A model generated the notes under the pieces. That model saw nothing but the letters and a program-made list of their open reading frames with translations. It was not told where the DNA came from and searched no databases. DNA of 64,000 nucleotides from Frigoribacterium sp. VKM Ac-2836. GTDB taxonomy: Bacteria > Actinomycetota > Actinomycetes > Actinomycetales > Microbacteriaceae. The position numbers were made by a program, and so were the translations under genes. Of the stretch, positions 1 to 64,000 are shown one piece after another (position 1 is the stretch's first letter; each line of letters begins with the position of its first letter). The DNA is taken from assembly GCF_013248995.1 (NCBI RefSeq), contig NZ_JABRPK010000004.1:62001-126000 (forward strand), written 5' to 3'.

Positions 1-811
1 CCTCACCGGGGGCCGTTCGGTCCACCTGACCGACTGGCCCGACGCCGCGGCGTTCCCGGCCGACGATGCTCTCGTCGACGCCATGGACGCCGTGCGCGCC
101 GTCGCCTCGAGCGGTCTCGCACTGCGAAAGGCCCAGGGGTTGCGCGTCCGGCTGCCCTTGGCCCGCCTGACGGTCGTCACGCCCGACCCGGCGGGCCTCG
201 AGGCGTTCGCCGACATCGTGCGCGACGAGCTCAACGTCAAGCAGGTCGTCGTGACCCGCCTGACCGAAGAGAGCCTCGGCGAGTACGGCGTCACCCGCAA
301 GCTCACCGTCAACGCCCGCGCCGCAGGCCCGCGCATCGGCAAACAGGTGCAGCAGGTCATCCCCTCGGCGAAGAAGGGCGACTGGCAGCCCGCGGGCGAG
401 AACGTCGTCGTCGGCGGTGTCGAGCTGTTGCCGGGGGAGTTCACCCTCGAGCTGGCCGTCGCGGACGCGTCGAGCGCCCTCGCGTTCGTCGGCGACGGCG
501 GCTTCGTGCTGCTCGACACGGCGACGACCCCCGAGCTCGAGGCCGAGGGACTGGCCCGCGACGTCGTCCGCGCCGTGCAGCAGGCCCGCAAGGTGGCCGA
601 CCTCGACGTGTCCGACCGCATCACGACGACGTTGACGACCGACGCCGCCGCGGCTGCCGCGGTCGAGGCCCACCGTGAGCTGATCTCTCGAGAGACCCTG
701 ACCACCGAGCTGATCGTCGACGTCCACGAGGGCGTCGGCGAGAACGCCGAGAAGACCGTCGTCGGATCGGGCCCCGGCTCGGCCGTCGTCGTGGAGGTGC
801 GACGCGCATGA
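1..811 (+). CDS. ileS: Isoleucyl-tRNA synthetase, C-terminal part (5' end outside window)
   Basis: This is the C-terminal anticodon-binding and tail part of isoleucyl-tRNA synthetase, the cytoplasmic enzyme that charges tRNA-Ile. The reading frame is open from base 2, and the first visible residues (SVHLTDWPD, then AMDAVRAVASSGLALRK and GLRVRLPL) are the conserved stretch that follows the anticodon-binding domain in long actinobacterial/eukaryote-like IleS. The catalytic HIGH and KMSKS parts lie before the window. The stop overlaps the folC start as ATGA, so the two genes are probably translationally coupled. The family assignment is from recognised sequence; whether any zinc-binding tail exists cannot be judged from this fragment. 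Confidence 0.93.
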   Translation, partial: LTGGRSVHLTDWPDAAAFPADDALVDAMDAVRAVASSGLALRKAQGLRVRLPLARLTVVTPDPAGLEAFADIVRDELNVKQVVVTRLTEESLGEYGVTRKLTVNARAAGPRIGKQVQQVIPSAKKGDWQPAGENVVVGGVELLPGEFTLELAVADASSALAFVGDGGFVLLDTATTPELEAEGLARDVVRAVQQARKVADLDVSDRITTTLTTDAAAAAAVEAHRELISRETLTTELIVDVHEGVGENAEKTVVGSGPGSAVVVEVRRA

Positions 812-2214
812 CCCCGAAGAAGGACGACCAGCCGGGTGAGGGTCCCGACGGCCGCGGAGGTGAGTTCGCGGACGCCGCGCAACGCGTCTACGACGACCTG
901 CTCGCCCGCATCGGCGAACAGGCGCCGCAACCCCGGCTCGAGCCGACGCGACGTGCGGTCGAGCTGCTCGGTGATCCGCAGCGGGCCTACCCGGTGATCC
1001 ACCTCACCGGCACGAACGGCAAGACGTCGACGAGTCGCATGATCGAGAGCATCCTGCGGGCGCACGGCCTGCGGACGGGGCTCATGACGAGCCCGCACCT
1101 CGTGCGCCTCAACGAGCGCATCGTCGTCGACGGCGAACCGATCAGCGACGAGCGCCTGGTCGCGAACTGGGACGACATCCAGCCCTACCTGACCATGATC
1201 GACACCGACCTCGAGGCCTCGGGCGAGCCTGCCCTGACCTTCTTCGAGGCCCTGACGGTTCTCGCCTTCGCCTGCTTCGCCGACGCCCCGGCCGACGTCG
1301 TCGTGCTCGAGGTCGGCATGGGAGGCGAGTGGGACAGTACGAACGTCGCCGACGGCCAGGTCGCGGTGTTCACCCCGATCGCGCTCGACCACCAGAACCG
1401 GCTCGGCTCGACCGTGGCCGAGATCGCGCGCACCAAGGCGGGCATCGTGAAGCCCACGGCGGCCGTCGTCTCGGCAGCGCAGACCCCCGAGGCCCTGGCC
1501 GAACTCGAACGCGCCGTCGAGCTCAGCGAGGGCTCGCTCGCGGTCGAGGGCACCGGCTTCGGCGTCGAGTCGACCACCGTGGCAGTGGGCGGTCAGGTCG
1601 TCACGATCCGCGGGCTCGCAGGCCGCTACGACGACCTGCTGCTGCCCCAGTTCGGCGACCACCAGGCCCAGAACGCGGCGGTAGCCGTCGCCGCGGTCGA
1701 ATCCTTCCTGGGCGGTGGTGCGCAGCCGCTCGACCACGAGGTGCTCGCCGAGGGGCTTGCGAGCGCGACCTCGCCCGGTCGTCTGCAGATCGTGGCCAAC
1801 GAGCCGACGATCCTGGTCGACGCCGCACACAACCCGCACGGCGCCCGTGCCCTCGCCAAGGCGCTCGACGACTACTTCCAGTTCGGAGGTGTCGTCGCGG
1901 TGATCAGCGTGTTGGCCGACAAGGACGCGGCGGGCATCGTCCGCGCCCTGGCGCCCACGGTCACCCAGTTCGTCGTGACGAGCTCGCAGTCCGACCGGGC
2001 CATCGACGCCGACGAGCTCGCGGCCATCGCCGTGGGCGTCGTGGGTGCCGATCGCGTCGTCGTCGAGACCGATCTCGTGTCGGCCTTGCGCACGGCCCGC
2101 GACCTGGCCGACGAGGTCGAAGGAGACGAGCCCGGCGGAGTCGTGGTCACGGGTTCCATCACGCTGGTCGGTGACGTCATCGCCCTGTCGCAACAGCCAG
2201 AGGGCCTCTCGTGA
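808..2214 (+). CDS. folC: Folylpolyglutamate synthase / dihydrofolate synthase
   Basis: A 468-residue Mur-ligase-fold enzyme that adds glutamate to dihydropteroate or tetrahydrofolate using ATP. The P-loop TGTNGKT is at about residues 67-73. It is followed by the conserved LTFFEALTVLAF region, the metal/ATP motif EVGMGG, and the C-terminal VDAAHNPHG motif near residue 338. The roughly 25-residue charged N-terminus is an extension seen in actinobacterial copies. The ATG overlaps the ileS stop (ATGA), and the stop overlaps the GTG of the next gene, making a coupled run ileS-folC-DUF4233-ndk. One enzyme usually carries both synthase activities in this phylum; that bifunctionality is family knowledge, not visible here. 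Confidence 0.95.
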   Translation: MTPKKDDQPGEGPDGRGGEFADAAQRVYDDLLARIGEQAPQPRLEPTRRAVELLGDPQRAYPVIHLTGTNGKTSTSRMIESILRAHGLRTGLMTSPHLVRLNERIVVDGEPISDERLVANWDDIQPYLTMIDTDLEASGEPALTFFEALTVLAFACFADAPADVVVLEVGMGGEWDSTNVADGQVAVFTPIALDHQNRLGSTVAEIARTKAGIVKPTAAVVSAAQTPEALAELERAVELSEGSLAVEGTGFGVESTTVAVGGQVVTIRGLAGRYDDLLLPQFGDHQAQNAAVAVAAVESFLGGGAQPLDHEVLAEGLASATSPGRLQIVANEPTILVDAAHNPHGARALAKALDDYFQFGGVVAVISVLADKDAAGIVRALAPTVTQFVVTSSQSDRAIDADELAAIAVGVVGADRVVVETDLVSALRTARDLADEVEGDEPGGVVVTGSITLVGDVIALSQQPEGLS

Positions 2215-2627
2215 CCGCGGCCGCGCCTCCACCGGGACAGACCGGACGCGCACCTCGGCCACGGCGTCGTCGTGGTGCGGCGGAGAGCCTGCTCTCGATC
2301 GTGCTCGTGCTCGAGGCCATGACGTTGTTCTTCGTCACCCTCGTCGTCTTCGGGCGGCAGCTGCTGCCGGCCGGAGTCGCCTGGGGCGGCGGCCTCGGCG
2401 CGATCGTTCTGACGCTGCTGATCTCGCAGACCCTGCGGTGGCGATGGGGTGTCGCCCTCGGCTGGCTCGTCCAGCTCGGCCTGGTGGCGTGCGGCTTCCT
2501 CGACCCGGTCATGTTCGTCGTGGCCGCCCTGTTCGTGGCCATCTGGACCTACTGCCTCGTCAAAGGAACGCAGCTCGACCGCATGAACGCCGCACGGTCG
2601 CGTGACATCCCGGGCGACATCGCCTGA
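2211..2627 (+). CDS. DUF4233 small membrane protein
   Basis: A 138-residue protein with a basic, proline-rich N-terminus (about 30 residues) and four hydrophobic segments. The pattern matches the DUF4233 family that sits between folC and ndk in most Microbacteriaceae and many other actinobacteria. The GTG start overlaps the folC stop (GTGA). No catalytic residues are evident and the function is unknown. The constant position suggests only co-expression with folate and nucleotide housekeeping genes. Confidence 0.85.
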   Translation: MTAAAPPPGQTGRAPRPRRRRGAAESLLSIVLVLEAMTLFFVTLVVFGRQLLPAGVAWGGGLGAIVLTLLISQTLRWRWGVALGWLVQLGLVACGFLDPVMFVVAALFVAIWTYCLVKGTQLDRMNAARSRDIPGDIA

Positions 2628-2697
2628 GCCCCGCACCCACCACCCGTTCGTCGGGCCTCCGCCCGCGAGCCACCCGCCACCCACCGAAAGAGGAGCA

Positions 2698-3114
2698 ATG
2701 TCCGTTCTCGAAGAAACCCTCGTCCTCGTCAAGCCCGACGGCGTCGCCCGCGGCCTGACCGGCGAGATCCTGCGCCGCATCGAGGCCAAGGGGTACTCGC
2801 TCGTCGACGTCCGCCTCGTCCAGGCCGACCGCGACCTGCTCGCGAAGCACTACGAGGAGCACGTGGGCAAGCCCTTCTACGAACCCCTCGTCGAGTTCAT
2901 GCAGAGCGGCCCGACCGTGGCCCTCCGCATCGCAGGCGACAGTGTCATCGCGGGCTTCCGTTCGCTGGCCGGCACGACCGACCCGACGACCGCGGCGCCC
3001 GGCACGATCCGCGGCGACCTGGGTCGCGACTGGGGACTGAAGGTCCAGCAGAACCTGGTGCACGGCAGCGACAGCGCCGAGAGCGCCGCGCGCGAGCTGG
3101 CTCTCTGGTTCTGA
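2698..3114 (+). CDS. ndk: Nucleoside diphosphate kinase
   Basis: This 138-residue enzyme transfers the gamma phosphate from ATP to other NDPs through a phosphohistidine. The full family length is present, with the N-terminal TLVLVKPDGV strand, the substrate loop around residues 90-110 (GTTDPTTAAPGTIRGD) and the active-site histidine His122 in NLVHGSDS. The ATG is preceded by AGAGGAG at a good distance. It ends the ileS-folC operon and is followed by a strong hairpin. Expected to be cytoplasmic and oligomeric from family knowledge. Confidence 0.97.
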   Translation: MSVLEETLVLVKPDGVARGLTGEILRRIEAKGYSLVDVRLVQADRDLLAKHYEEHVGKPFYEPLVEFMQSGPTVALRIAGDSVIAGFRSLAGTTDPTTAAPGTIRGDLGRDWGLKVQQNLVHGSDSAESAARELALWF

Positions 3115-3140
3115 GCCACCGGCCGGCGTGACGCCGGAGT

Positions 3141-3191
3141 ACGACCGAGCCCGCGCCTCCTGAATCGATCAGGAGGCGCGGGTTCGGTCGT
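3141..3191. terminator. Bidirectional terminator between ndk and the DsbA-like gene
   Basis: Two 23-base arms (3141-3163 and 3169-3191) pair with a single G-T exception around a 5-base loop, between two convergent genes. The stem contains the recurrent word GCGCCTCCT on one arm and its complement AGGAGGCGC on the other. There is no long T-run, as is usual in high-GC actinobacteria. Confidence 0.85.
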
Positions 3192-3208
3192 GTCGACGGC
3201 TCGCGTCG

Positions 3209-4132
3209 TCAGGGGGTCGGCGTCGCCGTCGAGCCCTCGGGGTCGCCCGTGCCGGCGTCGCCGGTCGGCGCGCCGTTCTGCACCTCGGCGACGAACTGCG
3301 CGAAGGCGCTCGCGTCGGTCAGCGAGCCCTGGTACTGCTGACCGTTCACCAGGACGAGCGGGGTGCTGGCCAGCTTGTCGAGCGACGAGTTCGGGATCGG
3401 GTCGTTCAACGCGCGTTGGGTGGCCGAGGCGACCCAGTCCTCGAAGTCGCCACCCGTGATGCACGAGGGGATCTGGTCGTCGGTCGCGCCGGCACCCTGC
3501 ACCGCCGTGACGAGCTCGTCGTTCGTCAGGCCTCGGGTGTTCTCTTCGGGTTGTTGTGCGAAGAGGGCCGTGTTGACGTCGAGGGCCTTGTCGGGCTGGT
3601 AGTTCGCGACGCAGGCGAAGGCGTTGGCGGCGCGGGTCGAGTATCGGCTGCCTTGCGAGGCGTTGTCGAGGAACCCGATGGGGTGCAGCTCGAGGGTGGC
3701 GGCACCACTCGAGACGGCTTCGGTGAGTTGCTCGGCGTTGGTCGTGTCGAACTGGCCGCAGAACGGGCACATGTAGTCGAGGTAGACCACGATCGACGGC
3801 ACGGAACCGGAGGCGCTCGGGGCCGGGGTCGGGGTGGCGTCGGCGGCCAGGGCACCGCTCGAGACGGCGGTGACCGCGCCGTTCGAGCCCTCGAGGAGCA
3901 GGCCGTCGCTCGCCATGTTCGCCGGGCCGGGCCCGGCCGGCTTGATCGACTGCGTGACGACGAGCGCGACGACGGCGAGCACGGCGACGACGCCGACGAT
4001 CAGCCCGCCCTGCAGGAGCCACTTGTTGCGTCGTCGCCGTCGGGCCTCGGCCTCACGGGTGATGCGTGCCTTCTCGCGGGCCGCCTCGCGGCGCTCTTTC
4101 TTGGTGGCGGGGGAGTCGCTGGGTGGAGTCAT
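3209..4132 (-). CDS. Membrane-anchored DsbA-family thiol oxidoreductase
   Basis: A 307-residue protein with a highly basic cytoplasmic N-terminus (RRRRR near 31-35), one transmembrane helix (about 39-60), a Pro/Ala-rich spacer and an extracytoplasmic thioredoxin-fold domain. The active-site motif CPFC is at 122-125 inside VYLDYMCPFCGQF, and a second cysteine pair lies in FACV and IPSCITGG. The cis-Pro loop (TPLVLVNG) is near the C-terminal third. It probably forms disulfides in exported proteins. The next gene upstream, a VKOR homologue, is the expected quinone-linked partner that reoxidises it. Start: ATG with GAGGA 10 nt upstream. Confidence 0.9.
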   Translation of the reverse strand: MTPPSDSPATKKERREAAREKARITREAEARRRRRNKWLLQGGLIVGVVAVLAVVALVVTQSIKPAGPGPANMASDGLLLEGSNGAVTAVSSGALAADATPTPAPSASGSVPSIVVYLDYMCPFCGQFDTTNAEQLTEAVSSGAATLELHPIGFLDNASQGSRYSTRAANAFACVANYQPDKALDVNTALFAQQPEENTRGLTNDELVTAVQGAGATDDQIPSCITGGDFEDWVASATQRALNDPIPNSSLDKLASTPLVLVNGQQYQGSLTDASAFAQFVAEVQNGAPTGDAGTGDPEGSTATPTP

Positions 4133-4252
4133 CAGTCCTCGTCGTGGTCCAGGGGTCGTCAGGACAGCGTGGCGAGGTCGCCCTCGATTCTGCTGGGAGC
4201 AGCCTGTGTGCGGAATCCGCCGACGGGCGGAAGCGACGCGAGGAGGCGCGGG

Positions 4253-4882
4253 TCAGCCGAACATCGTCGGCAGCAGCAGCGGGAACGCCACGACGATCGT
4301 GGTCGCCACCACGACGTAGTTGAGCACCGGCAGCACCCACGAGTACGGCAGGAACCGTGCCGCCGCCCGTTGGACCGGCCCCTCGGGGACCGTGACACCC
4401 CGAGCGAGGCCCCACACCGTGAAAACCCAGAACAGCGGGATGGTGACGAGCCAGACGAGCATGCACCACGGGCACAAGGCCCCGATCACGAAGACCGTCT
4501 GCGTGAAGAGCCAGGTGACGAACACCCAGGCGAGGACGAGCCCGACCTCGAACGCCAGCCAGAACCACCGCGCGAAGCGGGCACCCGCCAGGAGTCCGAG
4601 GCCCACGGCCACCGGAGCGGCGAAGCCGATGAGGCCGAGGATCGGGTTGGGGAAGCCGAAGAGCGACGCCTGCCAGCTGTTGATGACCGGGGAGCAGCCC
4701 ACGAACGGGTTGACGTCGCAGCCGAGCGCCGCGCCCGGGTTCTCGAGCAACCGGAACTTGTCGAGCGTGAGGGCGAAGGCCCCGACCAGGCCGCCGAGAC
4801 CGGCGACGACGAGCAGCACGGCCGCGACGTACGGGGTGCGGCCGGTGGGCAGGGTCACGGCCCGAGGCCTCTCGACGGTCAC
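4253..4882 (-). CDS. Vitamin K epoxide reductase (VKOR) family protein
   Basis: A 209-residue polytopic membrane protein with the loop cysteines Cys55 and Cys63 (GCDVNPFVGCSPV) and the quinone-site motif CPWC at 137-140. These four cysteines are the standard bacterial VKOR set, which passes electrons from reduced DsbA-like proteins to menaquinone. Four to five hydrophobic helices are visible. The gene precedes the DsbA-like gene on the same strand with a 120-bp gap, consistent with a disulfide-bond operon. The GTG start is 209 codons from the stop and I found no better internal start. An AGGAGGCGC word lies directly after the stop. Confidence 0.9.
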   Translation of the reverse strand: MTVERPRAVTLPTGRTPYVAAVLLVVAGLGGLVGAFALTLDKFRLLENPGAALGCDVNPFVGCSPVINSWQASLFGFPNPILGLIGFAAPVAVGLGLLAGARFARWFWLAFEVGLVLAWVFVTWLFTQTVFVIGALCPWCMLVWLVTIPLFWVFTVWGLARGVTVPEGPVQRAAARFLPYSWVLPVLNYVVVATTIVVAFPLLLPTMFG

Positions 4883-4918
4883 GGTCAGCAGTATCGCACG
4901 GGCCCTCGGGGCGTCCGC

Positions 4919-4951
4919 TTTGACCCCGGACGGGCGCGGGCGTGCGATAAT
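4919..4951 (+). promoter_or_regulatory. Candidate promoter of rne (TTGACC ... TGCGATAAT)
   Basis: TTGACC at 4920-4925 and the extended -10 TGC-GATAAT (hexamer 4946-4951) lie in an otherwise G/C-rich stretch. The spacer is 20 nt, longer than ideal, so the extended -10 may do most of the work. It is the only convincing -10 between the VKOR gene and rne. Confidence 0.55.
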
Positions 4952-5313
4952 CGAGCCAGTCGTGGGGCCCAGGCCCCGAGATCCAGATTTACCGGGCAGT
5001 GCCGGCCGTCGTGCCGCGAGAGATCGCGGGGTCGACCAGGTCGAGCGGAAACCGGGCCAGAGCGCAGGCGCTCATCGTCGGATGGCCAGTTCCGAACCAG
5101 CAAGACGATTACGAAGAACAGCACGTCGACGCTCGGCTCGAGGAAGACGACCGCAGGTCGGTCGACACCCCGGGTGACCGAACGTGACGTGTCCGACAAG
5201 GCGCGCCGTGAGAGGACGCGGTGGTCAGGGGCAGGTGCCACGTCACCGCCCGGCCACGACACGAGAATTCCTGCCGACGGCATGGCCTCGGCGGGGCGAG
5301 GAGCGCACCGCAA
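4952..5313 (+). promoter_or_regulatory. Long 5' leader of rne, no gene seen
   Basis: About 360 bp without a credible coding frame. It contains short self-complementary runs such as GTGGGGCCCAGGCCCC around 4972 and CCGGGCAGTGCCGG around 4993. RNase E genes in enterobacteria are autoregulated through a long structured leader; whether that applies here is inference. Confidence 0.4.
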
Positions 5314-8175
5314 GTGGTGAACGACAACACAGACAACGACGGACGTCCGAAGAAGAGAAGGGGATTGTTCGCAGGCCTCAGGGCTCGCCAGGCGGCGCTC
5401 GACGCCGGCCCGGTGACGAGCCCCGACACGCAGCAGAGAGCACTCCCTTCACCCGTCCGGACGACAGACGACGCCCAGGAGGCATCACCCGTGACCCACG
5501 AGACCGAGACCACCGACGAGCAGGTCGCGGCCCAGGCCCCGACCTCCGACGTCGTCGCCACCGACGCGGTCGCCGAGGCGTTCGTCGCCGGGGCGACCGA
5601 GCCGGCGCCCACCGACGAGGCCACGACCGACGCATCCTCGTCGCCGATCCCGGCGAACCTGACGACCACGTCCCTCATCTTCCACGCCCCCGAGATCAGC
5701 GTCCTCCCGGCGCGCCCCGGTCGTCGGCAGCGTGACGACCGCGACGACCGATACGACGCCGACGACTCGTGGGAGCACGACCGCGAGGGCGACGACGACC
5801 GCGACGATCGTGACGACCGCGAGCAGCAGCCGGCCTCGCGTCGCCGCCAGCGTGGCCGCTCGCAGGACCGCGAGGAGCGCGATTCCGAGACCCGTGGGCG
5901 CGAGCGCGCCCCGCGCCAGGCCGAGCTCATCACGGAGCCCCAGCGCATCAAGGGCTCGACGCGTCTCGAGGCGAAGAAGCAACGCCGCCGCGACGGCCGC
6001 GACGCCGGACGCCGACGCACCGTCATCACCGAGGCCGAGTTCCTCGCCCGCCGCGAGAGCGTCGATCGCAAGATGATCGTCCGTTCGTCCGGCGACCGCA
6101 TCGAGATCGGTGTGATGGAAGACGGCACCCTGGCCGAGCACTACGTCGCCAAGGCCCAGAACGTCTCGCTCATCGGCAACGTGTACCTGGGACGCGTGCA
6201 GAACGTCCTGCCCAGCATGGAAGCCGCCTTCGTCGACATCGGACGCGGTCGCAACGCCGTCCTGTACTCGGGCGAGGTCGACTGGGACTCGCTGTCGTCG
6301 GGCAACCAGCCCCGCCGCATCGAACTGGCTCTCAAGCCCGGCGACCGCGTGCTCGTCCAGGTCACGAAAGACCCGGTGGGCCACAAGGGCGCCCGTCTCA
6401 CGAGCCAGATCTCGTTGCCGGGCCGCTACCTCGTGTACGTCCCGAACGGCTCGATGAACGGCATCAGCCGCAAGCTGCCCGACACCGAGCGCGCACGCCT
6501 CAAGAAGATCCTGAAAGAGGCCCTGCCCGAGAACACCGGCGTGATCGTGCGCACGGCGGCCGAAGGGGCGACCGAAGAGCAGCTGACCCTCGACGTCAAG
6601 CGCCTCACGAACCAGTGGGCCGACATCGAGAAGAAGGTCGCGGCGGGCAACGCCCCGAACCAGTTGCACTCCGAGCCCGATCTGCTGATCAAGATCGTGC
6701 GCGACGTCTTCAACGAGGACTTCCACGAGATGGTCATCGACGGTGACGAGGCCTTCGAGACGCTGCAGTCGTACCTCTCGGCCGTGGCCCCCGACCTCAT
6801 GGACCGGGTGAAGCGCTACGAGGGCGACAAGGACGCGTTCGACGAGTACCGCCTCAACGAGCAGATCGAGAAGGCACTCGACCGCAAGGTCTGGCTGCCC
6901 TCTGGCGGCTCGCTGGTCATCGACCGCACCGAGGCGATGACCGTCGTCGACGTCAACACCGGCAAGTTCGTCGGCTCGGGCGGCAACCTCGAGGAGACCG
7001 TCACCAAGAACAACCTCGAGGCCGCCGAGGAGATCGTCCGTCAACTCCGTCTGAGGGACATCGGCGGCATCATCGTCGTCGACTTCATCGACATGGTCCT
7101 CGAATCCAACCGCGACCTCGTGTTGCGTCGCCTGGTCGAGTGCCTCAGCCGTGACCGCACCAAGCACCAGGTGGCCGAGGTCACCTCTCTCGGACTGGTG
7201 CAGATGACGCGCAAGAAGCTGGGCCTCGGCCTGGCCGAGTCGTTCTCCGAGGCCGGCAGCGCCGCCCGTGTCCAAGAGCAGCAGCCCCGCAAGGGCGGCC
7301 AGCAGGGCGACCGCCGACGCGGCGGCCAGGCCGGGGGCCCGGGCAAGTCGGGTGGCAACGCGCACAACACGGGCGCCGGCGCCGGCACCGCTCCGCAGTC
7401 CGGTCGTGGCGGTCCCTCGTCGCCGACCGGTGGGGCGCACCCGACGACGGGTACCCACGCCATCACCGACGACGTCAAGAACGCCCTCTCGCGCATCGCG
7501 GCGAGCACCATCGCCCACGCCGAAGAAGGCAGTCCCAAGGACGACGACGCGGCCAGCCAGGCCGCGGCGGCCGTCGAGGCCGCCATCGACGCCGCCGCCG
7601 CGAGTGCCACCAAGGCCGAGCCGGCCGCCGAGGCGTCCACCGACTCGGGCGACGAAGGGCGTCGTGGTCGTTCGGGTCGCAAGGGCCGTCGTGGTTCGTC
7701 GCGCGCCCAGCGCGAGGCCGGCGAGACGGCCGACGAGGCGGCACCCGCCGCGTCGGCCGCCACCGACGCGACCTCCGGTGTGATCGAGGTCCCCGCCGCG
7801 GCACCGGCCGAGCGGACGGCCGCTCCCGTGACCGCGCCCGCCGACGAACCCACGGAGGCGCGGGTCGAGAAGACCACCGAGCGTCGCCGCTCCTCGGCCA
7901 CGGTCTCGACCCCGGACGCCACGGTCGCGATCCTCGACATCCCGGTGGCGACCACGCAGCGCGAGCCGCGTCGCATCAGCAGCCAGGACGCCGAGCAGCT
8001 CCTCGACTCGGTGCTGGGCGCGCTGCCCGAGCCGAAGCAGCCCGGTCAGGGACGCTCGCGCTCGCGCCGGGCCTCCAGCCAGGGCACGACCGCGGCGGCT
8101 CCTGCCGAGCCGACGACGGCCGGCGAGTCCGGTCCGTTCATCCTCGGCGTGGGGGTCAGCTCCGACGATCTCTGA
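5314..8175 (+). CDS. rne: Ribonuclease E/G family endoribonuclease
   Basis: The central RNA-processing and decay endonuclease, 953 residues from the GTG at 5314. I prefer this start to in-frame codons back to 5221 because VNDNTDNDG begins here and GAGGAG lies 10 nt upstream. A disordered acidic/basic N-terminal region (about 1-245) precedes the S1 domain (VSLIGNVYLGRVQNVLPSMEAAFVDIG, about 280-330). The catalytic metal aspartates follow in VDVNTGKF (about 545) and VVDFIDM (about 590), and then RKKLGLG. The C-terminal 300 residues are low-complexity Gly/Ala/Glu with RGRS-like basic patches, the likely partner-binding tail. Actinobacterial RNase E places the catalytic core in the middle like this. 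Confidence 0.95.
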   Translation: MVNDNTDNDGRPKKRRGLFAGLRARQAALDAGPVTSPDTQQRALPSPVRTTDDAQEASPVTHETETTDEQVAAQAPTSDVVATDAVAEAFVAGATEPAPTDEATTDASSSPIPANLTTTSLIFHAPEISVLPARPGRRQRDDRDDRYDADDSWEHDREGDDDRDDRDDREQQPASRRRQRGRSQDREERDSETRGRERAPRQAELITEPQRIKGSTRLEAKKQRRRDGRDAGRRRTVITEAEFLARRESVDRKMIVRSSGDRIEIGVMEDGTLAEHYVAKAQNVSLIGNVYLGRVQNVLPSMEAAFVDIGRGRNAVLYSGEVDWDSLSSGNQPRRIELALKPGDRVLVQVTKDPVGHKGARLTSQISLPGRYLVYVPNGSMNGISRKLPDTERARLKKILKEALPENTGVIVRTAAEGATEEQLTLDVKRLTNQWADIEKKVAAGNAPNQLHSEPDLLIKIVRDVFNEDFHEMVIDGDEAFETLQSYLSAVAPDLMDRVKRYEGDKDAFDEYRLNEQIEKALDRKVWLPSGGSLVIDRTEAMTVVDVNTGKFVGSGGNLEETVTKNNLEAAEEIVRQLRLRDIGGIIVVDFIDMVLESNRDLVLRRLVECLSRDRTKHQVAEVTSLGLVQMTRKKLGLGLAESFSEAGSAARVQEQQPRKGGQQGDRRRGGQAGGPGKSGGNAHNTGAGAGTAPQSGRGGPSSPTGGAHPTTGTHAITDDVKNALSRIAASTIAHAEEGSPKDDDAASQAAAAVEAAIDAAAASATKAEPAAEASTDSGDEGRRGRSGRKGRRGSSRAQREAGETADEAAPAASAATDATSGVIEVPAAAPAERTAAPVTAPADEPTEARVEKTTERRRSSATVSTPDATVAILDIPVATTQREPRRISSQDAEQLLDSVLGALPEPKQPGQGRSRSRRASSQGTTAAAPAEPTTAGESGPFILGVGVSSDDL

Positions 8176-8181
8176 GTCGTC

Positions 8182-8193
8182 TAGGGTGACTTC
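8182..8193 (+). promoter_or_regulatory. Leaderless-type -10 (TAGGGT) before 8194
   Basis: TAGGGT at 8182-8187 ends 6 nt before the GTG at 8194, the spacing expected if transcription starts at the start codon. It lies in the 18-bp gap after rne. Confidence 0.5.
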
Positions 8194-8997
8194 GTGCCTC
8201 TGACCCAGCCCGGAACTCCGACCGTCAGGTCGAGGTTCCGGGCTGTGTCCGTCTCCGTCTCGGGGCCCGAGGGGCGTGAGCGTCTGCTCGTCGCGGCCAC
8301 GGCACTCGTGGTCGTGCTCGTCGCCCGCTTCGTCCTCGGACTCGTCGCGCTGGTCGGCTCCGCCGTCGGGTTCTCGGTGACGGCGTTCCCCAGTGGGTTC
8401 GTGGCGACGCCCGTCGGGCAGTTCCTCGGCAGCTTCGTGCTCTACCCCTTCCCGTTCTACGTCGCCGCGTTCGTGGTGCTCGCCGCCGTCCGCCCGCTCA
8501 CGCCGCGGTCCGACCTTCGCAGTGTGGTCCGCCACGCGGTGGTCGCCGGTGCCGTCGGCACCGTCGCGCTGGCGGTCGTCGGCATCGTGCCCGGCATCGT
8601 GCTCTCGATCAGCGGTGGCACCTGGGTGAACCTGGCGCTCTACCTCACGACCGTCCCGCTCTCGGCCGGCATCGTCGACACCGCTCTGCTCGTCGCCGGT
8701 GCGGTTCTCGCTCGATCGTGGCTGGGTGGCGGGGGCGGCGACGAGGTCTGGGCGGCCGAACCCGCACCTCGTGCCGCCGAGGCCGAGCCGGTCGACGACG
8801 CGACCGACCTCGTCGACGACGCCGCGCCTCCTGTCGGCGGCGTGCGAGCCGGCCGTGTCCCGACGGTCCTCGACACAGGGCCGTCGGCACCCGTCGCCCC
8901 GCCCGAACGTCCCGTCGTGCCGGCGCATCCGGCGCCCGCCCCCGCCGACTGGTCACGCTTCGCGCCCCCGACCGGTCAGAGCGAGGACGAGCGGTGA
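8194..8997 (+). CDS. Four-helix membrane protein of unknown function
   Basis: A 267-residue protein with about four hydrophobic segments (roughly residues 30-60, 80-100, 125-150 and 155-180). An Ala/Pro-rich cytoplasmic tail ending in SRFAPPTGQSEDER follows. I do not recognise the family. It leads an apparent operon with the CECGN permease and TIGR03943 protein; its stop overlaps the permease start as GTGA. The first 17 codons coincide with a hairpin that looks like the rne terminator. The true start may therefore be the in-frame GTG at 8245 (VSVSVSGPEG), although a leaderless -10 suits the 8194 start. Confidence 0.7.
   Translation: MPLTQPGTPTVRSRFRAVSVSVSGPEGRERLLVAATALVVVLVARFVLGLVALVGSAVGFSVTAFPSGFVATPVGQFLGSFVLYPFPFYVAAFVVLAAVRPLTPRSDLRSVVRHAVVAGAVGTVALAVVGIVPGIVLSISGGTWVNLALYLTTVPLSAGIVDTALLVAGAVLARSWLGGGGGDEVWAAEPAPRAAEAEPVDDATDLVDDAAPPVGGVRAGRVPTVLDTGPSAPVAPPERPVVPAHPAPAPADWSRFAPPTGQSEDER
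8207..8244 (+). terminator. Hairpin after rne, inside the first codons of the next frame
   Basis: Perfect 10-base arms AGCCCGGAAC (8207-8216) and GTTCCGGGCT (8235-8244), with an inner GACC/GGTC pair. It lies 30-70 nt after the rne stop and so looks like the rne terminator, yet overlaps codons 5-17 of the frame beginning at 8194. An in-frame GTG at 8245 directly follows it. Confidence 0.6.
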
Positions 8998-10046
8998 GCG
9001 CTCCCGTCCGGGAGCACACCGGCCACGCCGGGCACGGCGCCGGCCGGGCTGCGCGCCCGGCGCCGTCGCGCGTGCCGTTGCTCGTCGCGGGCGGACTCGT
9101 GCTCGCCGTGCTCGTCGTGGTCCGTCTCGCCTCGCCTCTGCTCGGCCCCGGTCTGTTGCCGAACGCCCTGCAGGACTTCGTCACGCTGACCGTCAGCGTC
9201 ATCGTCGAGTCGATGCCGTTCGTCCTGCTCGGCATCGTGCTGTCGATCATCGTGCAGGAGTGGCTGCCGCAGGCGTTCTTCTCGTCGTGGCTGCCGAGAC
9301 GGGGAGTGCCCCGTCGGGCCGTGATCTCGTTCCTCGGGATGTTCCTGCCCGTCTGCGAGTGCGGCAACGTGCCGCTGGCGCGCGGCCTCGTGCTCAAGGG
9401 CTTCACGGTGTCGGAATCCATGACGTTCCTGCTGGCGGCGCCGATCCTCAACCCGATCACGATCATCACCACCCACCAGGCCTTCGGATGGGACAACGGC
9501 ATCCTCGTGGCCCGGCTGATCGGCGGGTTCGTCATCGCGAACCTGATCGGCTGGCTGTTCAGCAAGCACCCGAACCAGCAGAGTCTGCTCACGTCCTCGT
9601 TCGCGGCCGAGTGCCGCGTCGACGACGGGCACGGGCACGGGCGGGGTCGCACGGCGAAGAGCGTCGACCTGTTCCGTCGCGAGATGTCGACGATGATGCC
9701 GGCGCTCTTCATCGGCGCGGCGATCGCCGGTGCGATCCAGACGATCGTGCCGCGGTCGGTGCTCGTGACCCTCGGCAGCAACCCGGTCTGGTCGGTGCTG
9801 GCGATGATGGTGCTGGCCTTCGTCATCTCGATCTGCTCGAACGTCGACGCGTTCTTCGTGTTGCCGTTCGCCTCGACCTTCATGCCCGGCGGCATCGCCG
9901 CCTTCCTCGTCTTCGGTCCGATCATCGACGTCAAGATGCTCGCCCTGCTGCGGACGACCTACACGCCCAAGGTGCTCGGGCAGGTCACCCTCGTGGTGGC
10001 CCTGACGAGTGCCGCGATCGGACTGGTGGTCAACTATGTCGCCTAG
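8994..10046 (+). CDS. YraQ/UPF0718-type permease
   Basis: A 350-residue polytopic permease of the YraQ/YcgR (UPF0718) type. The hallmark is FLPVCECGNVPLARG with two cysteines (about residues 118-132), followed by FLLAAPILNP. A second half contains SICSNVDAFFVLPFAS, giving the internal two-fold arrangement of this family. A histidine-rich cytoplasmic loop (DDGHGHGRGR) separates the halves. The family is paired with TIGR03943 proteins in Bacillus (YcgR/YcgQ) and many actinobacteria. The substrate is not established; metals or thiols are guesses from Cys/His content. The GTG start overlaps the previous stop. Confidence 0.85.
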   Translation: MSAPVREHTGHAGHGAGRAARPAPSRVPLLVAGGLVLAVLVVVRLASPLLGPGLLPNALQDFVTLTVSVIVESMPFVLLGIVLSIIVQEWLPQAFFSSWLPRRGVPRRAVISFLGMFLPVCECGNVPLARGLVLKGFTVSESMTFLLAAPILNPITIITTHQAFGWDNGILVARLIGGFVIANLIGWLFSKHPNQQSLLTSSFAAECRVDDGHGHGRGRTAKSVDLFRREMSTMMPALFIGAAIAGAIQTIVPRSVLVTLGSNPVWSVLAMMVLAFVISICSNVDAFFVLPFASTFMPGGIAAFLVFGPIIDVKMLALLRTTYTPKVLGQVTLVVALTSAAIGLVVNYVA

Positions 10047-10917
10047 CCCTGCTCCCCGCCCCTGGCGCCGACTGCTCGACCGGTGGCAGGGGGTGCTGCT
10101 GACTCTCGTCGTCGGCGTCGCCACCCTCTGGCTCGCCGCCACCGGCCAACTCGTGCTGTACATCCACCCCCGGTACGACGTCTTCACCGTCGTGATGATC
10201 GTCATCGGCATGCTGCTGTCGCTCGCCACGCTCGCGTTCTCACCCGTCAGGGGCGAGGACGAGGGCGACCACGCGGGCCACGACCACGCGGACCACGACC
10301 ACGACGGGCGGCTCGAGACGGCCGCCGTGCCTGCGGTCGAGGACGGCCTCCGCCCGCGACGACGCCGTCCGCTGGCCACCGGCGTCCGGCGCCTGGCCTT
10401 CTCGGCCGGTCTCGTCGTCACGACCGCCATCGCGATCGCCGTCGTCGCCGTGCCGCCGGCCACCCTCACCAGCGCCACCGCCGGGCAGCGCGACGTCAAC
10501 TCGTCGACCGCGGCGCTCGACCGCACCTCCGTGGCCGACGCGACCAGCGCCTCCTCGGACGCCTACCGCTCGTTCAGTGTGCTGGACTGGGCCGGATTGC
10601 TGCGCCAGACCACCGACCTCGCGTTCTACCAGGGCAAGACCGCCGACGTCGTCGGGTTCGTCACGCCGTCGGACACCGACCCCGACGACGTGTTCTACGT
10701 CTCGCGATTCGTGATCACGTGCTGCGCGGTCGACGCCCAGCCCGTCGGCGTCCCCGTGTACCTGCCGGGTTGGCAGGACCAGGTCGCCGCCGACGACTGG
10801 GTCGAGGTGACCGGGGGCTTCGACACGAACCGCAGCAGCTCGAGCCAGGACCCCGTCGCCCTCGTGCCGGACGACGTCACCACCGTGGGACAGCCCAGTG
10901 ACCCGTACCTCTACTGA
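10036..10917 (+). CDS. TIGR03943 family protein with histidine-rich loop
   Basis: This 293-residue partner of the permease overlaps its end by 11 nt. Two N-terminal transmembrane helices (about 20-45 and 50-70) are followed by a His/Asp-rich loop (HAGHDHADHDHDG, about 82-94), another helix (about 125-147) and an extracytoplasmic domain with VITCCAVDAQPVGVPV. The CC pair within that motif is the family hallmark. The histidine cluster suggests metal binding. The start is ATG 10036 (MSPSPAPRPW) rather than 10009, which would lie deep inside the permease. Role inferred: accessory or gating subunit of the permease. Confidence 0.85.
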   Translation: MSPSPAPRPWRRLLDRWQGVLLTLVVGVATLWLAATGQLVLYIHPRYDVFTVVMIVIGMLLSLATLAFSPVRGEDEGDHAGHDHADHDHDGRLETAAVPAVEDGLRPRRRRPLATGVRRLAFSAGLVVTTAIAIAVVAVPPATLTSATAGQRDVNSSTAALDRTSVADATSASSDAYRSFSVLDWAGLLRQTTDLAFYQGKTADVVGFVTPSDTDPDDVFYVSRFVITCCAVDAQPVGVPVYLPGWQDQVAADDWVEVTGGFDTNRSSSSQDPVALVPDDVTTVGQPSDPYLY

Positions 10918-12358
10918 GGGCGGGCGGGGCCAGGGGGCGACGGCACGGACCACGTCGGACCCGTTCGCCTCGGACCCCGTGTTCCTCACCGAGGAGGACG
11001 CCCGCGACGCGCAGGCTCGCTGGCGCGTCCGGTGGATCGCCGTCGTCACCGTCCTCGCGGTGGTCTGTGCCGCCTTCGTCGGGCTGACGTACTTCCAGGG
11101 GCCGAGGACGTCGGACACGCAGGTCGACGCCACCGCCGCGGTCGAGCGGCCGGGCCAGCAGCTGAGGGTGTTCGCCAACCAGGCGCTCGCGCACGTCGAC
11201 CCCTCGCAGGTGGTCGTGACCCCCGCGACGGCGTTCACGGTCCAGACCTCCGGTGACGTGGTCGCGGTGACGTTCACCGACCGGCTCGACTACGCCACCG
11301 AGTACCACGTGCGCATCGACGGGGTCTCGAGCGTCTACCAACGCCAGACCTCGACCCTGGAGGCCCGGTTCAGCACGCCCCCGGCCACGCTGTACCGGCT
11401 CGTCCGGGGCACGGGCGGGGCCGAGGACCGCATCGAACGGGCCGGGCTCCGGGGCTCCGATCGCACGACCGTCTGGTCGGCTCCACGCATCCAGGCCTAC
11501 GAGGTGTTCGATTCGGCGGTCGCCGTCGTCACGGACGACGGGACGCAGAGCAGCCTGAGCCTCGTGTCGCTCGACGGGGCCGCCGTCGAGACCCTGCCCG
11601 TCCCCGACCGGCCCGGCCTGATCACGCGCTTCGCGGCCGACCGCGCCACCACGACGCTGGCGTTCTCGTTCCGGCCGACGGGCTCGGACGTCGAGACGCT
11701 CTACACGCTCCCGCTCCAAGGGGAGCGGGCCGTGACACCGGTCCTCGCGCTCTCCGGACAACCCGTCGAACCGGCCGACTGGGCGTTCGTCCCCGGCGAG
11801 GACGACGTCGTCGTGCAAGCCCTCGACGACTCGGTGAGCGTCGTCGACCTCTCGGGCGTCGACCCCGTGCGACCCGTGGGCACGTACTCCCTGCTGCAGG
11901 GCGTCTCGCTCGACGGGACGACCCTGGTCGCCGCGTCGAGCATCGCGTCGATGGTCGTGGACCTCGCCACCGGCGACGAACGCCCTCGGGCACCCGCCCC
12001 GGTGGACGGGGTCCTGCCCTTCGCCGGGCCCCTCGTGGCCCTCGACTCGGACCACGTGGTGCAGCAGGTCTCGGTGCCGTCGGACGACGGAGCGACCTAC
12101 CGCACCCTGGTCGTCGCGGACGACGGCGCCACCTCGCGGACGCTCTGGCAGCCCCCGAGCGCGTCCGGGGTCATCGAGGGATTCGATGTCTCCCCGAACG
12201 GGCAGTACCTGGCGGTGCAGTCGGTCGGGGACGCCACGACGCCGACGGATTACTCGTACACGATCGATCCCGTCGCCGATGGGGTCACGACCACGATCGT
12301 CGACATCGCATCGGGCGCGGTGGTGGCCAGTTACGAGGGCTTCGACACGACCTGGTGA
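10898..12358 (+). CDS. Membrane-anchored beta-propeller-like protein
   Basis: A 486-residue protein with a single helix (about 45-65) after a charged N-terminus, then an extracytoplasmic region. This opens with an Ig-like strand set (about 75-165) and continues with repeated blades of the style VVAVTDDG, VVVQALDDSVSVVDLSG and FDVSPNGQYLAVQSVGD, resembling WD40/PD40 propellers. I do not know a specific function. The GTG start lies 20 nt inside the TIGR03943 gene, so it belongs to the same transcript. No catalytic motif and no lipobox seen. It may sense or bind cell-wall or exported material; that is inference. Confidence 0.65.
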   Translation: MTRTSTEGGRGQGATARTTSDPFASDPVFLTEEDARDAQARWRVRWIAVVTVLAVVCAAFVGLTYFQGPRTSDTQVDATAAVERPGQQLRVFANQALAHVDPSQVVVTPATAFTVQTSGDVVAVTFTDRLDYATEYHVRIDGVSSVYQRQTSTLEARFSTPPATLYRLVRGTGGAEDRIERAGLRGSDRTTVWSAPRIQAYEVFDSAVAVVTDDGTQSSLSLVSLDGAAVETLPVPDRPGLITRFAADRATTTLAFSFRPTGSDVETLYTLPLQGERAVTPVLALSGQPVEPADWAFVPGEDDVVVQALDDSVSVVDLSGVDPVRPVGTYSLLQGVSLDGTTLVAASSIASMVVDLATGDERPRAPAPVDGVLPFAGPLVALDSDHVVQQVSVPSDDGATYRTLVVADDGATSRTLWQPPSASGVIEGFDVSPNGQYLAVQSVGDATTPTDYSYTIDPVADGVTTTIVDIASGAVVASYEGFDTTW

Positions 12359-12394
12359 CCGCCCGGGGCGGTGTCGTCCGAGCGCGCCGGTCGA

Positions 12395-12670
12395 TCAGGC
12401 GGACAGGCCGCGTTTGACCCGCTGGGACACCCGTAGTCCGCTGCGCTCCAGGCGGCGGGCCAGATCGAGGCCCGTGACGGCGACGGCGCCCCCGGCGATC
12501 AACTCGGCGCGTCGCGACTCGGGCACGTCGTAGTGGTCGTGGTCGAACCCGCGGCGGGGGATGCCGTGACGGGCGGCGAACGTGTGCAGCTCGTCGTAGG
12601 AGTCGTCACTCACCAGGTGGGCCCACAGTGTGTCGTGGGCAGGCCAGACGGCCTCGTCGATCAGGATCAC
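12395..12670 (-). CDS. DUF4031 domain protein
   Basis: A 91-residue protein matching DUF4031: the family pattern of WPAHDTLWAHLVSD, then ELHTFAARHGIPRRGFDHDHYDVP, is clear at about residues 7-47. I chose the GTG at 12670 instead of the longer frame to 12787 because the family begins a few residues before WPAH. In addition, TACGAT lies exactly 7 nt upstream on this strand, a leaderless arrangement. The Asp/His-rich GFDHDHYD suggests metal or phosphate binding, but function is unknown. It is divergent from rplU. Confidence 0.8.
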   Translation of the reverse strand: MILIDEAVWPAHDTLWAHLVSDDSYDELHTFAARHGIPRRGFDHDHYDVPESRRAELIAGGAVAVTGLDLARRLERSGLRVSQRVKRGLSA

Positions 12671-12677
12671 GCCCTGG

Positions 12678-12683
12678 ATCGTA
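12678..12683 (-). promoter_or_regulatory. Leaderless-type -10 (TACGAT) of the DUF4031 gene
   Basis: TACGAT on the minus strand, 7 nt before the GTG at 12670. Confidence 0.55.
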
Positions 12684-12707
12684 GTCGTCGGCCCGGCTCC
12701 GGGCGCG

Positions 12708-12736
12708 TTGACGACCCCAGCGGCCCCCTGTACGAT
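12708..12736 (+). promoter_or_regulatory. Promoter of rplU-rpmA
   Basis: TTGACG (12708-12713) and TACGAT (12731-12736) are separated by exactly 17 nt. This predicts a start near 12743 and a leader of about 60 nt before rplU, which may carry ribosomal-protein regulation. Confidence 0.75.
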
Positions 12737-12804
12737 GAGCGGCTGGTGCGCTCTGGCTCGAGGCCGCGTCGTGCCTGAAACCCCCAACTCGTGAAGGAAC
12801 AGAC

Positions 12805-13113
12805 ATGGTCTACGCAGTCGTGCGCGCCGGTGGTCGGCAGGAGAAGGTCGAGGTCGGCACGATCGTCACCCTCGATCGGCTCAAGGCCGCCGAAGGCGAC
12901 GCCATCACCCTCCCCGCCGTGCTGCACGTCGATGGCGACACCGTCACCTCGGCCGCCGACGCCCTGGCGAAGATCACGGTGACCGCCGAGGTGCTGAACG
13001 ACCTGCGCGGCCCGAAGATCGTCATCCAGAACTACAAGAACAAGACCGGTTACAAGCGTCGCATGGGCTTCCGTGCCGACCTGACCCGCGTCAAGATCAC
13101 CTCGATCAACTGA
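12805..13113 (+). CDS. rplU: 50S ribosomal protein L21
   Basis: This 102-residue full-length L21 begins [18 protein letters not shown] and ends with the conserved [14 protein letters not shown] segment. A GAAGGA ribosome-binding site lies 7-8 nt before the ATG. It sits 18 nt ahead of rpmA in the near-universal rplU-rpmA-obgE arrangement and has its own well-formed promoter. It binds 23S rRNA in the large subunit. Confidence 0.98.
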
Positions 13114-13131
13114 GCTAGGGGCTGAGAACAC

Positions 13132-13398
13132 ATGGCACACAAAAAGGGCGCATCGTCCACCCGCAACGGTCGTGACTCGAACGCACAGCGCCTCGGCGTG
13201 AAGCGCTTCGGCGGCCAGGTCGTCCTCGCCGGCGAGATCATCGTCCGCCAGCGCGGCACCCACTTCCACCCCGGCGTCAACGTCGGCCGCGGCGGCGACG
13301 ACACCCTCTTCGCCCTCGCCCCCGGCTCGGTCGAGTTCGGCAACAAGGGCGGCCGCAAGGTCGTCAACATCGTCGCCTCCGCGACGGCCACGGTCTAG
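13132..13398 (+). CDS. rpmA: 50S ribosomal protein L27
   Basis: An 88-residue L27 with the diagnostic start [17 protein letters not shown] and the core [17 protein letters not shown]. The short unprocessed N-terminus reaching the peptidyl-transferase centre is typical outside Firmicutes, where an extra propeptide is cleaved; none is present here. It is followed by a strong hairpin before obgE, so ribosomal-protein expression may be partly uncoupled from the GTPase. Confidence 0.98.
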
Positions 13399-13455
13399 AG
13401 AGACCACGCGGCGTCGGCACACGACCCGCACCGGCGGCCCCTCGAGGGTCGCACC

Positions 13456-13486
13456 GTCTGGGGCGAGCATCCTGCTCGCCCCAGAC
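13456..13486 (+). terminator. Terminator or attenuator between rpmA and obgE
   Basis: Perfect 14-base arms (13456-13469 and 13473-13486) with a 3-base loop, followed by GTGTTT. It lies 57 nt after the rpmA stop and would end or attenuate the rplU-rpmA transcript ahead of obgE. Confidence 0.85.
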
Positions 13487-13542
13487 GTGTTTGACCCGGG
13501 CAGCTCGCACCGGCACGCACAGACAAAGAGATCAAGCACCTC

Positions 13543-15093
13543 ATGGCCACATTCGTCGACCAAGTGACCCTCCACCTCCGCGCCGGAAACGGCGGCAACG
13601 GCTGCGTGTCCGTCAAGCGCGAGAAGTTCAAGCCCCTGGCCGGTCCCGACGGCGGCAACGGCGGCCACGGCGGGGACGTCGTCATCGTCAGCGACACCGG
13701 CGTCACGACGCTGCTCGGCTTCCACCGCGCACCGCATCGGTCCAGTGACAACGGCGGCTTCGGCATGGGCGACCACCGCGCCGGCACCAACGGCGAGACC
13801 CTCGAGCTCGTCGTCCCGGTCGGTACCGTCGTCAAGTCCGCCGACGGCGTCGAGCTGATCGACATGGTCGAGCCGGGCATGCGCTACGTCGCCGCCGAGG
13901 GCGGCATCGGTGGCCTCGGCAACGCGGCCCTTTCGTCGACCAAACGCAAGGCCCCCGGGTTCGCCCTCCTCGGCACCCCCGGCTGGGCCGGGGACGTGTT
14001 GCTCGAGCTCAAGGTCGTCGCCGACGTCGCCCTGGTGGGCTACCCGTCGGCCGGCAAGTCGAGCCTCGTCGCCGCCCTCTCGGCCGCGAAGCCCAAGATC
14101 GCCGACTACCCCTTCACGACGCTGCACCCCAACCTCGGCGTCGTCGAGTCGGGTGACACGCGGTACACGGTCGCCGACGTCCCCGGCCTCATCGAGGGCG
14201 CCAGCGAGGGCAAGGGGCTCGGGCTCGAGTTCCTGCGCCACGTCGAGCGCTGCTCGGCCCTGCTGCACGTGCTCGACTGCGCGACCCTCGATCCGGGCCG
14301 CGACCCCCTGACCGACCTCGACGTCATCCTGCGCGAGCTCGAGGCCTACCCCGTCCCCGACGGTCAGAAGCCGTTGCTCGAACGCCCGCAGATGATCGCG
14401 TTGAACAAGGTCGACGTGCCGGACGGTCGTGAGCTGGCCGACTTCGTCACCCCCGAGCTCGAGGCCCGCGGCTACCGCGTCTTCGAGATCTCGGCGGTGA
14501 GCCACGAGGGCCTGCGCAACCTGTCCTTCGCGCTGGCCGAGGTCGTCGAGGCCAGCCGGGCCGAGATCGCCGCGCGCCCCGCGCCTCCTCGCATCGTCAT
14601 GCGTCCCCGCGCCGTCAACGAGAAGCCCTTCGTCATCCGGGTCGAGGGCGGCACCTACGGCAACGTGTACCGCATCCTCGGTCAGAAGCCCGAGCGCTGG
14701 GTCGTCCAGACCGACTTCAACAACGAGGAGGCCGTGGGTTACCTGGCCGACCGACTCAACGCGATCGGCGTCGAGGACGCCTTGTTCAAGGCCGGCGCGC
14801 AGGCCGGTTCGACGGTCGTCATCGGCCCCGAGGGCGGCATCGTCTTCGACTGGGAGCCGACCCTCACCTCGACGGCCGAACTCATGACGAGCGCCCGTGG
14901 CACCGATCCGCGTCTGATCCAGAACGACCGCCCGACCCGCAACCAGCGTCGTGAGGAGTACTTCGAGCGCATGGACGCCAAGGCCGAGGCCCGCGCGGAG
15001 CTGCAGCGCGAGCGCGCCGCCGGTCTGTGGACCGACGACGAGGGGTTCCTCGTGAAAGAGGGCGACGACGCCGAAGGCGACGAGCGGGCGTGA
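13543..15093 (+). CDS. obgE: GTPase Obg/CgtA
   Basis: A 516-residue ribosome-associated GTPase involved in 50S assembly and stress. The glycine-rich Obg fold (about 1-158; [17 protein letters not shown] and [10 protein letters not shown]) precedes the G domain with G1 GYPSAGKSS (about 166), G3 DVPGL (about 212) and G4 NKVD (about 287). The OCT domain (about 345-425) and a charged C-terminal tail of about 80 residues ending [18 protein letters not shown] follow. The stop overlaps the proB start as GTGA. Start ATG with AAAGAG upstream. Confidence 0.97.
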
Positions 15094-15935
15094 CCGGGGG
15101 CGTCGTCGACCGCGCCGGCCTCGGCACGGCCCGTCGCATCGTGGTCAAGGTCGGCTCGTCATCGATCAGCGGTGTGAACGCGGGCCAGATCGACCCGCTG
15201 GTCGAAGCCCTCGCCGCGACGTACGGTCGGGGCGCCCAGGTCGTCCTCGTGTCGTCCGGGGCCATCGCCACGGGCCTGCCGCACCTGCGGCTCGACGCCC
15301 GGCCGACCGACCTCGCGACGCAGCAGGCGGCCGCCGCGGTCGGACAGAACGTCTTGATCTACCGCTACCAGCAGAGCCTGCGCCGCTACGGCATCGTGGC
15401 CGGGCAGGTGCTCCTGACCGCGGGCGACATGCAGAACCCGACGCACCGCAGCAACGCCCAGCGCGCCATGGAACGCCTCCTCGAGCTGCGCATCCTGCCG
15501 ATCGTGAACGAGAACGACACGGTCGCCACCCACGAGATCCGTTTCGGTGACAACGATCGGCTCGCGGCGCTGGTGTCGCAGCTGATCGGCGCCGACGCTC
15601 TCGTGTTGCTGAGCGACGTCGACGCCCTGTACACCCGGCCGCCGCACGAGCCGGGTGCCGTCGCGATCCTCGACGTCCCGTTCGGCGACGACCTCGCCGG
15701 GGTCACGTTCGGTGCCGCCGGTGAGGCCGGCGTCGGCACCGGAGGCGCGGGGACGAAGGTCGCGGCCGCCCGGTTCGCGGCCGAGGCCGGCACCCCCGTC
15801 CTCGTGACGAGCACCGGCAACGTCGCCCGTGCCCTCGCCGGCGAGCACGTCGGCACCTTCTTCGAAGCGGCGGGAGCCGCGGGATCGGGATCTGCGGCGG
15901 CGGGCGCCGGGCGCTCTGCCGAGCGCCCGGCCTGA
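15090..15935 (+). CDS. proB: Glutamate 5-kinase (no PUA domain)
   Basis: The first enzyme of proline synthesis, phosphorylating glutamate with ATP. It has 281 residues from the GTG that overlaps the obgE stop. Amino-acid-kinase motifs are visible: [60 protein letters not shown] and [12 protein letters not shown]. The usual C-terminal PUA domain of the 360-370-residue enzymes is absent. The sequence instead ends in an Ala/Gly tail ([22 protein letters not shown]). Proline feedback inhibition acts on the kinase domain and could survive this. proA follows after about 95 bp with its own -10. Confidence 0.95.
15907..15930 (+). terminator. Hairpin within the last codons of proB
   Basis: Perfect 10-base arms CCGGGCGCTC (15907-15916) and GAGCGCCCGG (15921-15930) with a TGCC loop, ending 2 nt before the proB stop codon. 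The low-complexity protein tail here may owe its sequence to the hairpin. Confidence 0.6.
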
Positions 15936-16019
15936 CCCGCGCCTCCCGGGGCGTCGTCCGAGCGACCGCCGCCCCGCCGCCGCCCGCGGTCGGCTCTCGC
16001 GGGACGGGGGACCGGCGCA

Positions 16020-16025
16020 TAGGCT
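16020..16025 (+). promoter_or_regulatory. Leaderless-type -10 (TAGGCT) of proA
   Basis: TAGGCT ends 6 nt before the ATG at 16032, so proA can be transcribed separately from proB without a leader. Confidence 0.6.
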
Positions 16026-16031
16026 TCGTGC

Positions 16032-17300
16032 ATGTCGCTCATCGATGCCCCGGCCCCGTCGCTCACCGACAAGCTGACCGCCGCGAGAGCCGCCTCGCGC
16101 GTACTCGCGACGACGACGGCCGATCGCAAGGACGCGGGGCTCCGCGCCATCGCCGCAGCCCTGGTCGCGAACGTCGACCGCATCGTCGTGGCCAACGAGC
16201 TCGACCTGGCGAACGCGCGCGAGAACGGTGTCGGCGCCTCATTGCAGGACCGCCTGCGGCTCGACTCCCGTCGCCTGTCCGGTCTCGCCGAGGCCACCGA
16301 GCTGGTGGCCTCGCTCGTCGACCCGGTGGGCGAGTCGGTGCGCGGCAAGGTGCTGCCCAACGGGCTGCGACTCGATCAGGTCCGCGTGCCGTTCGGCGTG
16401 GTGGGCGCCATCTACGAGGCCCGCCCCAACGTGACGGTCGACATCGCGGCGCTCGCCCTGAAGAGCGGCAACGCGGCCGTCCTGCGGGGTGGCAGCGCGG
16501 CGCAGGAGTCGAACCGCGTGCTCGTCGAGGTCATGCGCGAGGCCCTGGACGAGGTGGGCCTGCCCGCCGACGCCGTCGTGACGATCGACGAGTTCGGACG
16601 GGACGGGGCGGGCGAGCTCATGCGGGCTCGCGGGCTCGTCGACGTGCTCATCCCGCGGGGCAGCGCCGAGCTGATCGACACCGTCGTGCGTCAGTCGACG
16701 GTGCCCGTCATCGAGACCGGTGCCGGGGTCGTGCACGTGTTCCTCGACGCCAGCGCCGACGAGGGCTGGGCCGTCGACATCGTCCGGAACGCCAAGGTGC
16801 AGCGGCCGAGCGTGTGCAACGCGCTCGAGACCCTGCTCGTGCACCGGGACGCCGCGGACCGCCTGCTGCCACCGGTGCTGGGTGCCCTGCGCGCCTCCGG
16901 CGTCACGATCCATGGTGACGAGCGCACGCTCGAGGTCTTCCCCGACGGGGTGCCGGCCACCGACGAGGACTGGGCCGCCGAGTACATGGGGCTCGACCTC
17001 GCCGTCCGCGTCGTGGCGGACGTCGACGAGGCCATGGCGCACATTGCGCGGTGGTCGACCCATCACACCGAGTCCATCGTGACCAACGACCTGGTGACCG
17101 CCGAGAGGTTCCTCGCCGAGGTCGACAGCGCCGTCGTCATGGTCAACGCCTCGACGCGGTTCACCGACGGTGGCGAGTTCGGCTTTGGTGCCGAGGTCGG
17201 CATCTCGACCCAGAAGCTCCACGCCCGCGGACCCATGGGGCTCCCCGAGCTCACCAGCACCAAATGGGTCGTGCGGGGCCAGGGCCAGGTGCGCGGGTAG
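16032..17300 (+). CDS. proA: Gamma-glutamyl phosphate reductase
   Basis: This 422-residue NADPH-dependent aldehyde-dehydrogenase-fold enzyme makes glutamate 5-semialdehyde from the proB product. Family stretches are present: [39 protein letters not shown] and the catalytic-cysteine loop [17 protein letters not shown]. The C-terminal part has [31 protein letters not shown], near-universal in ProA. The start is set by the TAGGCT hexamer 6 nt upstream. Confidence 0.97.
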
Positions 17301-17338
17301 ACTCGTCCACGATCGTCACCGCCTGAACGGGAGAACCC

Positions 17339-17560
17339 ATGCTCGACGCCTCGCTGCTGCTCGCCGAAGCCCACGAAGAACTCGCACCGCTGATCGCGCC
17401 GGCCCCGGTCATCGCTGGCGTCTTCGCCATCGCGTTCCTCGTCCTCGGCTACGTGGTCTTCAGCTACCGGGACGTCGCCAACCGGTCGCTGCGCAAGGCG
17501 AACAAGCTCGACCACCACGACGGCCCGATCGACGAGTTCGGTCACCCCGAGAAGCACTGA
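17339..17560 (+). CDS. Small single-pass membrane protein
   Basis: A 73-residue protein with one long hydrophobic helix (about residues 20-43; [20 protein letters not shown]) and a charged tail rich in His, Asp and Lys ([21 protein letters not shown]). The ATG has GGGAGAA upstream, and a TAGACT -10 lies at 17298-17303. It sits between proA and nadD, 17 nt before the nadD start. I cannot assign a function. Confidence 0.75.
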
Positions 17561-17577
17561 CCGTCGAGGCCAGCGAG

Positions 17578-18204
17578 ATGGTCGTTGCGGGGGCGACCGT
17601 GCCCGACGGCGAGGGGGTCAGGCGTCCCCGGGTCGGCATCATGGGTGGCACGTTCGACCCGATCCACCACGGGCACCTGGTCGCGGCCAGCGAGGTCGCG
17701 CAGTCGTTCCACCTGGACGAGGTCGTGTTCGTGCCGACCGGCCAGCCGTGGATGAAACCCGAGGTCAGCGAAGCCGAGCACCGTTACCTCATGACGGTCA
17801 TCGCCACGGCGTCGAACCCGACCTTCACGGTCAGCCGTGTGGACGTCGACCGCGACGGGCCGACCTACACGATCGACACCCTCCGCGACATCAGGCGGCT
17901 CCGTCCGACGGCCGAGCTCTTCTTCATCACCGGCGCCGACGCCGTCGCCCAGATCCTCGACTGGAAGGACGTCCAAGAGCTGTGGGACCTCGCCCACTTC
18001 GTCGCCGTCTCGCGGCCGGGGCACGACCTCAGCGTTAGCGGTTTGCCCGAGAGCGACGTAAGCTTGCTCGAAGTCCCCGCACTGGCCATCTCGTCGACCG
18101 ATTGCCGCGCCCGGGTGGGTCGAGACTTTCCGGTGTGGTACTTGGTCCCCGACGGCGTCGTCCAGTACATCTCCAAGCACCATCTGTATCGGAGCGTTTC
18201 ATGA
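17578..18204 (+). CDS. nadD: Nicotinate-nucleotide adenylyltransferase
   Basis: A 208-residue nucleotidyltransferase making nicotinic acid adenine dinucleotide in NAD synthesis. The N-terminal [15 protein letters not shown] holds the (H/T)xGH nucleotide motif, [14 protein letters not shown] is mid-protein, and [10 protein letters not shown] is the C-terminal ISSTxxR motif with a Cys-Arg variant. I chose ATG 17578, with GAGG 9 nt upstream, giving a short 20-residue extension before the motif. The stop overlaps the next ATG (ATGA). Confidence 0.95.
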
Positions 18205-19403
18205 GCACGTCCGACGGTCAGCCGCCCCTCACCCGGCGACAGATCCGCGACCTCGAGCGAGCCCGCGAGGCCGGCCAGGCCATCACCGGAGCCGTGCCCG
18301 TGGTACCTGCCTCGACGTCCACACCCGGTCCTCGACCGGCGACGGCTTCTCCGGTCGACCTCCAGCTCCCGACTCCCGTGCCCTCGTCGGCCGCACGGCG
18401 CGACGTCCCGCCCCCCGCGCCGGGCTCGGTCGTCGACCCCGGCACCGGCCTGACCCGCCGCCAGATGCGCGCCCTGCGTGACGCCAGCCAGACTCGCGAC
18501 GCGTCTCCCGTGCCCCTCCAGGCTCCGGCTCCCGAGCCCCGCCGCCCGCTCGCCGACGCACTGAACACCGTCGACGAGATCGCCCCCGTCGCCGACCGAC
18601 CGGCCTCGGCACCGGGGGCTCCGGCTGCTGCGGCCGTCCGCCCCACCTCGCCCCCCGTGCCCTCCGACGCCCCGGCCGACGACGACTCGTCGGACGACGT
18701 GCCCGGGCCCCGCCGGACGGGTTCGCCCCCCACGAACGCTCCGACGCCCTCGACGCCCGCGCCGGCGTCGACCCCCACGGTCTTCCCCTTCGCGCTGTCC
18801 GACGAGCAGGGACGCAGCGGTCAGGGCTCGCCCAGCGCGCCTCCCGCCCCGTCCCGTCCCGTCGCGTCATCGCCCCGCACCTCCGGTGTCGGTTCGTCGC
18901 CCGAGCAGGGCGGCGAGTCGTCCGGCGCGGTGCCGATCCTGCCGTCCGGGCACTGGTCGACCCAGTCCGACGAGCCCGACGCGCAGTCCGTCCCGGGTCG
19001 TCAACTCGGCACCAGCACGGGTCAGCAGAACGCGCTGATCCTCACCGACGCGCAGGTCGCCGACGTGACCGGAGCGCTCAACGCGACCGGCGAGATCATC
19101 ATCACCGGCTCGATCGACCTGCCCCGCAGCCTGGCATCCACCGGCTCGCAGGCCCGCATCGACAACTCCGACATGGACCGCATCCTCGAGCAGGGCGACG
19201 CCGAGCAAGCGTCCAGCGACGCCGAACCCGTCCGGGCCAGTCGCGCCATCAGTACGCACACGTCCACGCGGGCGGTGGTGCTCGCCGCATCGCAGCCCAA
19301 GGGCAACCACCTGCCGCTCATCCTCGGCATCTCGGGCGGAGTCGTGGGTCTCGGTATCATCGGCCTGATCATCGGTGGCTTCGCCACCGGGGTGTTGGGC
19401 TGA
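18201..19403 (+). CDS. Proline-rich, C-terminally membrane-anchored protein of unknown function
   Basis: This 400-residue protein overlaps the nadD stop. Two copies of a short basic motif, [14 protein letters not shown] (about 11-24) and [13 protein letters not shown] (about 83-95), sit in a long Pro/Ser/Ala-rich disordered region. A conserved-looking segment [19 protein letters not shown] lies near 275-293. One transmembrane helix (about 375-397, [19 protein letters not shown]) ends the protein with almost nothing after it, so most of the chain is probably cytoplasmic. Its position between nadD and rsfS is common in Microbacteriaceae. Function unknown. Confidence 0.7.
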
Positions 19404-19465
19404 GGCCCTCTGCACCCGAACCGACTCCGGTCGGTCCGCATCACCACCTACCCCCTAAGGAACAC

Positions 19466-19855
19466 GTGACAGCCACCCCTCGTGCCATCGAGCTGCTGCA
19501 GATCGCCGCACGCGCGGCCGACGACAAGCAGGCCGACGACCTCGTCGCCCTCGACGTGTCCGGCCCCCTGCCCCTGACCGACGTCTTCCTGCTGGCCACG
19601 GGCCGCAGCGAACGCAACGTGGTCGCCATCGCCGGCGAGATCGAAGACAAGATGCTCGAGGCGGGCGTCAAGACGCTTCGTCGCGAAGGTCGTGCCGAGG
19701 GCCGCTGGATCCTCCTCGACTTCGGCGACGTCGTCGCCCACGTCTTCCACGACGAGGACCGTCAGTACTACGCGCTCGAGCGACTGTGGAGCGACTGCCC
19801 CACGATCCCGCTCGACGTGGTGACCGAGTCGGCGACCGCGCCGGCCGAGGCTTAG
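19466..19855 (+). CDS. rsfS: Ribosomal silencing factor RsfS
   Basis: A 129-residue protein of the Iojap/RsfS family that binds L14 and blocks subunit joining in starvation. Hallmarks are LDVSGPLPLTDVFLLATGRSERNVVAIAGEIEDKM, EGRAEGRWILLDFGDVVAHVFHDEDRQYYALERLW. The start is GTG with AAGGAA 6-7 nt upstream. It follows nadD as usual. The stop is followed within 8 nt by the word GCGCCTCCT and then by a long perfect hairpin. Confidence 0.96.
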   Translation: MTATPRAIELLQIAARAADDKQADDLVALDVSGPLPLTDVFLLATGRSERNVVAIAGEIEDKMLEAGVKTLRREGRAEGRWILLDFGDVVAHVFHDEDRQYYALERLWSDCPTIPLDVVTESATAPAEA

Positions 19856-19898
19856 TCGGCCCGCGCCTCCTCTATTTCGCCGCGTCGGCGAGATGTCA

Positions 19899-19936
19899 CG
19901 ACATGCCGCTCACCTCTGGAGGTGAGCGGCATGTCG
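19899..19936 (+). terminator. Terminator after rsfS
   Basis: Perfect 17-base arms (19899-19915 and 19920-19936) with a CTGG loop, 44 nt after the rsfS stop, followed by CGTCTTCTC. Confidence 0.85.
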
Positions 19937-20056
19937 CGTCTTCTCGGCGGCCCGCGATGGGGGCCCGAGTCGGGGTGAACTTGCGAGCTCGAAAAATGTA
20001 GTAATGTAGACGAGTTGCTTCCGACGGGGTGAAAACTTGACAGGGGCAGCAGTTCT

Positions 20057-20132
20057 GGGTCTGTGGCGCAGCTGGTAGCGCACCTGCATGGCATGCAGGG
20101 GGTCAGGGGTTCGAGTCCCCTCAGATCCACCA
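20057..20132 (+). tRNA. tRNA-Ala, anticodon GGC
   Basis: A 76-nt cloverleaf. The acceptor GGGTCTG pairs with CAGATCC (one G-U), the D stem is GCGC/GCGC, the anticodon stem CCTGC/GCAGG carries loop ATGGCAT (anticodon GGC), the T stem is AGGGG/CCCCT with TTCGAGT, and the 3' CCA is encoded. An AT-rich stretch at 19991-20012 about 50 nt upstream is the likely promoter. Confidence 0.96.
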
Positions 20133-20154
20133 GAACGGGTTCGACAGAACCGCC

Positions 20155-20183
20155 CGAAGGCCCCTCCTCGAGAGGGGCCTTCG
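20155..20183 (+). terminator. Terminator after tRNA-Ala
   Basis: 12-base perfect arms CGAAGGCCCCTC (20155-20166) and GAGGGGCCTTCG (20172-20183) around a 5-base loop, 22 nt after the tRNA. Confidence 0.85.
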
Positions 20184-20224
20184 TGGTTGCGGGGCCTTCG
20201 TGATGGGGTGAGGCGCGGGTCGCC

Positions 20225-21673
20225 TCAGACGCGCGAGCGCAGTTCCGCGGACGCGCGGGCCGCGCCCTCGGCGAGCAGACCCTGATCGGCGTGCACGAGC
20301 TCGCCCTCCGCGACGACCGTGTCGCCTCCGACCCAGAGCCGGGCCAGCGGAGGCATCGAGGCCAGCCCGAGCGCGGCCACCGGGTCGGCGATGCCCGCGA
20401 ACTCGACCCCGTCCACGCGCCAGAGGGCGAGGTCGGCCAGCTTGCCGACCTCGATCGAGCCGAGGTCCGCGTCGCGACCGAGCACGCGGGCGCCCCCGAT
20501 CGTCGCCAGGCGCAGGCCCTGCCGGACCGAGAACGCGTCCGCGCCCGATCGCAGGCGACCGAACAGCACCGCCTGCCGGATCTCGGTGCCGAGCTGACCG
20601 GACTCGTTCGAGGCGGCACCGTCGACCCCGAGCCCCACGGGAGCACCCGCGCGCAGCAGCGAGGCGATCGGGGCGACTCCCGCGGCGAGACGACCGTTCG
20701 ACGAGGGGCAGTGCGCCACGCCCGTCCCCGTCGCCGCGAACCGTCCGATCGCGTGGTCGTCCAGGTGGACGCAGTGGGCCATCCAGACGTCCTCGCCGAG
20801 CCAGCCGAGGTCCTCGAGGTACTGGGTGGGCGTGCGGCCGAAGCTCTCGAGGCAGAAGGCGTCCTCCTCGACGGTCTCCGAGCCGTGGGTGTGCAGCCGG
20901 ACGCCGAGCTGCCGTCCGAGCACGGCTGACTCGCGCAGCAGGTCGGACGTCACCGAGAACGGCGAGCAGGGCGCGATCGCGATCTGGACCCGCGCGTCAC
21001 CGGAGGGGTCGTGGAACCGGGCCACCGCCTCCTGACCGGCGCGCAAGGCGGCGTCCGTCGTCTCGACGGCGAAGTCCGGGGGCAGGCCGCCCTGCGACCG
21101 ACCGAGGTCCATCGAGCCCCGGGTGGCGTGCAGGCGGACGCCGACCGTGGCGGCGGCCCGGACGAGGCCGCCCAGCAGGTCTCCGGCTCCGGCCGGGAAG
21201 ACGTAGTGATGGTCTCCGACGGTCGTGCAGCCCGACCGGGCGAGCACGGCGATCGCGGCGGAGGCCCCGGCCTCGACGAGCGACTCGTCGATGCGCGCCC
21301 AGGTCGGGTAGAGCGCGACGAGCCAGTCGAACAGGATGGCGTCCTGCGCGACGCCACGGGTGAGCCACTGGTAGAGGTGGTGGTGCGTGTTGACCAGACC
21401 CGGGGTCAGCAGGTGGCCGCGGCCGTCGACGCGGTCGACCGGGATGGGCGCGGCATCCGGCGCCGCCGCCCCGGGAGCCGACCCGGGTGGGGCCAGCCCG
21501 GCGGTGCACCACTCGGGGGCGGGCCCGGGCCCCACGGCCACGATGCGCGATCCGTCGGCCACGACGTGCCCGTCGACGTACTCGGTGTCGTGGGCGTCGA
21601 CCGTCGCGACGTGGGTGCCCTCGACGACCAGCCGCCGGACGGGCGCGGCCGAGGCGAAGCGGGAGGCGATCAC
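20225..21673 (-). CDS. 8-oxoguanine deaminase-type amidohydrolase
   Basis: This 482-residue member of the amidohydrolase superfamily most resembles 8-oxoguanine deaminase / AtzB-like enzymes that hydrolyse exocyclic amines of purines or triazines. Metal and active-site motifs in order are NTHHHLYQWLTR (HxH), CTTVGDHHYVFP, IAIAPCSPFSV, HTHGSETVEED, MAHCVHLDD, VAHCPSSNGRLAAG and GLGVDGAASNESG (metal Asp). The GTG start overlaps the upstream stop as GTGA, which excludes the much longer frame. It is the last gene of the purine operon. The natural substrate cannot be read from sequence; guanine, 8-oxoguanine and related modified bases are candidates. Confidence 0.82.
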   Translation of the reverse strand: MIASRFASAAPVRRLVVEGTHVATVDAHDTEYVDGHVVADGSRIVAVGPGPAPEWCTAGLAPPGSAPGAAAPDAAPIPVDRVDGRGHLLTPGLVNTHHHLYQWLTRGVAQDAILFDWLVALYPTWARIDESLVEAGASAAIAVLARSGCTTVGDHHYVFPAGAGDLLGGLVRAAATVGVRLHATRGSMDLGRSQGGLPPDFAVETTDAALRAGQEAVARFHDPSGDARVQIAIAPCSPFSVTSDLLRESAVLGRQLGVRLHTHGSETVEEDAFCLESFGRTPTQYLEDLGWLGEDVWMAHCVHLDDHAIGRFAATGTGVAHCPSSNGRLAAGVAPIASLLRAGAPVGLGVDGAASNESGQLGTEIRQAVLFGRLRSGADAFSVRQGLRLATIGGARVLGRDADLGSIEVGKLADLALWRVDGVEFAGIADPVAALGLASMPPLARLWVGGDTVVAEGELVHADQGLLAEGAARASAELRSRV

Positions 21674-22719
21674 GCCGCGAGCCACGCCGCGATCTCGTCG
21701 GCGGCCCGACCCTTCAGCTCGTCGCTCGCCCCCGAGCACTCGATCGAGCTCAGCGCGCAGGTGGCGAGCTGCTCGTCGGACAACCCGAGGGTGGTCCGGG
21801 CCAGCTCGTACTCGGCGAGCACGCCGGGCCCGAACAGAATGGGGTCGTCGGCGTTGATCGAACATCGAACGCCCGCCTCGACGAGGCGCTTCAGGGGGTG
21901 GTCCTCGATCGTGGGGATCACCGAGAGCAGCACGTTCGAGGTGAGGCACACGTCGAGGCAGACGCCCTCGGCGGCCAGGCGGGCCATCAGGGGCTCGCTG
22001 TGCACGGCGGTCACGCCGTGCAGCACGCGGTCGGCGCCGAGCACGTCCAGCGCCTCCTCGATCTGGTCCGGCCCGGCGAGCTCACCCGCGTGCGGCGTCG
22101 AGAGCAGGCCCGCGTGCTTGGCGATGCGGAACGCCTCCTCGTAGCGGGCCGCGGGGTTGCCCCGCTCGTCGTTGGCGAGCCCGAGAGAGACGACGCCGCG
22201 GTCGGCGTAGGCAGCGGCCAGGTGGGCCAGGTCGTTCGCGGCCTCGACGCTTTCGGTGCGGTCGACGGTGATCATCAGGCCGACCTCGACCCCCCATCGC
22301 GCTCCGCTCTCGGCGCAGGCGGCGAGCATCGCGCGCAGCGACGCGTCGAGCGATCCGAAGGTGGTGACGTAGAACTGCGGGCTGGCCCCGAACTCGACGT
22401 AGGCGACGCCCTCGACCGCGCAGTCCTCGATCGCCTCGTCGATCAGACGGAAGAGGTTGTCGCGCTCGGCGAGGACGACGAGCATGCCCTGGTAGGTCGC
22501 GCTGAACTCGCTGAAATCACCGAAACTGGTCGGCATCGGGACGACGACTCCCGACGCGGCCGCCATGTCGGCGAGCGAATCGGGTCGGATCGCGGCCTCC
22601 ATGTGCAGGTGCAGGTGGCCCTTGGGCAGGTCGCGCAGGTCACGCACCCCGGCGTCGGCGGGCGAGTGGGAGGTCACCGAGGGGGCACGGGTGGCGTCGG
22701 CGGGGGAGGTGGTGGTCAC
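21670..22719 (-). CDS. Adenosine deaminase family protein
   Basis: A 349-residue TIM-barrel deaminase. Metal ligands are visible as HLHLHMEAAIRP near the N-terminus (family pattern HxHLEGAxRP, here with Met before Glu), HAGE (about 195), the VLHGVTAV strand, and the C-terminal metal Asp in INADDPILFG. A Ser/Thr-rich 30-residue N-terminus precedes the barrel. The start is GTG at 22719, overlapping the nucleoside hydrolase stop (GTGA). Members act on adenosine, adenine or N6-substituted purines, and the specificity here is undetermined. The operon context (nucleoside hydrolase plus importer) suggests an imported purine. Confidence 0.87.
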   Translation of the reverse strand: MTTTSPADATRAPSVTSHSPADAGVRDLRDLPKGHLHLHMEAAIRPDSLADMAAASGVVVPMPTSFGDFSEFSATYQGMLVVLAERDNLFRLIDEAIEDCAVEGVAYVEFGASPQFYVTTFGSLDASLRAMLAACAESGARWGVEVGLMITVDRTESVEAANDLAHLAAAYADRGVVSLGLANDERGNPAARYEEAFRIAKHAGLLSTPHAGELAGPDQIEEALDVLGADRVLHGVTAVHSEPLMARLAAEGVCLDVCLTSNVLLSVIPTIEDHPLKRLVEAGVRCSINADDPILFGPGVLAEYELARTTLGLSDEQLATCALSSIECSGASDELKGRAADEIAAWLAA

Positions 22720-23720
22720 GAGCGGGCTCCGTGGATCAGGGCGTCGACGAACGACGGCAGGAAGAGGTCGGTGTGGACGGCGGTGACCGCCGTGGTGTCG
22801 GTGGACGGGTCGCGGGGCGGCAGGGGGCCGTCCGGGTGCCAGTCGACCGCGGCGCCGTCGGCCGTGCGCATCACCCGGCCGCGGGTCGCGAAACCGTCGT
22901 GGGTGATGCCGACCGGCCCGGTCACGCTGTCGGCGATCCACTCGGGGTGCACCATCAGCGCGGCGGCGAGGCCGTCGTGGACGGGGCTGACCCGGCGGCC
23001 CCAGGCGTTCCGGTAGAAGTCGAGGTAGGTCGCGAGGACGTCGGCGGCGAACGTGCCGGTCGGGGTGCCCGAGTCGCGCAACGCGGCGAGGTGTGACTCG
23101 TCGGTGATCACCTGCGACGTGGCGTTCACGCCGACCATGAGGCGTGAGGTCGCCGGGGCGGCGAAGACCTCGCGGGCGGCCACACCGTCGTTCTGCACGT
23201 TCGCGTCGACCATGTCGGTGCGGCCGAGGGCCGGGAAGGGCCCGCTGCCGCCCATGATCGTCACCGACCGGAAGAGGGTCAGGAGGCGCGGTTCGGCTCT
23301 CAGCGCCAGGGCCACGTTCGTGAGCGGCCCCAGGGTGAGCAGGTCGATCTCGCCCGGGGACGCCCGGGCGACCTCGACGAGGTGCTCGGCCGCCGGGGTG
23401 TCGAGCAGCACGCGGGGGAGCGGCCGTACGGCGACGACGTCACCCAGACCGTCGTGACCGTGGACGTAGTGCGCGATGTGCGCCTCCGCCTCGAGCGGCC
23501 CCTCGGCGCCGCGGGCGACCGGCACCTCGTCGCGTCCGACGAGCTGCAGGACGTGTCCGACGTTCCGCAGGGCGTCGTCGACGACGCAGTTGCCGTAGAC
23601 GGCGGTGATGCCCACGATGTCGACGTCGGGCTGCGCGGCGAGCCAGAGCAGGGCGAGGGCGTCGTCGATGCCGGTGTCGGTGTCGACCAGCACGCGGCGG
23701 GTCATGCTGCCGCCGGTCAT
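22716..23720 (-). CDS. Nucleoside hydrolase
   Basis: A 334-residue IU-type nucleoside hydrolase that cleaves the N-glycosidic bond to base and ribose. The calcium-binding signature DTDTGIDDALALLW is at about residues 13-26. VYGNCVVDDALRNV, LTLGPLTNVALAL and a C-terminal PVHDGLAAALMV follow. The start is ATG 23720, overlapping the permease stop (ATGA); a second ATG lies 15 nt in (MTRRVLVDTD) and cannot be excluded. It works with the two deaminases in the same operon to release and deaminate a purine base. Confidence 0.92.
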   Translation of the reverse strand: MTGGSMTRRVLVDTDTGIDDALALLWLAAQPDVDIVGITAVYGNCVVDDALRNVGHVLQLVGRDEVPVARGAEGPLEAEAHIAHYVHGHDGLGDVVAVRPLPRVLLDTPAAEHLVEVARASPGEIDLLTLGPLTNVALALRAEPRLLTLFRSVTIMGGSGPFPALGRTDMVDANVQNDGVAAREVFAAPATSRLMVGVNATSQVITDESHLAALRDSGTPTGTFAADVLATYLDFYRNAWGRRVSPVHDGLAAALMVHPEWIADSVTGPVGITHDGFATRGRVMRTADGAAVDWHPDGPLPPRDPSTDTTAVTAVHTDLFLPSFVDALIHGARS

Positions 23721-24613
23721 GACGCGGTCGCCTTACCGGCGTTGGGGCCCCACTTCGCGAGCACCGCCGTCTCGACGAAGGTCGTGATCGTGTACAGCAC
23801 GATCGAGACGAGGGTGATCAGCACGACGATGGCCCAGATCTCGCCGTATTGCGACTGCGACTTCGCCGCCGTGATCGCGGCACCGAGGCCCTCGTAGGTG
23901 AAGAGCCACTCGTAGAGCATCGCGCCGGTGATCGCGCCCGGCACGGCGATGCGCATCGAGGCGAAGAAGTACGGCAGGGCCGTGGGGAACGCGACCTTGC
24001 GCATGATCGTCCAGCGGCTTCCGCCGTAGACCCGGATGAGGTCGACGGACTGGGCGCTGACCGACCGGAAGCCGAGGGTCAGGTTGACGAGCAACGGGAA
24101 GAACACGACCACGCCGCCGATGAACCCGGCGGTGACGATGCCGTTGCCGAGCACGAGGTAGATCACGGGGGCCATCGCGAGCAGCGGCACGGTGCGCAAC
24201 AGCATGGCGATCGGCATGAACATGAACTCGACCGGCCGGATCAGGGTGAACACGACGGCCACGACCAGCGAGCCGCCGACGCCGAAGACGAAGCCGATCG
24301 CGGCGTGCCAGAGGGTCACCCCGAGCAGGCCGGCGATGTGCACGCGGTTCTCGGCCGCCGTGGTCTGGCTGAGCTCGGAGTCGACGAAGAACCAGCGGAA
24401 CACGTCGGCCGGGGTCTTCGCGATGAACGCGTTGGCCTGCAGCACGACGATGGCGAGGTTCCAGAGGATGCCGAGGATGACCGCCGAGATCGCGATCGTC
24501 AGCACGGTGCGGCCGATGCGCCGCAGGACGAACCGGGCCGTCGAGGAGGCGCTGGTCGAGACCGCGGGAGCGGTGACGCGGGTGCCGGTGCCCGTGGGCA
24601 GGGTCGTGGCCAT
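23717..24613 (-). CDS. ABC transporter permease (NMT1-type importer), second subunit
   Basis: A 298-residue BPD_transp_1 permease with about six helices and the EAA-like cytoplasmic loop (SAQSVDLIRVYGGSRWTIMRKVAFPTALPY). Start ATG 24613 overlaps the preceding stop by one base (TGATG). It resembles the SsuC/ThiX-type permeases that pair with NMT1/THI5-like binding proteins. With the gene before it, it forms a heterodimeric channel, an arrangement used in pyrimidine-precursor, nitrate and sulfonate importers. Confidence 0.9.
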   Translation of the reverse strand: MATTLPTGTGTRVTAPAVSTSASSTARFVLRRIGRTVLTIAISAVILGILWNLAIVVLQANAFIAKTPADVFRWFFVDSELSQTTAAENRVHIAGLLGVTLWHAAIGFVFGVGGSLVVAVVFTLIRPVEFMFMPIAMLLRTVPLLAMAPVIYLVLGNGIVTAGFIGGVVVFFPLLVNLTLGFRSVSAQSVDLIRVYGGSRWTIMRKVAFPTALPYFFASMRIAVPGAITGAMLYEWLFTYEGLGAAITAAKSQSQYGEIWAIVVLITLVSIVLYTITTFVETAVLAKWGPNAGKATAS

Positions 24614-25527
24614 CAGAACCCCTCTCCGGCGCGGCTGTCGCCGGCCGACCAGGGCGTGACCAGTCGGCTGATCCGCCCGATGACGAAGTAGGCGACCCCC
24701 GCGATGCCGCCCGAGATCAGGGCCAGTGCCCAGAGCTTGACCGACGCCGCCGTGGCCTGCGCGGCGAGCAGCAGGATGCCGAGGCCCTGGTCGACACCGA
24801 TGAGGAAGTACTCGCCGAGGACCGCGCCGAGGAACGCGGCGGGTGCCGCCAGCTTGAGCGCCGCCAGGATGCTCGGCAGGGCGGCGATCAGTCGGACCTT
24901 GACCAACTGCGTCCAGCGAGAGCCGCCGTAGGCCATGATGACGTCGAGTTGGGTCTCGCTCGCGGCCCGCAGGCCGAGCAGCGTGCCGATCACGGTGGTG
25001 AAGATCACGCTCAGCGCAGCCAGGAAGATCGACGTCGTCCGGCCGCCGGCGGGCGACATGAGCGTGACGATCGGCGCGATGGCGGTCAGCGGGATGCACG
25101 AGCAGACCACGGCGAGCTGGGTCGAGAGGCCTTCGAACCACGGCACGAGCAGCACGGCGAAGGCCAGCGCGAACGCGATCAGGTTGCCCCAGAGGAAACC
25201 CCACGCCGCGCTGCCGGCGGTCGCGCCGATGGCGCGCCAGTAGACCAGATCGCTGAGGTCGGTGACGAGCTGGACGAACACCTGGCCGGGCGGGGGCACC
25301 GAGCCGGTCACCGAGAAGAGCGTGACGGCCACGACCTGCCAGATCGCCACGATCAACACGATGCCGACGAGGGCACCGACCCACGGCGGGGCCGCCGCCA
25401 TCGAGCCGAGCACCGACCGTCGCTCGCGTCCCCGGGCGGTCTCGGCCGGCAGCGCCACGCTCCGGCCGGCCTCGACCTCGACCTCGCGCTCGGCCGTGTC
25501 GCGCGGCGACGTGTGCAGATCAGTCAT
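24613..25527 (-). CDS. ABC transporter permease (NMT1-type importer), first subunit
   Basis: A 304-residue permease with a 35-residue charged cytoplasmic N-terminus, about six helices, and the EAA loop ([30 protein letters not shown]). It is paralogous to the permease that follows (both loops contain YGGSRWT). The ATG is inside the end of the ATP-binding gene (8-nt overlap). It is the partner of 23717-24613. Confidence 0.9.
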
Positions 25528-26368
25528 CCGTCGCCGCCCCGTGCGAGCCGAAGAGGATCTCGGAGATCCGGTCGACGTAGGCGTGGAACTCCGGGGTACG
25601 GGTCAGTTCGGGCAGACGTGGTCGGGGCAGGTCGATCTCGACCACCTCGGCGATGCGGCCGGGCCGGGCGCTCATCACGGCGACGACGTCGGACAGGAAC
25701 ACGGCCTCGCTGATGCCGTGCGTCACCATCAGCGTGGTGGCGGGCTTCTCGCCCCAGATCCGCAGCAACTCGACGTTCATGCGCTGCCGGGTCATGTCGT
25801 CGAGTGCACCGAACGGCTCGTCGAGCAGCATGATGGTCGGCTGCACGGCGAGGCAGCGGGCGATCGAGACGCGCTGCCGCATGCCGCCCGACAGTTGCGC
25901 CGGCTTGGCCTTCTCGAAGCCCTTCAGACCGACGAGGTCGATCAGGTCGTCGATCAGGCCGGCCGGGGGAGTCAGCCCGGCGACCTCGAGCGGCAACCGG
26001 ATGTTGTTCTCGACGCTGCGCCAGGGCAGCAGGGCCGAGTCCTGGAACGCGATGCCCGTCTCGTGGCCGCGTTGCACCTCGGCCGCGGTCTTGCCGTTGA
26101 TCACGACGCTGCCCGAGGTGGGCGTCTCGAGCCCGGCCAGGATGCGCAGGATGGTCGACTTGCCGCAGCCCGAGGGTCCGAGAAGGCTGAGGAACGAGTC
26201 CTTCTTCGTGCCCAGGTCGATCTGCGTCAGGGCCTGCACGCTCTTCCGGCCCAGGGAGAACGACTTGGTCAACCCCTGGATGTTGATGCCCGTGGCGAGC
26301 TCGGGTCGACCGGCGGGGTCGCCCGTGGCCGTGGTGAGTGCGGTCGTGGTGCCGTCCGTCATGGTCAT
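25520..26368 (-). CDS. ABC transporter ATP-binding protein (NMT1-type importer)
   Basis: A 282-residue ATPase with Walker [10 protein letters not shown] (about 65-73), Q-loop [13 protein letters not shown], signature [13 protein letters not shown], Walker B IMLLDEP and switch [13 protein letters not shown]. This set and the PWRSV after the Q-loop match the SsuB/TauB/ThiZ branch. The ATG start overlaps the binding-protein stop (ATGA). It energises the two permeases for import. Confidence 0.95.
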
Positions 26369-27495
26369 GCCGTGGGGATCGTGAAGGTCATGATGAGCTC
26401 GGGGTTCTCGTCGTAGACCTCTTTGATGATGCTGAGGTCGAAGAGGTCGTCGGCCGACACGTCGGTGCCCATGGCCTTCAGCGAGGCGATGTTCTCGGCG
26501 ACCAGCTCGTCGGTCATCGTGAACAGGCCGTTGGCGTTGACGTCCTCGGTGAGGATCAGCGTGTTCTGCGCCTCGGCCTCGGCGGTCTGCTCCTCGACGT
26601 CGAGGTCCTGGTCCTTGCCGTACTTCTCGGCGGCGTACTTCGCGCTCTGCTCCGGGTCCTTGACCGCGTCGGTCCAGCCCTTGATCTCGGCGACCAGGAA
26701 GGCCTTGAGCATGTCGCGCTCGTTGTCGATGGTGTCCTGCGTGACGGTGAAGGTCTCGGCGACGAACGGCAGCCCGTTGTCGGCGAAGCCCAGCACGACC
26801 GGGGTGAAGCCGTCCATCTCGGCGAGGATCGGCTCGTTCGTGATGTACGACATGTGCGCGTCGTAGGCGTTCGTCTCGAGCGGGGCGATGTCGTATTGCG
26901 TGGCGACGAGCTCGACCTCGTCGAGACTCATGTCGTTGGCCTTGAGGAACCCCTCGAAGATTGTCTGGTTGCCGCCGGACTGCACGCCGATCTTCTTGCC
27001 CTTGAGGTCGGCGAGGGTGCGGATCGGCTCGCCCTCCTCGAGCGAGAGCAGGCAGAACGGGTTCTTCTGGAAGGTGGTGCCGATGATCTTGAGCGCCGCG
27101 CCCTGCGCGACCGAGGGGCCGGTGAGCGAGGCCGACGACAACCCGACCTTGGCCTGTCCGGCGAGCAGCGCCTCCTCGGCTCCGGTCTGTCCGCCACCGG
27201 CGAGCAGCGTGACCTCGCTGAAGCCCGCGTCGGTGTAGTAGCCCTTCTCGGTGGCGAAGTACTCGCCCGCGAACTCGATGTTCTTGATCCACGAGAGCTG
27301 CACGGCGATGGTCCCGAACGATCCGCCCGAGGCCGCCCCGCCGGTCGCCGCGCCCGTTCCGGCCGACGAGTCGGTGCACGCGGCGAGCAGGGCGGTCGTG
27401 CCGACGACGAGGGCGGCCGAGCCGCCCAGGCGCAGGAACCCGCGCCGATCGAGCGACGTGGTGCGGAACGCGGGAGGTACGGAGAGGGGGCTCAT
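26365..27495 (-). CDS. NMT1/THI5-like substrate-binding lipoprotein, Tat-type signal
   Basis: This 376-residue binding protein is the first gene of the operon. The signal has a twin-arginine pattern ([12 protein letters not shown], Arg17-Arg18), and the lipobox LLAAC puts the lipidated cysteine at residue 40. The mature part carries the NMT1 pattern: [79 protein letters not shown]1-like proteins bind thiamin precursors, pyrimidines and similar heterocycles. The company of nucleoside hydrolase and two deaminases suggests a purine or nucleoside ligand (inference). The promoter lies in the 119 bp shared with the divergent TetR gene. Confidence 0.9.
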
Positions 27496-27601
27496 GGGGG
27501 TCTCCTGGAAGGTCGTTCGGGTGAGGTGTCGAAAAGCTAGACCCGGACTGTTTCATCGTCGTTTCGGTCGTGTTGCCGTCATCACCGACCTCGCGGCAGG
27601 T

Positions 27602-27607
27602 TAGTTT
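27602..27607 (+). promoter_or_regulatory. Leaderless-type -10 (TAGTTT) of the TetR gene
   Basis: TAGTTT ends 7 nt before ATG 27615 and decides that start over the in-frame codon at 27570. Confidence 0.55.
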
Positions 27608-27614
27608 CGGGGGC

Positions 27615-28214
27615 ATGGCCACGCGCGAGTCGTCCGACAAGAAGGCCGACTTGCTCGAGCGCGTCGTCGATCACGTGCTCGAGAACGGCATCGGCCAGCT
27701 CACGCTGCGCGCCCTCGCGACGGCGGTCGGCTCGAACAACCGCATGCTGCTGTACTACTTCGGCAGCCGGGAAGAGTTGGTCGCCGCGGCCCTGCACGGC
27801 GCCGAACGGCGGTTCCCGGGCATCGTCGGCGTCGTGGACCACCTGGCCGGGCCCGACCTGCCGCTCGACCGGCGCCTCCTGGCCGTCTGGCACACGGTGT
27901 CCGACCCCGTCAACCAGCCCTTCAACCGGCTGTTCTTCGAGGTGTTCGGCCTCGCGAGCTTCGACCGCGAGCGCTACGCCTCGCTGCTCGGCGACATCGG
28001 CACCGAGTGGGTGGGCCAGGTGGCGGCGGCTTACCGCGCCGAAGGCGTCGAGGAGGCGCGGGCCGAGTCGCTCGCGCACGAGACGGTGGCGCTCTGGCGC
28101 GGCTTCCAGGCCACGGTGCTCAGCGCCGGCTGGAGCGAGGCGGTCGACCGCGCGGCGGTCGATGCCACCGAGGCGCTCGTCGCTCGGGTCCGCGTCGCCG
28201 CGTCCGCCTCCTGA
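27615..28214 (+). CDS. TetR-family transcriptional regulator
   Basis: A 199-residue regulator. The N-terminal helix-turn-helix (about residues 10-55) shows [32 protein letters not shown], the standard TetR recognition helix with LYYYF-like ending. The C-terminal ligand domain is not assignable to a subclass. It lies divergent to the purine-import operon and 102 bp ahead of the flavin monooxygenase. That gene has an 18-bp palindrome at its start, the probable operator. No second copy of the palindrome was found in front of the ABC operon. Confidence 0.92.
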
Positions 28215-28291
28215 CCGCCGAGGCGCATGCATCCGGACCCTGCGGCAGGTCCCCGCCCGTGTTAAGACCTTGTTTCGGGGCTGGACTCCCG

Positions 28292-28309
28292 GTGAACCGT
28301 CCGGTTCAC
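28292..28309. promoter_or_regulatory. Palindromic operator candidate at the LLM monooxygenase start
   Basis: GTGAACCG-TC-CGGTTCAC: two perfect 8-base arms with a 2-base centre. It ends 7 nt before ATG 28317 and overlaps a possible -10 (TTCACT 28305-28310). This is the typical size and placement of a TetR operator. Confidence 0.7.
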
Positions 28310-28316
28310 TGGCGGC

Positions 28317-29717
28317 ATGAAGCAGATCCGTCTCGGTGTGTTCGAAGTCGCCGGCCCCCAGGTCGGCGGCACCCTCAGCTGGTCCCACCCGCGCAGCGAC
28401 TCGCTCGGCTACCACGGGCTCGACCTGTGGATCGGCATGGCGAAGCTGCTCGACCGCGCCGGCTTCGACTTCCTCTTCTTCGCCGACGGCTTCGGCTACC
28501 CGTCGATCGACGGTGACCTGCCCGAGACCGCGGCCCGCGGCGGCATCAACTTCCCCGGCATGGACCCCGCCCTGCTGATCCCGACCCTGGCCCGCGAGAC
28601 CGAGCGCCTCGGCTTCGTCGTCACCTCGTCGACCGGGCTCGACCACCCCGTGCAGTCGGCTCGCCGCTTCGCCACGCTCGACCACCTGACCGGCGGCCGC
28701 ATCGGCTGGAACATCGTCACGGGCGCCTCGCAGAACACCGTCGCGGAGGTGTTCGGCCACGACGAGATGCGCGGTCACGACGCCCGCTACGACCAGGCGG
28801 ACGAGTACGTCGATCTCGCCATGACGCTCTGGGAGGGGTGCTGGGAGGACGGCGCCTTCCGTGGTGACGCCGAGGCGGGCGTCCTCGCCGACCGCGATCG
28901 CATCCACCGCGTCGAGTTCGCCGGCGAGCACTTCCGGTCGTCGGGCTACTTCACGGTCGCGCCGTCGCCGCAGCGGACGCCCGTCCTCTTCCAGGCCGGC
29001 ACGTCCGACCGGGGTCGCGCCTACGCCGCGCGCAACGCCGAGTGCGTCTTCGTCCAGGGGACGACGGTGCCCAAGACGGCCGCGAACGTCGCGGACATCC
29101 GCGCGAAGGCGGCTGCCCACGGTCGTGACCCCGAGTCGGTCAAGATCATGGTCGGCTTGACCGTCACGGTCGCCCCGACCCACGACGAGGCCGTCGCCCT
29201 GCGGAAGGAGTTCGACGACCTGCAGACCGACGAGGTCGTCGCCGTCCTCTACGCGGGCAACACCGGCATCGACCTGCTCTCGCTCGACCCCTCACGCGAC
29301 CTGACCCAACTGCAGGACGACGGGGGGCCCGCCGGTCAGATGGGGCAGAGCAACATCGACCGCTTCCTGCCGAAGGACGGCTCACCGGCCCCGACCGTGC
29401 GCGAGATCCTCGACGATCTGCGGGGCAAGGGCACCCGGGGGCTGCAGGTGGTCGGCGATCCCGTCGAGGTCGCGGACGAGCTCGAGCGCCTGGTCGACGA
29501 GACCGATCTCGACGGGTTCTTGCTCGAACCGATCTTCGGCACGGCCGACCTGGCGGACTTCGCCGAGCTCGTCGTGCCCGAACTGCGCCGCCGCGGCCGC
29601 ATGCCGGCCGAGCCCGCCACGGGCACCTTGCGCGAGCAGATGCTCGGTCGTCCCGGCCCGCACCTCTCGGCGGACCACCCGGGCGCACGCTTCGCGGTGG
29701 TGCCGACGACGGTCTGA
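28317..29717 (+). CDS. LLM-class FMN-dependent monooxygenase (NtaA/SnaA/DmoA type)
   Basis: A 466-residue flavin monooxygenase of the bacterial luciferase fold. Recognisable family stretches are LDRAGFDFLFFADGF, FVVTSSTGLDHPVQSARRFATLDHLTGGRIGWNIVTG, and SPQRTPVLFQAGTSDRGRAYAARNAE, which distinguish the NtaA/SnaA/DszA group from RutA and alkanesulfonate monooxygenases. These enzymes need a separate FMN reductase and oxidise amines, lactams or organosulfur compounds. It is the only catabolic gene on the plus strand of this locus and is probably controlled by the adjacent TetR protein. The substrate is unknown; an N-substituted heterocycle imported by the neighbouring ABC system is a guess. Confidence 0.9.
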   Translation: MKQIRLGVFEVAGPQVGGTLSWSHPRSDSLGYHGLDLWIGMAKLLDRAGFDFLFFADGFGYPSIDGDLPETAARGGINFPGMDPALLIPTLARETERLGFVVTSSTGLDHPVQSARRFATLDHLTGGRIGWNIVTGASQNTVAEVFGHDEMRGHDARYDQADEYVDLAMTLWEGCWEDGAFRGDAEAGVLADRDRIHRVEFAGEHFRSSGYFTVAPSPQRTPVLFQAGTSDRGRAYAARNAECVFVQGTTVPKTAANVADIRAKAAAHGRDPESVKIMVGLTVTVAPTHDEAVALRKEFDDLQTDEVVAVLYAGNTGIDLLSLDPSRDLTQLQDDGGPAGQMGQSNIDRFLPKDGSPAPTVREILDDLRGKGTRGLQVVGDPVEVADELERLVDETDLDGFLLEPIFGTADLADFAELVVPELRRRGRMPAEPATGTLREQMLGRPGPHLSADHPGARFAVVPTTV

Positions 29718-29739
29718 CACCGACGTCGCGACGGCGGGT

Positions 29740-29773
29740 GCGCCTCCTCGAGGGGGTGGCGCCCCGGAGGCGC
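29740..29773. terminator. Bidirectional terminator between LLM monooxygenase and HAD genes
   Basis: GCGCCTCC (29740-29747) pairs with GGAGGCGC (29766-29773); an inner GGGG/CCCC pair extends the stem. It lies between convergent genes. The arms are again the recurrent word. Confidence 0.65.
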
Positions 29774-29781
29774 GGCGGGGC

Positions 29782-30519
29782 TCAAGAGGCGCGGGTCGCC
29801 CAGGCGCGGATCGCCGGGTACAGCTCGGGCAGCGTCGGCGCCCGGTGCGTCGGGCGCGCGTCGGGGGCCGGGAAGCGTTCCACCAGCGCCGTCGGTGATC
29901 CCTGGGCCGCGGCCGGCTCGAGGTCGTTCGCCCAGATGTCGCCCACGCTGAGCAGTCGGTCGGGCCGGTCGTCGAGACCTGCGTCGGCCCGCAGTCGGTC
30001 GAGCACGGCGGGCAGCCCGGACGGCTTGCGCGCGTCGGTGACGATCGCGTCGACGCGATCGGCGAGGCCGAGGCGCTCGAGCGGCTGCACGACGCCGTGC
30101 TCGGGCGAGTTCGTGACGAGCACCACGTGCACGCCGTCGGGCAGGGAGCCGAGCAGCTCGGCGAGCCCCTCGGGGGCCGTGGTCTCGAGGCGGCCGTCCG
30201 CGAGAGCCGCACGGGCCCCGGCGTACGCGGCCGAGCGGGTGTCGTCGTCGATGCCGAGGGCCCGCGAGACCCGCTCGGCGACGACGTATCCGTCGGGGGA
30301 ACCGTCCGCGAGCGCGACCGCCTCGTCGACCCCGGTCGGCTCGTCGTCGAGCGGGCTGCCCACGAACCGGGCCAGCACGGCCTCGACCAGCCGGGGCGGG
30401 TGCCGTGGGTCGGTCTCCGCGAGCGCCTCGTCGAGGAGGCGCGCGTAGGTCAGCACGGGACCGTCACCGAGACAGACGGTCCCGTCGAAGTCGAGCACGA
30501 GGACGTGGGTGGTGGTCAT
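29782..30519 (-). CDS. HAD-superfamily hydrolase
   Basis: A 245-residue HAD phosphatase. Motif I DFDGTVCLGD is at residues 9-18 (catalytic DxD with Gly-Thr), motif II VLVTNSPEHG is mid-protein, and motif III/IV is DARKPSGLPAVLDRL then SVGDIWANDLEPAAAQG. A helical cap lies between motifs I and II. The start is ATG 30519 (MTTTHVLVLDFDG); the longer frame upstream lacks homology. Substrate unknown. The last codons contain ACCCGCGCC, next to the recurrent word. Confidence 0.88.
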   Translation of the reverse strand: MTTTHVLVLDFDGTVCLGDGPVLTYARLLDEALAETDPRHPPRLVEAVLARFVGSPLDDEPTGVDEAVALADGSPDGYVVAERVSRALGIDDDTRSAAYAGARAALADGRLETTAPEGLAELLGSLPDGVHVVLVTNSPEHGVVQPLERLGLADRVDAIVTDARKPSGLPAVLDRLRADAGLDDRPDRLLSVGDIWANDLEPAAAQGSPTALVERFPAPDARPTHRAPTLPELYPAIRAWATRAS

Positions 30520-30658
30520 CCGTCGATCCTGCCGCACGGGGCCGGAGTCGGCGAGGGGAGTCGTGGTGGCACGGGCCGGGACGGGGAATGCGCCGAAGAA
30601 TGCTGTGTGCCGTCTGTGCATTCCCTCCGCGCCGACGCGGGCGCGATAGAACGGGAAC

Positions 30659-31375
30659 ATGAGCAACGAGCAGGACACCACTCCCACCCCCGACGACCGC
30701 CCGCGTCCCGCGTACGGCGAGTACGCGCCGCAGACCGCCGGGCAGCAGCACGCACCCGATCAGGGCCAGCAGGCCGGTCAGACTGCCGGTCCGTCGGGCC
30801 CCGTTCCGGGGCAGGGAGGGCAACCGGGCGCACCCTACGGCCAGCCGGGTTACGGTCAGCCCGGGCCGCAGTCGACCCCGACGACGGGAACGCCCGGCCC
30901 CGGTGGCATCGGTGCCTTCGCCGGCGCGGGCTATCCGCAGGTCCTGGCCTCGTTCACGAAGTACGAGGACGCCCAGTCGGCCGTGGACCTGCTGTCCGAC
31001 GAGGGGTTCCCGGTCGAGAGCGTGTCGATCGTCGGCCACGACATCCGCACCGTCGAGAACGTCTCGGGTCGACTGACCTCGGGCAAGGCCGCCGGTCGCG
31101 GCGCCGGTGGGGGCGCCTGGTTCGGTCTGTTGTTGGGTCTGCTCTTCGGCATCTTCGCCCCGTCCGGTGCCTGGATCGGCGTGCTGCTCGTCGCCGTCGG
31201 CCTGGGTGCGCTGTGGGGGGCCCTGTGGGGCTTCGTCGGTCACAAGATGCTGCGAGGTCGTCGGGACTTCTCGTCGGTCCGCACCATGGAGGCCGGTCGG
31301 TACGAGGTGCTCGTCCGCGGTGAGCTCGCCGCCCGGGCGCACCAGACGCTGGCGCAGGGTCGCAAGGTCGCCTGA
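30659..31375 (+). CDS. General stress protein (YflT/GSP17M-like domain)
   Basis: This 238-residue protein starts with a Gln/Gly/Pro-rich disordered region (about 1-95; repeated GQPGYGQPG-like units). A ferredoxin-like YflT/GSP17M domain follows (about 97-160, VLASFTKYEDAQSAVDLLSDEGFPVESVSIVGHDIRTVENVSGRLT), then a Gly-rich membrane hairpin of two helices (GLLLGLLFGIF and VLLVAVGLGALWGALWGF) and a short cytoplasmic tail. Such proteins are stress-induced in actinobacteria; a molecular role is not known. GATAGA lies 8 nt before the ATG and may be a -10 for a near-leaderless transcript. Confidence 0.82.
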   Translation: MSNEQDTTPTPDDRPRPAYGEYAPQTAGQQHAPDQGQQAGQTAGPSGPVPGQGGQPGAPYGQPGYGQPGPQSTPTTGTPGPGGIGAFAGAGYPQVLASFTKYEDAQSAVDLLSDEGFPVESVSIVGHDIRTVENVSGRLTSGKAAGRGAGGGAWFGLLLGLLFGIFAPSGAWIGVLLVAVGLGALWGALWGFVGHKMLRGRRDFSSVRTMEAGRYEVLVRGELAARAHQTLAQGRKVA

Positions 31376-31409
31376 CCGTCGCCACCCGCGCCTCCTCGGT
31401 CCAACCGGC

Positions 31410-31442
31410 CCGCGCCCGCCTCGTCCACCGAGGCGGGCGCGG
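31410..31442 (+). terminator. Terminator after the general stress gene
   Basis: Perfect 14-base arms (31410-31423 and 31429-31442) with a TCCAC loop. The word GCGCCTCCT (31388-31396) lies between the stop codon and this hairpin. Confidence 0.85.
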
Positions 31443-31462
31443 TCGTGCGTCGGGTTCTGTGC

Positions 31463-31493
31463 TTGTCGTTGGGGCACCAATCATTGGTAGGCT
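31463..31493 (+). promoter_or_regulatory. Promoter with overlapping palindrome upstream of the ohrR operon
   Basis: TTGTCG (31463-31468), and the -10 TAGGCT (31488-31493) 7 nt before ATG 31501. The perfect 13-bp palindrome ACCAAT-C-ATTGGT (31476-31488) fills the spacer and touches the -10. This is a typical place for autorepression. Confidence 0.7.
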
Positions 31494-31500
31494 CACGATC

Positions 31501-31740
31501 ATGAGCGAACCCGGGCGGCACCACGACCACGGCAGCAGGTTCGGCGACCTGGTCGAGCGGATGAACGCCCGGCTGCGGCCCTACATCGGTGGTGCACAGC
31601 TCGGGCTGAAGAACGAGGCTCCGGCCGTGGCCCCGCAGCACGGCGGTGTCTGCCCCCTCTGCGGTGCACCGATGGACGAGCACGTCGTCGACCGGACGGG
31701 CGTCCGCACCATGGTGCACTGCCCGGTGCCTCGGGCGTGA
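31501..31740 (+). CDS. Small protein with Cys/His zinc-ribbon-like tail
   Basis: A 79-residue protein of unknown function. The C-terminal half has CPLCGAPMDEHVVDRTGVRTMVHCP, with three cysteines and two histidines able to form one zinc site. The N-terminal half (DLVERMNARLRPYIGGAQLG) looks like an amphipathic helix plus short strand. The leaderless-type ATG is set by the TAGGCT hexamer, and the stop overlaps the OhrR start as GTGA. Being first in an operon with a peroxide sensor, it might respond to or repair thiol oxidation; that is inference from position only. Confidence 0.7.
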   Translation: MSEPGRHHDHGSRFGDLVERMNARLRPYIGGAQLGLKNEAPAVAPQHGGVCPLCGAPMDEHVVDRTGVRTMVHCPVPRA

Positions 31741-32249
31741 GCGCCTCAGGTGCCCCGAGCGCGGGGGGTACGGCCGCCGTGGCCGTCGACCCGCTCGATC
31801 TCGAGAGTCAGATCTGCTTCGCTCTCTCCGTCGCGTCACGCAGCGTCGTGGCCGCCTATCGTCCGGTACTCGAACCGCTCGGTCTGACGCACCCGCAGTA
31901 CCTCGTCATGTTGGCTCTCTGGCAGCACGCCCCGCTCTCGGGCCGTGAGCTCAGTCGTCTGCTGCGGCTCGATCCGGGCACCCTCAGCCCTCTGCTGAAG
32001 CGACTCGACACCCAGGGGCTGGTGACCCGTCGACGGCGGGTCGACGACGAGCGGGCGTTGGCGATCGAGCTGACCCCGGCAGGGGTCGCGCTGAGGCGCG
32101 AGGCCGAGAGCATCCCGGGCCGCATGATGGCGCGGCTCGGGGTGCAGCACGACGAGCTCGTCGTGCTGCACCGCACGATGACCGCGTTGATCGTCGCGGC
32201 CGACGCCGAGGGCGAGGGCGACGCCGACGCCGAGGCCGAGGGCGACTGA
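31737..32249 (+). CDS. ohrR: OhrR-type MarR-family peroxide sensor
   Basis: A 170-residue winged-helix repressor. The N-terminal QICFALSVASRSVVAAYRPVLEPLGLTHPQYLVMLALW aligns with OhrR, including the reactive peroxidatic cysteine (Cys27 here) and its Tyr partners in the loop. The recognition helix GRELSRLLRLDPGTLSPLLKRLDTQGLVTRRR is standard MarR/OhrR. No other cysteine is visible, so it is of the one-Cys class. The C-terminus is an unusual Asp/Glu/Ala repeat (EGEGDADAEAEGD). No ohr peroxidase gene is adjacent, which is unusual; the palindrome upstream suggests it controls its own operon. Confidence 0.88.
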   Translation: MSASGAPSAGGTAAVAVDPLDLESQICFALSVASRSVVAAYRPVLEPLGLTHPQYLVMLALWQHAPLSGRELSRLLRLDPGTLSPLLKRLDTQGLVTRRRRVDDERALAIELTPAGVALRREAESIPGRMMARLGVQHDELVVLHRTMTALIVAADAEGEGDADAEAEGD

Positions 32250-32271
32250 CCGCGTCCGGGGCCGCCGCCCC

Positions 32272-32583
32272 TCAGCGGAGCGGTGCCGGCACGGTGGCCG
32301 ACCGCGACCACACGACGTCGACGGTCCGTCCGAGGACGCGGGTCGCGATCTCGCCGGCGAGCGCCTCCCGGAAGTGCGTCGCGGCCCGCTCGTCCGAGAC
32401 CACGACGTCGACCCGCAGACCGGCGAGCTCGTCGGTCACCAGGGCGGGGCCGTCGGCGAAACGGACGAGGTACTGGTGGTCTTTCACGGGGACGTTCTCG
32501 TAGTGGTCGCGGAGGCTCTTCTCGAGAAGGCGGACCGAGTGGATTCCGTCCTTCGGTTTCACGAGGGCGCTGAGCGAGATCAT
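32272..32583 (-). CDS. Hypothetical protein, about 103 residues
   Basis: Not recognised. The sequence begins MISLSALVKPKDGIHSVRLLEKSLRDHYENVPVKD, is mixed alpha/beta with no signal or membrane segment, and ends in VWSRSATVPAPLR. I prefer ATG 32583 with GGAG 9 nt upstream over GTG 32598. It is convergent with ohrR, with 22 bp between. It may be a small cytoplasmic stress or binding protein, but nothing in the sequence says so. Confidence 0.6.
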   Translation of the reverse strand: MISLSALVKPKDGIHSVRLLEKSLRDHYENVPVKDHQYLVRFADGPALVTDELAGLRVDVVVSDERAATHFREALAGEIATRVLGRTVDVVWSRSATVPAPLR

Positions 32584-32913
32584 GCGACGATGCTCCACCC
32601 CGGGGGCGACCGGAACGTGAACGGGACGTGACGGGCGTCTGTGCGATCACCGCGCCTCCTCGGTGTGTCCGCCGTGCGCGCCGCGCGCGCCGAGAGGGTG
32701 TGGCGCCGCGTCACGTCCCGGCCGGGTCGAGCCGAGCCGATCGCGACCGGCCAGGCGGCCCGCGTCGTACCAAATTCGACAAGGACGGGCCGACGCGCCG
32801 TCGGAGAGACGCCCGGGACGGCGTGTCGTCGTCGACGTGTCGCGAAGTGCACAGTGGCGGCATGCAGGGGGTGGCGGGCGGCGCGGGTCGGCGGCGTGCG
32901 CAGGAGGCGCGGG
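32584..32913. other. Intergenic, no gene seen
   Basis: About 330 bp between two minus-strand genes. It holds two copies of the recurrent word in opposite orientation (32652-32660 and 32902-32910), the second directly after the gntR stop, plus an AT-richer patch near 32772 (CCAAATTCG). No promoter or coding frame convinced me. Confidence 0.5.
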
Positions 32914-33648
32914 TCAGTGGGCGGGGGAGCCACCGGACTCGGCGACGAACTCGTCGACGGTCGTGTCGATGAGTCGCCACGAGCGGGAGAAGGCCGCGTC
33001 GGCGTCGCCGTCCCGGATGGCCAGCGCGAGGTCGAGGTGCAGTCCGGCCGCCGCCGGCGTGTACTCGGTGATGGTGAACCGGCGTTCTTCGGTCCGGGTG
33101 CGCAGCAGGGCCTCGACGGTCGAAGCGAAGTGACCGATCACGTCGTTGCCCGAGCCGCGCAGCACGGCGCTGTGGAACGCGACGTCGGCCTCGAGGTAGG
33201 CGCGCCCGTCGCCTGAGGCGGCCGCCGCGACCATCGTGCGGGCCGCGTCCTCGACGGCGGAGGCCTGATCGGGTGTGAAGGTCTGCGCGCTCAGCCGCGC
33301 CGCCACCGGCTCGAGACCGAGTCGCAGCTCGAGCAGCTCGCGCATCTGGACGAAGTATTCGGGGCTGCGCCCCCGCCAGAGGATGATCTGGGGATTCATG
33401 AGGTCCCACGACGTCCGGGGGAGCACCTGCGTGCCGATGCGTTGACGTGGCTCGACCATGCCGAGGGACTGCAGCACCCGCAGAGCCTCGCGCAGCACCG
33501 ATCGGGAGACGGAAAAGCGGAGGGCGAGATCGTCGAGGTTCAGGACGGAGCCCACCGGGAGTCTGCCGTCGACGATCTCGGTGCCGAGGACGTCGACCAC
33601 CCTGGCGTGGAGGCCGCGTTCTCGTGACGCTGCGAGACCGGAGGTCAT
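32914..33648 (-). CDS. GntR-family (FadR subfamily) regulator of gluconate genes
   Basis: A 244-residue regulator. The N-terminal winged helix (about 12-75: GRLPVGSVLNLDDLALRFSVSRSVLREALRVLQSLGMVEPR) is followed by an FCD ligand domain (about 95-225) with metal-type histidines in DVAFHSAVLRGSGN and a later LHLDLA. It is divergent from gntP/gntK, so control of gluconate uptake is likely. The ATG has AGGAG 8 nt upstream. The stop is directly followed by the recurrent word (TGACCCGCGCCTCCT). Confidence 0.9.
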   Translation of the reverse strand: MTSGLAASRERGLHARVVDVLGTEIVDGRLPVGSVLNLDDLALRFSVSRSVLREALRVLQSLGMVEPRQRIGTQVLPRTSWDLMNPQIILWRGRSPEYFVQMRELLELRLGLEPVAARLSAQTFTPDQASAVEDAARTMVAAAASGDGRAYLEADVAFHSAVLRGSGNDVIGHFASTVEALLRTRTEERRFTITEYTPAAAGLHLDLALAIRDGDADAAFSRSWRLIDTTVDEFVAESGGSPAH

Positions 33649-33703
33649 CGTCGACTCCTAGGGGAAGAGGGGGAACGGGCGAGGGTGGCGCGGTCGTGCC
33701 GAC

Positions 33704-33744
33704 TATGGCACACTCCATAAGTCTGATTATTCACACTAATCGGA
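33704..33744. promoter_or_regulatory. Two inverted repeats in the gntR/gntP divergent region
   Basis: TATGG-N6-CCATA (33704-33719) and TCTGATTA-N7-TAATCGGA (33722-33744; one mismatch) sit back to back in the only AT-rich patch between the genes. They are the likely operators for the GntR protein and overlap the divergent promoters. Confidence 0.6.
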
Positions 33745-33860
33745 TTCGTCCGTGAGACAAGACTGCCAGACTTCCGTCAGGCACCGTCGGGCGACAATTT
33801 CCGGGCTTCGGCCCATGACGAAGAGGTCGCAGGGACGCGTCCTCGGAAGGATGCGACCGG

Positions 33861-35252
33861 ATGCATCTCCTCGCTGCGGCCACCGCCGCCCCCACGCCCT
33901 CGGGCACCGATGCGCAGTTGATCATCGCGGCCCTCGCGGGCATCGTCGTGATCGTCGGCCTCATCACCTGGCTCAAGGTCCACCCCTTCCTCGCGCTGCT
34001 GCTCGGCGCCGTCGGGGTCGGCATCGGCGCGGGTCTCGCCCCCGGTGACGCCGTCACGAGCTTCGGCGCGGGCTTCGGCTCGACGATGACGAGCGTCGGC
34101 ATCCTCATCGGCCTGGGCGCCATGTTCGGCAAGCTGCTGAGCGATTCCGGCGGAGCCGACCGCATCGTCGACACCCTGATCTCGCGCTCCTCGCAGAAGG
34201 CGCTGCCCTGGGTGATGGCCCTGATCGGCGCGCTGATCGGCCTGCCGATGTTCTTCGAGGTCGGCCTCGTGCTGCTGATCCCCGTGATCGTGCTCGTCGC
34301 CCGCCGCTCTGGCCTGCCGCTCATGCGCATCGCGATCCCGGCGCTCGCCGGGCTCTCGGCGATGCACGCCCTCGTGCCTCCGCACCCCGGCCCGCTGCTC
34401 GCCGTCTCGACCGTCGGTGCCGACCTCGGCCTGACCCTCGGTCTCGGCGTGCTCGTGGCCATCCCCACCGTGATCGTCGCCGGCCCGCTGTTCTCGAAGC
34501 TCGCCGCGAAGTGGGCGCCCGTTCCGGTGCCCGACCTCTTCGTCTCGAAAGAGGAAGACGGCGGCGAAGGCTCTGCCCGCAGGCGCCCCAGCTTCGTGAA
34601 CGCCCTGGTCGGCATCCTGCTGCCCGTCGTGCTCATGCTCGCCCGGTCGATCCGCGAGGCGGCGCTGCCGACGGCCACGGGCACCTGGGTCGACCTGCTC
34701 GAGTTCCTCGGGACGCCCATGGTCGCGCTGACGGTGGCCGTGCTCTACGCGATGGTCTTCTACGCCCGGGCCGGGGGCATGGACAAGGCGGCCGTCTCGA
34801 AGACGCTCGGCTCGTCGCTGCCCGACGTCGCCGGCATCCTGCTGATCGTCGGGGCCGGTGGCGGGTTCAAGCAGGTGCTGATCGACACCGGCATCGGCAC
34901 GGTGATCGGCGATGCCGTCTCGGAGTCCGGCGTCAGCGTCCTGCTCGTCGCCTGGGTCGTCGCGGCCCTCGTGCGTGTCGCCACCGGTTCGGCCACCGTC
35001 GCCACGGTCACGGCCGCCGGGATCATGGCTCCGCTCGCCGCCGACATGTCGACCCCCGAGGCGTCGCTCCTGGTGCTCGCCATCGGTGCGGGCTCGGTCT
35101 TCCTGTCACACGTGAACGACGCCGGTTTCTGGCTCATCAAGGAGTACCTCGGCACCACCGTCGGTGAGAACGTCAAGACCTGGAGCCTGATGGAGTGCGT
35201 CCTCAGCCTCACGGCCCTGGCCGGGGTCATGCTCGCGAGCGTGTTCGTCTGA
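33861..35252 (+). CDS. gntP: Gluconate:H+ symporter, GntP family
   Basis: A 463-residue, roughly 12-helix transporter. The N-terminal half has LGAMFGKLLSDSGGADRIVDTLI, GLPMFFEVGLVLLIPVI and SAMHALVPPHPGPL, all hallmarks of GntP permeases. The C-terminal half has VRVATGSATVATVTAAGIMAPL, GSVFLSHVNDAGFWLIKEYL and a final hydrophobic helix. The ATG is preceded by GGAAGG. The stop overlaps the gluconokinase start, making a coupled uptake-phosphorylation pair controlled by the divergent GntR. Confidence 0.96.
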   Translation: MHLLAAATAAPTPSGTDAQLIIAALAGIVVIVGLITWLKVHPFLALLLGAVGVGIGAGLAPGDAVTSFGAGFGSTMTSVGILIGLGAMFGKLLSDSGGADRIVDTLISRSSQKALPWVMALIGALIGLPMFFEVGLVLLIPVIVLVARRSGLPLMRIAIPALAGLSAMHALVPPHPGPLLAVSTVGADLGLTLGLGVLVAIPTVIVAGPLFSKLAAKWAPVPVPDLFVSKEEDGGEGSARRRPSFVNALVGILLPVVLMLARSIREAALPTATGTWVDLLEFLGTPMVALTVAVLYAMVFYARAGGMDKAAVSKTLGSSLPDVAGILLIVGAGGGFKQVLIDTGIGTVIGDAVSESGVSVLLVAWVVAALVRVATGSATVATVTAAGIMAPLAADMSTPEASLLVLAIGAGSVFLSHVNDAGFWLIKEYLGTTVGENVKTWSLMECVLSLTALAGVMLASVFV

Positions 35253-35845
35253 TGAGCGTCCTCGAGAACACCGGTCGCGCCTCCTCGGCGCCCGGTGTGA
35301 TCGCAGGAGGCGCGGTGCCGGCGGGCGGGTCGTACGCCGCCGACCCCGTGCTCGTCGTCATGGGCGTGTCGGGTTCGGGCAAGTCGACGGTCGCGGCCCT
35401 GCTCGCCGAACGGCTCGGCTGGGACTCGTACGAGGGTGACGACCTGCACCCCGACGAGAACGTCGCCAAGATGGCGGCGGGCACCCCGCTCGACGACGAC
35501 GACCGGGCACCGTGGCTCGACACGGTCTCGTCGTGGATCGTCGAGCACGCGATGGCGGGCGTTCCGGGCGTCATCACCTGCTCGGCGCTCAAACGGAAGT
35601 ACCGCGACGTGCTGCGCGAGCACAACGTCGTCTTCGTCTACCTGCGCGGCAGCCGAGCCCTGCTGGGCGATCGCATGGCGGCGCGCGAGGACCACTTCAT
35701 GCCGACCACGCTGCTCGACTCGCAGGTCGCCACGCTCGAACCACCCGAGGCGGACGAGCGTCACGTCGTGGTCGACGTGGGCAGGTCGCCCGACGACGAG
35801 GCCGACGACGTGATCCGGGCGCTGGGCCTGACGCCGATCGCCTGA
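35252..35845 (+). CDS. gntK: Gluconokinase with an unusual N-terminal extension
   Basis: A 197-residue kinase that makes 6-phosphogluconate for the pentose-phosphate pathway. Walker A GVSGSGKST is at residues 38-46, followed by LGWDSYEGDDLHPDENVAKMAAGTPLDDDDRAPWLD and CSALKRKYRD, all family hallmarks. The first about 30 residues (NTGRASSAPGVIAGGAVPAGG) are not usual for the family. They are encoded by DNA carrying both orientations of the recurrent word as an inverted repeat. The ATG overlapping the gntP stop supports this start, although an internal start nearer residue 33 is possible. Confidence 0.92.
   Translation: MSVLENTGRASSAPGVIAGGAVPAGGSYAADPVLVVMGVSGSGKSTVAALLAERLGWDSYEGDDLHPDENVAKMAAGTPLDDDDRAPWLDTVSSWIVEHAMAGVPGVITCSALKRKYRDVLREHNVVFVYLRGSRALLGDRMAAREDHFMPTTLLDSQVATLEPPEADERHVVVDVGRSPDDEADDVIRALGLTPIA
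35277..35313. repeat. Inverted pair of the recurrent word inside gntK
   Basis: GCGCCTCCT (35277-35285) and AGGAGGCGC (35305-35313), 19 nt apart, in frame in the N-terminal extension of the kinase. It looks like a terminator-type element that has become coding. Confidence 0.7.
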
Positions 35846-35892
35846 CCCGGCCCGCGCCTCCTTCGCTCTGGCCGGAGCTCGTGACCGGTGCG

Positions 35893-35948
35893 CGAGTGGG
35901 CAGGAGATGCTGGTCACGCGGGGCGCGACCGCATCTTCCGCCCACTCG
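35893..35948 (+). terminator. Imperfect long hairpin after gntK
   Basis: 18-base arms (35893-35910 and 35931-35948) match at 16 positions; an inner GGTC/GACC adds to the stem. It lies about 50 nt after the gntK stop. The recurrent word (35854-35862) sits between the stop and the hairpin. Confidence 0.6.
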
Positions 35949-36009
35949 ACGGTCGGGTGCGTTCACCGGGTGGACGCCTCGAGTTCGCCGAGCCGCCACC
36001 CGCCCTGCC

Positions 36010-36015
36010 TAGGGT
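36010..36015 (+). promoter_or_regulatory. -10 (TAGGGT) of the alcohol dehydrogenase gene
   Basis: TAGGGT lies 41 nt before ATG 36057, giving a leader of about 35 nt with GAGGGG as ribosome-binding site. Confidence 0.45.
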
Positions 36016-36056
36016 CGTGGCGTGCACCGAAGGCCGGGTGCGAGGGGTTGGGGACG

Positions 36057-37337
36057 ATGTCGAGGGCGACGCAGGCGGGGCGGCCGCGGATCGACCCGAT
36101 GCGACCCGTTCTCGACGGCCACGACGTGTGCCTCGACCCGCCGGCGACGGCACAGGTCTGGCTCGGCACCGGGGTCGGAGGCGGACACGGCTTCAGCGAG
36201 ATCGCGGTGCCCGGCGTGCGCCTGGCGCGCGGGGACGCCCTGGTGGCCGTCGAGCTGGCCGCCTTCGGCCCGGACGAGGTGCTCGCCCTCGTCGGCCGTG
36301 GTGCGGCGTCCCTGCCCGTGGTGCCGGGCGGTTCGGCGGTCGGGCGGGTCGTCGAGGCCGACGAGCACGCCCGGGCGCACGACGGTCGTCGGCTGCGGAC
36401 CGGCATGCGCGTGGTCTGGTCCGGCACGGTCGCGTGTGGGCGGTGCGTCCCGTGTCATCGCGGTCTGGCCTCGGCCTGCGTCTCGGGCGAGCGGTACGGC
36501 GGGGAGCGCACCCGGCGCAGCTGGCAGTTGTCGGGCACGATCGCGAGCCACGTGCACCTGCGCCGGGGGACCACCGTGGTGGTCGTCGCCGAGGACGTGC
36601 CCGCAGCCGTGCTCGCCCCGGTGGCGGGCGCGATCGCGACGGCCGCCGAAGTGCTGCACCGCGCCTCCTCGCTGCTCGGGCTCTCGGGGGTGCCGTCACT
36701 CGCGGGCCAGGTCGCCGTCGTGTCGGGGGCGGGGGCCGCCGGACTGGTCGCGACGGCGATGGCCACCGACGCCGGGGCGCGCGTCGTGGTCGTCGACCCC
36801 GAGGAGGCGCGGCGTGAGCGGTCGCGGGCCTTCGGTGCCGTCGCCCTGGCCGACCCCAGGGCGTCGACCGGGTCGCACGCCCTGCCACGGGTGCTCGCGT
36901 CGGTCGACCGGTCGGGGCGCCACCGCACGGTCGGGTTCGCGTTCGACGGGGGCACCGGGGTGTCGGCCCTGGTCGATCAGGTGGCCGTCGGGGGAGTCGT
37001 GGTGCTCGGGGGCGCTGCGTCCGCGACGGGTACCCCTGCGGGTGGGCGCACCGTGTCGCGTGGGCGTGACCTCGTCGTGGCGAGTGGCCGGCTCGTGGAG
37101 GGGCTCGTCACGCTGACCGGCACGCAGGACGCCGCACCCGAGCGGCTGGCGTCGGCCGTCGCGTGGTCGTCCGATGCCTGGCAGAGGTGGCCGCTCGAGT
37201 CGCTCGTGGGCCGGACGATCCCGCTGGCGGAGGTGGGCGGGGCGCTCACCGGGGTGGGGGCGGGGGCTGGCGACGGGCTGATCGGCGTCCTCGGCGGGCA
37301 GCTCGGCGTCGGTCAGGAGGCGCGGCTAAGGCGGTAG
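36057..37337 (+). CDS. Zinc-type medium-chain alcohol dehydrogenase, divergent
   Basis: A 426-residue MDR enzyme. The N-terminal GroES-like part includes VRLARGDALVAVELAAFGPDEVL and a structural-zinc-like WSGTVACGRCVPCHRGLASAC (three cysteines plus one). The Rossmann part has VAVVSGAGAAGLVATAMATDAGARVVVVDPEEARRE. The usual catalytic-zinc Cys-His near residue 40 is not obvious, so catalysis may differ. I chose ATG 36057 (MSRATQAGRP) over codons back to 35907. The 3' end overlaps the acetyltransferase gene tail to tail by 12 bp. Substrate unknown. Confidence 0.78.
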   Translation: MSRATQAGRPRIDPMRPVLDGHDVCLDPPATAQVWLGTGVGGGHGFSEIAVPGVRLARGDALVAVELAAFGPDEVLALVGRGAASLPVVPGGSAVGRVVEADEHARAHDGRRLRTGMRVVWSGTVACGRCVPCHRGLASACVSGERYGGERTRRSWQLSGTIASHVHLRRGTTVVVVAEDVPAAVLAPVAGAIATAAEVLHRASSLLGLSGVPSLAGQVAVVSGAGAAGLVATAMATDAGARVVVVDPEEARRERSRAFGAVALADPRASTGSHALPRVLASVDRSGRHRTVGFAFDGGTGVSALVDQVAVGGVVVLGGAASATGTPAGGRTVSRGRDLVVASGRLVEGLVTLTGTQDAAPERLASAVAWSSDAWQRWPLESLVGRTIPLAEVGGALTGVGAGAGDGLIGVLGGQLGVGQEARLRR

Positions 37338-37851
37338 AGGACGTGCGGCCGCAGCTCGTGGCCGGGCGGCAGCGCGGGGTGGCCGAAGTCGTCGGCGGGG
37401 TCGTGCGTCATGCCGAGCCGCCGCATCACGCGGCGCGACGGTTCGTTGACCGCCGCCGTGAAGCTGATCAGGGCGGTCAGGTCGGCCCCCGACGCGTCGA
37501 ACGCGTACCGGACCACCTCTCGGGCGGCCTCGGTGGCGAATCCGTGACCCCAGGCATCGCGGCCGAGTCGCCAGCCGATCTCGACCTGCTCGGCGAGCCG
37601 GGGTCGAACGACGGGCGGGACAGCCCGACGAACCCGATGAAGGCCCCCGAGTCGCGCCGCTCGACGGCCCAGAGCCCGAAGCCGTCGGCCTCGATCGCGG
37701 CATCGAGCCGGTCGACCATCGCGTCGCTCTCGGCTCGCGTGCGGGTCGAGGGGAAGTACCGCATCACCTCGGGGTCGGCGTTGAGGGCTGCGAACGGTTC
37801 GCGGTCGGAGTCGCGCCAGCGGCGCAGCAGCAGGCGGTCGGTCGAGAGCAC
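37326..37851 (-). pseudogene. GNAT acetyltransferase with a one-base frameshift
   Basis: A RimJ/RimL-like N-acetyltransferase split over two frames. The first part (VLSTDRLLLRRWRDSD to FIGFVGLSRPSFDP) reads from GTG 37851. The second part (RLAEQVEIGWRLGRDAWGHGFATEAARE to LYRLSRAS) reads in another frame to the stop at 37326. Adding one C to the C4 run at 37600-37603 (G4 on the plus strand) joins them into a normal family sequence, FDPRLAEQVEIGWRLG. It is a real inactivating deletion, a sequencing error in a homopolymer, or, least likely, programmed slippage. A TACCGT -10 sits 6 nt before the GTG. Confidence 0.82.
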
Positions 37852-37857
37852 CCCGCG

Positions 37858-37863
37858 ACGGTA
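37858..37863 (-). promoter_or_regulatory. Leaderless-type -10 (TACCGT) of the GNAT gene
   Basis: TACCGT on the minus strand, 6 nt before GTG 37851. Confidence 0.5.
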
Positions 37864-37911
37864 GCAGCGGGAGCGTGTCGCACGCGGATGCAGAGCGTTG
37901 ACCCGACGAAG

Positions 37912-37969
37912 AACCCCGTATCGGACGATGAACCCGGAAGAAACTGGGTGCATCGTCCGATACGGGGTT
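37912..37969 (-). terminator. Terminator of the GH3 gene
   Basis: Perfect 19-base arms (37912-37930 and 37951-37969) with a nested AACCC/GGGTG-like inner pairing, starting 36 nt after the GH3 stop on the minus strand. It is one of the two longest perfect stems in the window. Confidence 0.85.
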
Positions 37970-38004
37970 CGAGGGCGAGGCCCAGCGTGGCGCGGCGCGG
38001 TGCG

Positions 38005-43095
<5,091 letters not shown>

Positions 43096-43113
43096 GATTA
43101 CTCCCTTGTAATC
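43096..43113 (-). promoter_or_regulatory. Hairpin that holds the GH3 ribosome-binding site
   Basis: On the minus strand GATTAC-AAGGGA-GTAATC abuts the GTG at 43095. The six-base arms enclose the Shine-Dalgarno AAGGGA in the loop, so it could tune translation. Confidence 0.55.
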
Positions 43114-43173
43114 ACGGCTGTCTCACGACAGAGCTGGAGCCACCCCCGAACGAGGGCGGCTCACGTCTGGCTC

Positions 43174-43202
43174 ATCGTAGGGTCACAGGCGACTCAGGGC
43201 AA
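43174..43202 (-). promoter_or_regulatory. Promoter of the GH3 gene
   Basis: On the minus strand TTGCCC (43202-43197) and TACGAT (43179-43174) are exactly 17 nt apart; the predicted leader is about 70 nt. A short CTGTC/GACAG inverted repeat follows it at about 43125. Confidence 0.7.
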
Positions 43203-43239
43203 TGGGGCCTCCCGGCTCGGCGGACGGGTGGCCGGTGGG

Positions 43240-43749
43240 TCAGGCCGGCGCGGCCCCGGAAGCGGCCCCGGGTGTCCGGCCGCTCGCGGCCCGGGCCCGC
43301 GCGGTGTCGCTGCGCGGACCGACCGGCACCGACCGGGTCGCCTGGGCCAGCCCCGAGGGCGCCATGCCGACGTACATGCTCTCGGCGCGCTCGACCACGA
43401 AGGTCTCGTGCCAGATGCCGACGGCCCCCGGTGCCTTGCGTGCCCGGCGGTTGAACGCCGTCCAGGCCGGCCGGTGCGCCTGCTGCGGCGAGCTCGCGTA
43501 GGCGTAGAGCTTCTCGAGTGAGGTCCAGTACTGCACGAGCACCGGCCCGCCACGTCCGAGCGTCAGTCTCATGCCCACCAGACCGCTCTCGGGATCACGG
43601 AACAATTCGGTGAGCATCGGCCCCATCGCCGCGAACACGGGTCCCCACTGGTCGGGCCGCCACCAGCGGTTGACGGTCATGCCGATCAAGAAGACGACGA
43701 GTTCGCCCTCGTGCTCGTGCGTGGTGCGGCCCGGGTTGACTCGCGACAT
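43240..43749 (-). CDS. DUF4188 family protein (putative heme-degrading/monooxygenase-like fold)
   Basis: A 169-residue protein matching DUF4188: VVFLIGMTVNRWWRPDQWGPVFAAMGPML, FRDPESGLVGMRLTLGRGGPVLVQYWTSLEKLYAYAS, and WTAFNRRARKAPGAVGIWHETFVVE are the family blocks. The fold is expected to be a ferredoxin-like ABM-type barrel. A C-terminal Ala/Arg/Ser tail of about 40 residues is extra. The start is ATG 43749 with AAGGAG upstream. It is divergent from a MerR regulator across a 19-bp-spacer promoter, so it is probably its target. Reaction unknown. Confidence 0.82.
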   Translation of the reverse strand: MSRVNPGRTTHEHEGELVVFLIGMTVNRWWRPDQWGPVFAAMGPMLTELFRDPESGLVGMRLTLGRGGPVLVQYWTSLEKLYAYASSPQQAHRPAWTAFNRRARKAPGAVGIWHETFVVERAESMYVGMAPSGLAQATRSVPVGPRSDTARARAASGRTPGAASGAAPA

Positions 43750-43763
43750 GATGTCTCCTTAAA

Positions 43764-43812
43764 TGGATAGTGGCGCTCTCTAATATTGGAGAGTCTCGCT
43801 ATCCAATGTCAA
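43764..43812. promoter_or_regulatory. MerR-type operator/promoter for the DUF4188 gene
   Basis: On the minus strand TTGACA (43812-43807) and AATATT (43787-43782) are 19 nt apart, the stretched spacing typical of MerR-activated promoters. A near-perfect palindrome CTCTCTAATATTGGAGAG (43776-43793) covers the -10, and outer arms TGGATAG/CTATCCA (from about 43764 and 43799) bracket it. Confidence 0.7.
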
Positions 43813-43822
43813 GGGGCAATCC

Positions 43823-44431
43823 GTGCGCATCTCTCAGCTCGCCGAGACGACCGGGGTACCGGTCGCCACGATCAAGTACTACCTGCGCGAGGGGTTGCTG
43901 CCCGAGGGCGAGCGCACCAGCGCCACCCAGGCCCGGTACGGCGACGACCACGTGCGTCGGCTGCGCCTCGTCCGCGCGCTGCTCGGCGCGGGCGGGCTCA
44001 GCGTCGCCGGAGCCCGGGCGGTCCTCGGGCAACTCGACGGTGAGCACGAGACCGTGGCCGAGGTGCTCGGCGTCGCCCAGTCGGCCGTCACGGCGACCGC
44101 GTCCGAGGGCGTCGACCTCTCCCGCGCCGAAGCACTCGTGGCGGGTTGGGGGTGGACGATCGACCCGGGGTCGGTCGACGTGCTCGCCGCCCTCGAGGTC
44201 GCGGTCGACGGACTCGAGGCGGCGGGCTTCGCACTGCCCGACGAGACCCTGGACGGCTACGCGCGGTCGATGGCCGAGGTCGCCGAGGCCGAGATCGCGG
44301 GCATCCCCGTCGATTCCGTGGACGCCGCGGTCCAGTACGTCGTGCTCGGCACCGTGTTGGTCGAACCCCTGCTGCTCGCCTTGCGGCGCCTGGCCCAGCA
44401 GGACGCCTCCTGGCGCCGCTTCGGGCCCTGA
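43823..44431 (+). CDS. MerR-family transcriptional regulator
   Basis: A 202-residue protein. The N-terminal MerR winged helix is clear: MRISQLAETTGVPVATIKYYLREGLLPEG, then RYGDDHVRRLRLVRALLGAGGLSVAGARAVL (about 1-75). The C-terminal 120 residues are helical and have no metal-binding cysteines, so the signal is unlikely to be a metal. It resembles regulators fused to a TipAS-like or orphan ligand domain. The GTG start has AAGGGG upstream. It is divergent from DUF4188, its likely target. Confidence 0.9.
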   Translation: MRISQLAETTGVPVATIKYYLREGLLPEGERTSATQARYGDDHVRRLRLVRALLGAGGLSVAGARAVLGQLDGEHETVAEVLGVAQSAVTATASEGVDLSRAEALVAGWGWTIDPGSVDVLAALEVAVDGLEAAGFALPDETLDGYARSMAEVAEAEIAGIPVDSVDAAVQYVVLGTVLVEPLLLALRRLAQQDASWRRFGP

Positions 44432-44434
44432 CAC

Positions 44435-44481
44435 CGCGCCTCCTGAAAACCGTGTCGCGGTGGCGACCTCAGGAGGCGCGG
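44435..44481. terminator. Bidirectional terminator between MerR and MFS genes
   Basis: CCGCGCCTCCTGA pairs with TCAGGAGGCGCGG (right arm 44469-44481) over a 21-base loop that has its own CGCGG/ pairing. It is built from the recurrent word on both arms. The right arm includes the stop codon of the exporter. Confidence 0.75.
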
Positions 44482-45914
44482 CCGCGGTCGCGCAGACCGA
44501 CGAACGACACCAGGGCGCTCACCCCGAGCAGCACGGCGACCACGATCACGACGCGGTGGAACCCGCTCACCGTGAGCGCGCCTCCGGCGATGACGCCCAG
44601 GAAGGCGACGGCGACCAACCCGGCCACCCGCGAGATCGCGTTGTTGACCGCGGACGCGATGCCCGACTGACCGGCGGGGATCTGCGACAGCACCGTCGAG
44701 GTGAGCGGAGCCACGGTCACCGACAGGCCGAACCCGAACAGGACCACGCCGGGCACGACCTGCCACCAGACGTCGATCGGGTCGGCGACCAGCAACATCC
44801 AGAGGAACCCGCCGGCCGTGACGAGCGGCCCGACCGTCATGAACAGGCGCGGGCCGTGGGTGGCGGCGAGCGTGCCGAACAGGGTCGAGAACGCCAGCGA
44901 CACGATCGTCGTCGGCAGGGTGACGAGCCCGGCCAGTGTCGCGGGCAGCCCGGCGAGCTCTTGCACGACGAGCGGGATCGTCAGGGTGCCGAGGCTCAAG
45001 GCCGCGTAGATGCCGACCGTGGCCAGGTTGCCCACGGTGAAGGCGCGGGTGCGGAACAGCGTCAGCGGCATCATCGGGGCGGGTGTGCGGCGCTCCCACC
45101 AGACGAAGGTGCCGAGCGCGGCGAGGCCGACCACGAGCGGGGTGACGACGAACCAGGTGCCGAACCCGACCCGCTGCCCCTCGATCAGCGCGAAGACCGG
45201 GCCGGCCAGGCCGACCGCGGCCAGCACGGCGCCCACGACGTCGACCCGCGGGGGAGCGCCGTCGCCTCCCCGGTGCGCGTCGCCGGGCAACCGGGTCATC
45301 AGCACCAGGGTGAGGACGACCGGTACGACCACGACCGCGAACACCCAGCGCCAGCCGAGCGTGTCGACGAGTGCGCCACCGGTCAGCGGGCCGATCAGGA
45401 ACGCGACGCCGGTCCAGGCCGTCCAGCTGCCGATGGCCTTGCCCTGCGCGGGGCCGGTGAAGGTCGAGGTGATCAGGGCGAGGCTGCTCGGCACGAGGAG
45501 GGCCGCGGTCACGCCCTGCAGGGCCCGGGCGGCGATCAGTAGACCCGGGTCGGGGGCGAGGGCGGCGAGCACGCTCGTCACGGCGAACCCGACCAGGCCC
45601 GCGCGCAGCACCCGCACCCTCCCGAACGTGTCGCTGAGCGAGCCCGCCACGAGCATGAGCGACCCGAGCGTCAGCAGGTAGGCGTCGACCACCCACTGCT
45701 GCAGGGCGAGGCCGGCGCCGCCTGCCCCGGCCGTCCCGCCGTCTCCGGCCGTACCACCGCCGAGCTCGCGGGCGATCGCCGGCAGCGCGACCGTGACGAT
45801 CGACCCGTCGAGGAACGCCACGAACGAGGCCAGTACCGCGACCACGAGCACGACCCGTCTGCCGCGCAGGGTGGCGGCATCGATCGGGGCCGGGGCGGGT
45901 GGAGGTGTGCTCAT
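44469..45914 (-). CDS. MFS drug exporter, DHA2 (14-TM) family
   Basis: A 481-residue transporter. The N-terminal helix pair has VLVVAVLASFVAFLDGSIVTVALPAIARELGG, the DHA2 motif D1 (LDxTIVNVALP-like). Motif A-like LSDTFGRVRVLRAGL and motif C-like TAWTGVAFLIGPLTGGALVDTLGWRWVF follow. About 14 hydrophobic segments can be counted. ATG 45914 is used because the hydrophobic part starts about 20 residues later. The substrate is not predictable. The C-terminus ends ...FVGLRDRGRAS with the stop inside the terminator arm. Confidence 0.9.
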   Translation of the reverse strand: MSTPPPAPAPIDAATLRGRRVVLVVAVLASFVAFLDGSIVTVALPAIARELGGGTAGDGGTAGAGGAGLALQQWVVDAYLLTLGSLMLVAGSLSDTFGRVRVLRAGLVGFAVTSVLAALAPDPGLLIAARALQGVTAALLVPSSLALITSTFTGPAQGKAIGSWTAWTGVAFLIGPLTGGALVDTLGWRWVFAVVVVPVVLTLVLMTRLPGDAHRGGDGAPPRVDVVGAVLAAVGLAGPVFALIEGQRVGFGTWFVVTPLVVGLAALGTFVWWERRTPAPMMPLTLFRTRAFTVGNLATVGIYAALSLGTLTIPLVVQELAGLPATLAGLVTLPTTIVSLAFSTLFGTLAATHGPRLFMTVGPLVTAGGFLWMLLVADPIDVWWQVVPGVVLFGFGLSVTVAPLTSTVLSQIPAGQSGIASAVNNAISRVAGLVAVAFLGVIAGGALTVSGFHRVVIVVAVLLGVSALVSFVGLRDRGRAS

Positions 45915-45970
45915 GCTGCACTCAACACCCGACGGGCCCAGACCGATACCCCCACGCGAAGTGCGCGGCT

Positions 45971-48520
45971 TCACCCCTCGCGGACGACGTCGTCCGGCGA
46001 CTTGTCGGGCCGCCACCCGCGCCACGACGGCTGTCGCAGCCGCCCGGTCGAGGTCCACTCGGCGATGGACACCTCGCCCACTCGCGACGGGGTCACCCAG
46101 TGCGCGTCCCTCGCGTCGACAGCGGGCACGCCGACGAGCGGGCTGGTCTTCCGCTCGGTTGCCCGCAGCGAGGGCAGCAGCTCGTCCAGCTCGCGATCGG
46201 TGAACCCGGTGCCGACCCGGCCGACGTAGTGCAACCCGTCGTCTCCGGGCACGCCCATCAGCAGCGAGCCCACACCGCCCGCCCGCCGACCCGCACCCGG
46301 GCGCCAGCCGGCGATCACGACTTCTTGCGTCTGGTGGTGCTTCATCTTGATCCAGGCCCGCGAGCGTCTGCCGGCGCTGTAGGTCGCGTCGCGCCGCTTG
46401 GCGACCACACCCTCGAGTCGGAGGTGCTTCGAGGTCGTGACCGCCGCCTCCAGGTCGCCCTCGAACGCCGGAGGCACGTCGATCGGGCCGCCGATCTCGA
46501 CGATCCGCTCGAGCACCTCGCGTCGGTCGTCGTACTCGTCCTCGACGAGCGAGCGCCCTTCGGCCCGCAGGACGTCGAACAGCAGCAGCTTCACCGGGGC
46601 GCCCGTGGCCGCCCGGGCCACGTCGCGGGACCGCGTCAGTCCCATGCGCGTCTGCAGCAGCCCGAAGTCGGGGCGACCCTTCTCGTCGACGGCCACGATC
46701 TCGCCGTCGAGCACCGCGCCTCCTTCGCTCTCGACCCGCTCGGCCAGCACCTGCAGCTCGGGGTAGGCCGGGGTCAGGTCGTTGCCGTTACGGCTGGTCA
46801 GCGTGACCGCGCCGTCGTGGACGATCGCCACGGCGCGGATGCCGTCCCACTTCATCTCGAACGCCCAGTCGCCCTCGGACACGTCGTGCGCGTCGCCCGT
46901 CGTCGCCAGCATCGGGGCCACCGGGTCGGGGGCGGGCAATTCCTGCTTCCTGTCGCGAGCCGAGGAGGCGCGGCCCGATCCGTCGGGGGAGCCGCCGGCT
47001 GGGCGCGTCGTGCGTGAGGAGTTGCCGACGCTCGACTTCGCGCCACGGCCGCCCGCGCCGTTCCCGCCCGCGCCGTGCCCGCCGTCGCTGTCGTCCTTCA
47101 TCCGGTGGATCAGCCAGTTCGACGCGGCCCGTCCACCGCCGTGCCCGGTGTGGATCAGCGCCACGCGCCGGGTGCCGCGCTGTTCGCCGTGCAGCACGAC
47201 GATCACCTCTTTGCCCTCGCGCCACTTCTCGAGGTCGTACTCGCCCGAGTCCCAGATCGTGACCTCGCCCGCGCCGTACTCGCCCTTCGCGATGGTGCCC
47301 TCGAACGTGCCGTACTCGAGCGGGTGGTCCTCGGTCTGCACGGCGAGGTGATTCGTGCCCGGGTCGTCGGGCTCGCCCTTCGGCAGAGCCCAGCTGACGA
47401 GCACGCCGTCGTGCTCGAGGCGGAAATCCCAGTGCAGTGAGCTGGCGTGGTGCTCCTGGATCACGAAGCTGGTGCCGTCGGTCGAGGCGGGGGCGTCGGC
47501 GGGTACGGGCTCGGCGGTCTTCGACGCGTCGCGTTTCGAGCGGTAGACCTCGAGGCGGTCGCGCGTCGTCGAGGTCGGATCGTGGTCGGGGGCCTCGGTG
47601 TTGCGGAAGTCCTCGCCCAGCTCGCCGGACGGCACCGGCACGTGGGCCGACACGTCGGCCAGGGGGTCTCCGCGTCGCTTCAGGCGCGACAGCACCTCGG
47701 TGTACTCCAGCTGAGCCAGGGTCTTCGAGGCGAGCTCTCGCCAGGTGCGCGGCATGGCCACGGTCGGTCGCGTCCGGCCGCGCAACGAATACGGCGCGAC
47801 CGTGGTCTTGTTCCCGTTGTTCTGCGACCAGTCGAGCAACACCTTGCCCCGACGATCGGCCTTGCCCATCGTGCTGAGGACGAGGTCGGGGTGGTCGGCC
47901 TCCATCGCCCGGGCCAGCTCGTGGGCCACCTCGCCGACCTGCCCACTGCTCTGCTTCCCGTCGAGCCGGGCGTACAGGTGCACGCCTTTGCTGCCGCTCG
48001 TCACGGGCATCAGTTCGAGGCCCATGCCCTCGACGACCGGTCGCAGCAGGTGGGCGACGGCCACGCATTCGGCGAGGCCGACGCCCTGGCCCGGGTCGAG
48101 GTCGAGCACCAGCCGGTCGGGATTGCGCTGTGCACCCTTCGGCCCGAACCGCCACTGAGGCACGTGCACCTCGAGCGCCGCGACCTGTGCCAACCAGGTG
48201 AGGGTCGCCACGTCGTTGACCATCGGGTAGACGTTCGCGTGGTCCTTGTGCTCGATCGTGTGTCGGGCGACCCAGTCGGGTGCGGAGTCGGGCAGGTTCT
48301 TCTCGAAGAACACCTCGCCGTCGACGCCGTTGACCCAGCGCTTGCGCGTGGCCGGGCGACCCTCGACGTGCGGCAGCATCCACTCGGCGACGGCGGCGTA
48401 GTACCCCAGCACGTCGGCCTTGGTCGTACCCGTGTCGGGGTAGAGCACCTTGTCGAGGTTCGTCAGCTGCAGCCGGTGCCCGCCGACCTCGACGGTCTCG
48501 CCACGTCCCTTGCCCGCCAT
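45971..48520 (-). CDS. ligD: ATP-dependent DNA ligase D (polymerase-phosphoesterase-ligase)
   Basis: This 849-residue NHEJ enzyme has all three domains in the mycobacterial order. The polymerase/primase domain (about 1-290) has DLDPGQGV as the catalytic Asp pair and SGSKGVHLYARL. The 3'-phosphoesterase domain (about 345-490) has FVIQEHHASSLHWDFRLEHDG and LPKGEPDDPG. A Gly-rich linker with RASSARDRK follows. The ligase domain (about 565-849) has the nucleotidyl lysine in FEMKWDGIRA, LDGEIVAVDEKG and the final KMKHHQTQEVVIAG. It fills, trims and seals broken ends with Ku. Start ATG 48520 with AGGAGG 6 nt upstream; that site is itself the recurrent word. Confidence 0.97.
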   Translation of the reverse strand: MAGKGRGETVEVGGHRLQLTNLDKVLYPDTGTTKADVLGYYAAVAEWMLPHVEGRPATRKRWVNGVDGEVFFEKNLPDSAPDWVARHTIEHKDHANVYPMVNDVATLTWLAQVAALEVHVPQWRFGPKGAQRNPDRLVLDLDPGQGVGLAECVAVAHLLRPVVEGMGLELMPVTSGSKGVHLYARLDGKQSSGQVGEVAHELARAMEADHPDLVLSTMGKADRRGKVLLDWSQNNGNKTTVAPYSLRGRTRPTVAMPRTWRELASKTLAQLEYTEVLSRLKRRGDPLADVSAHVPVPSGELGEDFRNTEAPDHDPTSTTRDRLEVYRSKRDASKTAEPVPADAPASTDGTSFVIQEHHASSLHWDFRLEHDGVLVSWALPKGEPDDPGTNHLAVQTEDHPLEYGTFEGTIAKGEYGAGEVTIWDSGEYDLEKWREGKEVIVVLHGEQRGTRRVALIHTGHGGGRAASNWLIHRMKDDSDGGHGAGGNGAGGRGAKSSVGNSSRTTRPAGGSPDGSGRASSARDRKQELPAPDPVAPMLATTGDAHDVSEGDWAFEMKWDGIRAVAIVHDGAVTLTSRNGNDLTPAYPELQVLAERVESEGGAVLDGEIVAVDEKGRPDFGLLQTRMGLTRSRDVARAATGAPVKLLLFDVLRAEGRSLVEDEYDDRREVLERIVEIGGPIDVPPAFEGDLEAAVTTSKHLRLEGVVAKRRDATYSAGRRSRAWIKMKHHQTQEVVIAGWRPGAGRRAGGVGSLLMGVPGDDGLHYVGRVGTGFTDRELDELLPSLRATERKTSPLVGVPAVDARDAHWVTPSRVGEVSIAEWTSTGRLRQPSWRGWRPDKSPDDVVREG

Positions 48521-48710
48521 TGCGCGCCTCCTCGTGTCGTGTGTTTCTCGTTCTACCCGGCTGCGGCGGGTCCGTGTCCTCGGCGCCGGGTCGGCGCGGA
48601 CCCGCTGCCGAGGACGGCAACCCGCCGCATCGACCACGGCCCGCCACCCCGCGCGAACGGGACGACGGGCCGCGGTGTCGTCAGGACGACGGCGCCGAGG
48701 AGGCGCGGGG

Positions 48711-49598
48711 TCAGACCGCAGGCATCGCGCCGGCGATCGTGATGGTCGCGCCCGAGGTGTAGCTCGACTCGGGGCTCACCAGGTGCACGTAGGCGGCGGC
48801 GAGCTCGGCGGGCTGGCCGGGGCGGCCGAAGGGCGCCTGGCCACCGAACTGCGACACCGTCTCGGCGTCGTCGGAGCCGGGCTGCAGGGGAGTCCAGACC
48901 GGGCCGGGCGAGACCTGGTTGACGCGGATGCCCTTGGGGGCCAGCTGCTGCGCGAGACCCGAGGTGAAGACGCCGATCGCACCCTTGGTCAGGGCGTAGT
49001 CGATCTTGTCGGGGCTGGGCTGCGTGCCCTGCACCGAACCGGTCGTCACGATGGACGAGCCGGGCTCGAGGTGGGGGATCGCGGCCTGGGTCAGCCAGAA
49101 CAACGAGTAGACGTTGGTCTTGATGGTCGAGTCGATGTCCTCGGTGGTGAGCGTGAGGATGTCGTCGTTGCTCTTCATGCGTCCGGCCACCATGACCAGG
49201 GTGTCGAGCCCACCGAGCTCGTCGACGGCCTTCTGCACGAGGTCCTTGCAGTACTGCTCGTCCGAGATGTCGCCGGGGACGAGGACGGCCTTGCGACCCT
49301 CGCCTTCGAGCAGGTCGCGCACCTCCTCGGCGTCCTTCTGCTCGCTGGGCAGGTAGCTGAGCACGAGGTCGGCACCCTCGCGGCTGAGCGCGATCGCGGC
49401 GGCACGACCGATGCCCGAGTCGGCCCCGGTGATGACGCCGCGGAAGCCGGTGAGGCGCTCCTTGCCGACGTAGCTGGTCTCGCCGTGGTCGGGCTTCGGG
49501 TCCATCTTCCAGGCCTCGCCCGGCAGCGACTGCTCCTGCTTCGGGAACGGCGGTGCGGGGTAGAGGTCGACCGGGTTCTTCTTGTCGTATTGGCTCAT
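48711..49598 (-). CDS. Short-chain dehydrogenase of the YdaD/YhdF general-stress type
   Basis: A 295-residue SDR with an N-terminal extension typical of stress-induced members (NPVDLYPAPPFPKQEQSLPG, about 8-27). The cofactor motif GADSGIGRAAA follows at about 60-70, then the catalytic Ser/Tyr/Lys in TTGSVQGTQPSPDKIDYALTKGA and SPGPVWTPLQP. The N-terminal PPFPxQxQ-PG segment is the signature of the Bacillus YdaD/YhdF/YhxD group. Start ATG 49598, with GTGGAG upstream. It lies between ligD and the divergent ku gene. The reaction is unknown (aldehyde or sugar alcohol oxidation are typical). The stop is followed by the recurrent word. Confidence 0.9.
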   Translation of the reverse strand: MSQYDKKNPVDLYPAPPFPKQEQSLPGEAWKMDPKPDHGETSYVGKERLTGFRGVITGADSGIGRAAAIALSREGADLVLSYLPSEQKDAEEVRDLLEGEGRKAVLVPGDISDEQYCKDLVQKAVDELGGLDTLVMVAGRMKSNDDILTLTTEDIDSTIKTNVYSLFWLTQAAIPHLEPGSSIVTTGSVQGTQPSPDKIDYALTKGAIGVFTSGLAQQLAPKGIRVNQVSPGPVWTPLQPGSDDAETVSQFGGQAPFGRPGQPAELAAAYVHLVSPESSYTSGATITIAGAMPAV

Positions 49599-49681
49599 GT
49601 CTCCACGGTGCCCGCGCCGCACCTCCCCCGCTCGGGGGTCTGTACCCCGCAGACGGTCATTCGGAGCGCACGCGGAGAAAG

Positions 49682-50701
49682 ATGAGCGTCATGCGATCGA
49701 TCTGGAAGGGCGCGATCACGTTCGGGCTCGTCAACGTGCCCGTCAAGCTGTACAGCGCCACCGAGGACCACGACGTGTCCCTGCACCAGGTGCACGACGC
49801 GGACGGCGGGCGCATCCGGTACCAGCGGAAGTGCGAGATCTGCGGCAAGGTCGTCGACTACGAGCACATCGACAAGGCCTACGACGACGGTGACCGCACC
49901 GTGGTGATCACCGGTGACGACCTCAAGTCGCTGCCCGAGGAGCGGTCGCGCGAGATCGACGTGCTCGAGTTCGTGCCGAGCGACCAGGTCGACCCGATCA
50001 TGCTCGACCGCAGCTACTTCCTCGAGCCGGACGGCACCTCACCCAAGGCCTACGTGCTGCTGCGCCGCACCCTGGAAGAGACCGACCGGACCGCGATCGT
50101 GCACTTCTCGCTGCGGCAGAAGACCCGGCTGGCCGCTCTGCGCGTCCGCGGCGACGTGCTCATGCTGCAGACCCTGCTCTGGGACGACGAGGTACGCGAG
50201 GCCCGGTTCCCGGCGCTCGAGAAGCCGACGCGCATCAGCGACAAGGAGCTCGACATGTCGTCGTCGCTCGTCGACTCGCTGAGCGACGACTTCGAGCCCG
50301 CCGACTTCAGCGACGACTACCAGCACGAGCTACGAGAGCTGATCGACGCCAAGCTGGACGAGGGGGAGTCTCTCGACACCGACGCCACCTTCGGCGAGGC
50401 ACCCGAGGACGAGGACGGCGAGGGTGGCGAGGTCATCGACCTGATGGAGGCGCTGCGCCGGTCGGTCGAGACGAACCGGTCCGGTGGTCACCGCAAGCCG
50501 ACCAAGAAGCCCGCCGCGGCGACGACGACGTCCTCGACGAAGAAGCCGGCTGCGAAGAAGTCGGCCTCTGAGAAGCCGGCTGCGAAGAAGTCGACGTCAG
50601 GAGGCGCGGGTTCCGCCGCGAAGAAGAAGCCCGCCTCGTCCGCCCCCGAGAAGAAGGCGGCCCCCCAGAAGAAGGCGGCCCCCCAGAAGAAGGCCGGCTG
50701 A
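49682..50701 (+). CDS. ku: Non-homologous end joining protein Ku
   Basis: A 339-residue bacterial Ku, which forms the ring homodimer that binds DNA ends and recruits LigD. The core (about 1-255) begins RSIWKGAITFGLVNVPVKLYSAT and includes YQRKCEICGKVVDYEHIDKAYD, VLEFVPSDQVDPIMLDRSYFLEPD and ELRELIDAKLDEG. The last 85 residues are a Lys/Ala/Pro tail with repeats (KKPAAKKSASE, KKPAAKKSTS, APQKKA twice), like the DNA-binding tail of streptomycete and mycobacterial Ku. ATG 49682 is followed by a second ATG at 49691 (MRSIWKG), either of which may be used. It is divergent from the stress SDR. Confidence 0.96.
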   Translation: MSVMRSIWKGAITFGLVNVPVKLYSATEDHDVSLHQVHDADGGRIRYQRKCEICGKVVDYEHIDKAYDDGDRTVVITGDDLKSLPEERSREIDVLEFVPSDQVDPIMLDRSYFLEPDGTSPKAYVLLRRTLEETDRTAIVHFSLRQKTRLAALRVRGDVLMLQTLLWDDEVREARFPALEKPTRISDKELDMSSSLVDSLSDDFEPADFSDDYQHELRELIDAKLDEGESLDTDATFGEAPEDEDGEGGEVIDLMEALRRSVETNRSGGHRKPTKKPAAATTTSSTKKPAAKKSASEKPAAKKSTSGGAGSAAKKKPASSAPEKKAAPQKKAAPQKKAG

Positions 50702-50721
50702 CCCTCTGACGTCGCGTCGGG

Positions 50722-52650
50722 TCACTGCCCCTCCATGTGGTCGGTACTGCCCTCGCGGCCCATCTCGTCGATGGTGATCGCGGCGTTGACGAGAGCGAGG
50801 TGACTGAGGCCCTGCGGCAGGTTGCCGAGGAACTGCCCGTCGTCGGCGCTGATCATCTCGGTCATCAGACCCAGGTCGTTCGGTTGCTGCACGAGCTGGT
50901 CCATCAGCTCGACCGCCTCGTCCTGTCGGCCGACGCAGGCCAGGGCGCTGGCGAGCCAGAAGGCGCAGGCCACGAAGGTGCCTTCCTCTTGGTCGACCTC
51001 GCTGTAGCGGAACACGAGGGGCCCGGCACCCAACTCCCGCTGGATGGCGTCGATCGTGCGCGACATGCGCTCGCCGCGGTCGAAGCCGCTCGGAGCATGG
51101 AGCAGCACCGACGCATCGAGTTTCTCGCTGCCCGGGTACATGACGTACGAGCCGATCTCGTCGTTCCAGCCGTTCTCGGCGACCCAGTCCTTGATCAGGT
51201 CGCGGTTCTTCTTCCAGAAGACGACGTCCTCGGGGTCGGGGTGCATCTGGCCGACCTCAGCGAGGTGCAGGGCGGCGTCGATGGCCTGCCAGCAGCCCAT
51301 CTTGCTGCTGACATAGTGCTGCTCGTCGGCGAGCTCCCACATGCCGGAGTCCTTCTCCTGCCAGCGACGGCAGGCGTCGTCGGCGAAACCGGCGAGCAGG
51401 TCGCCCGTCGACTCGTCGAGGATGTTGCCGTCGGCCGCGTACTGGCTCATGATCGCGAGGATGTCGGCGTAGGTGCCGAGCTGCAGCTGCTCGCCGGCGG
51501 GGTTGCCCTTGTAGACCGGACCGATGCCACGCCAGCCCTCGGAGCCGGTCTCGTGGGTGCCGTCCGGCACCGAGCCGTCGAGGTTGAGGAAGATGTGCAT
51601 CGTGCGGCCGTTGGCCTTGAGCGCTGAGAGCAACCACGAGACGGCCGCCTGGGTTTCTTCGCGCAGGCCGAACCGGACGAGCGCGTTGACCGTGTAGGCC
51701 AGGTCGCGCACCCACGCGAAGCGGTAGTCCCAGTTCTTGTCGCCGGTGAAGTTCTCGGGCAGAGCGGCCGTGGCGGCGGCTGCGATCGCGCCGGTGGGAC
51801 TGAAGATGAGCAACTTGAGCGCCAGGGCACTGCGTTGCACGGCATCGGACCACGGGCCGTCCCAGTGGAACTCGTCCGACCAGGTCTGCCAGTTGCGCAC
51901 CGTGCGGTCGATGCCCTGGTCGACCACGTGCGGGTCGGGCAGGTGCAGGGGCTCGTCCTCGACACCGCAGAGGCAGATCATCGAACGCGACCCCTCGTGG
52001 GTGGAGAACTCGCCCCAGAACCGGTGCGGGCCGCCATGGGCCTCGCCGTCGCCGGGTTCCACCGAGTCGAGTCGGCCGTGCTCGAAGCCGACCAGCGCCA
52101 GGTTGATGTCGGCCGCCCGCAGGACCGGACCGTGCAGGGTGTCGACGCGACGGATCGGGTGAGTGCCGAACGTGTTACCTGGGATGACCGCCCAGCGCAT
52201 GTCGACCGACCCGGTGATGCCGTCGACGCGACGGGCGAGTTCGGCCCAGGGCAGGCGTCCGGCGATGCCTGTCACGAGCGCATCGGTGACCTGCACCACG
52301 CCGGTGGCGGTGCGGAAGCGGGTGACGAGGACGTTCGTGTTCTCGACGTACTCGCGCTGGACCTCGAAGTCGTCGTCGACGGGGCGCAACTCGATGCGTC
52401 CGCCCCTGCCCGAGTCGACGATGCCCGAGAACACGGGGTCGCTGTCCATGTTGGGCATCGGCAGCCAGTCGATCTGCCCGTCCCGGGCGATCAGGGCGAC
52501 GGTCCGACCGTCGCCGATCGCACCGTAGGAGCGCAGCGGCACATAACCGTCGTCACGGGGATCGGGGCGGTGCCATTCGCCGCGGGCGGCCGTGGTCGCG
52601 CCGAAGTGCTCGGCCTGGATGTCGTCGGTGGTCTCGAGGGTGTCCGTCAC
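50722..52650 (-). CDS. GH15 family glucoamylase/trehalase-like enzyme
   Basis: A 642-residue intracellular GH15 protein. It begins with a trehalase-like N-terminal domain (LRSYGAIGDGRTVALIARDGQIDWLPMPNMDSDPVFSGIVD, about 40-80), and the (alpha/alpha)6 barrel follows (about 260-610; KNWDYRFAWVRDLAYTVNAL, SEGWRGIGPVYKGNPAGEQLQLGTYAD, and the C-terminal FRYSEVDQEEGTFVACAFWLAS). No signal peptide is seen. Actinobacterial relatives include the mycobacterial trehalase, so trehalose or maltodextrin breakdown are the main candidates; the sequence cannot separate them. GTG start just after AGGAGG. Convergent with ku. Confidence 0.87.
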   Translation of the reverse strand: MTDTLETTDDIQAEHFGATTAARGEWHRPDPRDDGYVPLRSYGAIGDGRTVALIARDGQIDWLPMPNMDSDPVFSGIVDSGRGGRIELRPVDDDFEVQREYVENTNVLVTRFRTATGVVQVTDALVTGIAGRLPWAELARRVDGITGSVDMRWAVIPGNTFGTHPIRRVDTLHGPVLRAADINLALVGFEHGRLDSVEPGDGEAHGGPHRFWGEFSTHEGSRSMICLCGVEDEPLHLPDPHVVDQGIDRTVRNWQTWSDEFHWDGPWSDAVQRSALALKLLIFSPTGAIAAAATAALPENFTGDKNWDYRFAWVRDLAYTVNALVRFGLREETQAAVSWLLSALKANGRTMHIFLNLDGSVPDGTHETGSEGWRGIGPVYKGNPAGEQLQLGTYADILAIMSQYAADGNILDESTGDLLAGFADDACRRWQEKDSGMWELADEQHYVSSKMGCWQAIDAALHLAEVGQMHPDPEDVVFWKKNRDLIKDWVAENGWNDEIGSYVMYPGSEKLDASVLLHAPSGFDRGERMSRTIDAIQRELGAGPLVFRYSEVDQEEGTFVACAFWLASALACVGRQDEAVELMDQLVQQPNDLGLMTEMISADDGQFLGNLPQGLSHLALVNAAITIDEMGREGSTDHMEGQ

Positions 52651-52781
52651 TCCTCCTACGGTGGCCCAGCGCGCCTCCTCGTGCCCGTCCCTCGCAGTGT
52701 TCTGTGTGCAAGGACCGGGCTCCGTACCCCTGTGGACGAGGCATGGAGCCGCCGGACATGCCGGGCGCGTAGACCGGTCGG

Positions 52782-53654
52782 ATGCATCTTCCGACCGGAA
52801 CCACGTCCGAACCCCGCCTCTTCCTCGACGCCAGGGCCACGCTCGGCGAGAGTCCCGTCTGGGACGTCGACACCCACGAGCTGGTCTGGACCGACATCAC
52901 GTACGGCCTCCTGCACCGCACCTCGGCCGACGGCACGCGAGACACGACGGTCCTCGTCGACCCACCGCTGCCGAGCTTCCAGCGTCGTCGCGGGGGCGGA
53001 CTCGTCGCGGCCCTCGACGACACGGTGGTCGTCATGGGCGACGACGGGAGCGAGCAGCGGACGATCGCCACGGTCGACCACGCCGATGAGCGCCTGCGAC
53101 TGAACGAGGGCAAGTGCGACCCGTTCGGCGCCTTCGTCGTCGGGGCCACCGACCCCGAGGGCAGCCCCGTCGCCGGCCTCTACCGCGTCGCCCCCGACGG
53201 CACGCTCACCCAGCTGCGAGACGACTTCGCGACGACCAACGGGTTCGAGTGGAACGACGACGGCAGCGAGATCTACCTCGCCGACACGGGTGACGACACG
53301 ATCTACCGTGCCTCGTGGGACGCCGAGGGCACCCTCGGCGAGCTCGTGCCGTTCTCGTCGCAGGGCGCACACGACGGCCTGGCCCGCGACGAACGCGGCG
53401 AGTTCTGGGGGGCCATCTTCGGCGAGGGCACCGTGGTGCACCTCGACGCCGACGGCGCCCTGGTCGACGAGATCGCCTTCCCCGTGCCCAACCTGACCGG
53501 CATCGGGTTCGGAGGCGACGATCTTCGGACGCTCTTCGTGCTGTCGGCCCGGGAGGGGCTCAGCGACGAGCAGCTCGAGGAGTTCCCGCTCAGCGGTGGC
53601 ATCTTCGCCCTCGAGCTCGACCGTGCGGCGCGCCCGCCGTTCCTGTTCGGCTGA
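52782..53654 (+). CDS. SMP-30/gluconolactonase/regucalcin-like protein
   Basis: A 290-residue six-bladed propeller lactonase. Metal ligands are evident: Glu in GESPVWD (about 23), Asn/Glu in LNEGKCDPFGAFVVG, Asn in TTNGFEWNDDG, and Asp in GAHDGLARDERGEFWGA. The mature fold starts at residue 15 with no signal. It probably hydrolyses sugar or aldonic-acid lactones, which would feed the gluconate pathway elsewhere in the window. TAGACC lies 6 nt before the ATG, a weaker form of the leaderless -10. Convergent with the flavoprotein that follows. Confidence 0.88.
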   Translation: MHLPTGTTSEPRLFLDARATLGESPVWDVDTHELVWTDITYGLLHRTSADGTRDTTVLVDPPLPSFQRRRGGGLVAALDDTVVVMGDDGSEQRTIATVDHADERLRLNEGKCDPFGAFVVGATDPEGSPVAGLYRVAPDGTLTQLRDDFATTNGFEWNDDGSEIYLADTGDDTIYRASWDAEGTLGELVPFSSQGAHDGLARDERGEFWGAIFGEGTVVHLDADGALVDEIAFPVPNLTGIGFGGDDLRTLFVLSAREGLSDEQLEEFPLSGGIFALELDRAARPPFLFG

Positions 53655-53662
53655 CCCCCGAG

Positions 53663-53706
53663 ACGACGACGCCCGCCCGATCAGGTGATCGCGCGGGCGT
53701 CGTCGT
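53663..53706. terminator. Bidirectional terminator between SMP-30 and flavoprotein genes
   Basis: 14-base arms ACGACGACGCCCGC (53663-53676) and GCGGGCGTCGTCGT (53693-53706), with a nested GATCA/TGATC pair in the loop. Confidence 0.85.
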
Positions 53707-53721
53707 GTCGTCGTCGACGCG

Positions 53722-54903
53722 TCAGATGCGGCCCACGAGCTCGTCGCGCGGCGTGACACCGGCCGCGACCACGGCCCGGGCGGCGTCACGGGCCTCGTCG
53801 ACGTTCCACAACAGCACGCCCTCGACCGCCCCGTCGTCGCCCAGGTAGTACGCGACCGCGCGCCCGTCGCCCTTGTCGTCCACGACCGTCTCGAGCGACG
53901 CGTCGAGCGTGCCGACCGCCTCGTACGAGATGTCGAACACCTTCGAGTAGTAGTAGGGCGTGTGGTCGTAGACCTCGTCGGCTCCGGTCATGTTGCGACC
54001 GACGACGGGGCCCTGCGACTTCGCGTTGTCGACGTGCTCGACGCGGCGGCGCCCGAGGATGGCGTCGGGGTACGACGCCACGTCGCCGGCCGCGAACACG
54101 TTCGGGTCGCCGGTGCGGAGGTGCTCGTCGACCACGATGCCGTCGTCGACGGTCAGACCCGCGTCGGCCGCGAGCTGGTCGTCGACCGAGATGCCGAGAC
54201 CCACCACGACCGCGTCGGCGTCGAGGGTGGAGCCGTCGTCCAGCCGCAGGTGGACGCCGGCGTCGTCGGCCGTGCCGCTCTCGACGCGACGTCCGCGGGC
54301 CAGCTCGACCCGCGCCTCCTGGAACGTCTTCTCGAAGGTCGATGCGATCGACGCCGGGAAGACCGACCCGCCGAGCACGTCGTCGGGAAACACGAGGGTC
54401 ACGCGGGTGTCGTTCTGTACGAGGGCCGCCGCGAGCTCGGTGCCGATGTAACTGCCGCCCACGACGACGACGTGCCGGCCGCCGCCCGAGAGCGATCGGA
54501 GGCGGCGGTAGTCCTCGGCGGTGCGGAAGTACACGACCCGGTCGTCGTCGGGCAGATCGAGTGCGGTGGGGCTGCCGCCGGTGGCGAGCAAGAGGGCGCC
54601 GTATCCGATGACGTCGCCCGTGCTGGTGGTGACGGTCCGGGCCTCCCGGTCGATCGACTCGACGAGGGTGCGCAGGCGGATCTCGGCACCCGAGTCGGCC
54701 ACGGTCCCGAGGTCGTTGTCCGCCTCGGTGTACTCGGGGTCGGTCCAGAGCTTCTTCGACAGCGCGGGGCGCGTGTAGGGCGCGTCGACGTCGGCGCTGA
54801 CGATCAGCACCGTGGCGTCGGGCGTCGCCTCGTGGATCGCCTTCGCGGCGGCATCGGCGGTCATGCCGCCGCCCACGATGACGTGGTCGAACGATTCGGT
54901 CAT
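53722..54903 (-). CDS. FAD-dependent ferredoxin/rubredoxin reductase-like protein
   Basis: A 393-residue pyridine-nucleotide:disulfide-oxidoreductase-fold flavoprotein without a redox disulfide. It has the FAD site VIVGGGMTADAAAKAI (about 8-23), the NAD site VVVVGGSYIGTELAAAL, and the second FAD motif NVFAAGDVASYPD. A C-terminal reductase domain (YYSKVFDISYEAVG) is typical of dioxygenase-type ferredoxin reductases and AIF-like proteins. It lies just downstream of dps on the same strand, separated by a hairpin. The electron acceptor is not encoded nearby. Confidence 0.88.
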   Translation of the reverse strand: MTESFDHVIVGGGMTADAAAKAIHEATPDATVLIVSADVDAPYTRPALSKKLWTDPEYTEADNDLGTVADSGAEIRLRTLVESIDREARTVTTSTGDVIGYGALLLATGGSPTALDLPDDDRVVYFRTAEDYRRLRSLSGGGRHVVVVGGSYIGTELAAALVQNDTRVTLVFPDDVLGGSVFPASIASTFEKTFQEARVELARGRRVESGTADDAGVHLRLDDGSTLDADAVVVGLGISVDDQLAADAGLTVDDGIVVDEHLRTGDPNVFAAGDVASYPDAILGRRRVEHVDNAKSQGPVVGRNMTGADEVYDHTPYYYSKVFDISYEAVGTLDASLETVVDDKGDGRAVAYYLGDDGAVEGVLLWNVDEARDAARAVVAAGVTPRDELVGRI

Positions 54904-54924
54904 GGGATGGTCCTCTCGACGAGA

Positions 54925-54974
54925 GAGGGCACCGCCCGGGAGGCGCGGGTCGCGCGGTCCCGGACGGTGCCCTC
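54925..54974 (-). terminator. Hairpin between dps and the flavoprotein gene
   Basis: 16-base arms GAGGGCACCGCCCGGG (54925-54940) and CCCGGACGGTGCCCTC (54959-54974) with one mismatch. The loop contains GAGGCGCGGG, part of a GGAGGCGC variant of the recurrent word. Confidence 0.75.
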
Positions 54975-54988
54975 GAGTGGTGGTCGGG

Positions 54989-55528
54989 TCAGTTGGCGAC
55001 GGCGCCGACGCGGTCGAGGCCCTCGGTCGCCGCGTCCTCGTCGCGCTGACGCGTCGAGTCCTGGCGGGCGTCCGTCTCGGGGTGGCGGTTCTCGGCGCCG
55101 GTCATCCAGGCCAGCTGCTCGAGGCGCTCGAGGATGCTGTGCAGCACGTCGGCCGTCGTGGGGTCCTCGTCGTCGACGTCGTCGTGGACCGTGCGCATCG
55201 TGCCCGTGACGGCGTACATGCGGTCGACGATCAGGTCGACCACCGCGGTGGTCTCGACGGGGCCCGCGGGGAACTCCGGCAGGCTGGTCTCACGGGTCAC
55301 GGTCGAGGTGCGGCCGTCCGGGATCAGGTAGACGGCGCGCATGCGCTCGGCCACCTCGTCGCTGAACTCGCGGGCCGCGTCGACGATCTCGTCGAGCTGC
55401 AGGTGGAGGTCACGGAAGTTCGAGCCGAGCAGGTTCCAGTGGGCCTGCTTGCCCTGGACGTGCAGTTCGATGAGGTCGACGAGGACCTTCTGCATGTTGT
55501 CGCGGAGTTGGTCGGATCCCTGGAACAT
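54989..55528 (-). CDS. dps: Dps-like ferritin (DNA-protection protein)
   Basis: A 179-residue Dps. The helix-1 motif HVQGKQAHWNLLGSNFRDLHLQLDEIVDAAREFSDEVAERM is at about 26-66, holding the inter-subunit ferroxidase His/Asp/Glu. The second helix pair ends near residue 150 (DVLHSILERLEQLAWMTGAE). A C-terminal extension of about 25 residues rich in Arg/Asp/Thr is present, as in mycobacterial Dps. Start ATG 55528 with GGGAGA upstream; the longer frame to 55570 is unlikely. It stores iron and shields DNA under starvation or peroxide. Confidence 0.93.
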   Translation of the reverse strand: MFQGSDQLRDNMQKVLVDLIELHVQGKQAHWNLLGSNFRDLHLQLDEIVDAAREFSDEVAERMRAVYLIPDGRTSTVTRETSLPEFPAGPVETTAVVDLIVDRMYAVTGTMRTVHDDVDDEDPTTADVLHSILERLEQLAWMTGAENRHPETDARQDSTRQRDEDAATEGLDRVGAVAN

Positions 55529-55842
55529 GATGTCTCCCGTTCGTCGTGGGTTCGTGCGGAGTCGTCGCACCGGTGGGTGCGTCGTGGACGGTAGACCGTG
55601 GGCCTCGGCGGTGGCTCAGTCTTCGGGGGACATCTGCGCAGGAGGGCGGTGCGAGGCGTGGTGCTCGACGTCGGGGCGGAGGCGTCAGCGTGCTCGTGGC
55701 CGCGCTCGCGGCCGTGACCGAGTCGTGATCGAGAGCGATGGAGGCCGGACCGTACTGGATGGTATGTTCGCCTGCATCGGCGTCGATGCCGATGCCCGGC
55801 CGCGGGTACCCGATCCGTGGCCATGCTCTGAGGGGGGCTGAC
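55529..55842. other. Intergenic region with promoter and hairpin
   Basis: About 314 bp between divergent dps and 55843. It holds an extended -10 TGG-TATGTT near 55760 on the plus strand. A hairpin GCATCGGC/GCCGATGC (55774-55781 and 55788-55795) sits just downstream, about 50 nt before the start codon. Nothing coding was convincing. Confidence 0.5.
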
Positions 55843-56217
55843 ATGGCACGAGCGGTACCCGGACGCGCCGACCGTCCCGGATTCGACGTGATCGAGATCA
55901 CCCGGTTGCGGCGCGAGATCGAGAGCGCCTGGGGGGCGTTCGACGACATCGAGCAGATGGACTTCGCCCATCGCGTGCGGGTCGTCCACGGTCTCGCCGA
56001 TGCCCTGCCCGATGCGGCGAGTGCGGCGGCCCGGGCCGGTTTCGGCGATCTCGCGCTCTCGCTGCTCGACGACGCGGCGGCCTTCCCGCCCCCGTGGGCG
56101 TCGATCTGCGGCCGGTGGGACCTCACGCTCGAGATGGCCCGCGAAGCGGTCGAGTCCATCGCCTGGCCCGAGGGCGAGCCCTGGGGCGAGTTGCCCCTGG
56201 TGGGCACGGCCGCCTGA
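55843..56217 (+). CDS. Hypothetical protein, 124 residues
   Basis: Not recognised. It is acidic and helical: FDVIEITRLRREIESAWGAFDDIEQMDFAHRVRVVHGLADAL, then a hydrophobic SALA-type helix and an ASICGRWDLTLEMAREAVESIAWPEGEPWGEL tail. No membrane segment or metal motif. ATG 55843 has GAGGGGGG 6-12 nt upstream. It sits 19 nt before the next gene, which has its own leaderless -10. Confidence 0.6.
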   Translation: MARAVPGRADRPGFDVIEITRLRREIESAWGAFDDIEQMDFAHRVRVVHGLADALPDAASAAARAGFGDLALSLLDDAAAFPPPWASICGRWDLTLEMAREAVESIAWPEGEPWGELPLVGTAA

Positions 56218-56224
56218 CGCCGCC

Positions 56225-56230
56225 TAGCGT
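56225..56230 (+). promoter_or_regulatory. Leaderless-type -10 (TAGCGT) of 56237
   Basis: TAGCGT ends 6 nt before ATG 56237. Confidence 0.55.
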
Positions 56231-56236
56231 GGCGGT

Positions 56237-56953
56237 ATGAGCTCCACACCGTCGCGCGGGCACGGACGTCGTCGGGTCGGCCTCTGGCGGTTCGTCCGCA
56301 CCATCGTGCTGGACTACCGCTACGTCTGGTGGGTGCACCTCGTCACACGGTCCGGTCGGGTCGTGCCGAGGCGCTATCGAGTCGGCGACCGCGAACCGGT
56401 GCTCTTGTTGCCGGGCGTCTACGAGACCTGGCGGTTCCTCCGGCCGGTCGCCGACCGGCTGAACGATCTGGGGCACGCGATCGTCGTCGTGCCGGGCATG
56501 GGGCACAACCGTCGCCCGATCGCCGCGACCGCGGAGCTCGCCCAGCGCATCCTGGACGCGCACGACCTGCGGGACGTCGTCGTGCTGGCCCACAGCAAGG
56601 GCGGACTGGTCGGCAAGACGATGATGGTCTCGACGGACCGCGACCGGCGCATCGCCCGCATGGTCGCCGTGAATAGCCCGTTCTCGGGCACGCGCTGGTC
56701 GACGGTGCTGCCGAACAAGACGCTCAGGGTGTTCTCGCCGCGCGACGCCGAGCTGCGCCGGCTCTCGGACCGACGAGACGCGAACCGGACCATCACGTCG
56801 ATGGCGTCGCGATTCGACGCCCACGTCACCGAGGGCAGCGTGCTGCCGGGGGCGGTCAACATCGAGTTCCCCGTCGACGGGCACTTCCGGCCGCTGGGTC
56901 ACGCTCGGTGCGTGGCGATGATCGTCCGCGAGGTCGAGGGCGGGGCGTCCTAG
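56237..56953 (+). CDS. Alpha/beta-fold hydrolase (AHSKGG nucleophile elbow)
   Basis: A 238-residue hydrolase. The oxyanion region is LLLPGVYETWRFL (about 55-67). The nucleophile elbow is VVVLAHSKGGLVGK, an A-H-S-x-G variant of GxSxG with the catalytic Ser at about residue 118. A C-terminal VDGHFRPLGH supplies the likely His. The family resembles lipase/permease-associated triacylglycerol lipases of actinobacteria. The last codons overlap the convergent hydrolase gene by 4 bp. Confidence 0.82.
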   Translation: MSSTPSRGHGRRRVGLWRFVRTIVLDYRYVWWVHLVTRSGRVVPRRYRVGDREPVLLLPGVYETWRFLRPVADRLNDLGHAIVVVPGMGHNRRPIAATAELAQRILDAHDLRDVVVLAHSKGGLVGKTMMVSTDRDRRIARMVAVNSPFSGTRWSTVLPNKTLRVFSPRDAELRRLSDRRDANRTITSMASRFDAHVTEGSVLPGAVNIEFPVDGHFRPLGHARCVAMIVREVEGGAS

Positions 56954-57906
56954 CCCTCGATCCAGCCCAGTGCCCGGAGGGTCGCGTGGGGCCGTTCGAC
57001 GTGAGCGAAGTGGCCGCAATCGGCGAGCAACGTCGTCCGGGCGTGCCGCACGACCGCCGCCAATCGGTCGAGGTCGGACGTGCGCGCGAAGACGTCGTCG
57101 GCCCCGCTCACGGCGGACACGTCGCAGTCGATGGCCCGCCAACGCGAGGCGTCGTACCCCTGACCCGACCGCGAGGCCGAGAGGAAGCCCCGGGGGCGTA
57201 GCTCGGCGACGAACGCGCTCAGCACCGACCTCGGGACGCGGTCGACGTGACGGAACACGGGTGAGGACAACACGCGCAGCAGTCCGATGCGGGAGGCCCC
57301 CCGCAGCAAGGACACGGAGGCGCGGGGCAGCACCCCGAACGCGGCCCGCAACAAGGTGAACGCCGGCAACCGCACGAGCCCCCGCACCGGGTGGGTGACG
57401 GCGTCGATCGCCGAGAAGGACGTGGCCGACACGACCGAGACGCTGAGGACGAGGTCGGGTCGGATCGCGGCCAGGTGCAGGGCGACGAAGGCACCCATCG
57501 AGTGACCGACGAGGTCGAATTCGGTGACACCCAGGGCCTCGGCGACCTCGACCACCACGGCGGCGGCCGACTCGACGTCGAGGCCGGGCTCGGGGTCGGG
57601 CGAGTCGCCCCAGCCGGGCAGGTCGACGAGCACCGGTCGCGAGACGACGGCGTCGACCTCGCGGGCGGCCTGCAGCAGGGGAGTCCAGGTCGTCCACGAG
57701 CCGGCGGCCCCGTGCAGCATCACCGTCGCCCGCCGTCGGGCGGACGGGTCGGCCGGCGACGCCGCGTGGTGCACGACGGTCGAGCCGTGCGCCGTCTCGA
57801 TCGTCTCGCGGGCGAGTCCGAGCACTCGGGGATCGGTCACCAGGTCGAACGGGGCGTACCGGTCGACGGCAGGATCGACCACCCCTGTCGCCCGGCCCCG
57901 TCGCAT
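56950..57906 (-). CDS. Alpha/beta hydrolase
   Basis: A 318-residue enzyme. The HGAAGSWTTW oxyanion loop (about 65-74), LVDLPGWGDSPDPE, nucleophile elbow VGHSMGA (Ser at about 134) and C-terminal DCGHFAHVERPHATL histidine are all standard for esterase/haloalkane-type hydrolases. A long helical cap is in the middle. The start is ATG 57906, 6 nt after TAGCAT on the minus strand. Substrate unknown. Confidence 0.87.
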   Translation of the reverse strand: MRRGRATGVVDPAVDRYAPFDLVTDPRVLGLARETIETAHGSTVVHHAASPADPSARRRATVMLHGAAGSWTTWTPLLQAAREVDAVVSRPVLVDLPGWGDSPDPEPGLDVESAAAVVVEVAEALGVTEFDLVGHSMGAFVALHLAAIRPDLVLSVSVVSATSFSAIDAVTHPVRGLVRLPAFTLLRAAFGVLPRASVSLLRGASRIGLLRVLSSPVFRHVDRVPRSVLSAFVAELRPRGFLSASRSGQGYDASRWRAIDCDVSAVSGADDVFARTSDLDRLAAVVRHARTTLLADCGHFAHVERPHATLRALGWIEG

Positions 57907-57912
57907 CGTCGG

Positions 57913-57918
57913 ATGCTA
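57913..57918 (-). promoter_or_regulatory. Leaderless-type -10 (TAGCAT) overlapping the FUSC stop codon
   Basis: The TAG of the upstream FUSC gene is the first half of TAGCAT, which ends 6 nt before ATG 57906. Confidence 0.5.
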
Positions 57919-58992
57919 CCCGATGATCTCTTCCCGCACGCGTCGCAGGTCCTCGAGCAAGGAGCCGACCAGTACCCAGTTGTCCGGGTCGGGCCGCAGC
58001 ACCCTCACCGGCGACGCCAGTGCCGGGCCGTCGTCGTGCCCGACGCCCGTCGCGTGCCCGTCGGCGGAGTCGGGGACGCGGGAGGCGCGGCCGGCCGGGA
58101 GCGCCTCCTCGGTGGTCCGCGCCAGCAGGCGCACGTCGTGGGCGGCTCGACGCAGGTCTTCGGCGATGCTCTGCACCACCGGGTCGTCGGCCAGACCCGG
58201 GTCGTAGTTGTCGTGGACCGACCGCACCATGCCCACGACGCGGTTGACGAGCACGGTCAGGCGGCGCAGCAGTGCCGCGTCGGCCTCGAGCACGCTGCGG
58301 TTGCGACTCGCGCGGGGGTTGAGCTGCAGGCTCTCCTCGCCTGCGGTGACGGCGTCGACGGCTCGGGCCTGGCTGGCCCGCAGATCGCGGGCCCTCGTCA
58401 GTCCCATGGTCAGCCGGGCCGCATCGACCGGCTCGTCGAGCACGGCGGCGGTCTCGTCGAGCACGGACGCGACGTCGCGGGCCAACCGGCCGACCGCGAG
58501 GTGCGCCGGGGCCAGCGCGACGGGAGGCACGACGAGGGCGTTGATCGCCAGGGCGATGGCGGCGCCGATGATCGTCTCGAGCACCCGGTCGAGTGCGTAG
58601 TCCGGGGTCTGGGCGCCGATCGCCAGCACGAGCATGGCCGAGATCGGCACCTGGTTCGCCGAGCTCGGCGTCAGCCGGAACGCCCACGCCACGAGCAGGC
58701 TCACGACGACGATCGCCAGCACGATCCACGTCGCGTCGCCGAACAGCTGTCCGGCCGCGAACGCGATCAACACGCCGGCGACGACTCCGACGCTGCGCTC
58801 GAGGCCGCGCACGAACGACTGGTTGACGCTGGGCAGCACCACGAGCAGGGCCGCGATCGCCGCGAAGATGGGCAACGGCTGCTGCAGCAGGCCGACCGAC
58901 GCGAACCAGGCGGCCATGACCGCGACGCTCGTCTTCACCACCTGCAGCAGGGGCGTGCGTCTCGTCTGGCGGATGCGCGAGACGATCTTCAC
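57916..58992 (-). CDS. FUSC/aromatic-acid-exporter family membrane protein
   Basis: A 358-residue protein with about six helices in the first 165 residues (AVMAAWFASVGLLQQPLPIFAAIAALLVVLPSVNQSF, RVLETIIGAAIALAINALVVPP), the FUSC pattern. A helical cytoplasmic domain follows (about 170-290) with DVASVLDETAAVLD and a disordered region ending DLRRVREEIIG. Function is export of aromatic or other small molecules by family. The GTG start is 7 nt after a minus-strand TACCCT. The coding DNA contains an inverted pair of the recurrent word (58081-58109). Confidence 0.85.
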   Translation of the reverse strand: MKIVSRIRQTRRTPLLQVVKTSVAVMAAWFASVGLLQQPLPIFAAIAALLVVLPSVNQSFVRGLERSVGVVAGVLIAFAAGQLFGDATWIVLAIVVVSLLVAWAFRLTPSSANQVPISAMLVLAIGAQTPDYALDRVLETIIGAAIALAINALVVPPVALAPAHLAVGRLARDVASVLDETAAVLDEPVDAARLTMGLTRARDLRASQARAVDAVTAGEESLQLNPRASRNRSVLEADAALLRRLTVLVNRVVGMVRSVHDNYDPGLADDPVVQSIAEDLRRAAHDVRLLARTTEEALPAGRASRVPDSADGHATGVGHDDGPALASPVRVLRPDPDNWVLVGSLLEDLRRVREEIIG

Positions 58993-58999
58993 GACACCC

Positions 59000-59005
59000 A
59001 GGGTA
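59000..59005 (-). promoter_or_regulatory. Leaderless-type -10 (TACCCT) of the FUSC gene
   Basis: TACCCT on the minus strand, 7 nt before GTG 58992. Confidence 0.5.
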
Positions 59006-59090
59006 GACGGGGAGGCGCGGCGTCGGTCGCGACGTCGGGTCAGGTCACGAATCGGTCACCCCGCCCGCGCCTCCCCGCCGATCGGGTCGT

Positions 59091-60308
59091 GTGCTGGTTG
59101 ACTGCGTCCCCGTGTGGCCCAACTCCGCCGAGGTGCTCCCCGCCGCGTTCGCGAACTCGGGGTTGACCGTCGTCGCCTTCCGACCCCACTCGGTCGAGCC
59201 GTCCGGCGCCGGGTTCCTCTACGGCTACGAGGTCGACACGGTCGACCCCGCCGGTGCGACCTCGACCGTGCTGACCTTCATCGACACCGACACCCGGGCC
59301 GCCGACGGCTCGTCGGTGCTCACCCGCGATCCCGTCACCGGGCAGCTGCTCGCGGTCTGGGCCTACCCGGCCGACCCCATGCTGCCGGCACTCGCCGGGG
59401 CCACCTACCCCGACCGCGTGGCCGACGCGCTCGCGGCTCTGGGCGTCGTCGTGACCGAGCCGCGGCTGAGCGTCGCGGCGTACCGGCCGGGCAAGCGGGC
59501 CGTCATCCGCCTCGACGCGGCCGAGACGACCGTCTTCCTCAAGGTGGTCCGGCCCGACCGTGTCGGGCCGATCGTCGCTCTGCACGAGTCGTTCCGCCGG
59601 CAGGGACTGCCCGTGCCGGCAGTCCTCGCGTCACGATCGGACGGCCTGCTGGTGCTCGAGCGCGTCCCCGGTGTGCCAGCCGGCCAGCGTGTCGTCGAGC
59701 TGGCCGACGACCCCCGTTTCGTCGAGCAGATGGTCGACCTCGGCACGCGCATCGCCCGGGTCGACCTGAGCGCGCGGGCACAGTCCGACGCGCTCGACCA
59801 CGGGGCCTGGCACCGTTCGACGCTGCGCGCCGCCCTGCCCGACCGGGAGGCCGAGATCGACCGTCTCTACGACGAGATCGACCGACGCCGCGCCTCCATC
59901 GCCTCGGACGCCCTGACCGTGATCCACGGCGACCTCCATCTCGAGCAGCTCTTCGTGCACCCGTCCGAGCCGTGGCGGGTCACCGGGCTGCTCGACGTCG
60001 ACACCGCGGGGCTCGGGCACCCGGCCCGCGACGCGGCAGCCCTCGTCGCTCACCTCGTCGTCACCGGGCAGTGGCACCGGGGCAACGGAGACGAGGCCGA
60101 GGCCCGGGCCTGCGAGCGCCTCGCCGACGACGTCACGAGCGCCTGGGTCGACCGTATGCCCGGCCTGGCCGACCGGCTCGCGCCCGGTGTCGCGTCACAG
60201 CTGCTCGCCCACGCCGGCGGACAGGCCACGCTCGGCACCGACACCGGCCGCCGCAAGGCCGTGCAACTGATCGGCGCGGCCGCGGGCACCCTCGCCCGCC
60301 CCGCCTGA
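59091..60308 (+). CDS. Aminoglycoside-phosphotransferase-fold kinase
   Basis: A 405-residue protein. The C-terminal lobe has the catalytic VIHGDLHLEQLFV (Asp at about 282) and metal DVD in GLLDVDTAGLGHPARD. The N-lobe has RAVIRLDAAETTVFLKVV with the ATP lysine. The first 110 residues form a separate domain (VVAFRPHSVEPSGAGFLYGYEVDTV). This layout resembles maltokinase-like or fructosamine-kinase-like members rather than drug-resistance enzymes. The start is uncertain (GTG 59091 or GTG 59112). Substrate not assignable. Confidence 0.78.
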   Translation: MLVDCVPVWPNSAEVLPAAFANSGLTVVAFRPHSVEPSGAGFLYGYEVDTVDPAGATSTVLTFIDTDTRAADGSSVLTRDPVTGQLLAVWAYPADPMLPALAGATYPDRVADALAALGVVVTEPRLSVAAYRPGKRAVIRLDAAETTVFLKVVRPDRVGPIVALHESFRRQGLPVPAVLASRSDGLLVLERVPGVPAGQRVVELADDPRFVEQMVDLGTRIARVDLSARAQSDALDHGAWHRSTLRAALPDREAEIDRLYDEIDRRRASIASDALTVIHGDLHLEQLFVHPSEPWRVTGLLDVDTAGLGHPARDAAALVAHLVVTGQWHRGNGDEAEARACERLADDVTSAWVDRMPGLADRLAPGVASQLLAHAGGQATLGTDTGRRKAVQLIGAAAGTLARPA

Positions 60309-60373
60309 CCCGCCCCCCGTTGCGCCAACGGCCCCCACCGGAGTCGGGTCCGGCGCGCGACGCCCGAGGGGCC

Positions 60374-60379
60374 TACCGT
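60374..60379 (+). promoter_or_regulatory. -10 (TACCGT) of the FAD/Rieske gene
   Basis: TACCGT lies about 37 nt before ATG 60417, with CGGAGG as ribosome-binding site in between. Here the gene has a short leader. Confidence 0.45.
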
Positions 60380-60416
60380 GGCGCGCAGCACCTACTCGCG
60401 CACCCGGAGGCCCCTC

Positions 60417-61889
60417 ATGCCGTCACCCTGGCTCGACGCCGCGCCCGACGTCACGACCGACAGGATCGATCCCAAGACCGTCTACGACGACGTGATCGTC
60501 GGTGGCGGTCTGACCGGCCTGGTCACCGCCCTGTTGTTCGCGCGGCGCGGGCACCGCGTCGCCGTCCTGGAGGCTCGGTCGGTGGGCAGCGTCGCGAGCG
60601 GCAGCGGTTCGGCGTCGATGTCGCTCTTGCAGGGCAGACAGCTCCAACGCATCCGCACCAACACCTACCAGAGCGTCGTGGACGCCTACGTCGCGGGCAA
60701 CCGGGCGGGCTTCGACTGGATGGTCGACTACCTGGACGAGGCCGGGGTCGAGGTCGAGCGCCGGGACGCCTTCAGCTACTCGACGACCCGGGGCGGCATC
60801 GCGGCCGTCGACGACGAGTACCTCGTGGCCCGGAAGGCCGGCCTTCCCGTCGTCAAGGAGTTCGGCCTCGACCTGCCGTTCGGCACCACGGGCGGCCTGC
60901 GGCTTCCCGACCAGGCGCAGTTCGACCCGATGCAGGCGATCGCAGCCCTCGTGGCCGACGTTCGGGCCCTCGGCGGCGTCGTCGTCGAGGGGGTGCGCGT
61001 GACGGGTGTCGACGCGTCGAGCCCGGTGGTGACGCACAGCGACGGCCTCGACGTCTGCAGCCGCAGGGTGCACGTCACGACCGGCAGCCCGGTCCTCGAC
61101 CGTGGCCTCTACTTCGCCAAGCTCCGCAGCGAGCGGTCCTACGGCCTCGCCTTCGACGGCGCCGAGCACCTGCCCGAGGGCATGTACCAGGCGGTCGACG
61201 GTCCCACCCGGTCGTTCTCGGCGGTGGGCGACCGCCTCGTCACCGGCGGTAACCGACACGCGGTGGGCCGCGCCTCCTCGACCACCGCGCTGGTCGACGA
61301 CCTCGTCGACTGGACCACACGCCACTGGCCAGGGGCCCGCCTGACCCACTCGTGGAGCGGTCAGGACTACGGCACGCCCCACCACGTCCCGTTCGTCGGC
61401 TGGCTGCCCCGCGGTCGAGGACGCATCTACCTGGCGACGGGCTACGAGCACTGGGGACTCACCAACGCGGTCCAGGCGGCGATGACCCTCGTCTCGGACG
61501 TGCTCGGCGACCCGGAGCCCTGGATGACCGCCCTGCACAAGCGCGTCACGACGCCGATCGCGATCGCCTCGGGCATCGGCATCAACGCCGCCGACGCCTG
61601 GTGGGCCGCCAAGGGCTGGGCCGGGGCGATGACCAACCGGCTGGTGGCCGTGGCACCGGCCGAGGGCCAGGGCGAGGTCGGACGCTCGGGCGGCTTCGCC
61701 CCCGTCGCGCGCTCCACCGTCGACGGCGAGGTGTGCACCGTGTCGGCCATCTGCCCGCATGTCGTCGGCATCGTCACCTGGAACGACGCGGAACGCTCGT
61801 GGGACTGCCCGGTGCACGGTTCGCGGTTCGCCTCCGACGGCAGCGTGCTCGAGGGCCCCGCGACCCGCGGGCTGCGTCGCCGCGGCTGA
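60417..61889 (+). CDS. FAD-dependent oxidoreductase with C-terminal Rieske domain
   Basis: A 490-residue two-domain protein. The DAO-fold (about 1-390) has VIVGGGLTGLVTALLFARRGHRVAVLEA, SGSASMSLLQG and SGQDYGTPHHVPFVG. The Rieske domain (about 430-485) has the iron-sulfur ligands in CTVSAICPHVVG and DCPVHGSRF (CxH ... CxxH). ATG 60417 with GGAGG 7 nt upstream is better than GTG 60378. Such fusions oxidise or transfer electrons to an amine or sugar acid; the substrate is unknown. Confidence 0.88.
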   Translation: MPSPWLDAAPDVTTDRIDPKTVYDDVIVGGGLTGLVTALLFARRGHRVAVLEARSVGSVASGSGSASMSLLQGRQLQRIRTNTYQSVVDAYVAGNRAGFDWMVDYLDEAGVEVERRDAFSYSTTRGGIAAVDDEYLVARKAGLPVVKEFGLDLPFGTTGGLRLPDQAQFDPMQAIAALVADVRALGGVVVEGVRVTGVDASSPVVTHSDGLDVCSRRVHVTTGSPVLDRGLYFAKLRSERSYGLAFDGAEHLPEGMYQAVDGPTRSFSAVGDRLVTGGNRHAVGRASSTTALVDDLVDWTTRHWPGARLTHSWSGQDYGTPHHVPFVGWLPRGRGRIYLATGYEHWGLTNAVQAAMTLVSDVLGDPEPWMTALHKRVTTPIAIASGIGINAADAWWAAKGWAGAMTNRLVAVAPAEGQGEVGRSGGFAPVARSTVDGEVCTVSAICPHVVGIVTWNDAERSWDCPVHGSRFASDGSVLEGPATRGLRRRG

Positions 61890-62299
61890 CCCCCCGCCAC
61901 CGAACGGTCGTCGGGTCCCGCCGTCACCCACCCATCGCGACCGGGCCACGAGACACGAGGAGGCGCTGGTGGCGTACCGGCGCGTCGTACGCGTAAACTG
62001 TCCCCAGCTTCACCGCCCGGGTGTTCTCCGGTCCGCGCCTCCTCCGGTGCGAGTCGACACCTCGGCGTGACGGGGCTTCGGGGCACGTGCCGTCGTCGGA
62101 CTGCCCGCCACGAAGGTCGCCCGTCACGAAGCCGGTACAGCTGTCCACCGCGCGGCACCCCGCCCCGCACGCATCCGGCGCGACCGTCTCGGTCGCCGTC
62201 CGTCCGGGTCACCGAGCCTCTCGGTGCCCCGCGCAGCACCCACCGCCGACATGGCGGCACAGCACCGTCGACGTCCCGCGTCGACCACGAGGAGGAGCC
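61890..62299 (+). promoter_or_regulatory. Intergenic leader upstream of the SNF2-type helicase gene
   Basis: About 410 bp without a credible gene. TAAACT at 61994-61999 (after GTACGCG) is the best -10, which would give a leader of about 300 nt. Two copies of the recurrent word lie in opposite orientation (61958-61966, 62035-62043). Confidence 0.45.
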
Positions 62300-64000
62300 T
62301 TGGCTCGACCAGGCCAGCGTCAATCGGGTGGCACCCGCACCGCCCAGCGTCCGAACCGTCGCCGCGAGGTCGACAACGACGGGCTGATCCCCGTCCTCGC
62401 CCGCGCCGTGCGCGAGGTCGAGGCCGCCGCCCAACGTGGTCAGGTGAAGCCGTCGAGTCGGACCAAGTTCCAGGTCATCGCGTTGCTCATGCGAGAAGAG
62501 CGGGCGCGGGTCAGGGTCGACAAGGCCATCAGCGAGTCCGAGCGAGCCGAGCAGATGAAGCGACTCGACGGGGTCGCCCAGATCCTCGCCAAGACCGCCG
62601 CCCGCGACACGTCGCTGATCACCCTGCTGGGTGAGGCGGCGACCGTCAGCGAGGCCGCCCGGACCCTCAAGCGCGACATGCAGATGTCGGCCGGGCTCGA
62701 GCTCGAACCCGAGCAGCAGATCATCGTCACCGAGGCCGCACCCGTGGCCGTGGCCTCCGACCGCCAGGTCGTACCGCAGTCGGTCGTCTCTCGTCAGCTC
62801 GCGAACCCCTTCCTTCCGCCCGATTTCGCACTCGCCGAGGTCGCTCGCGAGGCGCACCCGCGTCGCCTCGCCAACTGGGAGCTCTTCGGTCCGCTGTTCA
62901 AGTCGTTCGAATACGGCGCCGGCGGCGGCTCGGCCTGCATGCCGCTGCCCGAACCGACCACCGTCGACGCGCCCGCGGGCGCGACCCTCATGCACCACCA
63001 GGCTCAGCTCGTCGAGTCCGCCCGCCAGGGTCACCGCACCTACCTGCTCGCCGACGAGCCCGGCCTCGGCAAGACCGCGCAGGCTCTGCTCGCCGCTCAG
63101 GCGGCGGCCGCCTACCCGCTGCTCGTCGTCGTGCCCAACGTCGTCAAGACGAACTGGGCCCGCGAGGTGCAGTTGTGGACGCCGACGCGATCGGCGACCG
63201 TCATCCACGGTGACGGCGAGAAGCTCGACGCGTTCGCCGACGTCGTCATCGTCAACTACGAGGTGCTCGACCGTCACGTCGGCTGGCTCGGCGACCTCGG
63301 CTTCAAGGGCATGATCGTCGACGAGGCGCACTTCATCAAGAACAAAGAGTCGCAGCGCTCGCGCCACGTGCTGCAGCTCGCCCAGCGCATCCGCTCGCGC
63401 ACCGCCCACCCGCTGCTGATGGCGCTGACCGGCACCCCGCTGATCAACGACATCGAGGACTTCCGCGCCATCTGGGAGTTCTTGGGCTGGATCGGCGACA
63501 AGAAGCCGAACGCCGAGCTGATGGAACGCCTCGAAGACGTCGGGCTGACGCCCGCCGACCCCGGATTCTTCTCGTCGGCCCGCGAGATCGTCATCGACCT
63601 CGGCATCGTCCGTCGCAAGAAGGTGGACGTCGCCTCCGACATCCCCGCCCGCCGCATCGCCGACCTGCCCGTCGAACTCGACGACGAGGTGGGCCGCTCG
63701 ATCCGCGACGCCGAGCGCGAGCTCGCCCGCCGCATGGTGCAGAAGTACCGCACCGCGCTCACCACCCGCACGTCGGGCGTCCGGGTCGAGGGCATCGACC
63801 ACGATCTCGTCCGCCAGGTCGCCAAGTGGGAGCTCGAGGACGCCAGCGCGTCGAGCACGGGCGAGAACGTGTTCAGCATGGTGCGCCGCATCGGTCAGGC
63901 CAAGGCCGGCCTCGCCGCCGACTACACGGCGCAGCTGGCCCGCAACGTCGGCAAGGTCGTGTTCTTCGCCAAGCACATCGACGTCATGGACGTCGCCGAG
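62300..64000 (+). CDS. SNF2-type DEAD/DEAH helicase, N-terminal 567 codons (3' end outside window)
   Basis: A large ATPase open at the window edge. The N-terminal about 240 residues are helical and basic-acidic (VLARAVREVEAAAQRGQVK, ...ALLMREERARVRVDKAI). The ATPase has motif I LLADEPGLGKTAQA (about 252-265; Pro for the usual Met), motif Ia VVVPNVVKTNWARE, motif II IVDEAHFIKN and motif III ALTGTPLINDIEDF. These are SNF2 motifs. The start is TTG 62300, with GGAGGAG just upstream. Function in DNA repair or chromosome remodelling is family inference. Confidence 0.87.
   Translation, partial: MARPGQRQSGGTRTAQRPNRRREVDNDGLIPVLARAVREVEAAAQRGQVKPSSRTKFQVIALLMREERARVRVDKAISESERAEQMKRLDGVAQILAKTAARDTSLITLLGEAATVSEAARTLKRDMQMSAGLELEPEQQIIVTEAAPVAVASDRQVVPQSVVSRQLANPFLPPDFALAEVAREAHPRRLANWELFGPLFKSFEYGAGGGSACMPLPEPTTVDAPAGATLMHHQAQLVESARQGHRTYLLADEPGLGKTAQALLAAQAAAAYPLLVVVPNVVKTNWAREVQLWTPTRSATVIHGDGEKLDAFADVVIVNYEVLDRHVGWLGDLGFKGMIVDEAHFIKNKESQRSRHVLQLAQRIRSRTAHPLLMALTGTPLINDIEDFRAIWEFLGWIGDKKPNAELMERLEDVGLTPADPGFFSSAREIVIDLGIVRRKKVDVASDIPARRIADLPVELDDEVGRSIRDAERELARRMVQKYRTALTTRTSGVRVEGIDHDLVRQVAKWELEDASASSTGENVFSMVRRIGQAKAGLAADYTAQLARNVGKVVFFAKHIDVMDVAE

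What the first reader, a model, noticed from the sequence alone, without database searches (positions are those of the whole stretch)
3153..62043. A 9-base word, GCGCCTCCT/AGGAGGCGC, is strongly over-represented across the window
By hand I count about 39 copies. Plus orientation begins at 3153, 8824, 10557, 14581, 19863, 22050, 27168, 27872, 29740, 31388, 32652, 35277, 35854, 36661, 44436, 46716, 48524, 52671, 54312, 58101, 61270 and 62035. Complement begins at 3171, 4241, 23281, 24544, 28051, 30434, 32902, 35305, 36802, 37315, 38759, 40791, 44471, 46963, 48698, 50599 and 61958. At about 70 percent GC with independent bases roughly two copies are expected. Codon use explains some coding copies (Glu-Glu-Ala-Arg, Arg-Ala-Ser-Ser) but not the many intergenic ones, where the context widens to CCCGCGCCTCCT. 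It could be a clade-specific iterated word (like HIP1 or DNA-uptake words), a protein-binding site, or a spreading mini-repeat. Note it contains CCTCC, the anti-Shine-Dalgarno core.
Basis: partly seen in the sequence, partly recalled or inferred. Interest (0 to 1): 0.75.

Follow-up and report, generated by a model that had tools for sequence, protein, structure and literature searches.

The report
Actinobacterial self-DNA tag word
A short DNA word is repeated about 1,500 times in this actinobacterium and its sister species, sister genera carry their own versions of it, and it looks like the 'own-kind' tag by which some naturally transformable Gram-negative bacteria choose which DNA to take up.

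Summary
GCGCCTCCT occurs 39 times in the window (one listed coordinate is off by 10) against about 1.3 expected, and 1,464 times in the 3.27-Mb genome against 63 for the reversed control. The conserved unit is CCGCGCCTCC, usually followed by T. All 16 genomes of the genus (Frigoribacterium, by Obg) have 811-1,861 copies; 103 genomes of other genera have 4-522. Codon use, strand bias and insertion of mini-repeats do not explain it. Sister genera of the family have other iterated words: SSGCATCC in 31 of 56, CAGGATCC in two, and a second word CGCGACTCC in one Frigoribacterium. These look like dialects. comEC and dprA matches are in 16 of 16 Frigoribacterium; this genome also has comEA and a Flp/Tad pilus locus. 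In two of 16 genomes dprA is split by word-free prophages. Best explanation: a DNA-uptake-sequence-like self-recognition word for transformation in a Gram-positive family, not found in the papers searched. Uptake itself is untested; Chi-like or protein-binding roles are not excluded.

The parts
2221..2231 (+). CCGCGCCTCCA, intergenic copy (10-mer, no T)
3151..3161 (+). CCGCGCCTCCT, intergenic; first arm of an inverted pair
3171..3181 (-). CCGCGCCTCCT, intergenic; second arm of the inverted pair 3151-3181
4241..4251 (-). CCGCGCCTCCT, intergenic
7853..7863 (-). CCGCGCCTCCG, in CDS 5491-8175
8822..8832 (+). CCGCGCCTCCT, in CDS 8245-8997
10545..10555 (+).
14579..14589 (+). CCGCGCCTCCT, in the Obg gene 13543-15093; 10-mer intact in all 11 relatives aligned
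15740..15750 (-). CCGCGCCTCCG, in CDS 15090-15935
15937..15947 (+). CCGCGCCTCCC, intergenic, directly after a stop codon
16889..16899 (+). GCGCGCCTCCG, in CDS 16032-17300
18835..18845 (+). GCGCGCCTCCC, in CDS 18378-19403
19861..19871 (+). CCGCGCCTCCT, intergenic
22048..22058 (+). CAGCGCCTCCT, in CDS 21670-22719
23281..23291 (-). CCGCGCCTCCT, in CDS 22716-23720
24544..24554 (-). CAGCGCCTCCT, in CDS 23717-24613
27166..27176 (+). CAGCGCCTCCT, in CDS 26365-27495
27870..27880 (+). CGGCGCCTCCT, in CDS 27615-28214
28051..28061 (-). CCGCGCCTCCT, in CDS 27615-28214
29738..29748 (+). GTGCGCCTCCT, intergenic
29765..29775 (-). CCGCGCCTCCG, intergenic
30434..30444 (-). GCGCGCCTCCT, in CDS 29782-30681
31386..31396 (+). 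CCGCGCCTCCT, intergenic
32650..32660 (+). CCGCGCCTCCT, intergenic
32902..32912 (-). CCGCGCCTCCT, intergenic
35275..35285 (+). TCGCGCCTCCT, in CDS 35252-35845; inverted pair with 35305-35315
35305..35315 (-). CCGCGCCTCCT, in CDS 35252-35845; inverted pair
35852..35862 (+). CCGCGCCTCCT, intergenic, after a stop codon
36659..36669 (+). CCGCGCCTCCT, in CDS 36099-37337
36802..36812 (-). CCGCGCCTCCT, in CDS 36099-37337
37315..37325 (-). CCGCGCCTCCT, in the overlap of CDS 36099-37337 (+) and 37313-37516 (-)
38759..38769 (-). CTGCGCCTCCT, in CDS 38005-43095
39489..39499 (+). GCGCGCCTCCC, in CDS 38005-43095
40791..40801 (-). CCGCGCCTCCT, in CDS 38005-43095
44434..44444 (+). CCGCGCCTCCT, intergenic, 3' of CDS 43823-44431; inverted pair with 44471-44481
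44471..44481 (-). CCGCGCCTCCT, at the 3' end of CDS 44469-45851; inverted pair
44576..44586 (+). GCGCGCCTCCG, in CDS 44469-45851
46714..46724 (+). CCGCGCCTCCT, in CDS 45971-48520
46963..46973 (-). CCGCGCCTCCT, in CDS 45971-48520
48522..48532 (+). GCGCGCCTCCT, intergenic
48698..48708 (-). CCGCGCCTCCT, intergenic
50599..50609 (-). CCGCGCCTCCT, in CDS 49682-50701
52669..52679 (+). GCGCGCCTCCT, intergenic
54310..54320 (+). CCGCGCCTCCT, in CDS 53722-54903
54938..54948 (-). CCGCGCCTCCC, intergenic
57315..57325 (-). CCGCGCCTCCG, in CDS 56950-57882
58080..58090 (-). CCGCGCCTCCC, in CDS 57916-58992
58099..58109 (+). GAGCGCCTCCT, in CDS 57916-58992
59010..59020 (-). CCGCGCCTCCC, intergenic; inverted pair with 59065-59075
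59065..59075 (+). CCGCGCCTCCC, intergenic; inverted pair
59888..59898 (+). CCGCGCCTCCA, in CDS 59091-60308
61268..61278 (+). CCGCGCCTCCT, in CDS 60417-61889
61958..61968 (-). CAGCGCCTCCT, intergenic
62033..62043 (+). CCGCGCCTCCT, intergenic

Best explanation
The word CCGCGCCTCC(T) is the Frigoribacterium dialect of a DNA-uptake-type self-recognition word of the family Microbacteriaceae. Inferred mechanism: during natural transformation a surface DNA receptor (a Flp/Tad pilin or ComEA, not identified) binds double-stranded DNA that carries the word better than DNA that lacks it; ComEC imports one strand and DprA/RecA recombine it. Because word-bearing alleles are taken up and recombined more often, point mutations that make the word accumulate wherever the sequence tolerates them (intergenic stretches away from promoters, ends of genes, permissive codons, stems of inverted pairs) and mutations that break it are replaced. 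Each genus drifts to its own variant together with its receptor. Shown here: iterated, genus-wide, strand-independent, codon-independent, conserved at orthologous sites, gained by substitutions, other words in sister genera, transformation genes present, absent from two prophages that split dprA. Inferred: receptor, uptake preference, transformability.
For: 1,464 copies; 16 of 16 genus genomes with 811-1,861 copies, 103 others with 4-522. Codon shuffle: 149 vs 29.4 (9-mer), 81 vs 5.3 (11-mer), above expectation in all six frame/strand classes. Close relatives (89-93% identical): 10-mer intact in 49 of 59 coding and 35 of 40 intergenic comparisons vs 46% and 43% of other 10-mers; intergenic identity 0.90-0.95 inside the word and 0.5-0.84 in the ten bases on either side and beyond on the 3' side. 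Copies of relatives that the window lacks differ by 1 substitution in 20, 2-3 in 6 (9 distinct sites), gap inside in 3, unaligned in 11, of 124 copies. No strand bias: 108 vs 104 in 22 stretches of G008, heterogeneity p 0.70. Inverted pairs within 100 bp: 22 inverted vs 5 same-strand in 400 kb, 4 vs 0 in the window. Intergenic copies rare between divergent genes (5 in 14.5 kb) compared with convergent (13 in 6.0 kb) and tandem (50 in 24.0 kb). Other words in sister genera: SSGCATCC 5-fold or more over control in 31 of 56 genera, 0 of 47 genomes of other families, 0 of 16 Frigoribacterium; CAGGATCC 1,431 in G019 and 1,177 in G061; CGCGACTCC 442 in G007 vs 47-93 in the other 15. comEC 16 of 16, dprA match 16 of 16, comEA and a Flp/Tad locus in G000, the set that M. 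luteus uses (passages of PMC4322843). dprA split by an 18.5-kb prophage in G000 and a related one in G006, no copy of the word in either.
Against: No uptake or transformation data for this genus were found. dprA is broken in this very strain, so the word is not in use for transformation here now. Com genes do not track the word: comEC is also in 45 of the 47 genomes of other families minus misses (114 of 119 overall), and TadE is matched in only 9 of 16 Frigoribacterium at E 0.001 (short model). Genes of atypical GC3 carry the word as densely as others. No bias to gene termini inside genes, unlike Pasteurellaceae. Spacing more even than random for the 9-mer but not for the 10- or 11-mer. In other genera the SSGCATCC word is not denser between genes than in genes (0.86 vs 1.29 per kb). 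The absence from the prophages is also what their own base composition predicts (0.2-0.3 expected). No receptor identified.
Confidence: 0.6

Rival explanations
1. Chi-like recombination hotspot: the word regulates a DNA-end resection machine (an AdnAB-like helicase-nuclease) and is selected because it protects and repairs the chromosome.
For: Chi sites are also genus-specific and over-represented (recalled). Two PDDEXK_1 nuclease matches 3.5 kb apart, as expected for an AdnAB or AddAB pair.
Against: No orientation bias (729 vs 735 genome-wide; 108 vs 104 without heterogeneity in G008), whereas Chi is polar (recalled). No RecC. Ten conserved bases and inverted pairs are not Chi features. The replication origin was not located in G008, so replichore bias was tested only as local imbalance.
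Confidence: 0.13
2. Binding site of a chromosome-organising, segregation or defence self-marking protein unrelated to transformation.
For: Genome-wide spread with a sharp 10-bp conserved unit would fit; the 9-mer is spaced more evenly than random.
Against: Does not by itself explain dialects between genera, inverted pairs or depletion between divergent genes. No polarity, so not a KOPS-type guide.
Confidence: 0.15
3. RNA-level element: terminator stem or 3'-end signal, or anti-Shine-Dalgarno mimic.
For: Denser between genes and at gene ends; inverted pairs form stems; 14 of 22 pairs in 400 kb and 3 of 4 in the window are intergenic.
Against: 124 of 192 copies in 400 kb are inside genes, on both strands, and those exceed codon expectation too; most copies are not in pairs. 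No Rfam family in the window but a tRNA.
Confidence: 0.05
4. By-product of codon use or base composition.
For: Some frames are codon-friendly (14.8 and 10.4 of 29.4 expected copies come from two frame classes).
Against: 149 vs 29.4 in genes, 1.5-2.4 per kb between genes, absent from equally GC-rich sister genera.
Confidence: 0.01
5. Spreading mini-repeat inserted as a unit.
For: Inverted pairs resemble small mobile palindromes.
Against: Orthologous sites without the word align without gaps and differ by substitutions in 26 of 29 aligned cases; flanks not shared between copies beyond weak preferences.
Confidence: 0.03

Closest known systems
DNA uptake sequence (DUS) of Neisseriaceae and its dialects
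   Same: Non-palindromic 9-12-base word, hundreds to thousands of copies on both strands, genus-level variants with a shared core, frequent inverted pairs linked to terminators, conserved by recombination (passages of PMC3630211).
   Different: Unrelated sequence; host is a high-GC Gram-positive without the outer membrane; no ComP homologue known there; pilus of Flp/Tad type; uptake preference not shown.
Uptake signal sequence (USS) of Pasteurellaceae
   Same: 9-base word with about 1,500 copies in a small genome (recalled for H. influenzae), mutational upkeep.
   Different: Sequence; USS is biased to gene termini inside genes (abstract of PMC2346458), this word is not.
Flp/Tad-pilus-dependent transformation of Micrococcus luteus (Actinobacteria)
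   Same: comEA, comEC, dprA and a Flp/Tad locus as in G000 (passages of PMC4322843).
   Different: No uptake word is mentioned there ('uptake sequence' 0 occurrences in PMC4322843).
HIP1 of cyanobacteria; Chi of RecBCD/AddAB
   Same: Iterated genus-level words (recalled).
   Different: HIP1 is palindromic; Chi is polar along the replichore; this word is neither.

Membership tests
DUS/USS uptake words | short non-palindromic word iterated genome-wide far above Markov expectation | tested here: met
DUS/USS uptake words | both orientations, coding and intergenic, no replication polarity | tested here: met
   (polarity only as local imbalance; origin not located)
DUS/USS uptake words | not explained by codon use | tested here: met
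DUS/USS uptake words | maintained and gained by substitutions at orthologous sites | tested here: met
   (40 kb, 6 close relatives, one with only part of it)
DUS/USS uptake words | dialects in related genera | tested here: met
   congruence with a species tree was not tested
DUS/USS uptake words | inverted pairs, often at gene ends | tested here: met
   22 inverted vs 5 same-strand; 14 of the 22 intergenic
DUS/USS uptake words | host has the transformation machinery | tested here: met
   comEC 16/16 and dprA 16/16 (2 split) in the genus; comEA and Flp/Tad locus examined in G000 only; TadE matched in 9/16
DUS/USS uptake words | poor in foreign DNA | tested here: inconclusive
   0 copies in two prophages, but that equals expectation from their composition, and low-GC3 genes are not poorer
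DUS/USS uptake words | bias to gene termini inside genes (Pasteurellaceae) | tested here: not met
   a described feature of USS, not a defining one of DUS
DUS/USS uptake words | word raises uptake or transformation; sequence-specific receptor | not testable with these tools
   needs the bench
HIP1 | palindromic word | tested here: not met
   word read directly; reverse complement is AGGAGGCGC
Chi | oriented along the replichore | tested here: not met
   as local imbalance
Chi | RecBCD present | tested here: not met
   no RecC in G000; a PDDEXK_1 pair is present, so another Chi-reading machine is not excluded
mini-repeat / REP-type element | inserted unit with gaps at orthologous empty sites | tested here: not met

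The most novel reading that the evidence does not exclude
The first DNA-uptake-word system in a Gram-positive phylum: a whole family (Microbacteriaceae) marks its chromosomes with genus-specific dialects (SSGCATCC, CAGGATCC, CGCGACTCC, CCGCGCCTCCT) read by a Flp/Tad-pilus or ComEA receptor, and prophages answer by integrating into dprA and so shutting recombination of imported DNA off.
Probability: 0.5. Interest if true: 0.92.

Novelty: new variant of a known kind. Interest (0 to 1): 0.85.

Why it matters
Sequence-tagged uptake has been described for two Gram-negative families (passage of PMC5031613). If this word is one, sequence-specific uptake evolved a third time, without an outer membrane and with a different pilus; it would predict which Microbacteriaceae are transformable, give a ready tag for transforming hard-to-engineer actinobacteria, offer several dialect switches in one family for finding the receptor by co-variation, and show a prophage-transformation conflict at dprA in a new phylum.

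Tried and rejected
Rejected: codon or Markov artefact; mini-repeat insertion; ribosome-binding or terminator-only role; replication-polar motif; known RNA family (one tRNA only).

Led nowhere or gave mixed results: density by GC3 class, no difference; bias to gene termini inside genes, none; spacing, more even than random for the 9-mer only; locating dnaA in G008, not found in the stretches held; a 20-kb top-9-mer screen with a 3rd-order Markov null is not specific: 32 of 63 named loci pass the threshold, many of them Streptomyces and other loci with probably gene-driven words, so the other dialects rest on whole-genome counts and the codon shuffle, not on that screen. A control for CAGGATCC by reversal is weak because CCTAGGAC holds the rare CTAG; the comparison there is between genomes. 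G065 shows no clear word.

Rows dropped: 4 of 40 stretches (G019, G054, G057, G064) were under 10 kb and left out; searches used 36 and 21 genera. In one search, 17 of 80 loci under 15 kb were left out. In one search, 15 of 114 site comparisons had no alignment. One search covered 75 and eight genomes, not all 119. One search covered 75 genomes.

Literature: nine searches. Seen: passages of PMC6370729, PMC3630211, PMC12637031, PMC5031613, PMC4322843; outline and abstract of PMC2346458; listings for the rest. One search found none of four literal words in the library. No preprints or most subscription papers are held, so absence from print is only absence from these searches.

Full report
Observation. 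Expectation is 1-2 under Markov models of order 0 to 4. The word extends: CCGCGCCTCC 37 vs 0.6, CCGCGCCTCCT 26 vs 0.14. Counting CGCGCCTCC as well, the window holds 54 sites.

Where it is. The window is G000:C5:62001-126000 of a 3,273,901-base genome that has 1,464 copies against 63 of the reversed word. The closest named Obg in the genome collection is that of Frigoribacterium faeni AS3.2 (93%; next Leifsonia at 81%), inside the 91-100% range of the 16 genomes of the window's genus, and its locus L001 carries the word (10 copies of CGCGCCTCC vs 1.1). I therefore call the genus Frigoribacterium; the genome itself is unnamed. In 119 genomes, the 16 of the genus have 811-1,861 copies (reversed control 63-309), 56 of other genera of the family 4-522, 47 of other families 12-302; a few of these exceed their control two- to fourfold at low counts (for example G023, 151 vs 43), none approaches the density of the genus.

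Placement. With my own gene caller, in 464 kb the 9-mer is 4-6 times denser between genes than in genes (window 2.4 vs 0.42 per kb, C1 1.52 vs 0.35), on either strand, rare between divergent genes and frequent between convergent and tandem ones. Within genes 149 copies stand against 29.4 +/- 4.7 in synonymous-codon shuffles, 81 against 5.3 for the 11-mer, with all six frame-strand classes above expectation. So selection or biased transmission acts on the DNA, not on the protein. No strand imbalance was seen in 22 stretches of G008 (108:104, heterogeneity p 0.70). Pairs within 100 bp are mostly inverted (22 vs 5 in 400 kb; 4 vs 0 in the window), 14 of the 22 intergenic. Upstream of the core there is a weak preference for ACCCG at -8 to -4, unexplained.

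Evolution. In 40 kb aligned to six relatives at 89-93% identity (G009 covers part), the 10-mer is intact in 49 of 59 coding and 35 of 40 intergenic comparisons; other 10-mers in 46% and 43%, GC-rich ones in 40% and 34%. Between genes identity is 0.90-0.95 inside the word and falls at its edges. Of 124 copies in the relatives, 84 are shared, 26 differ in the window by one to three substitutions, 3 have a gap inside, 11 are unaligned. Relatives are not independent: the 26 fall on 9 sites. In more distant Frigoribacterium most sites are not shared, so the stock of sites turns over while the word stays.

Other words in the family. In 20-kb stretches of 36 other genera a word with GCATCC is among the top five 9-mers in 15 and first in 9, not always significant by itself; in named loci it leads in Herbiconiux (L003) and Agrococcus (L013). 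Whole-genome counts of SSGCATCC against its reversal: 31 of 56 other genera at fivefold or more (up to 18.5), 40 at threefold or more; other families median 1.65, 3 of 47 at threefold or more, none at fivefold; the 16 Frigoribacterium 1.5-2.4, like other families. Codon shuffle in 21 of these genera: 448 vs 199, reversed control 51 vs 38; between genes 0.86 per kb vs 0.19 for the control. Two genera without it have CAGGATCC instead (G019 1,431; G061 1,177; other genomes at most 465). G007, a Frigoribacterium with only 811 copies of the main word, has 442 of CGCGACTCC, the other 15 have 47-93. CGCGCATCC to CGCGCCTCC is one base. This is the pattern of uptake-sequence dialects in Neisseriaceae, which share a CTG core (passages of PMC3630211); here the shared part would be TCC (my reading).

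Machinery. comEC is matched in 114 of 119 genomes, all 16 Frigoribacterium among them, so its presence does not discriminate. G000 has comEA next to comEC (L217) and a Flp/Tad locus with ATPase, T2SSF, a DUF4244 Flp-like pilin and TadE (L100), as in transformable M. luteus, which has comEA, comEC, dprA and tad clusters (passages of PMC4322843). TadE is matched in 9 of 16 Frigoribacterium. dprA is matched in all 16, but in two pieces in G000 and G006. In G000 an 18,511-bp insert lies in it (C1 about 604,228-622,738) with serine-type integrase, terminase, portal, head, tail and tape-measure genes; in G006 an insert of about 18 kb, 71% identical over 7.5 kb to the first (its proteins were not scanned). 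Neither holds the word; at genome density the first would hold about 8, by its own composition 0.2-0.3. Prophages that break competence genes (comYC, ssbB) are known in pneumococci and taken as a conflict between prophage and transformation (passages of PMC12637031). Two related phages choosing dprA suggest that transformation matters in this genus; it also means that this strain probably does not transform now.

Verdict. What it works like: an uptake word, probability about 0.6. Whether it is a DUS/USS: convergent at most, no shared sequence or receptor, and the defining test, uptake, is open. Main rivals are a Chi-like site for another resection machine (RecC absent; a PDDEXK_1 pair present) and a binding site of an unknown chromosome protein.

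Noticed in passing
G000:C1 about 604228-622738 (L238, L239); G006:C1 (L241): Related prophages split dprA in two of 16 Frigoribacterium genomes.
   Followed up: partly
L217:8797-12267: One open frame holds ComEC and the C-terminal domain of DNA polymerase III delta (HolA): an apparent in-frame comEC-holA fusion.
   Followed up: no
G000, G005, G009, G010, G013, G014, G015: CAGGATCC is nearly absent in this subclade (4-13 copies; 32-98 in the other nine Frigoribacterium), which might reflect avoidance of GGATCC by a restriction system.
   Followed up: no
L012 (Galbitalea sp. SE-J8): GTCTCGAGAC 28 times and TCCTCGACCA 19 times in 21.5 kb, a different, partly palindromic repeat family (the palindrome is counted on both strands there).
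   Followed up: no
L018 and L017 (actinobacterial MAGs): GCGGCATAC 18 vs 0.5 and ACGGCATAC 8 vs 0.1 in 21 kb: a similar iterated word outside the family, perhaps an older relative.
   Followed up: no
L116-L118 (G003): AGGAGTTGCC 8 vs 0.06 in 60 kb: a possible second word CGGCAACTCCT in one Frigoribacterium.
   Followed up: no
window + G000:C1:1-400000: The reversed word TCCTCCGCG is depleted in genes (7 vs 26 in codon shuffles).
   Followed up: no
G000:C1:1-400000: Weak ACCCG preference 4-8 bases upstream of the core, in genes and between genes.
   Followed up: no
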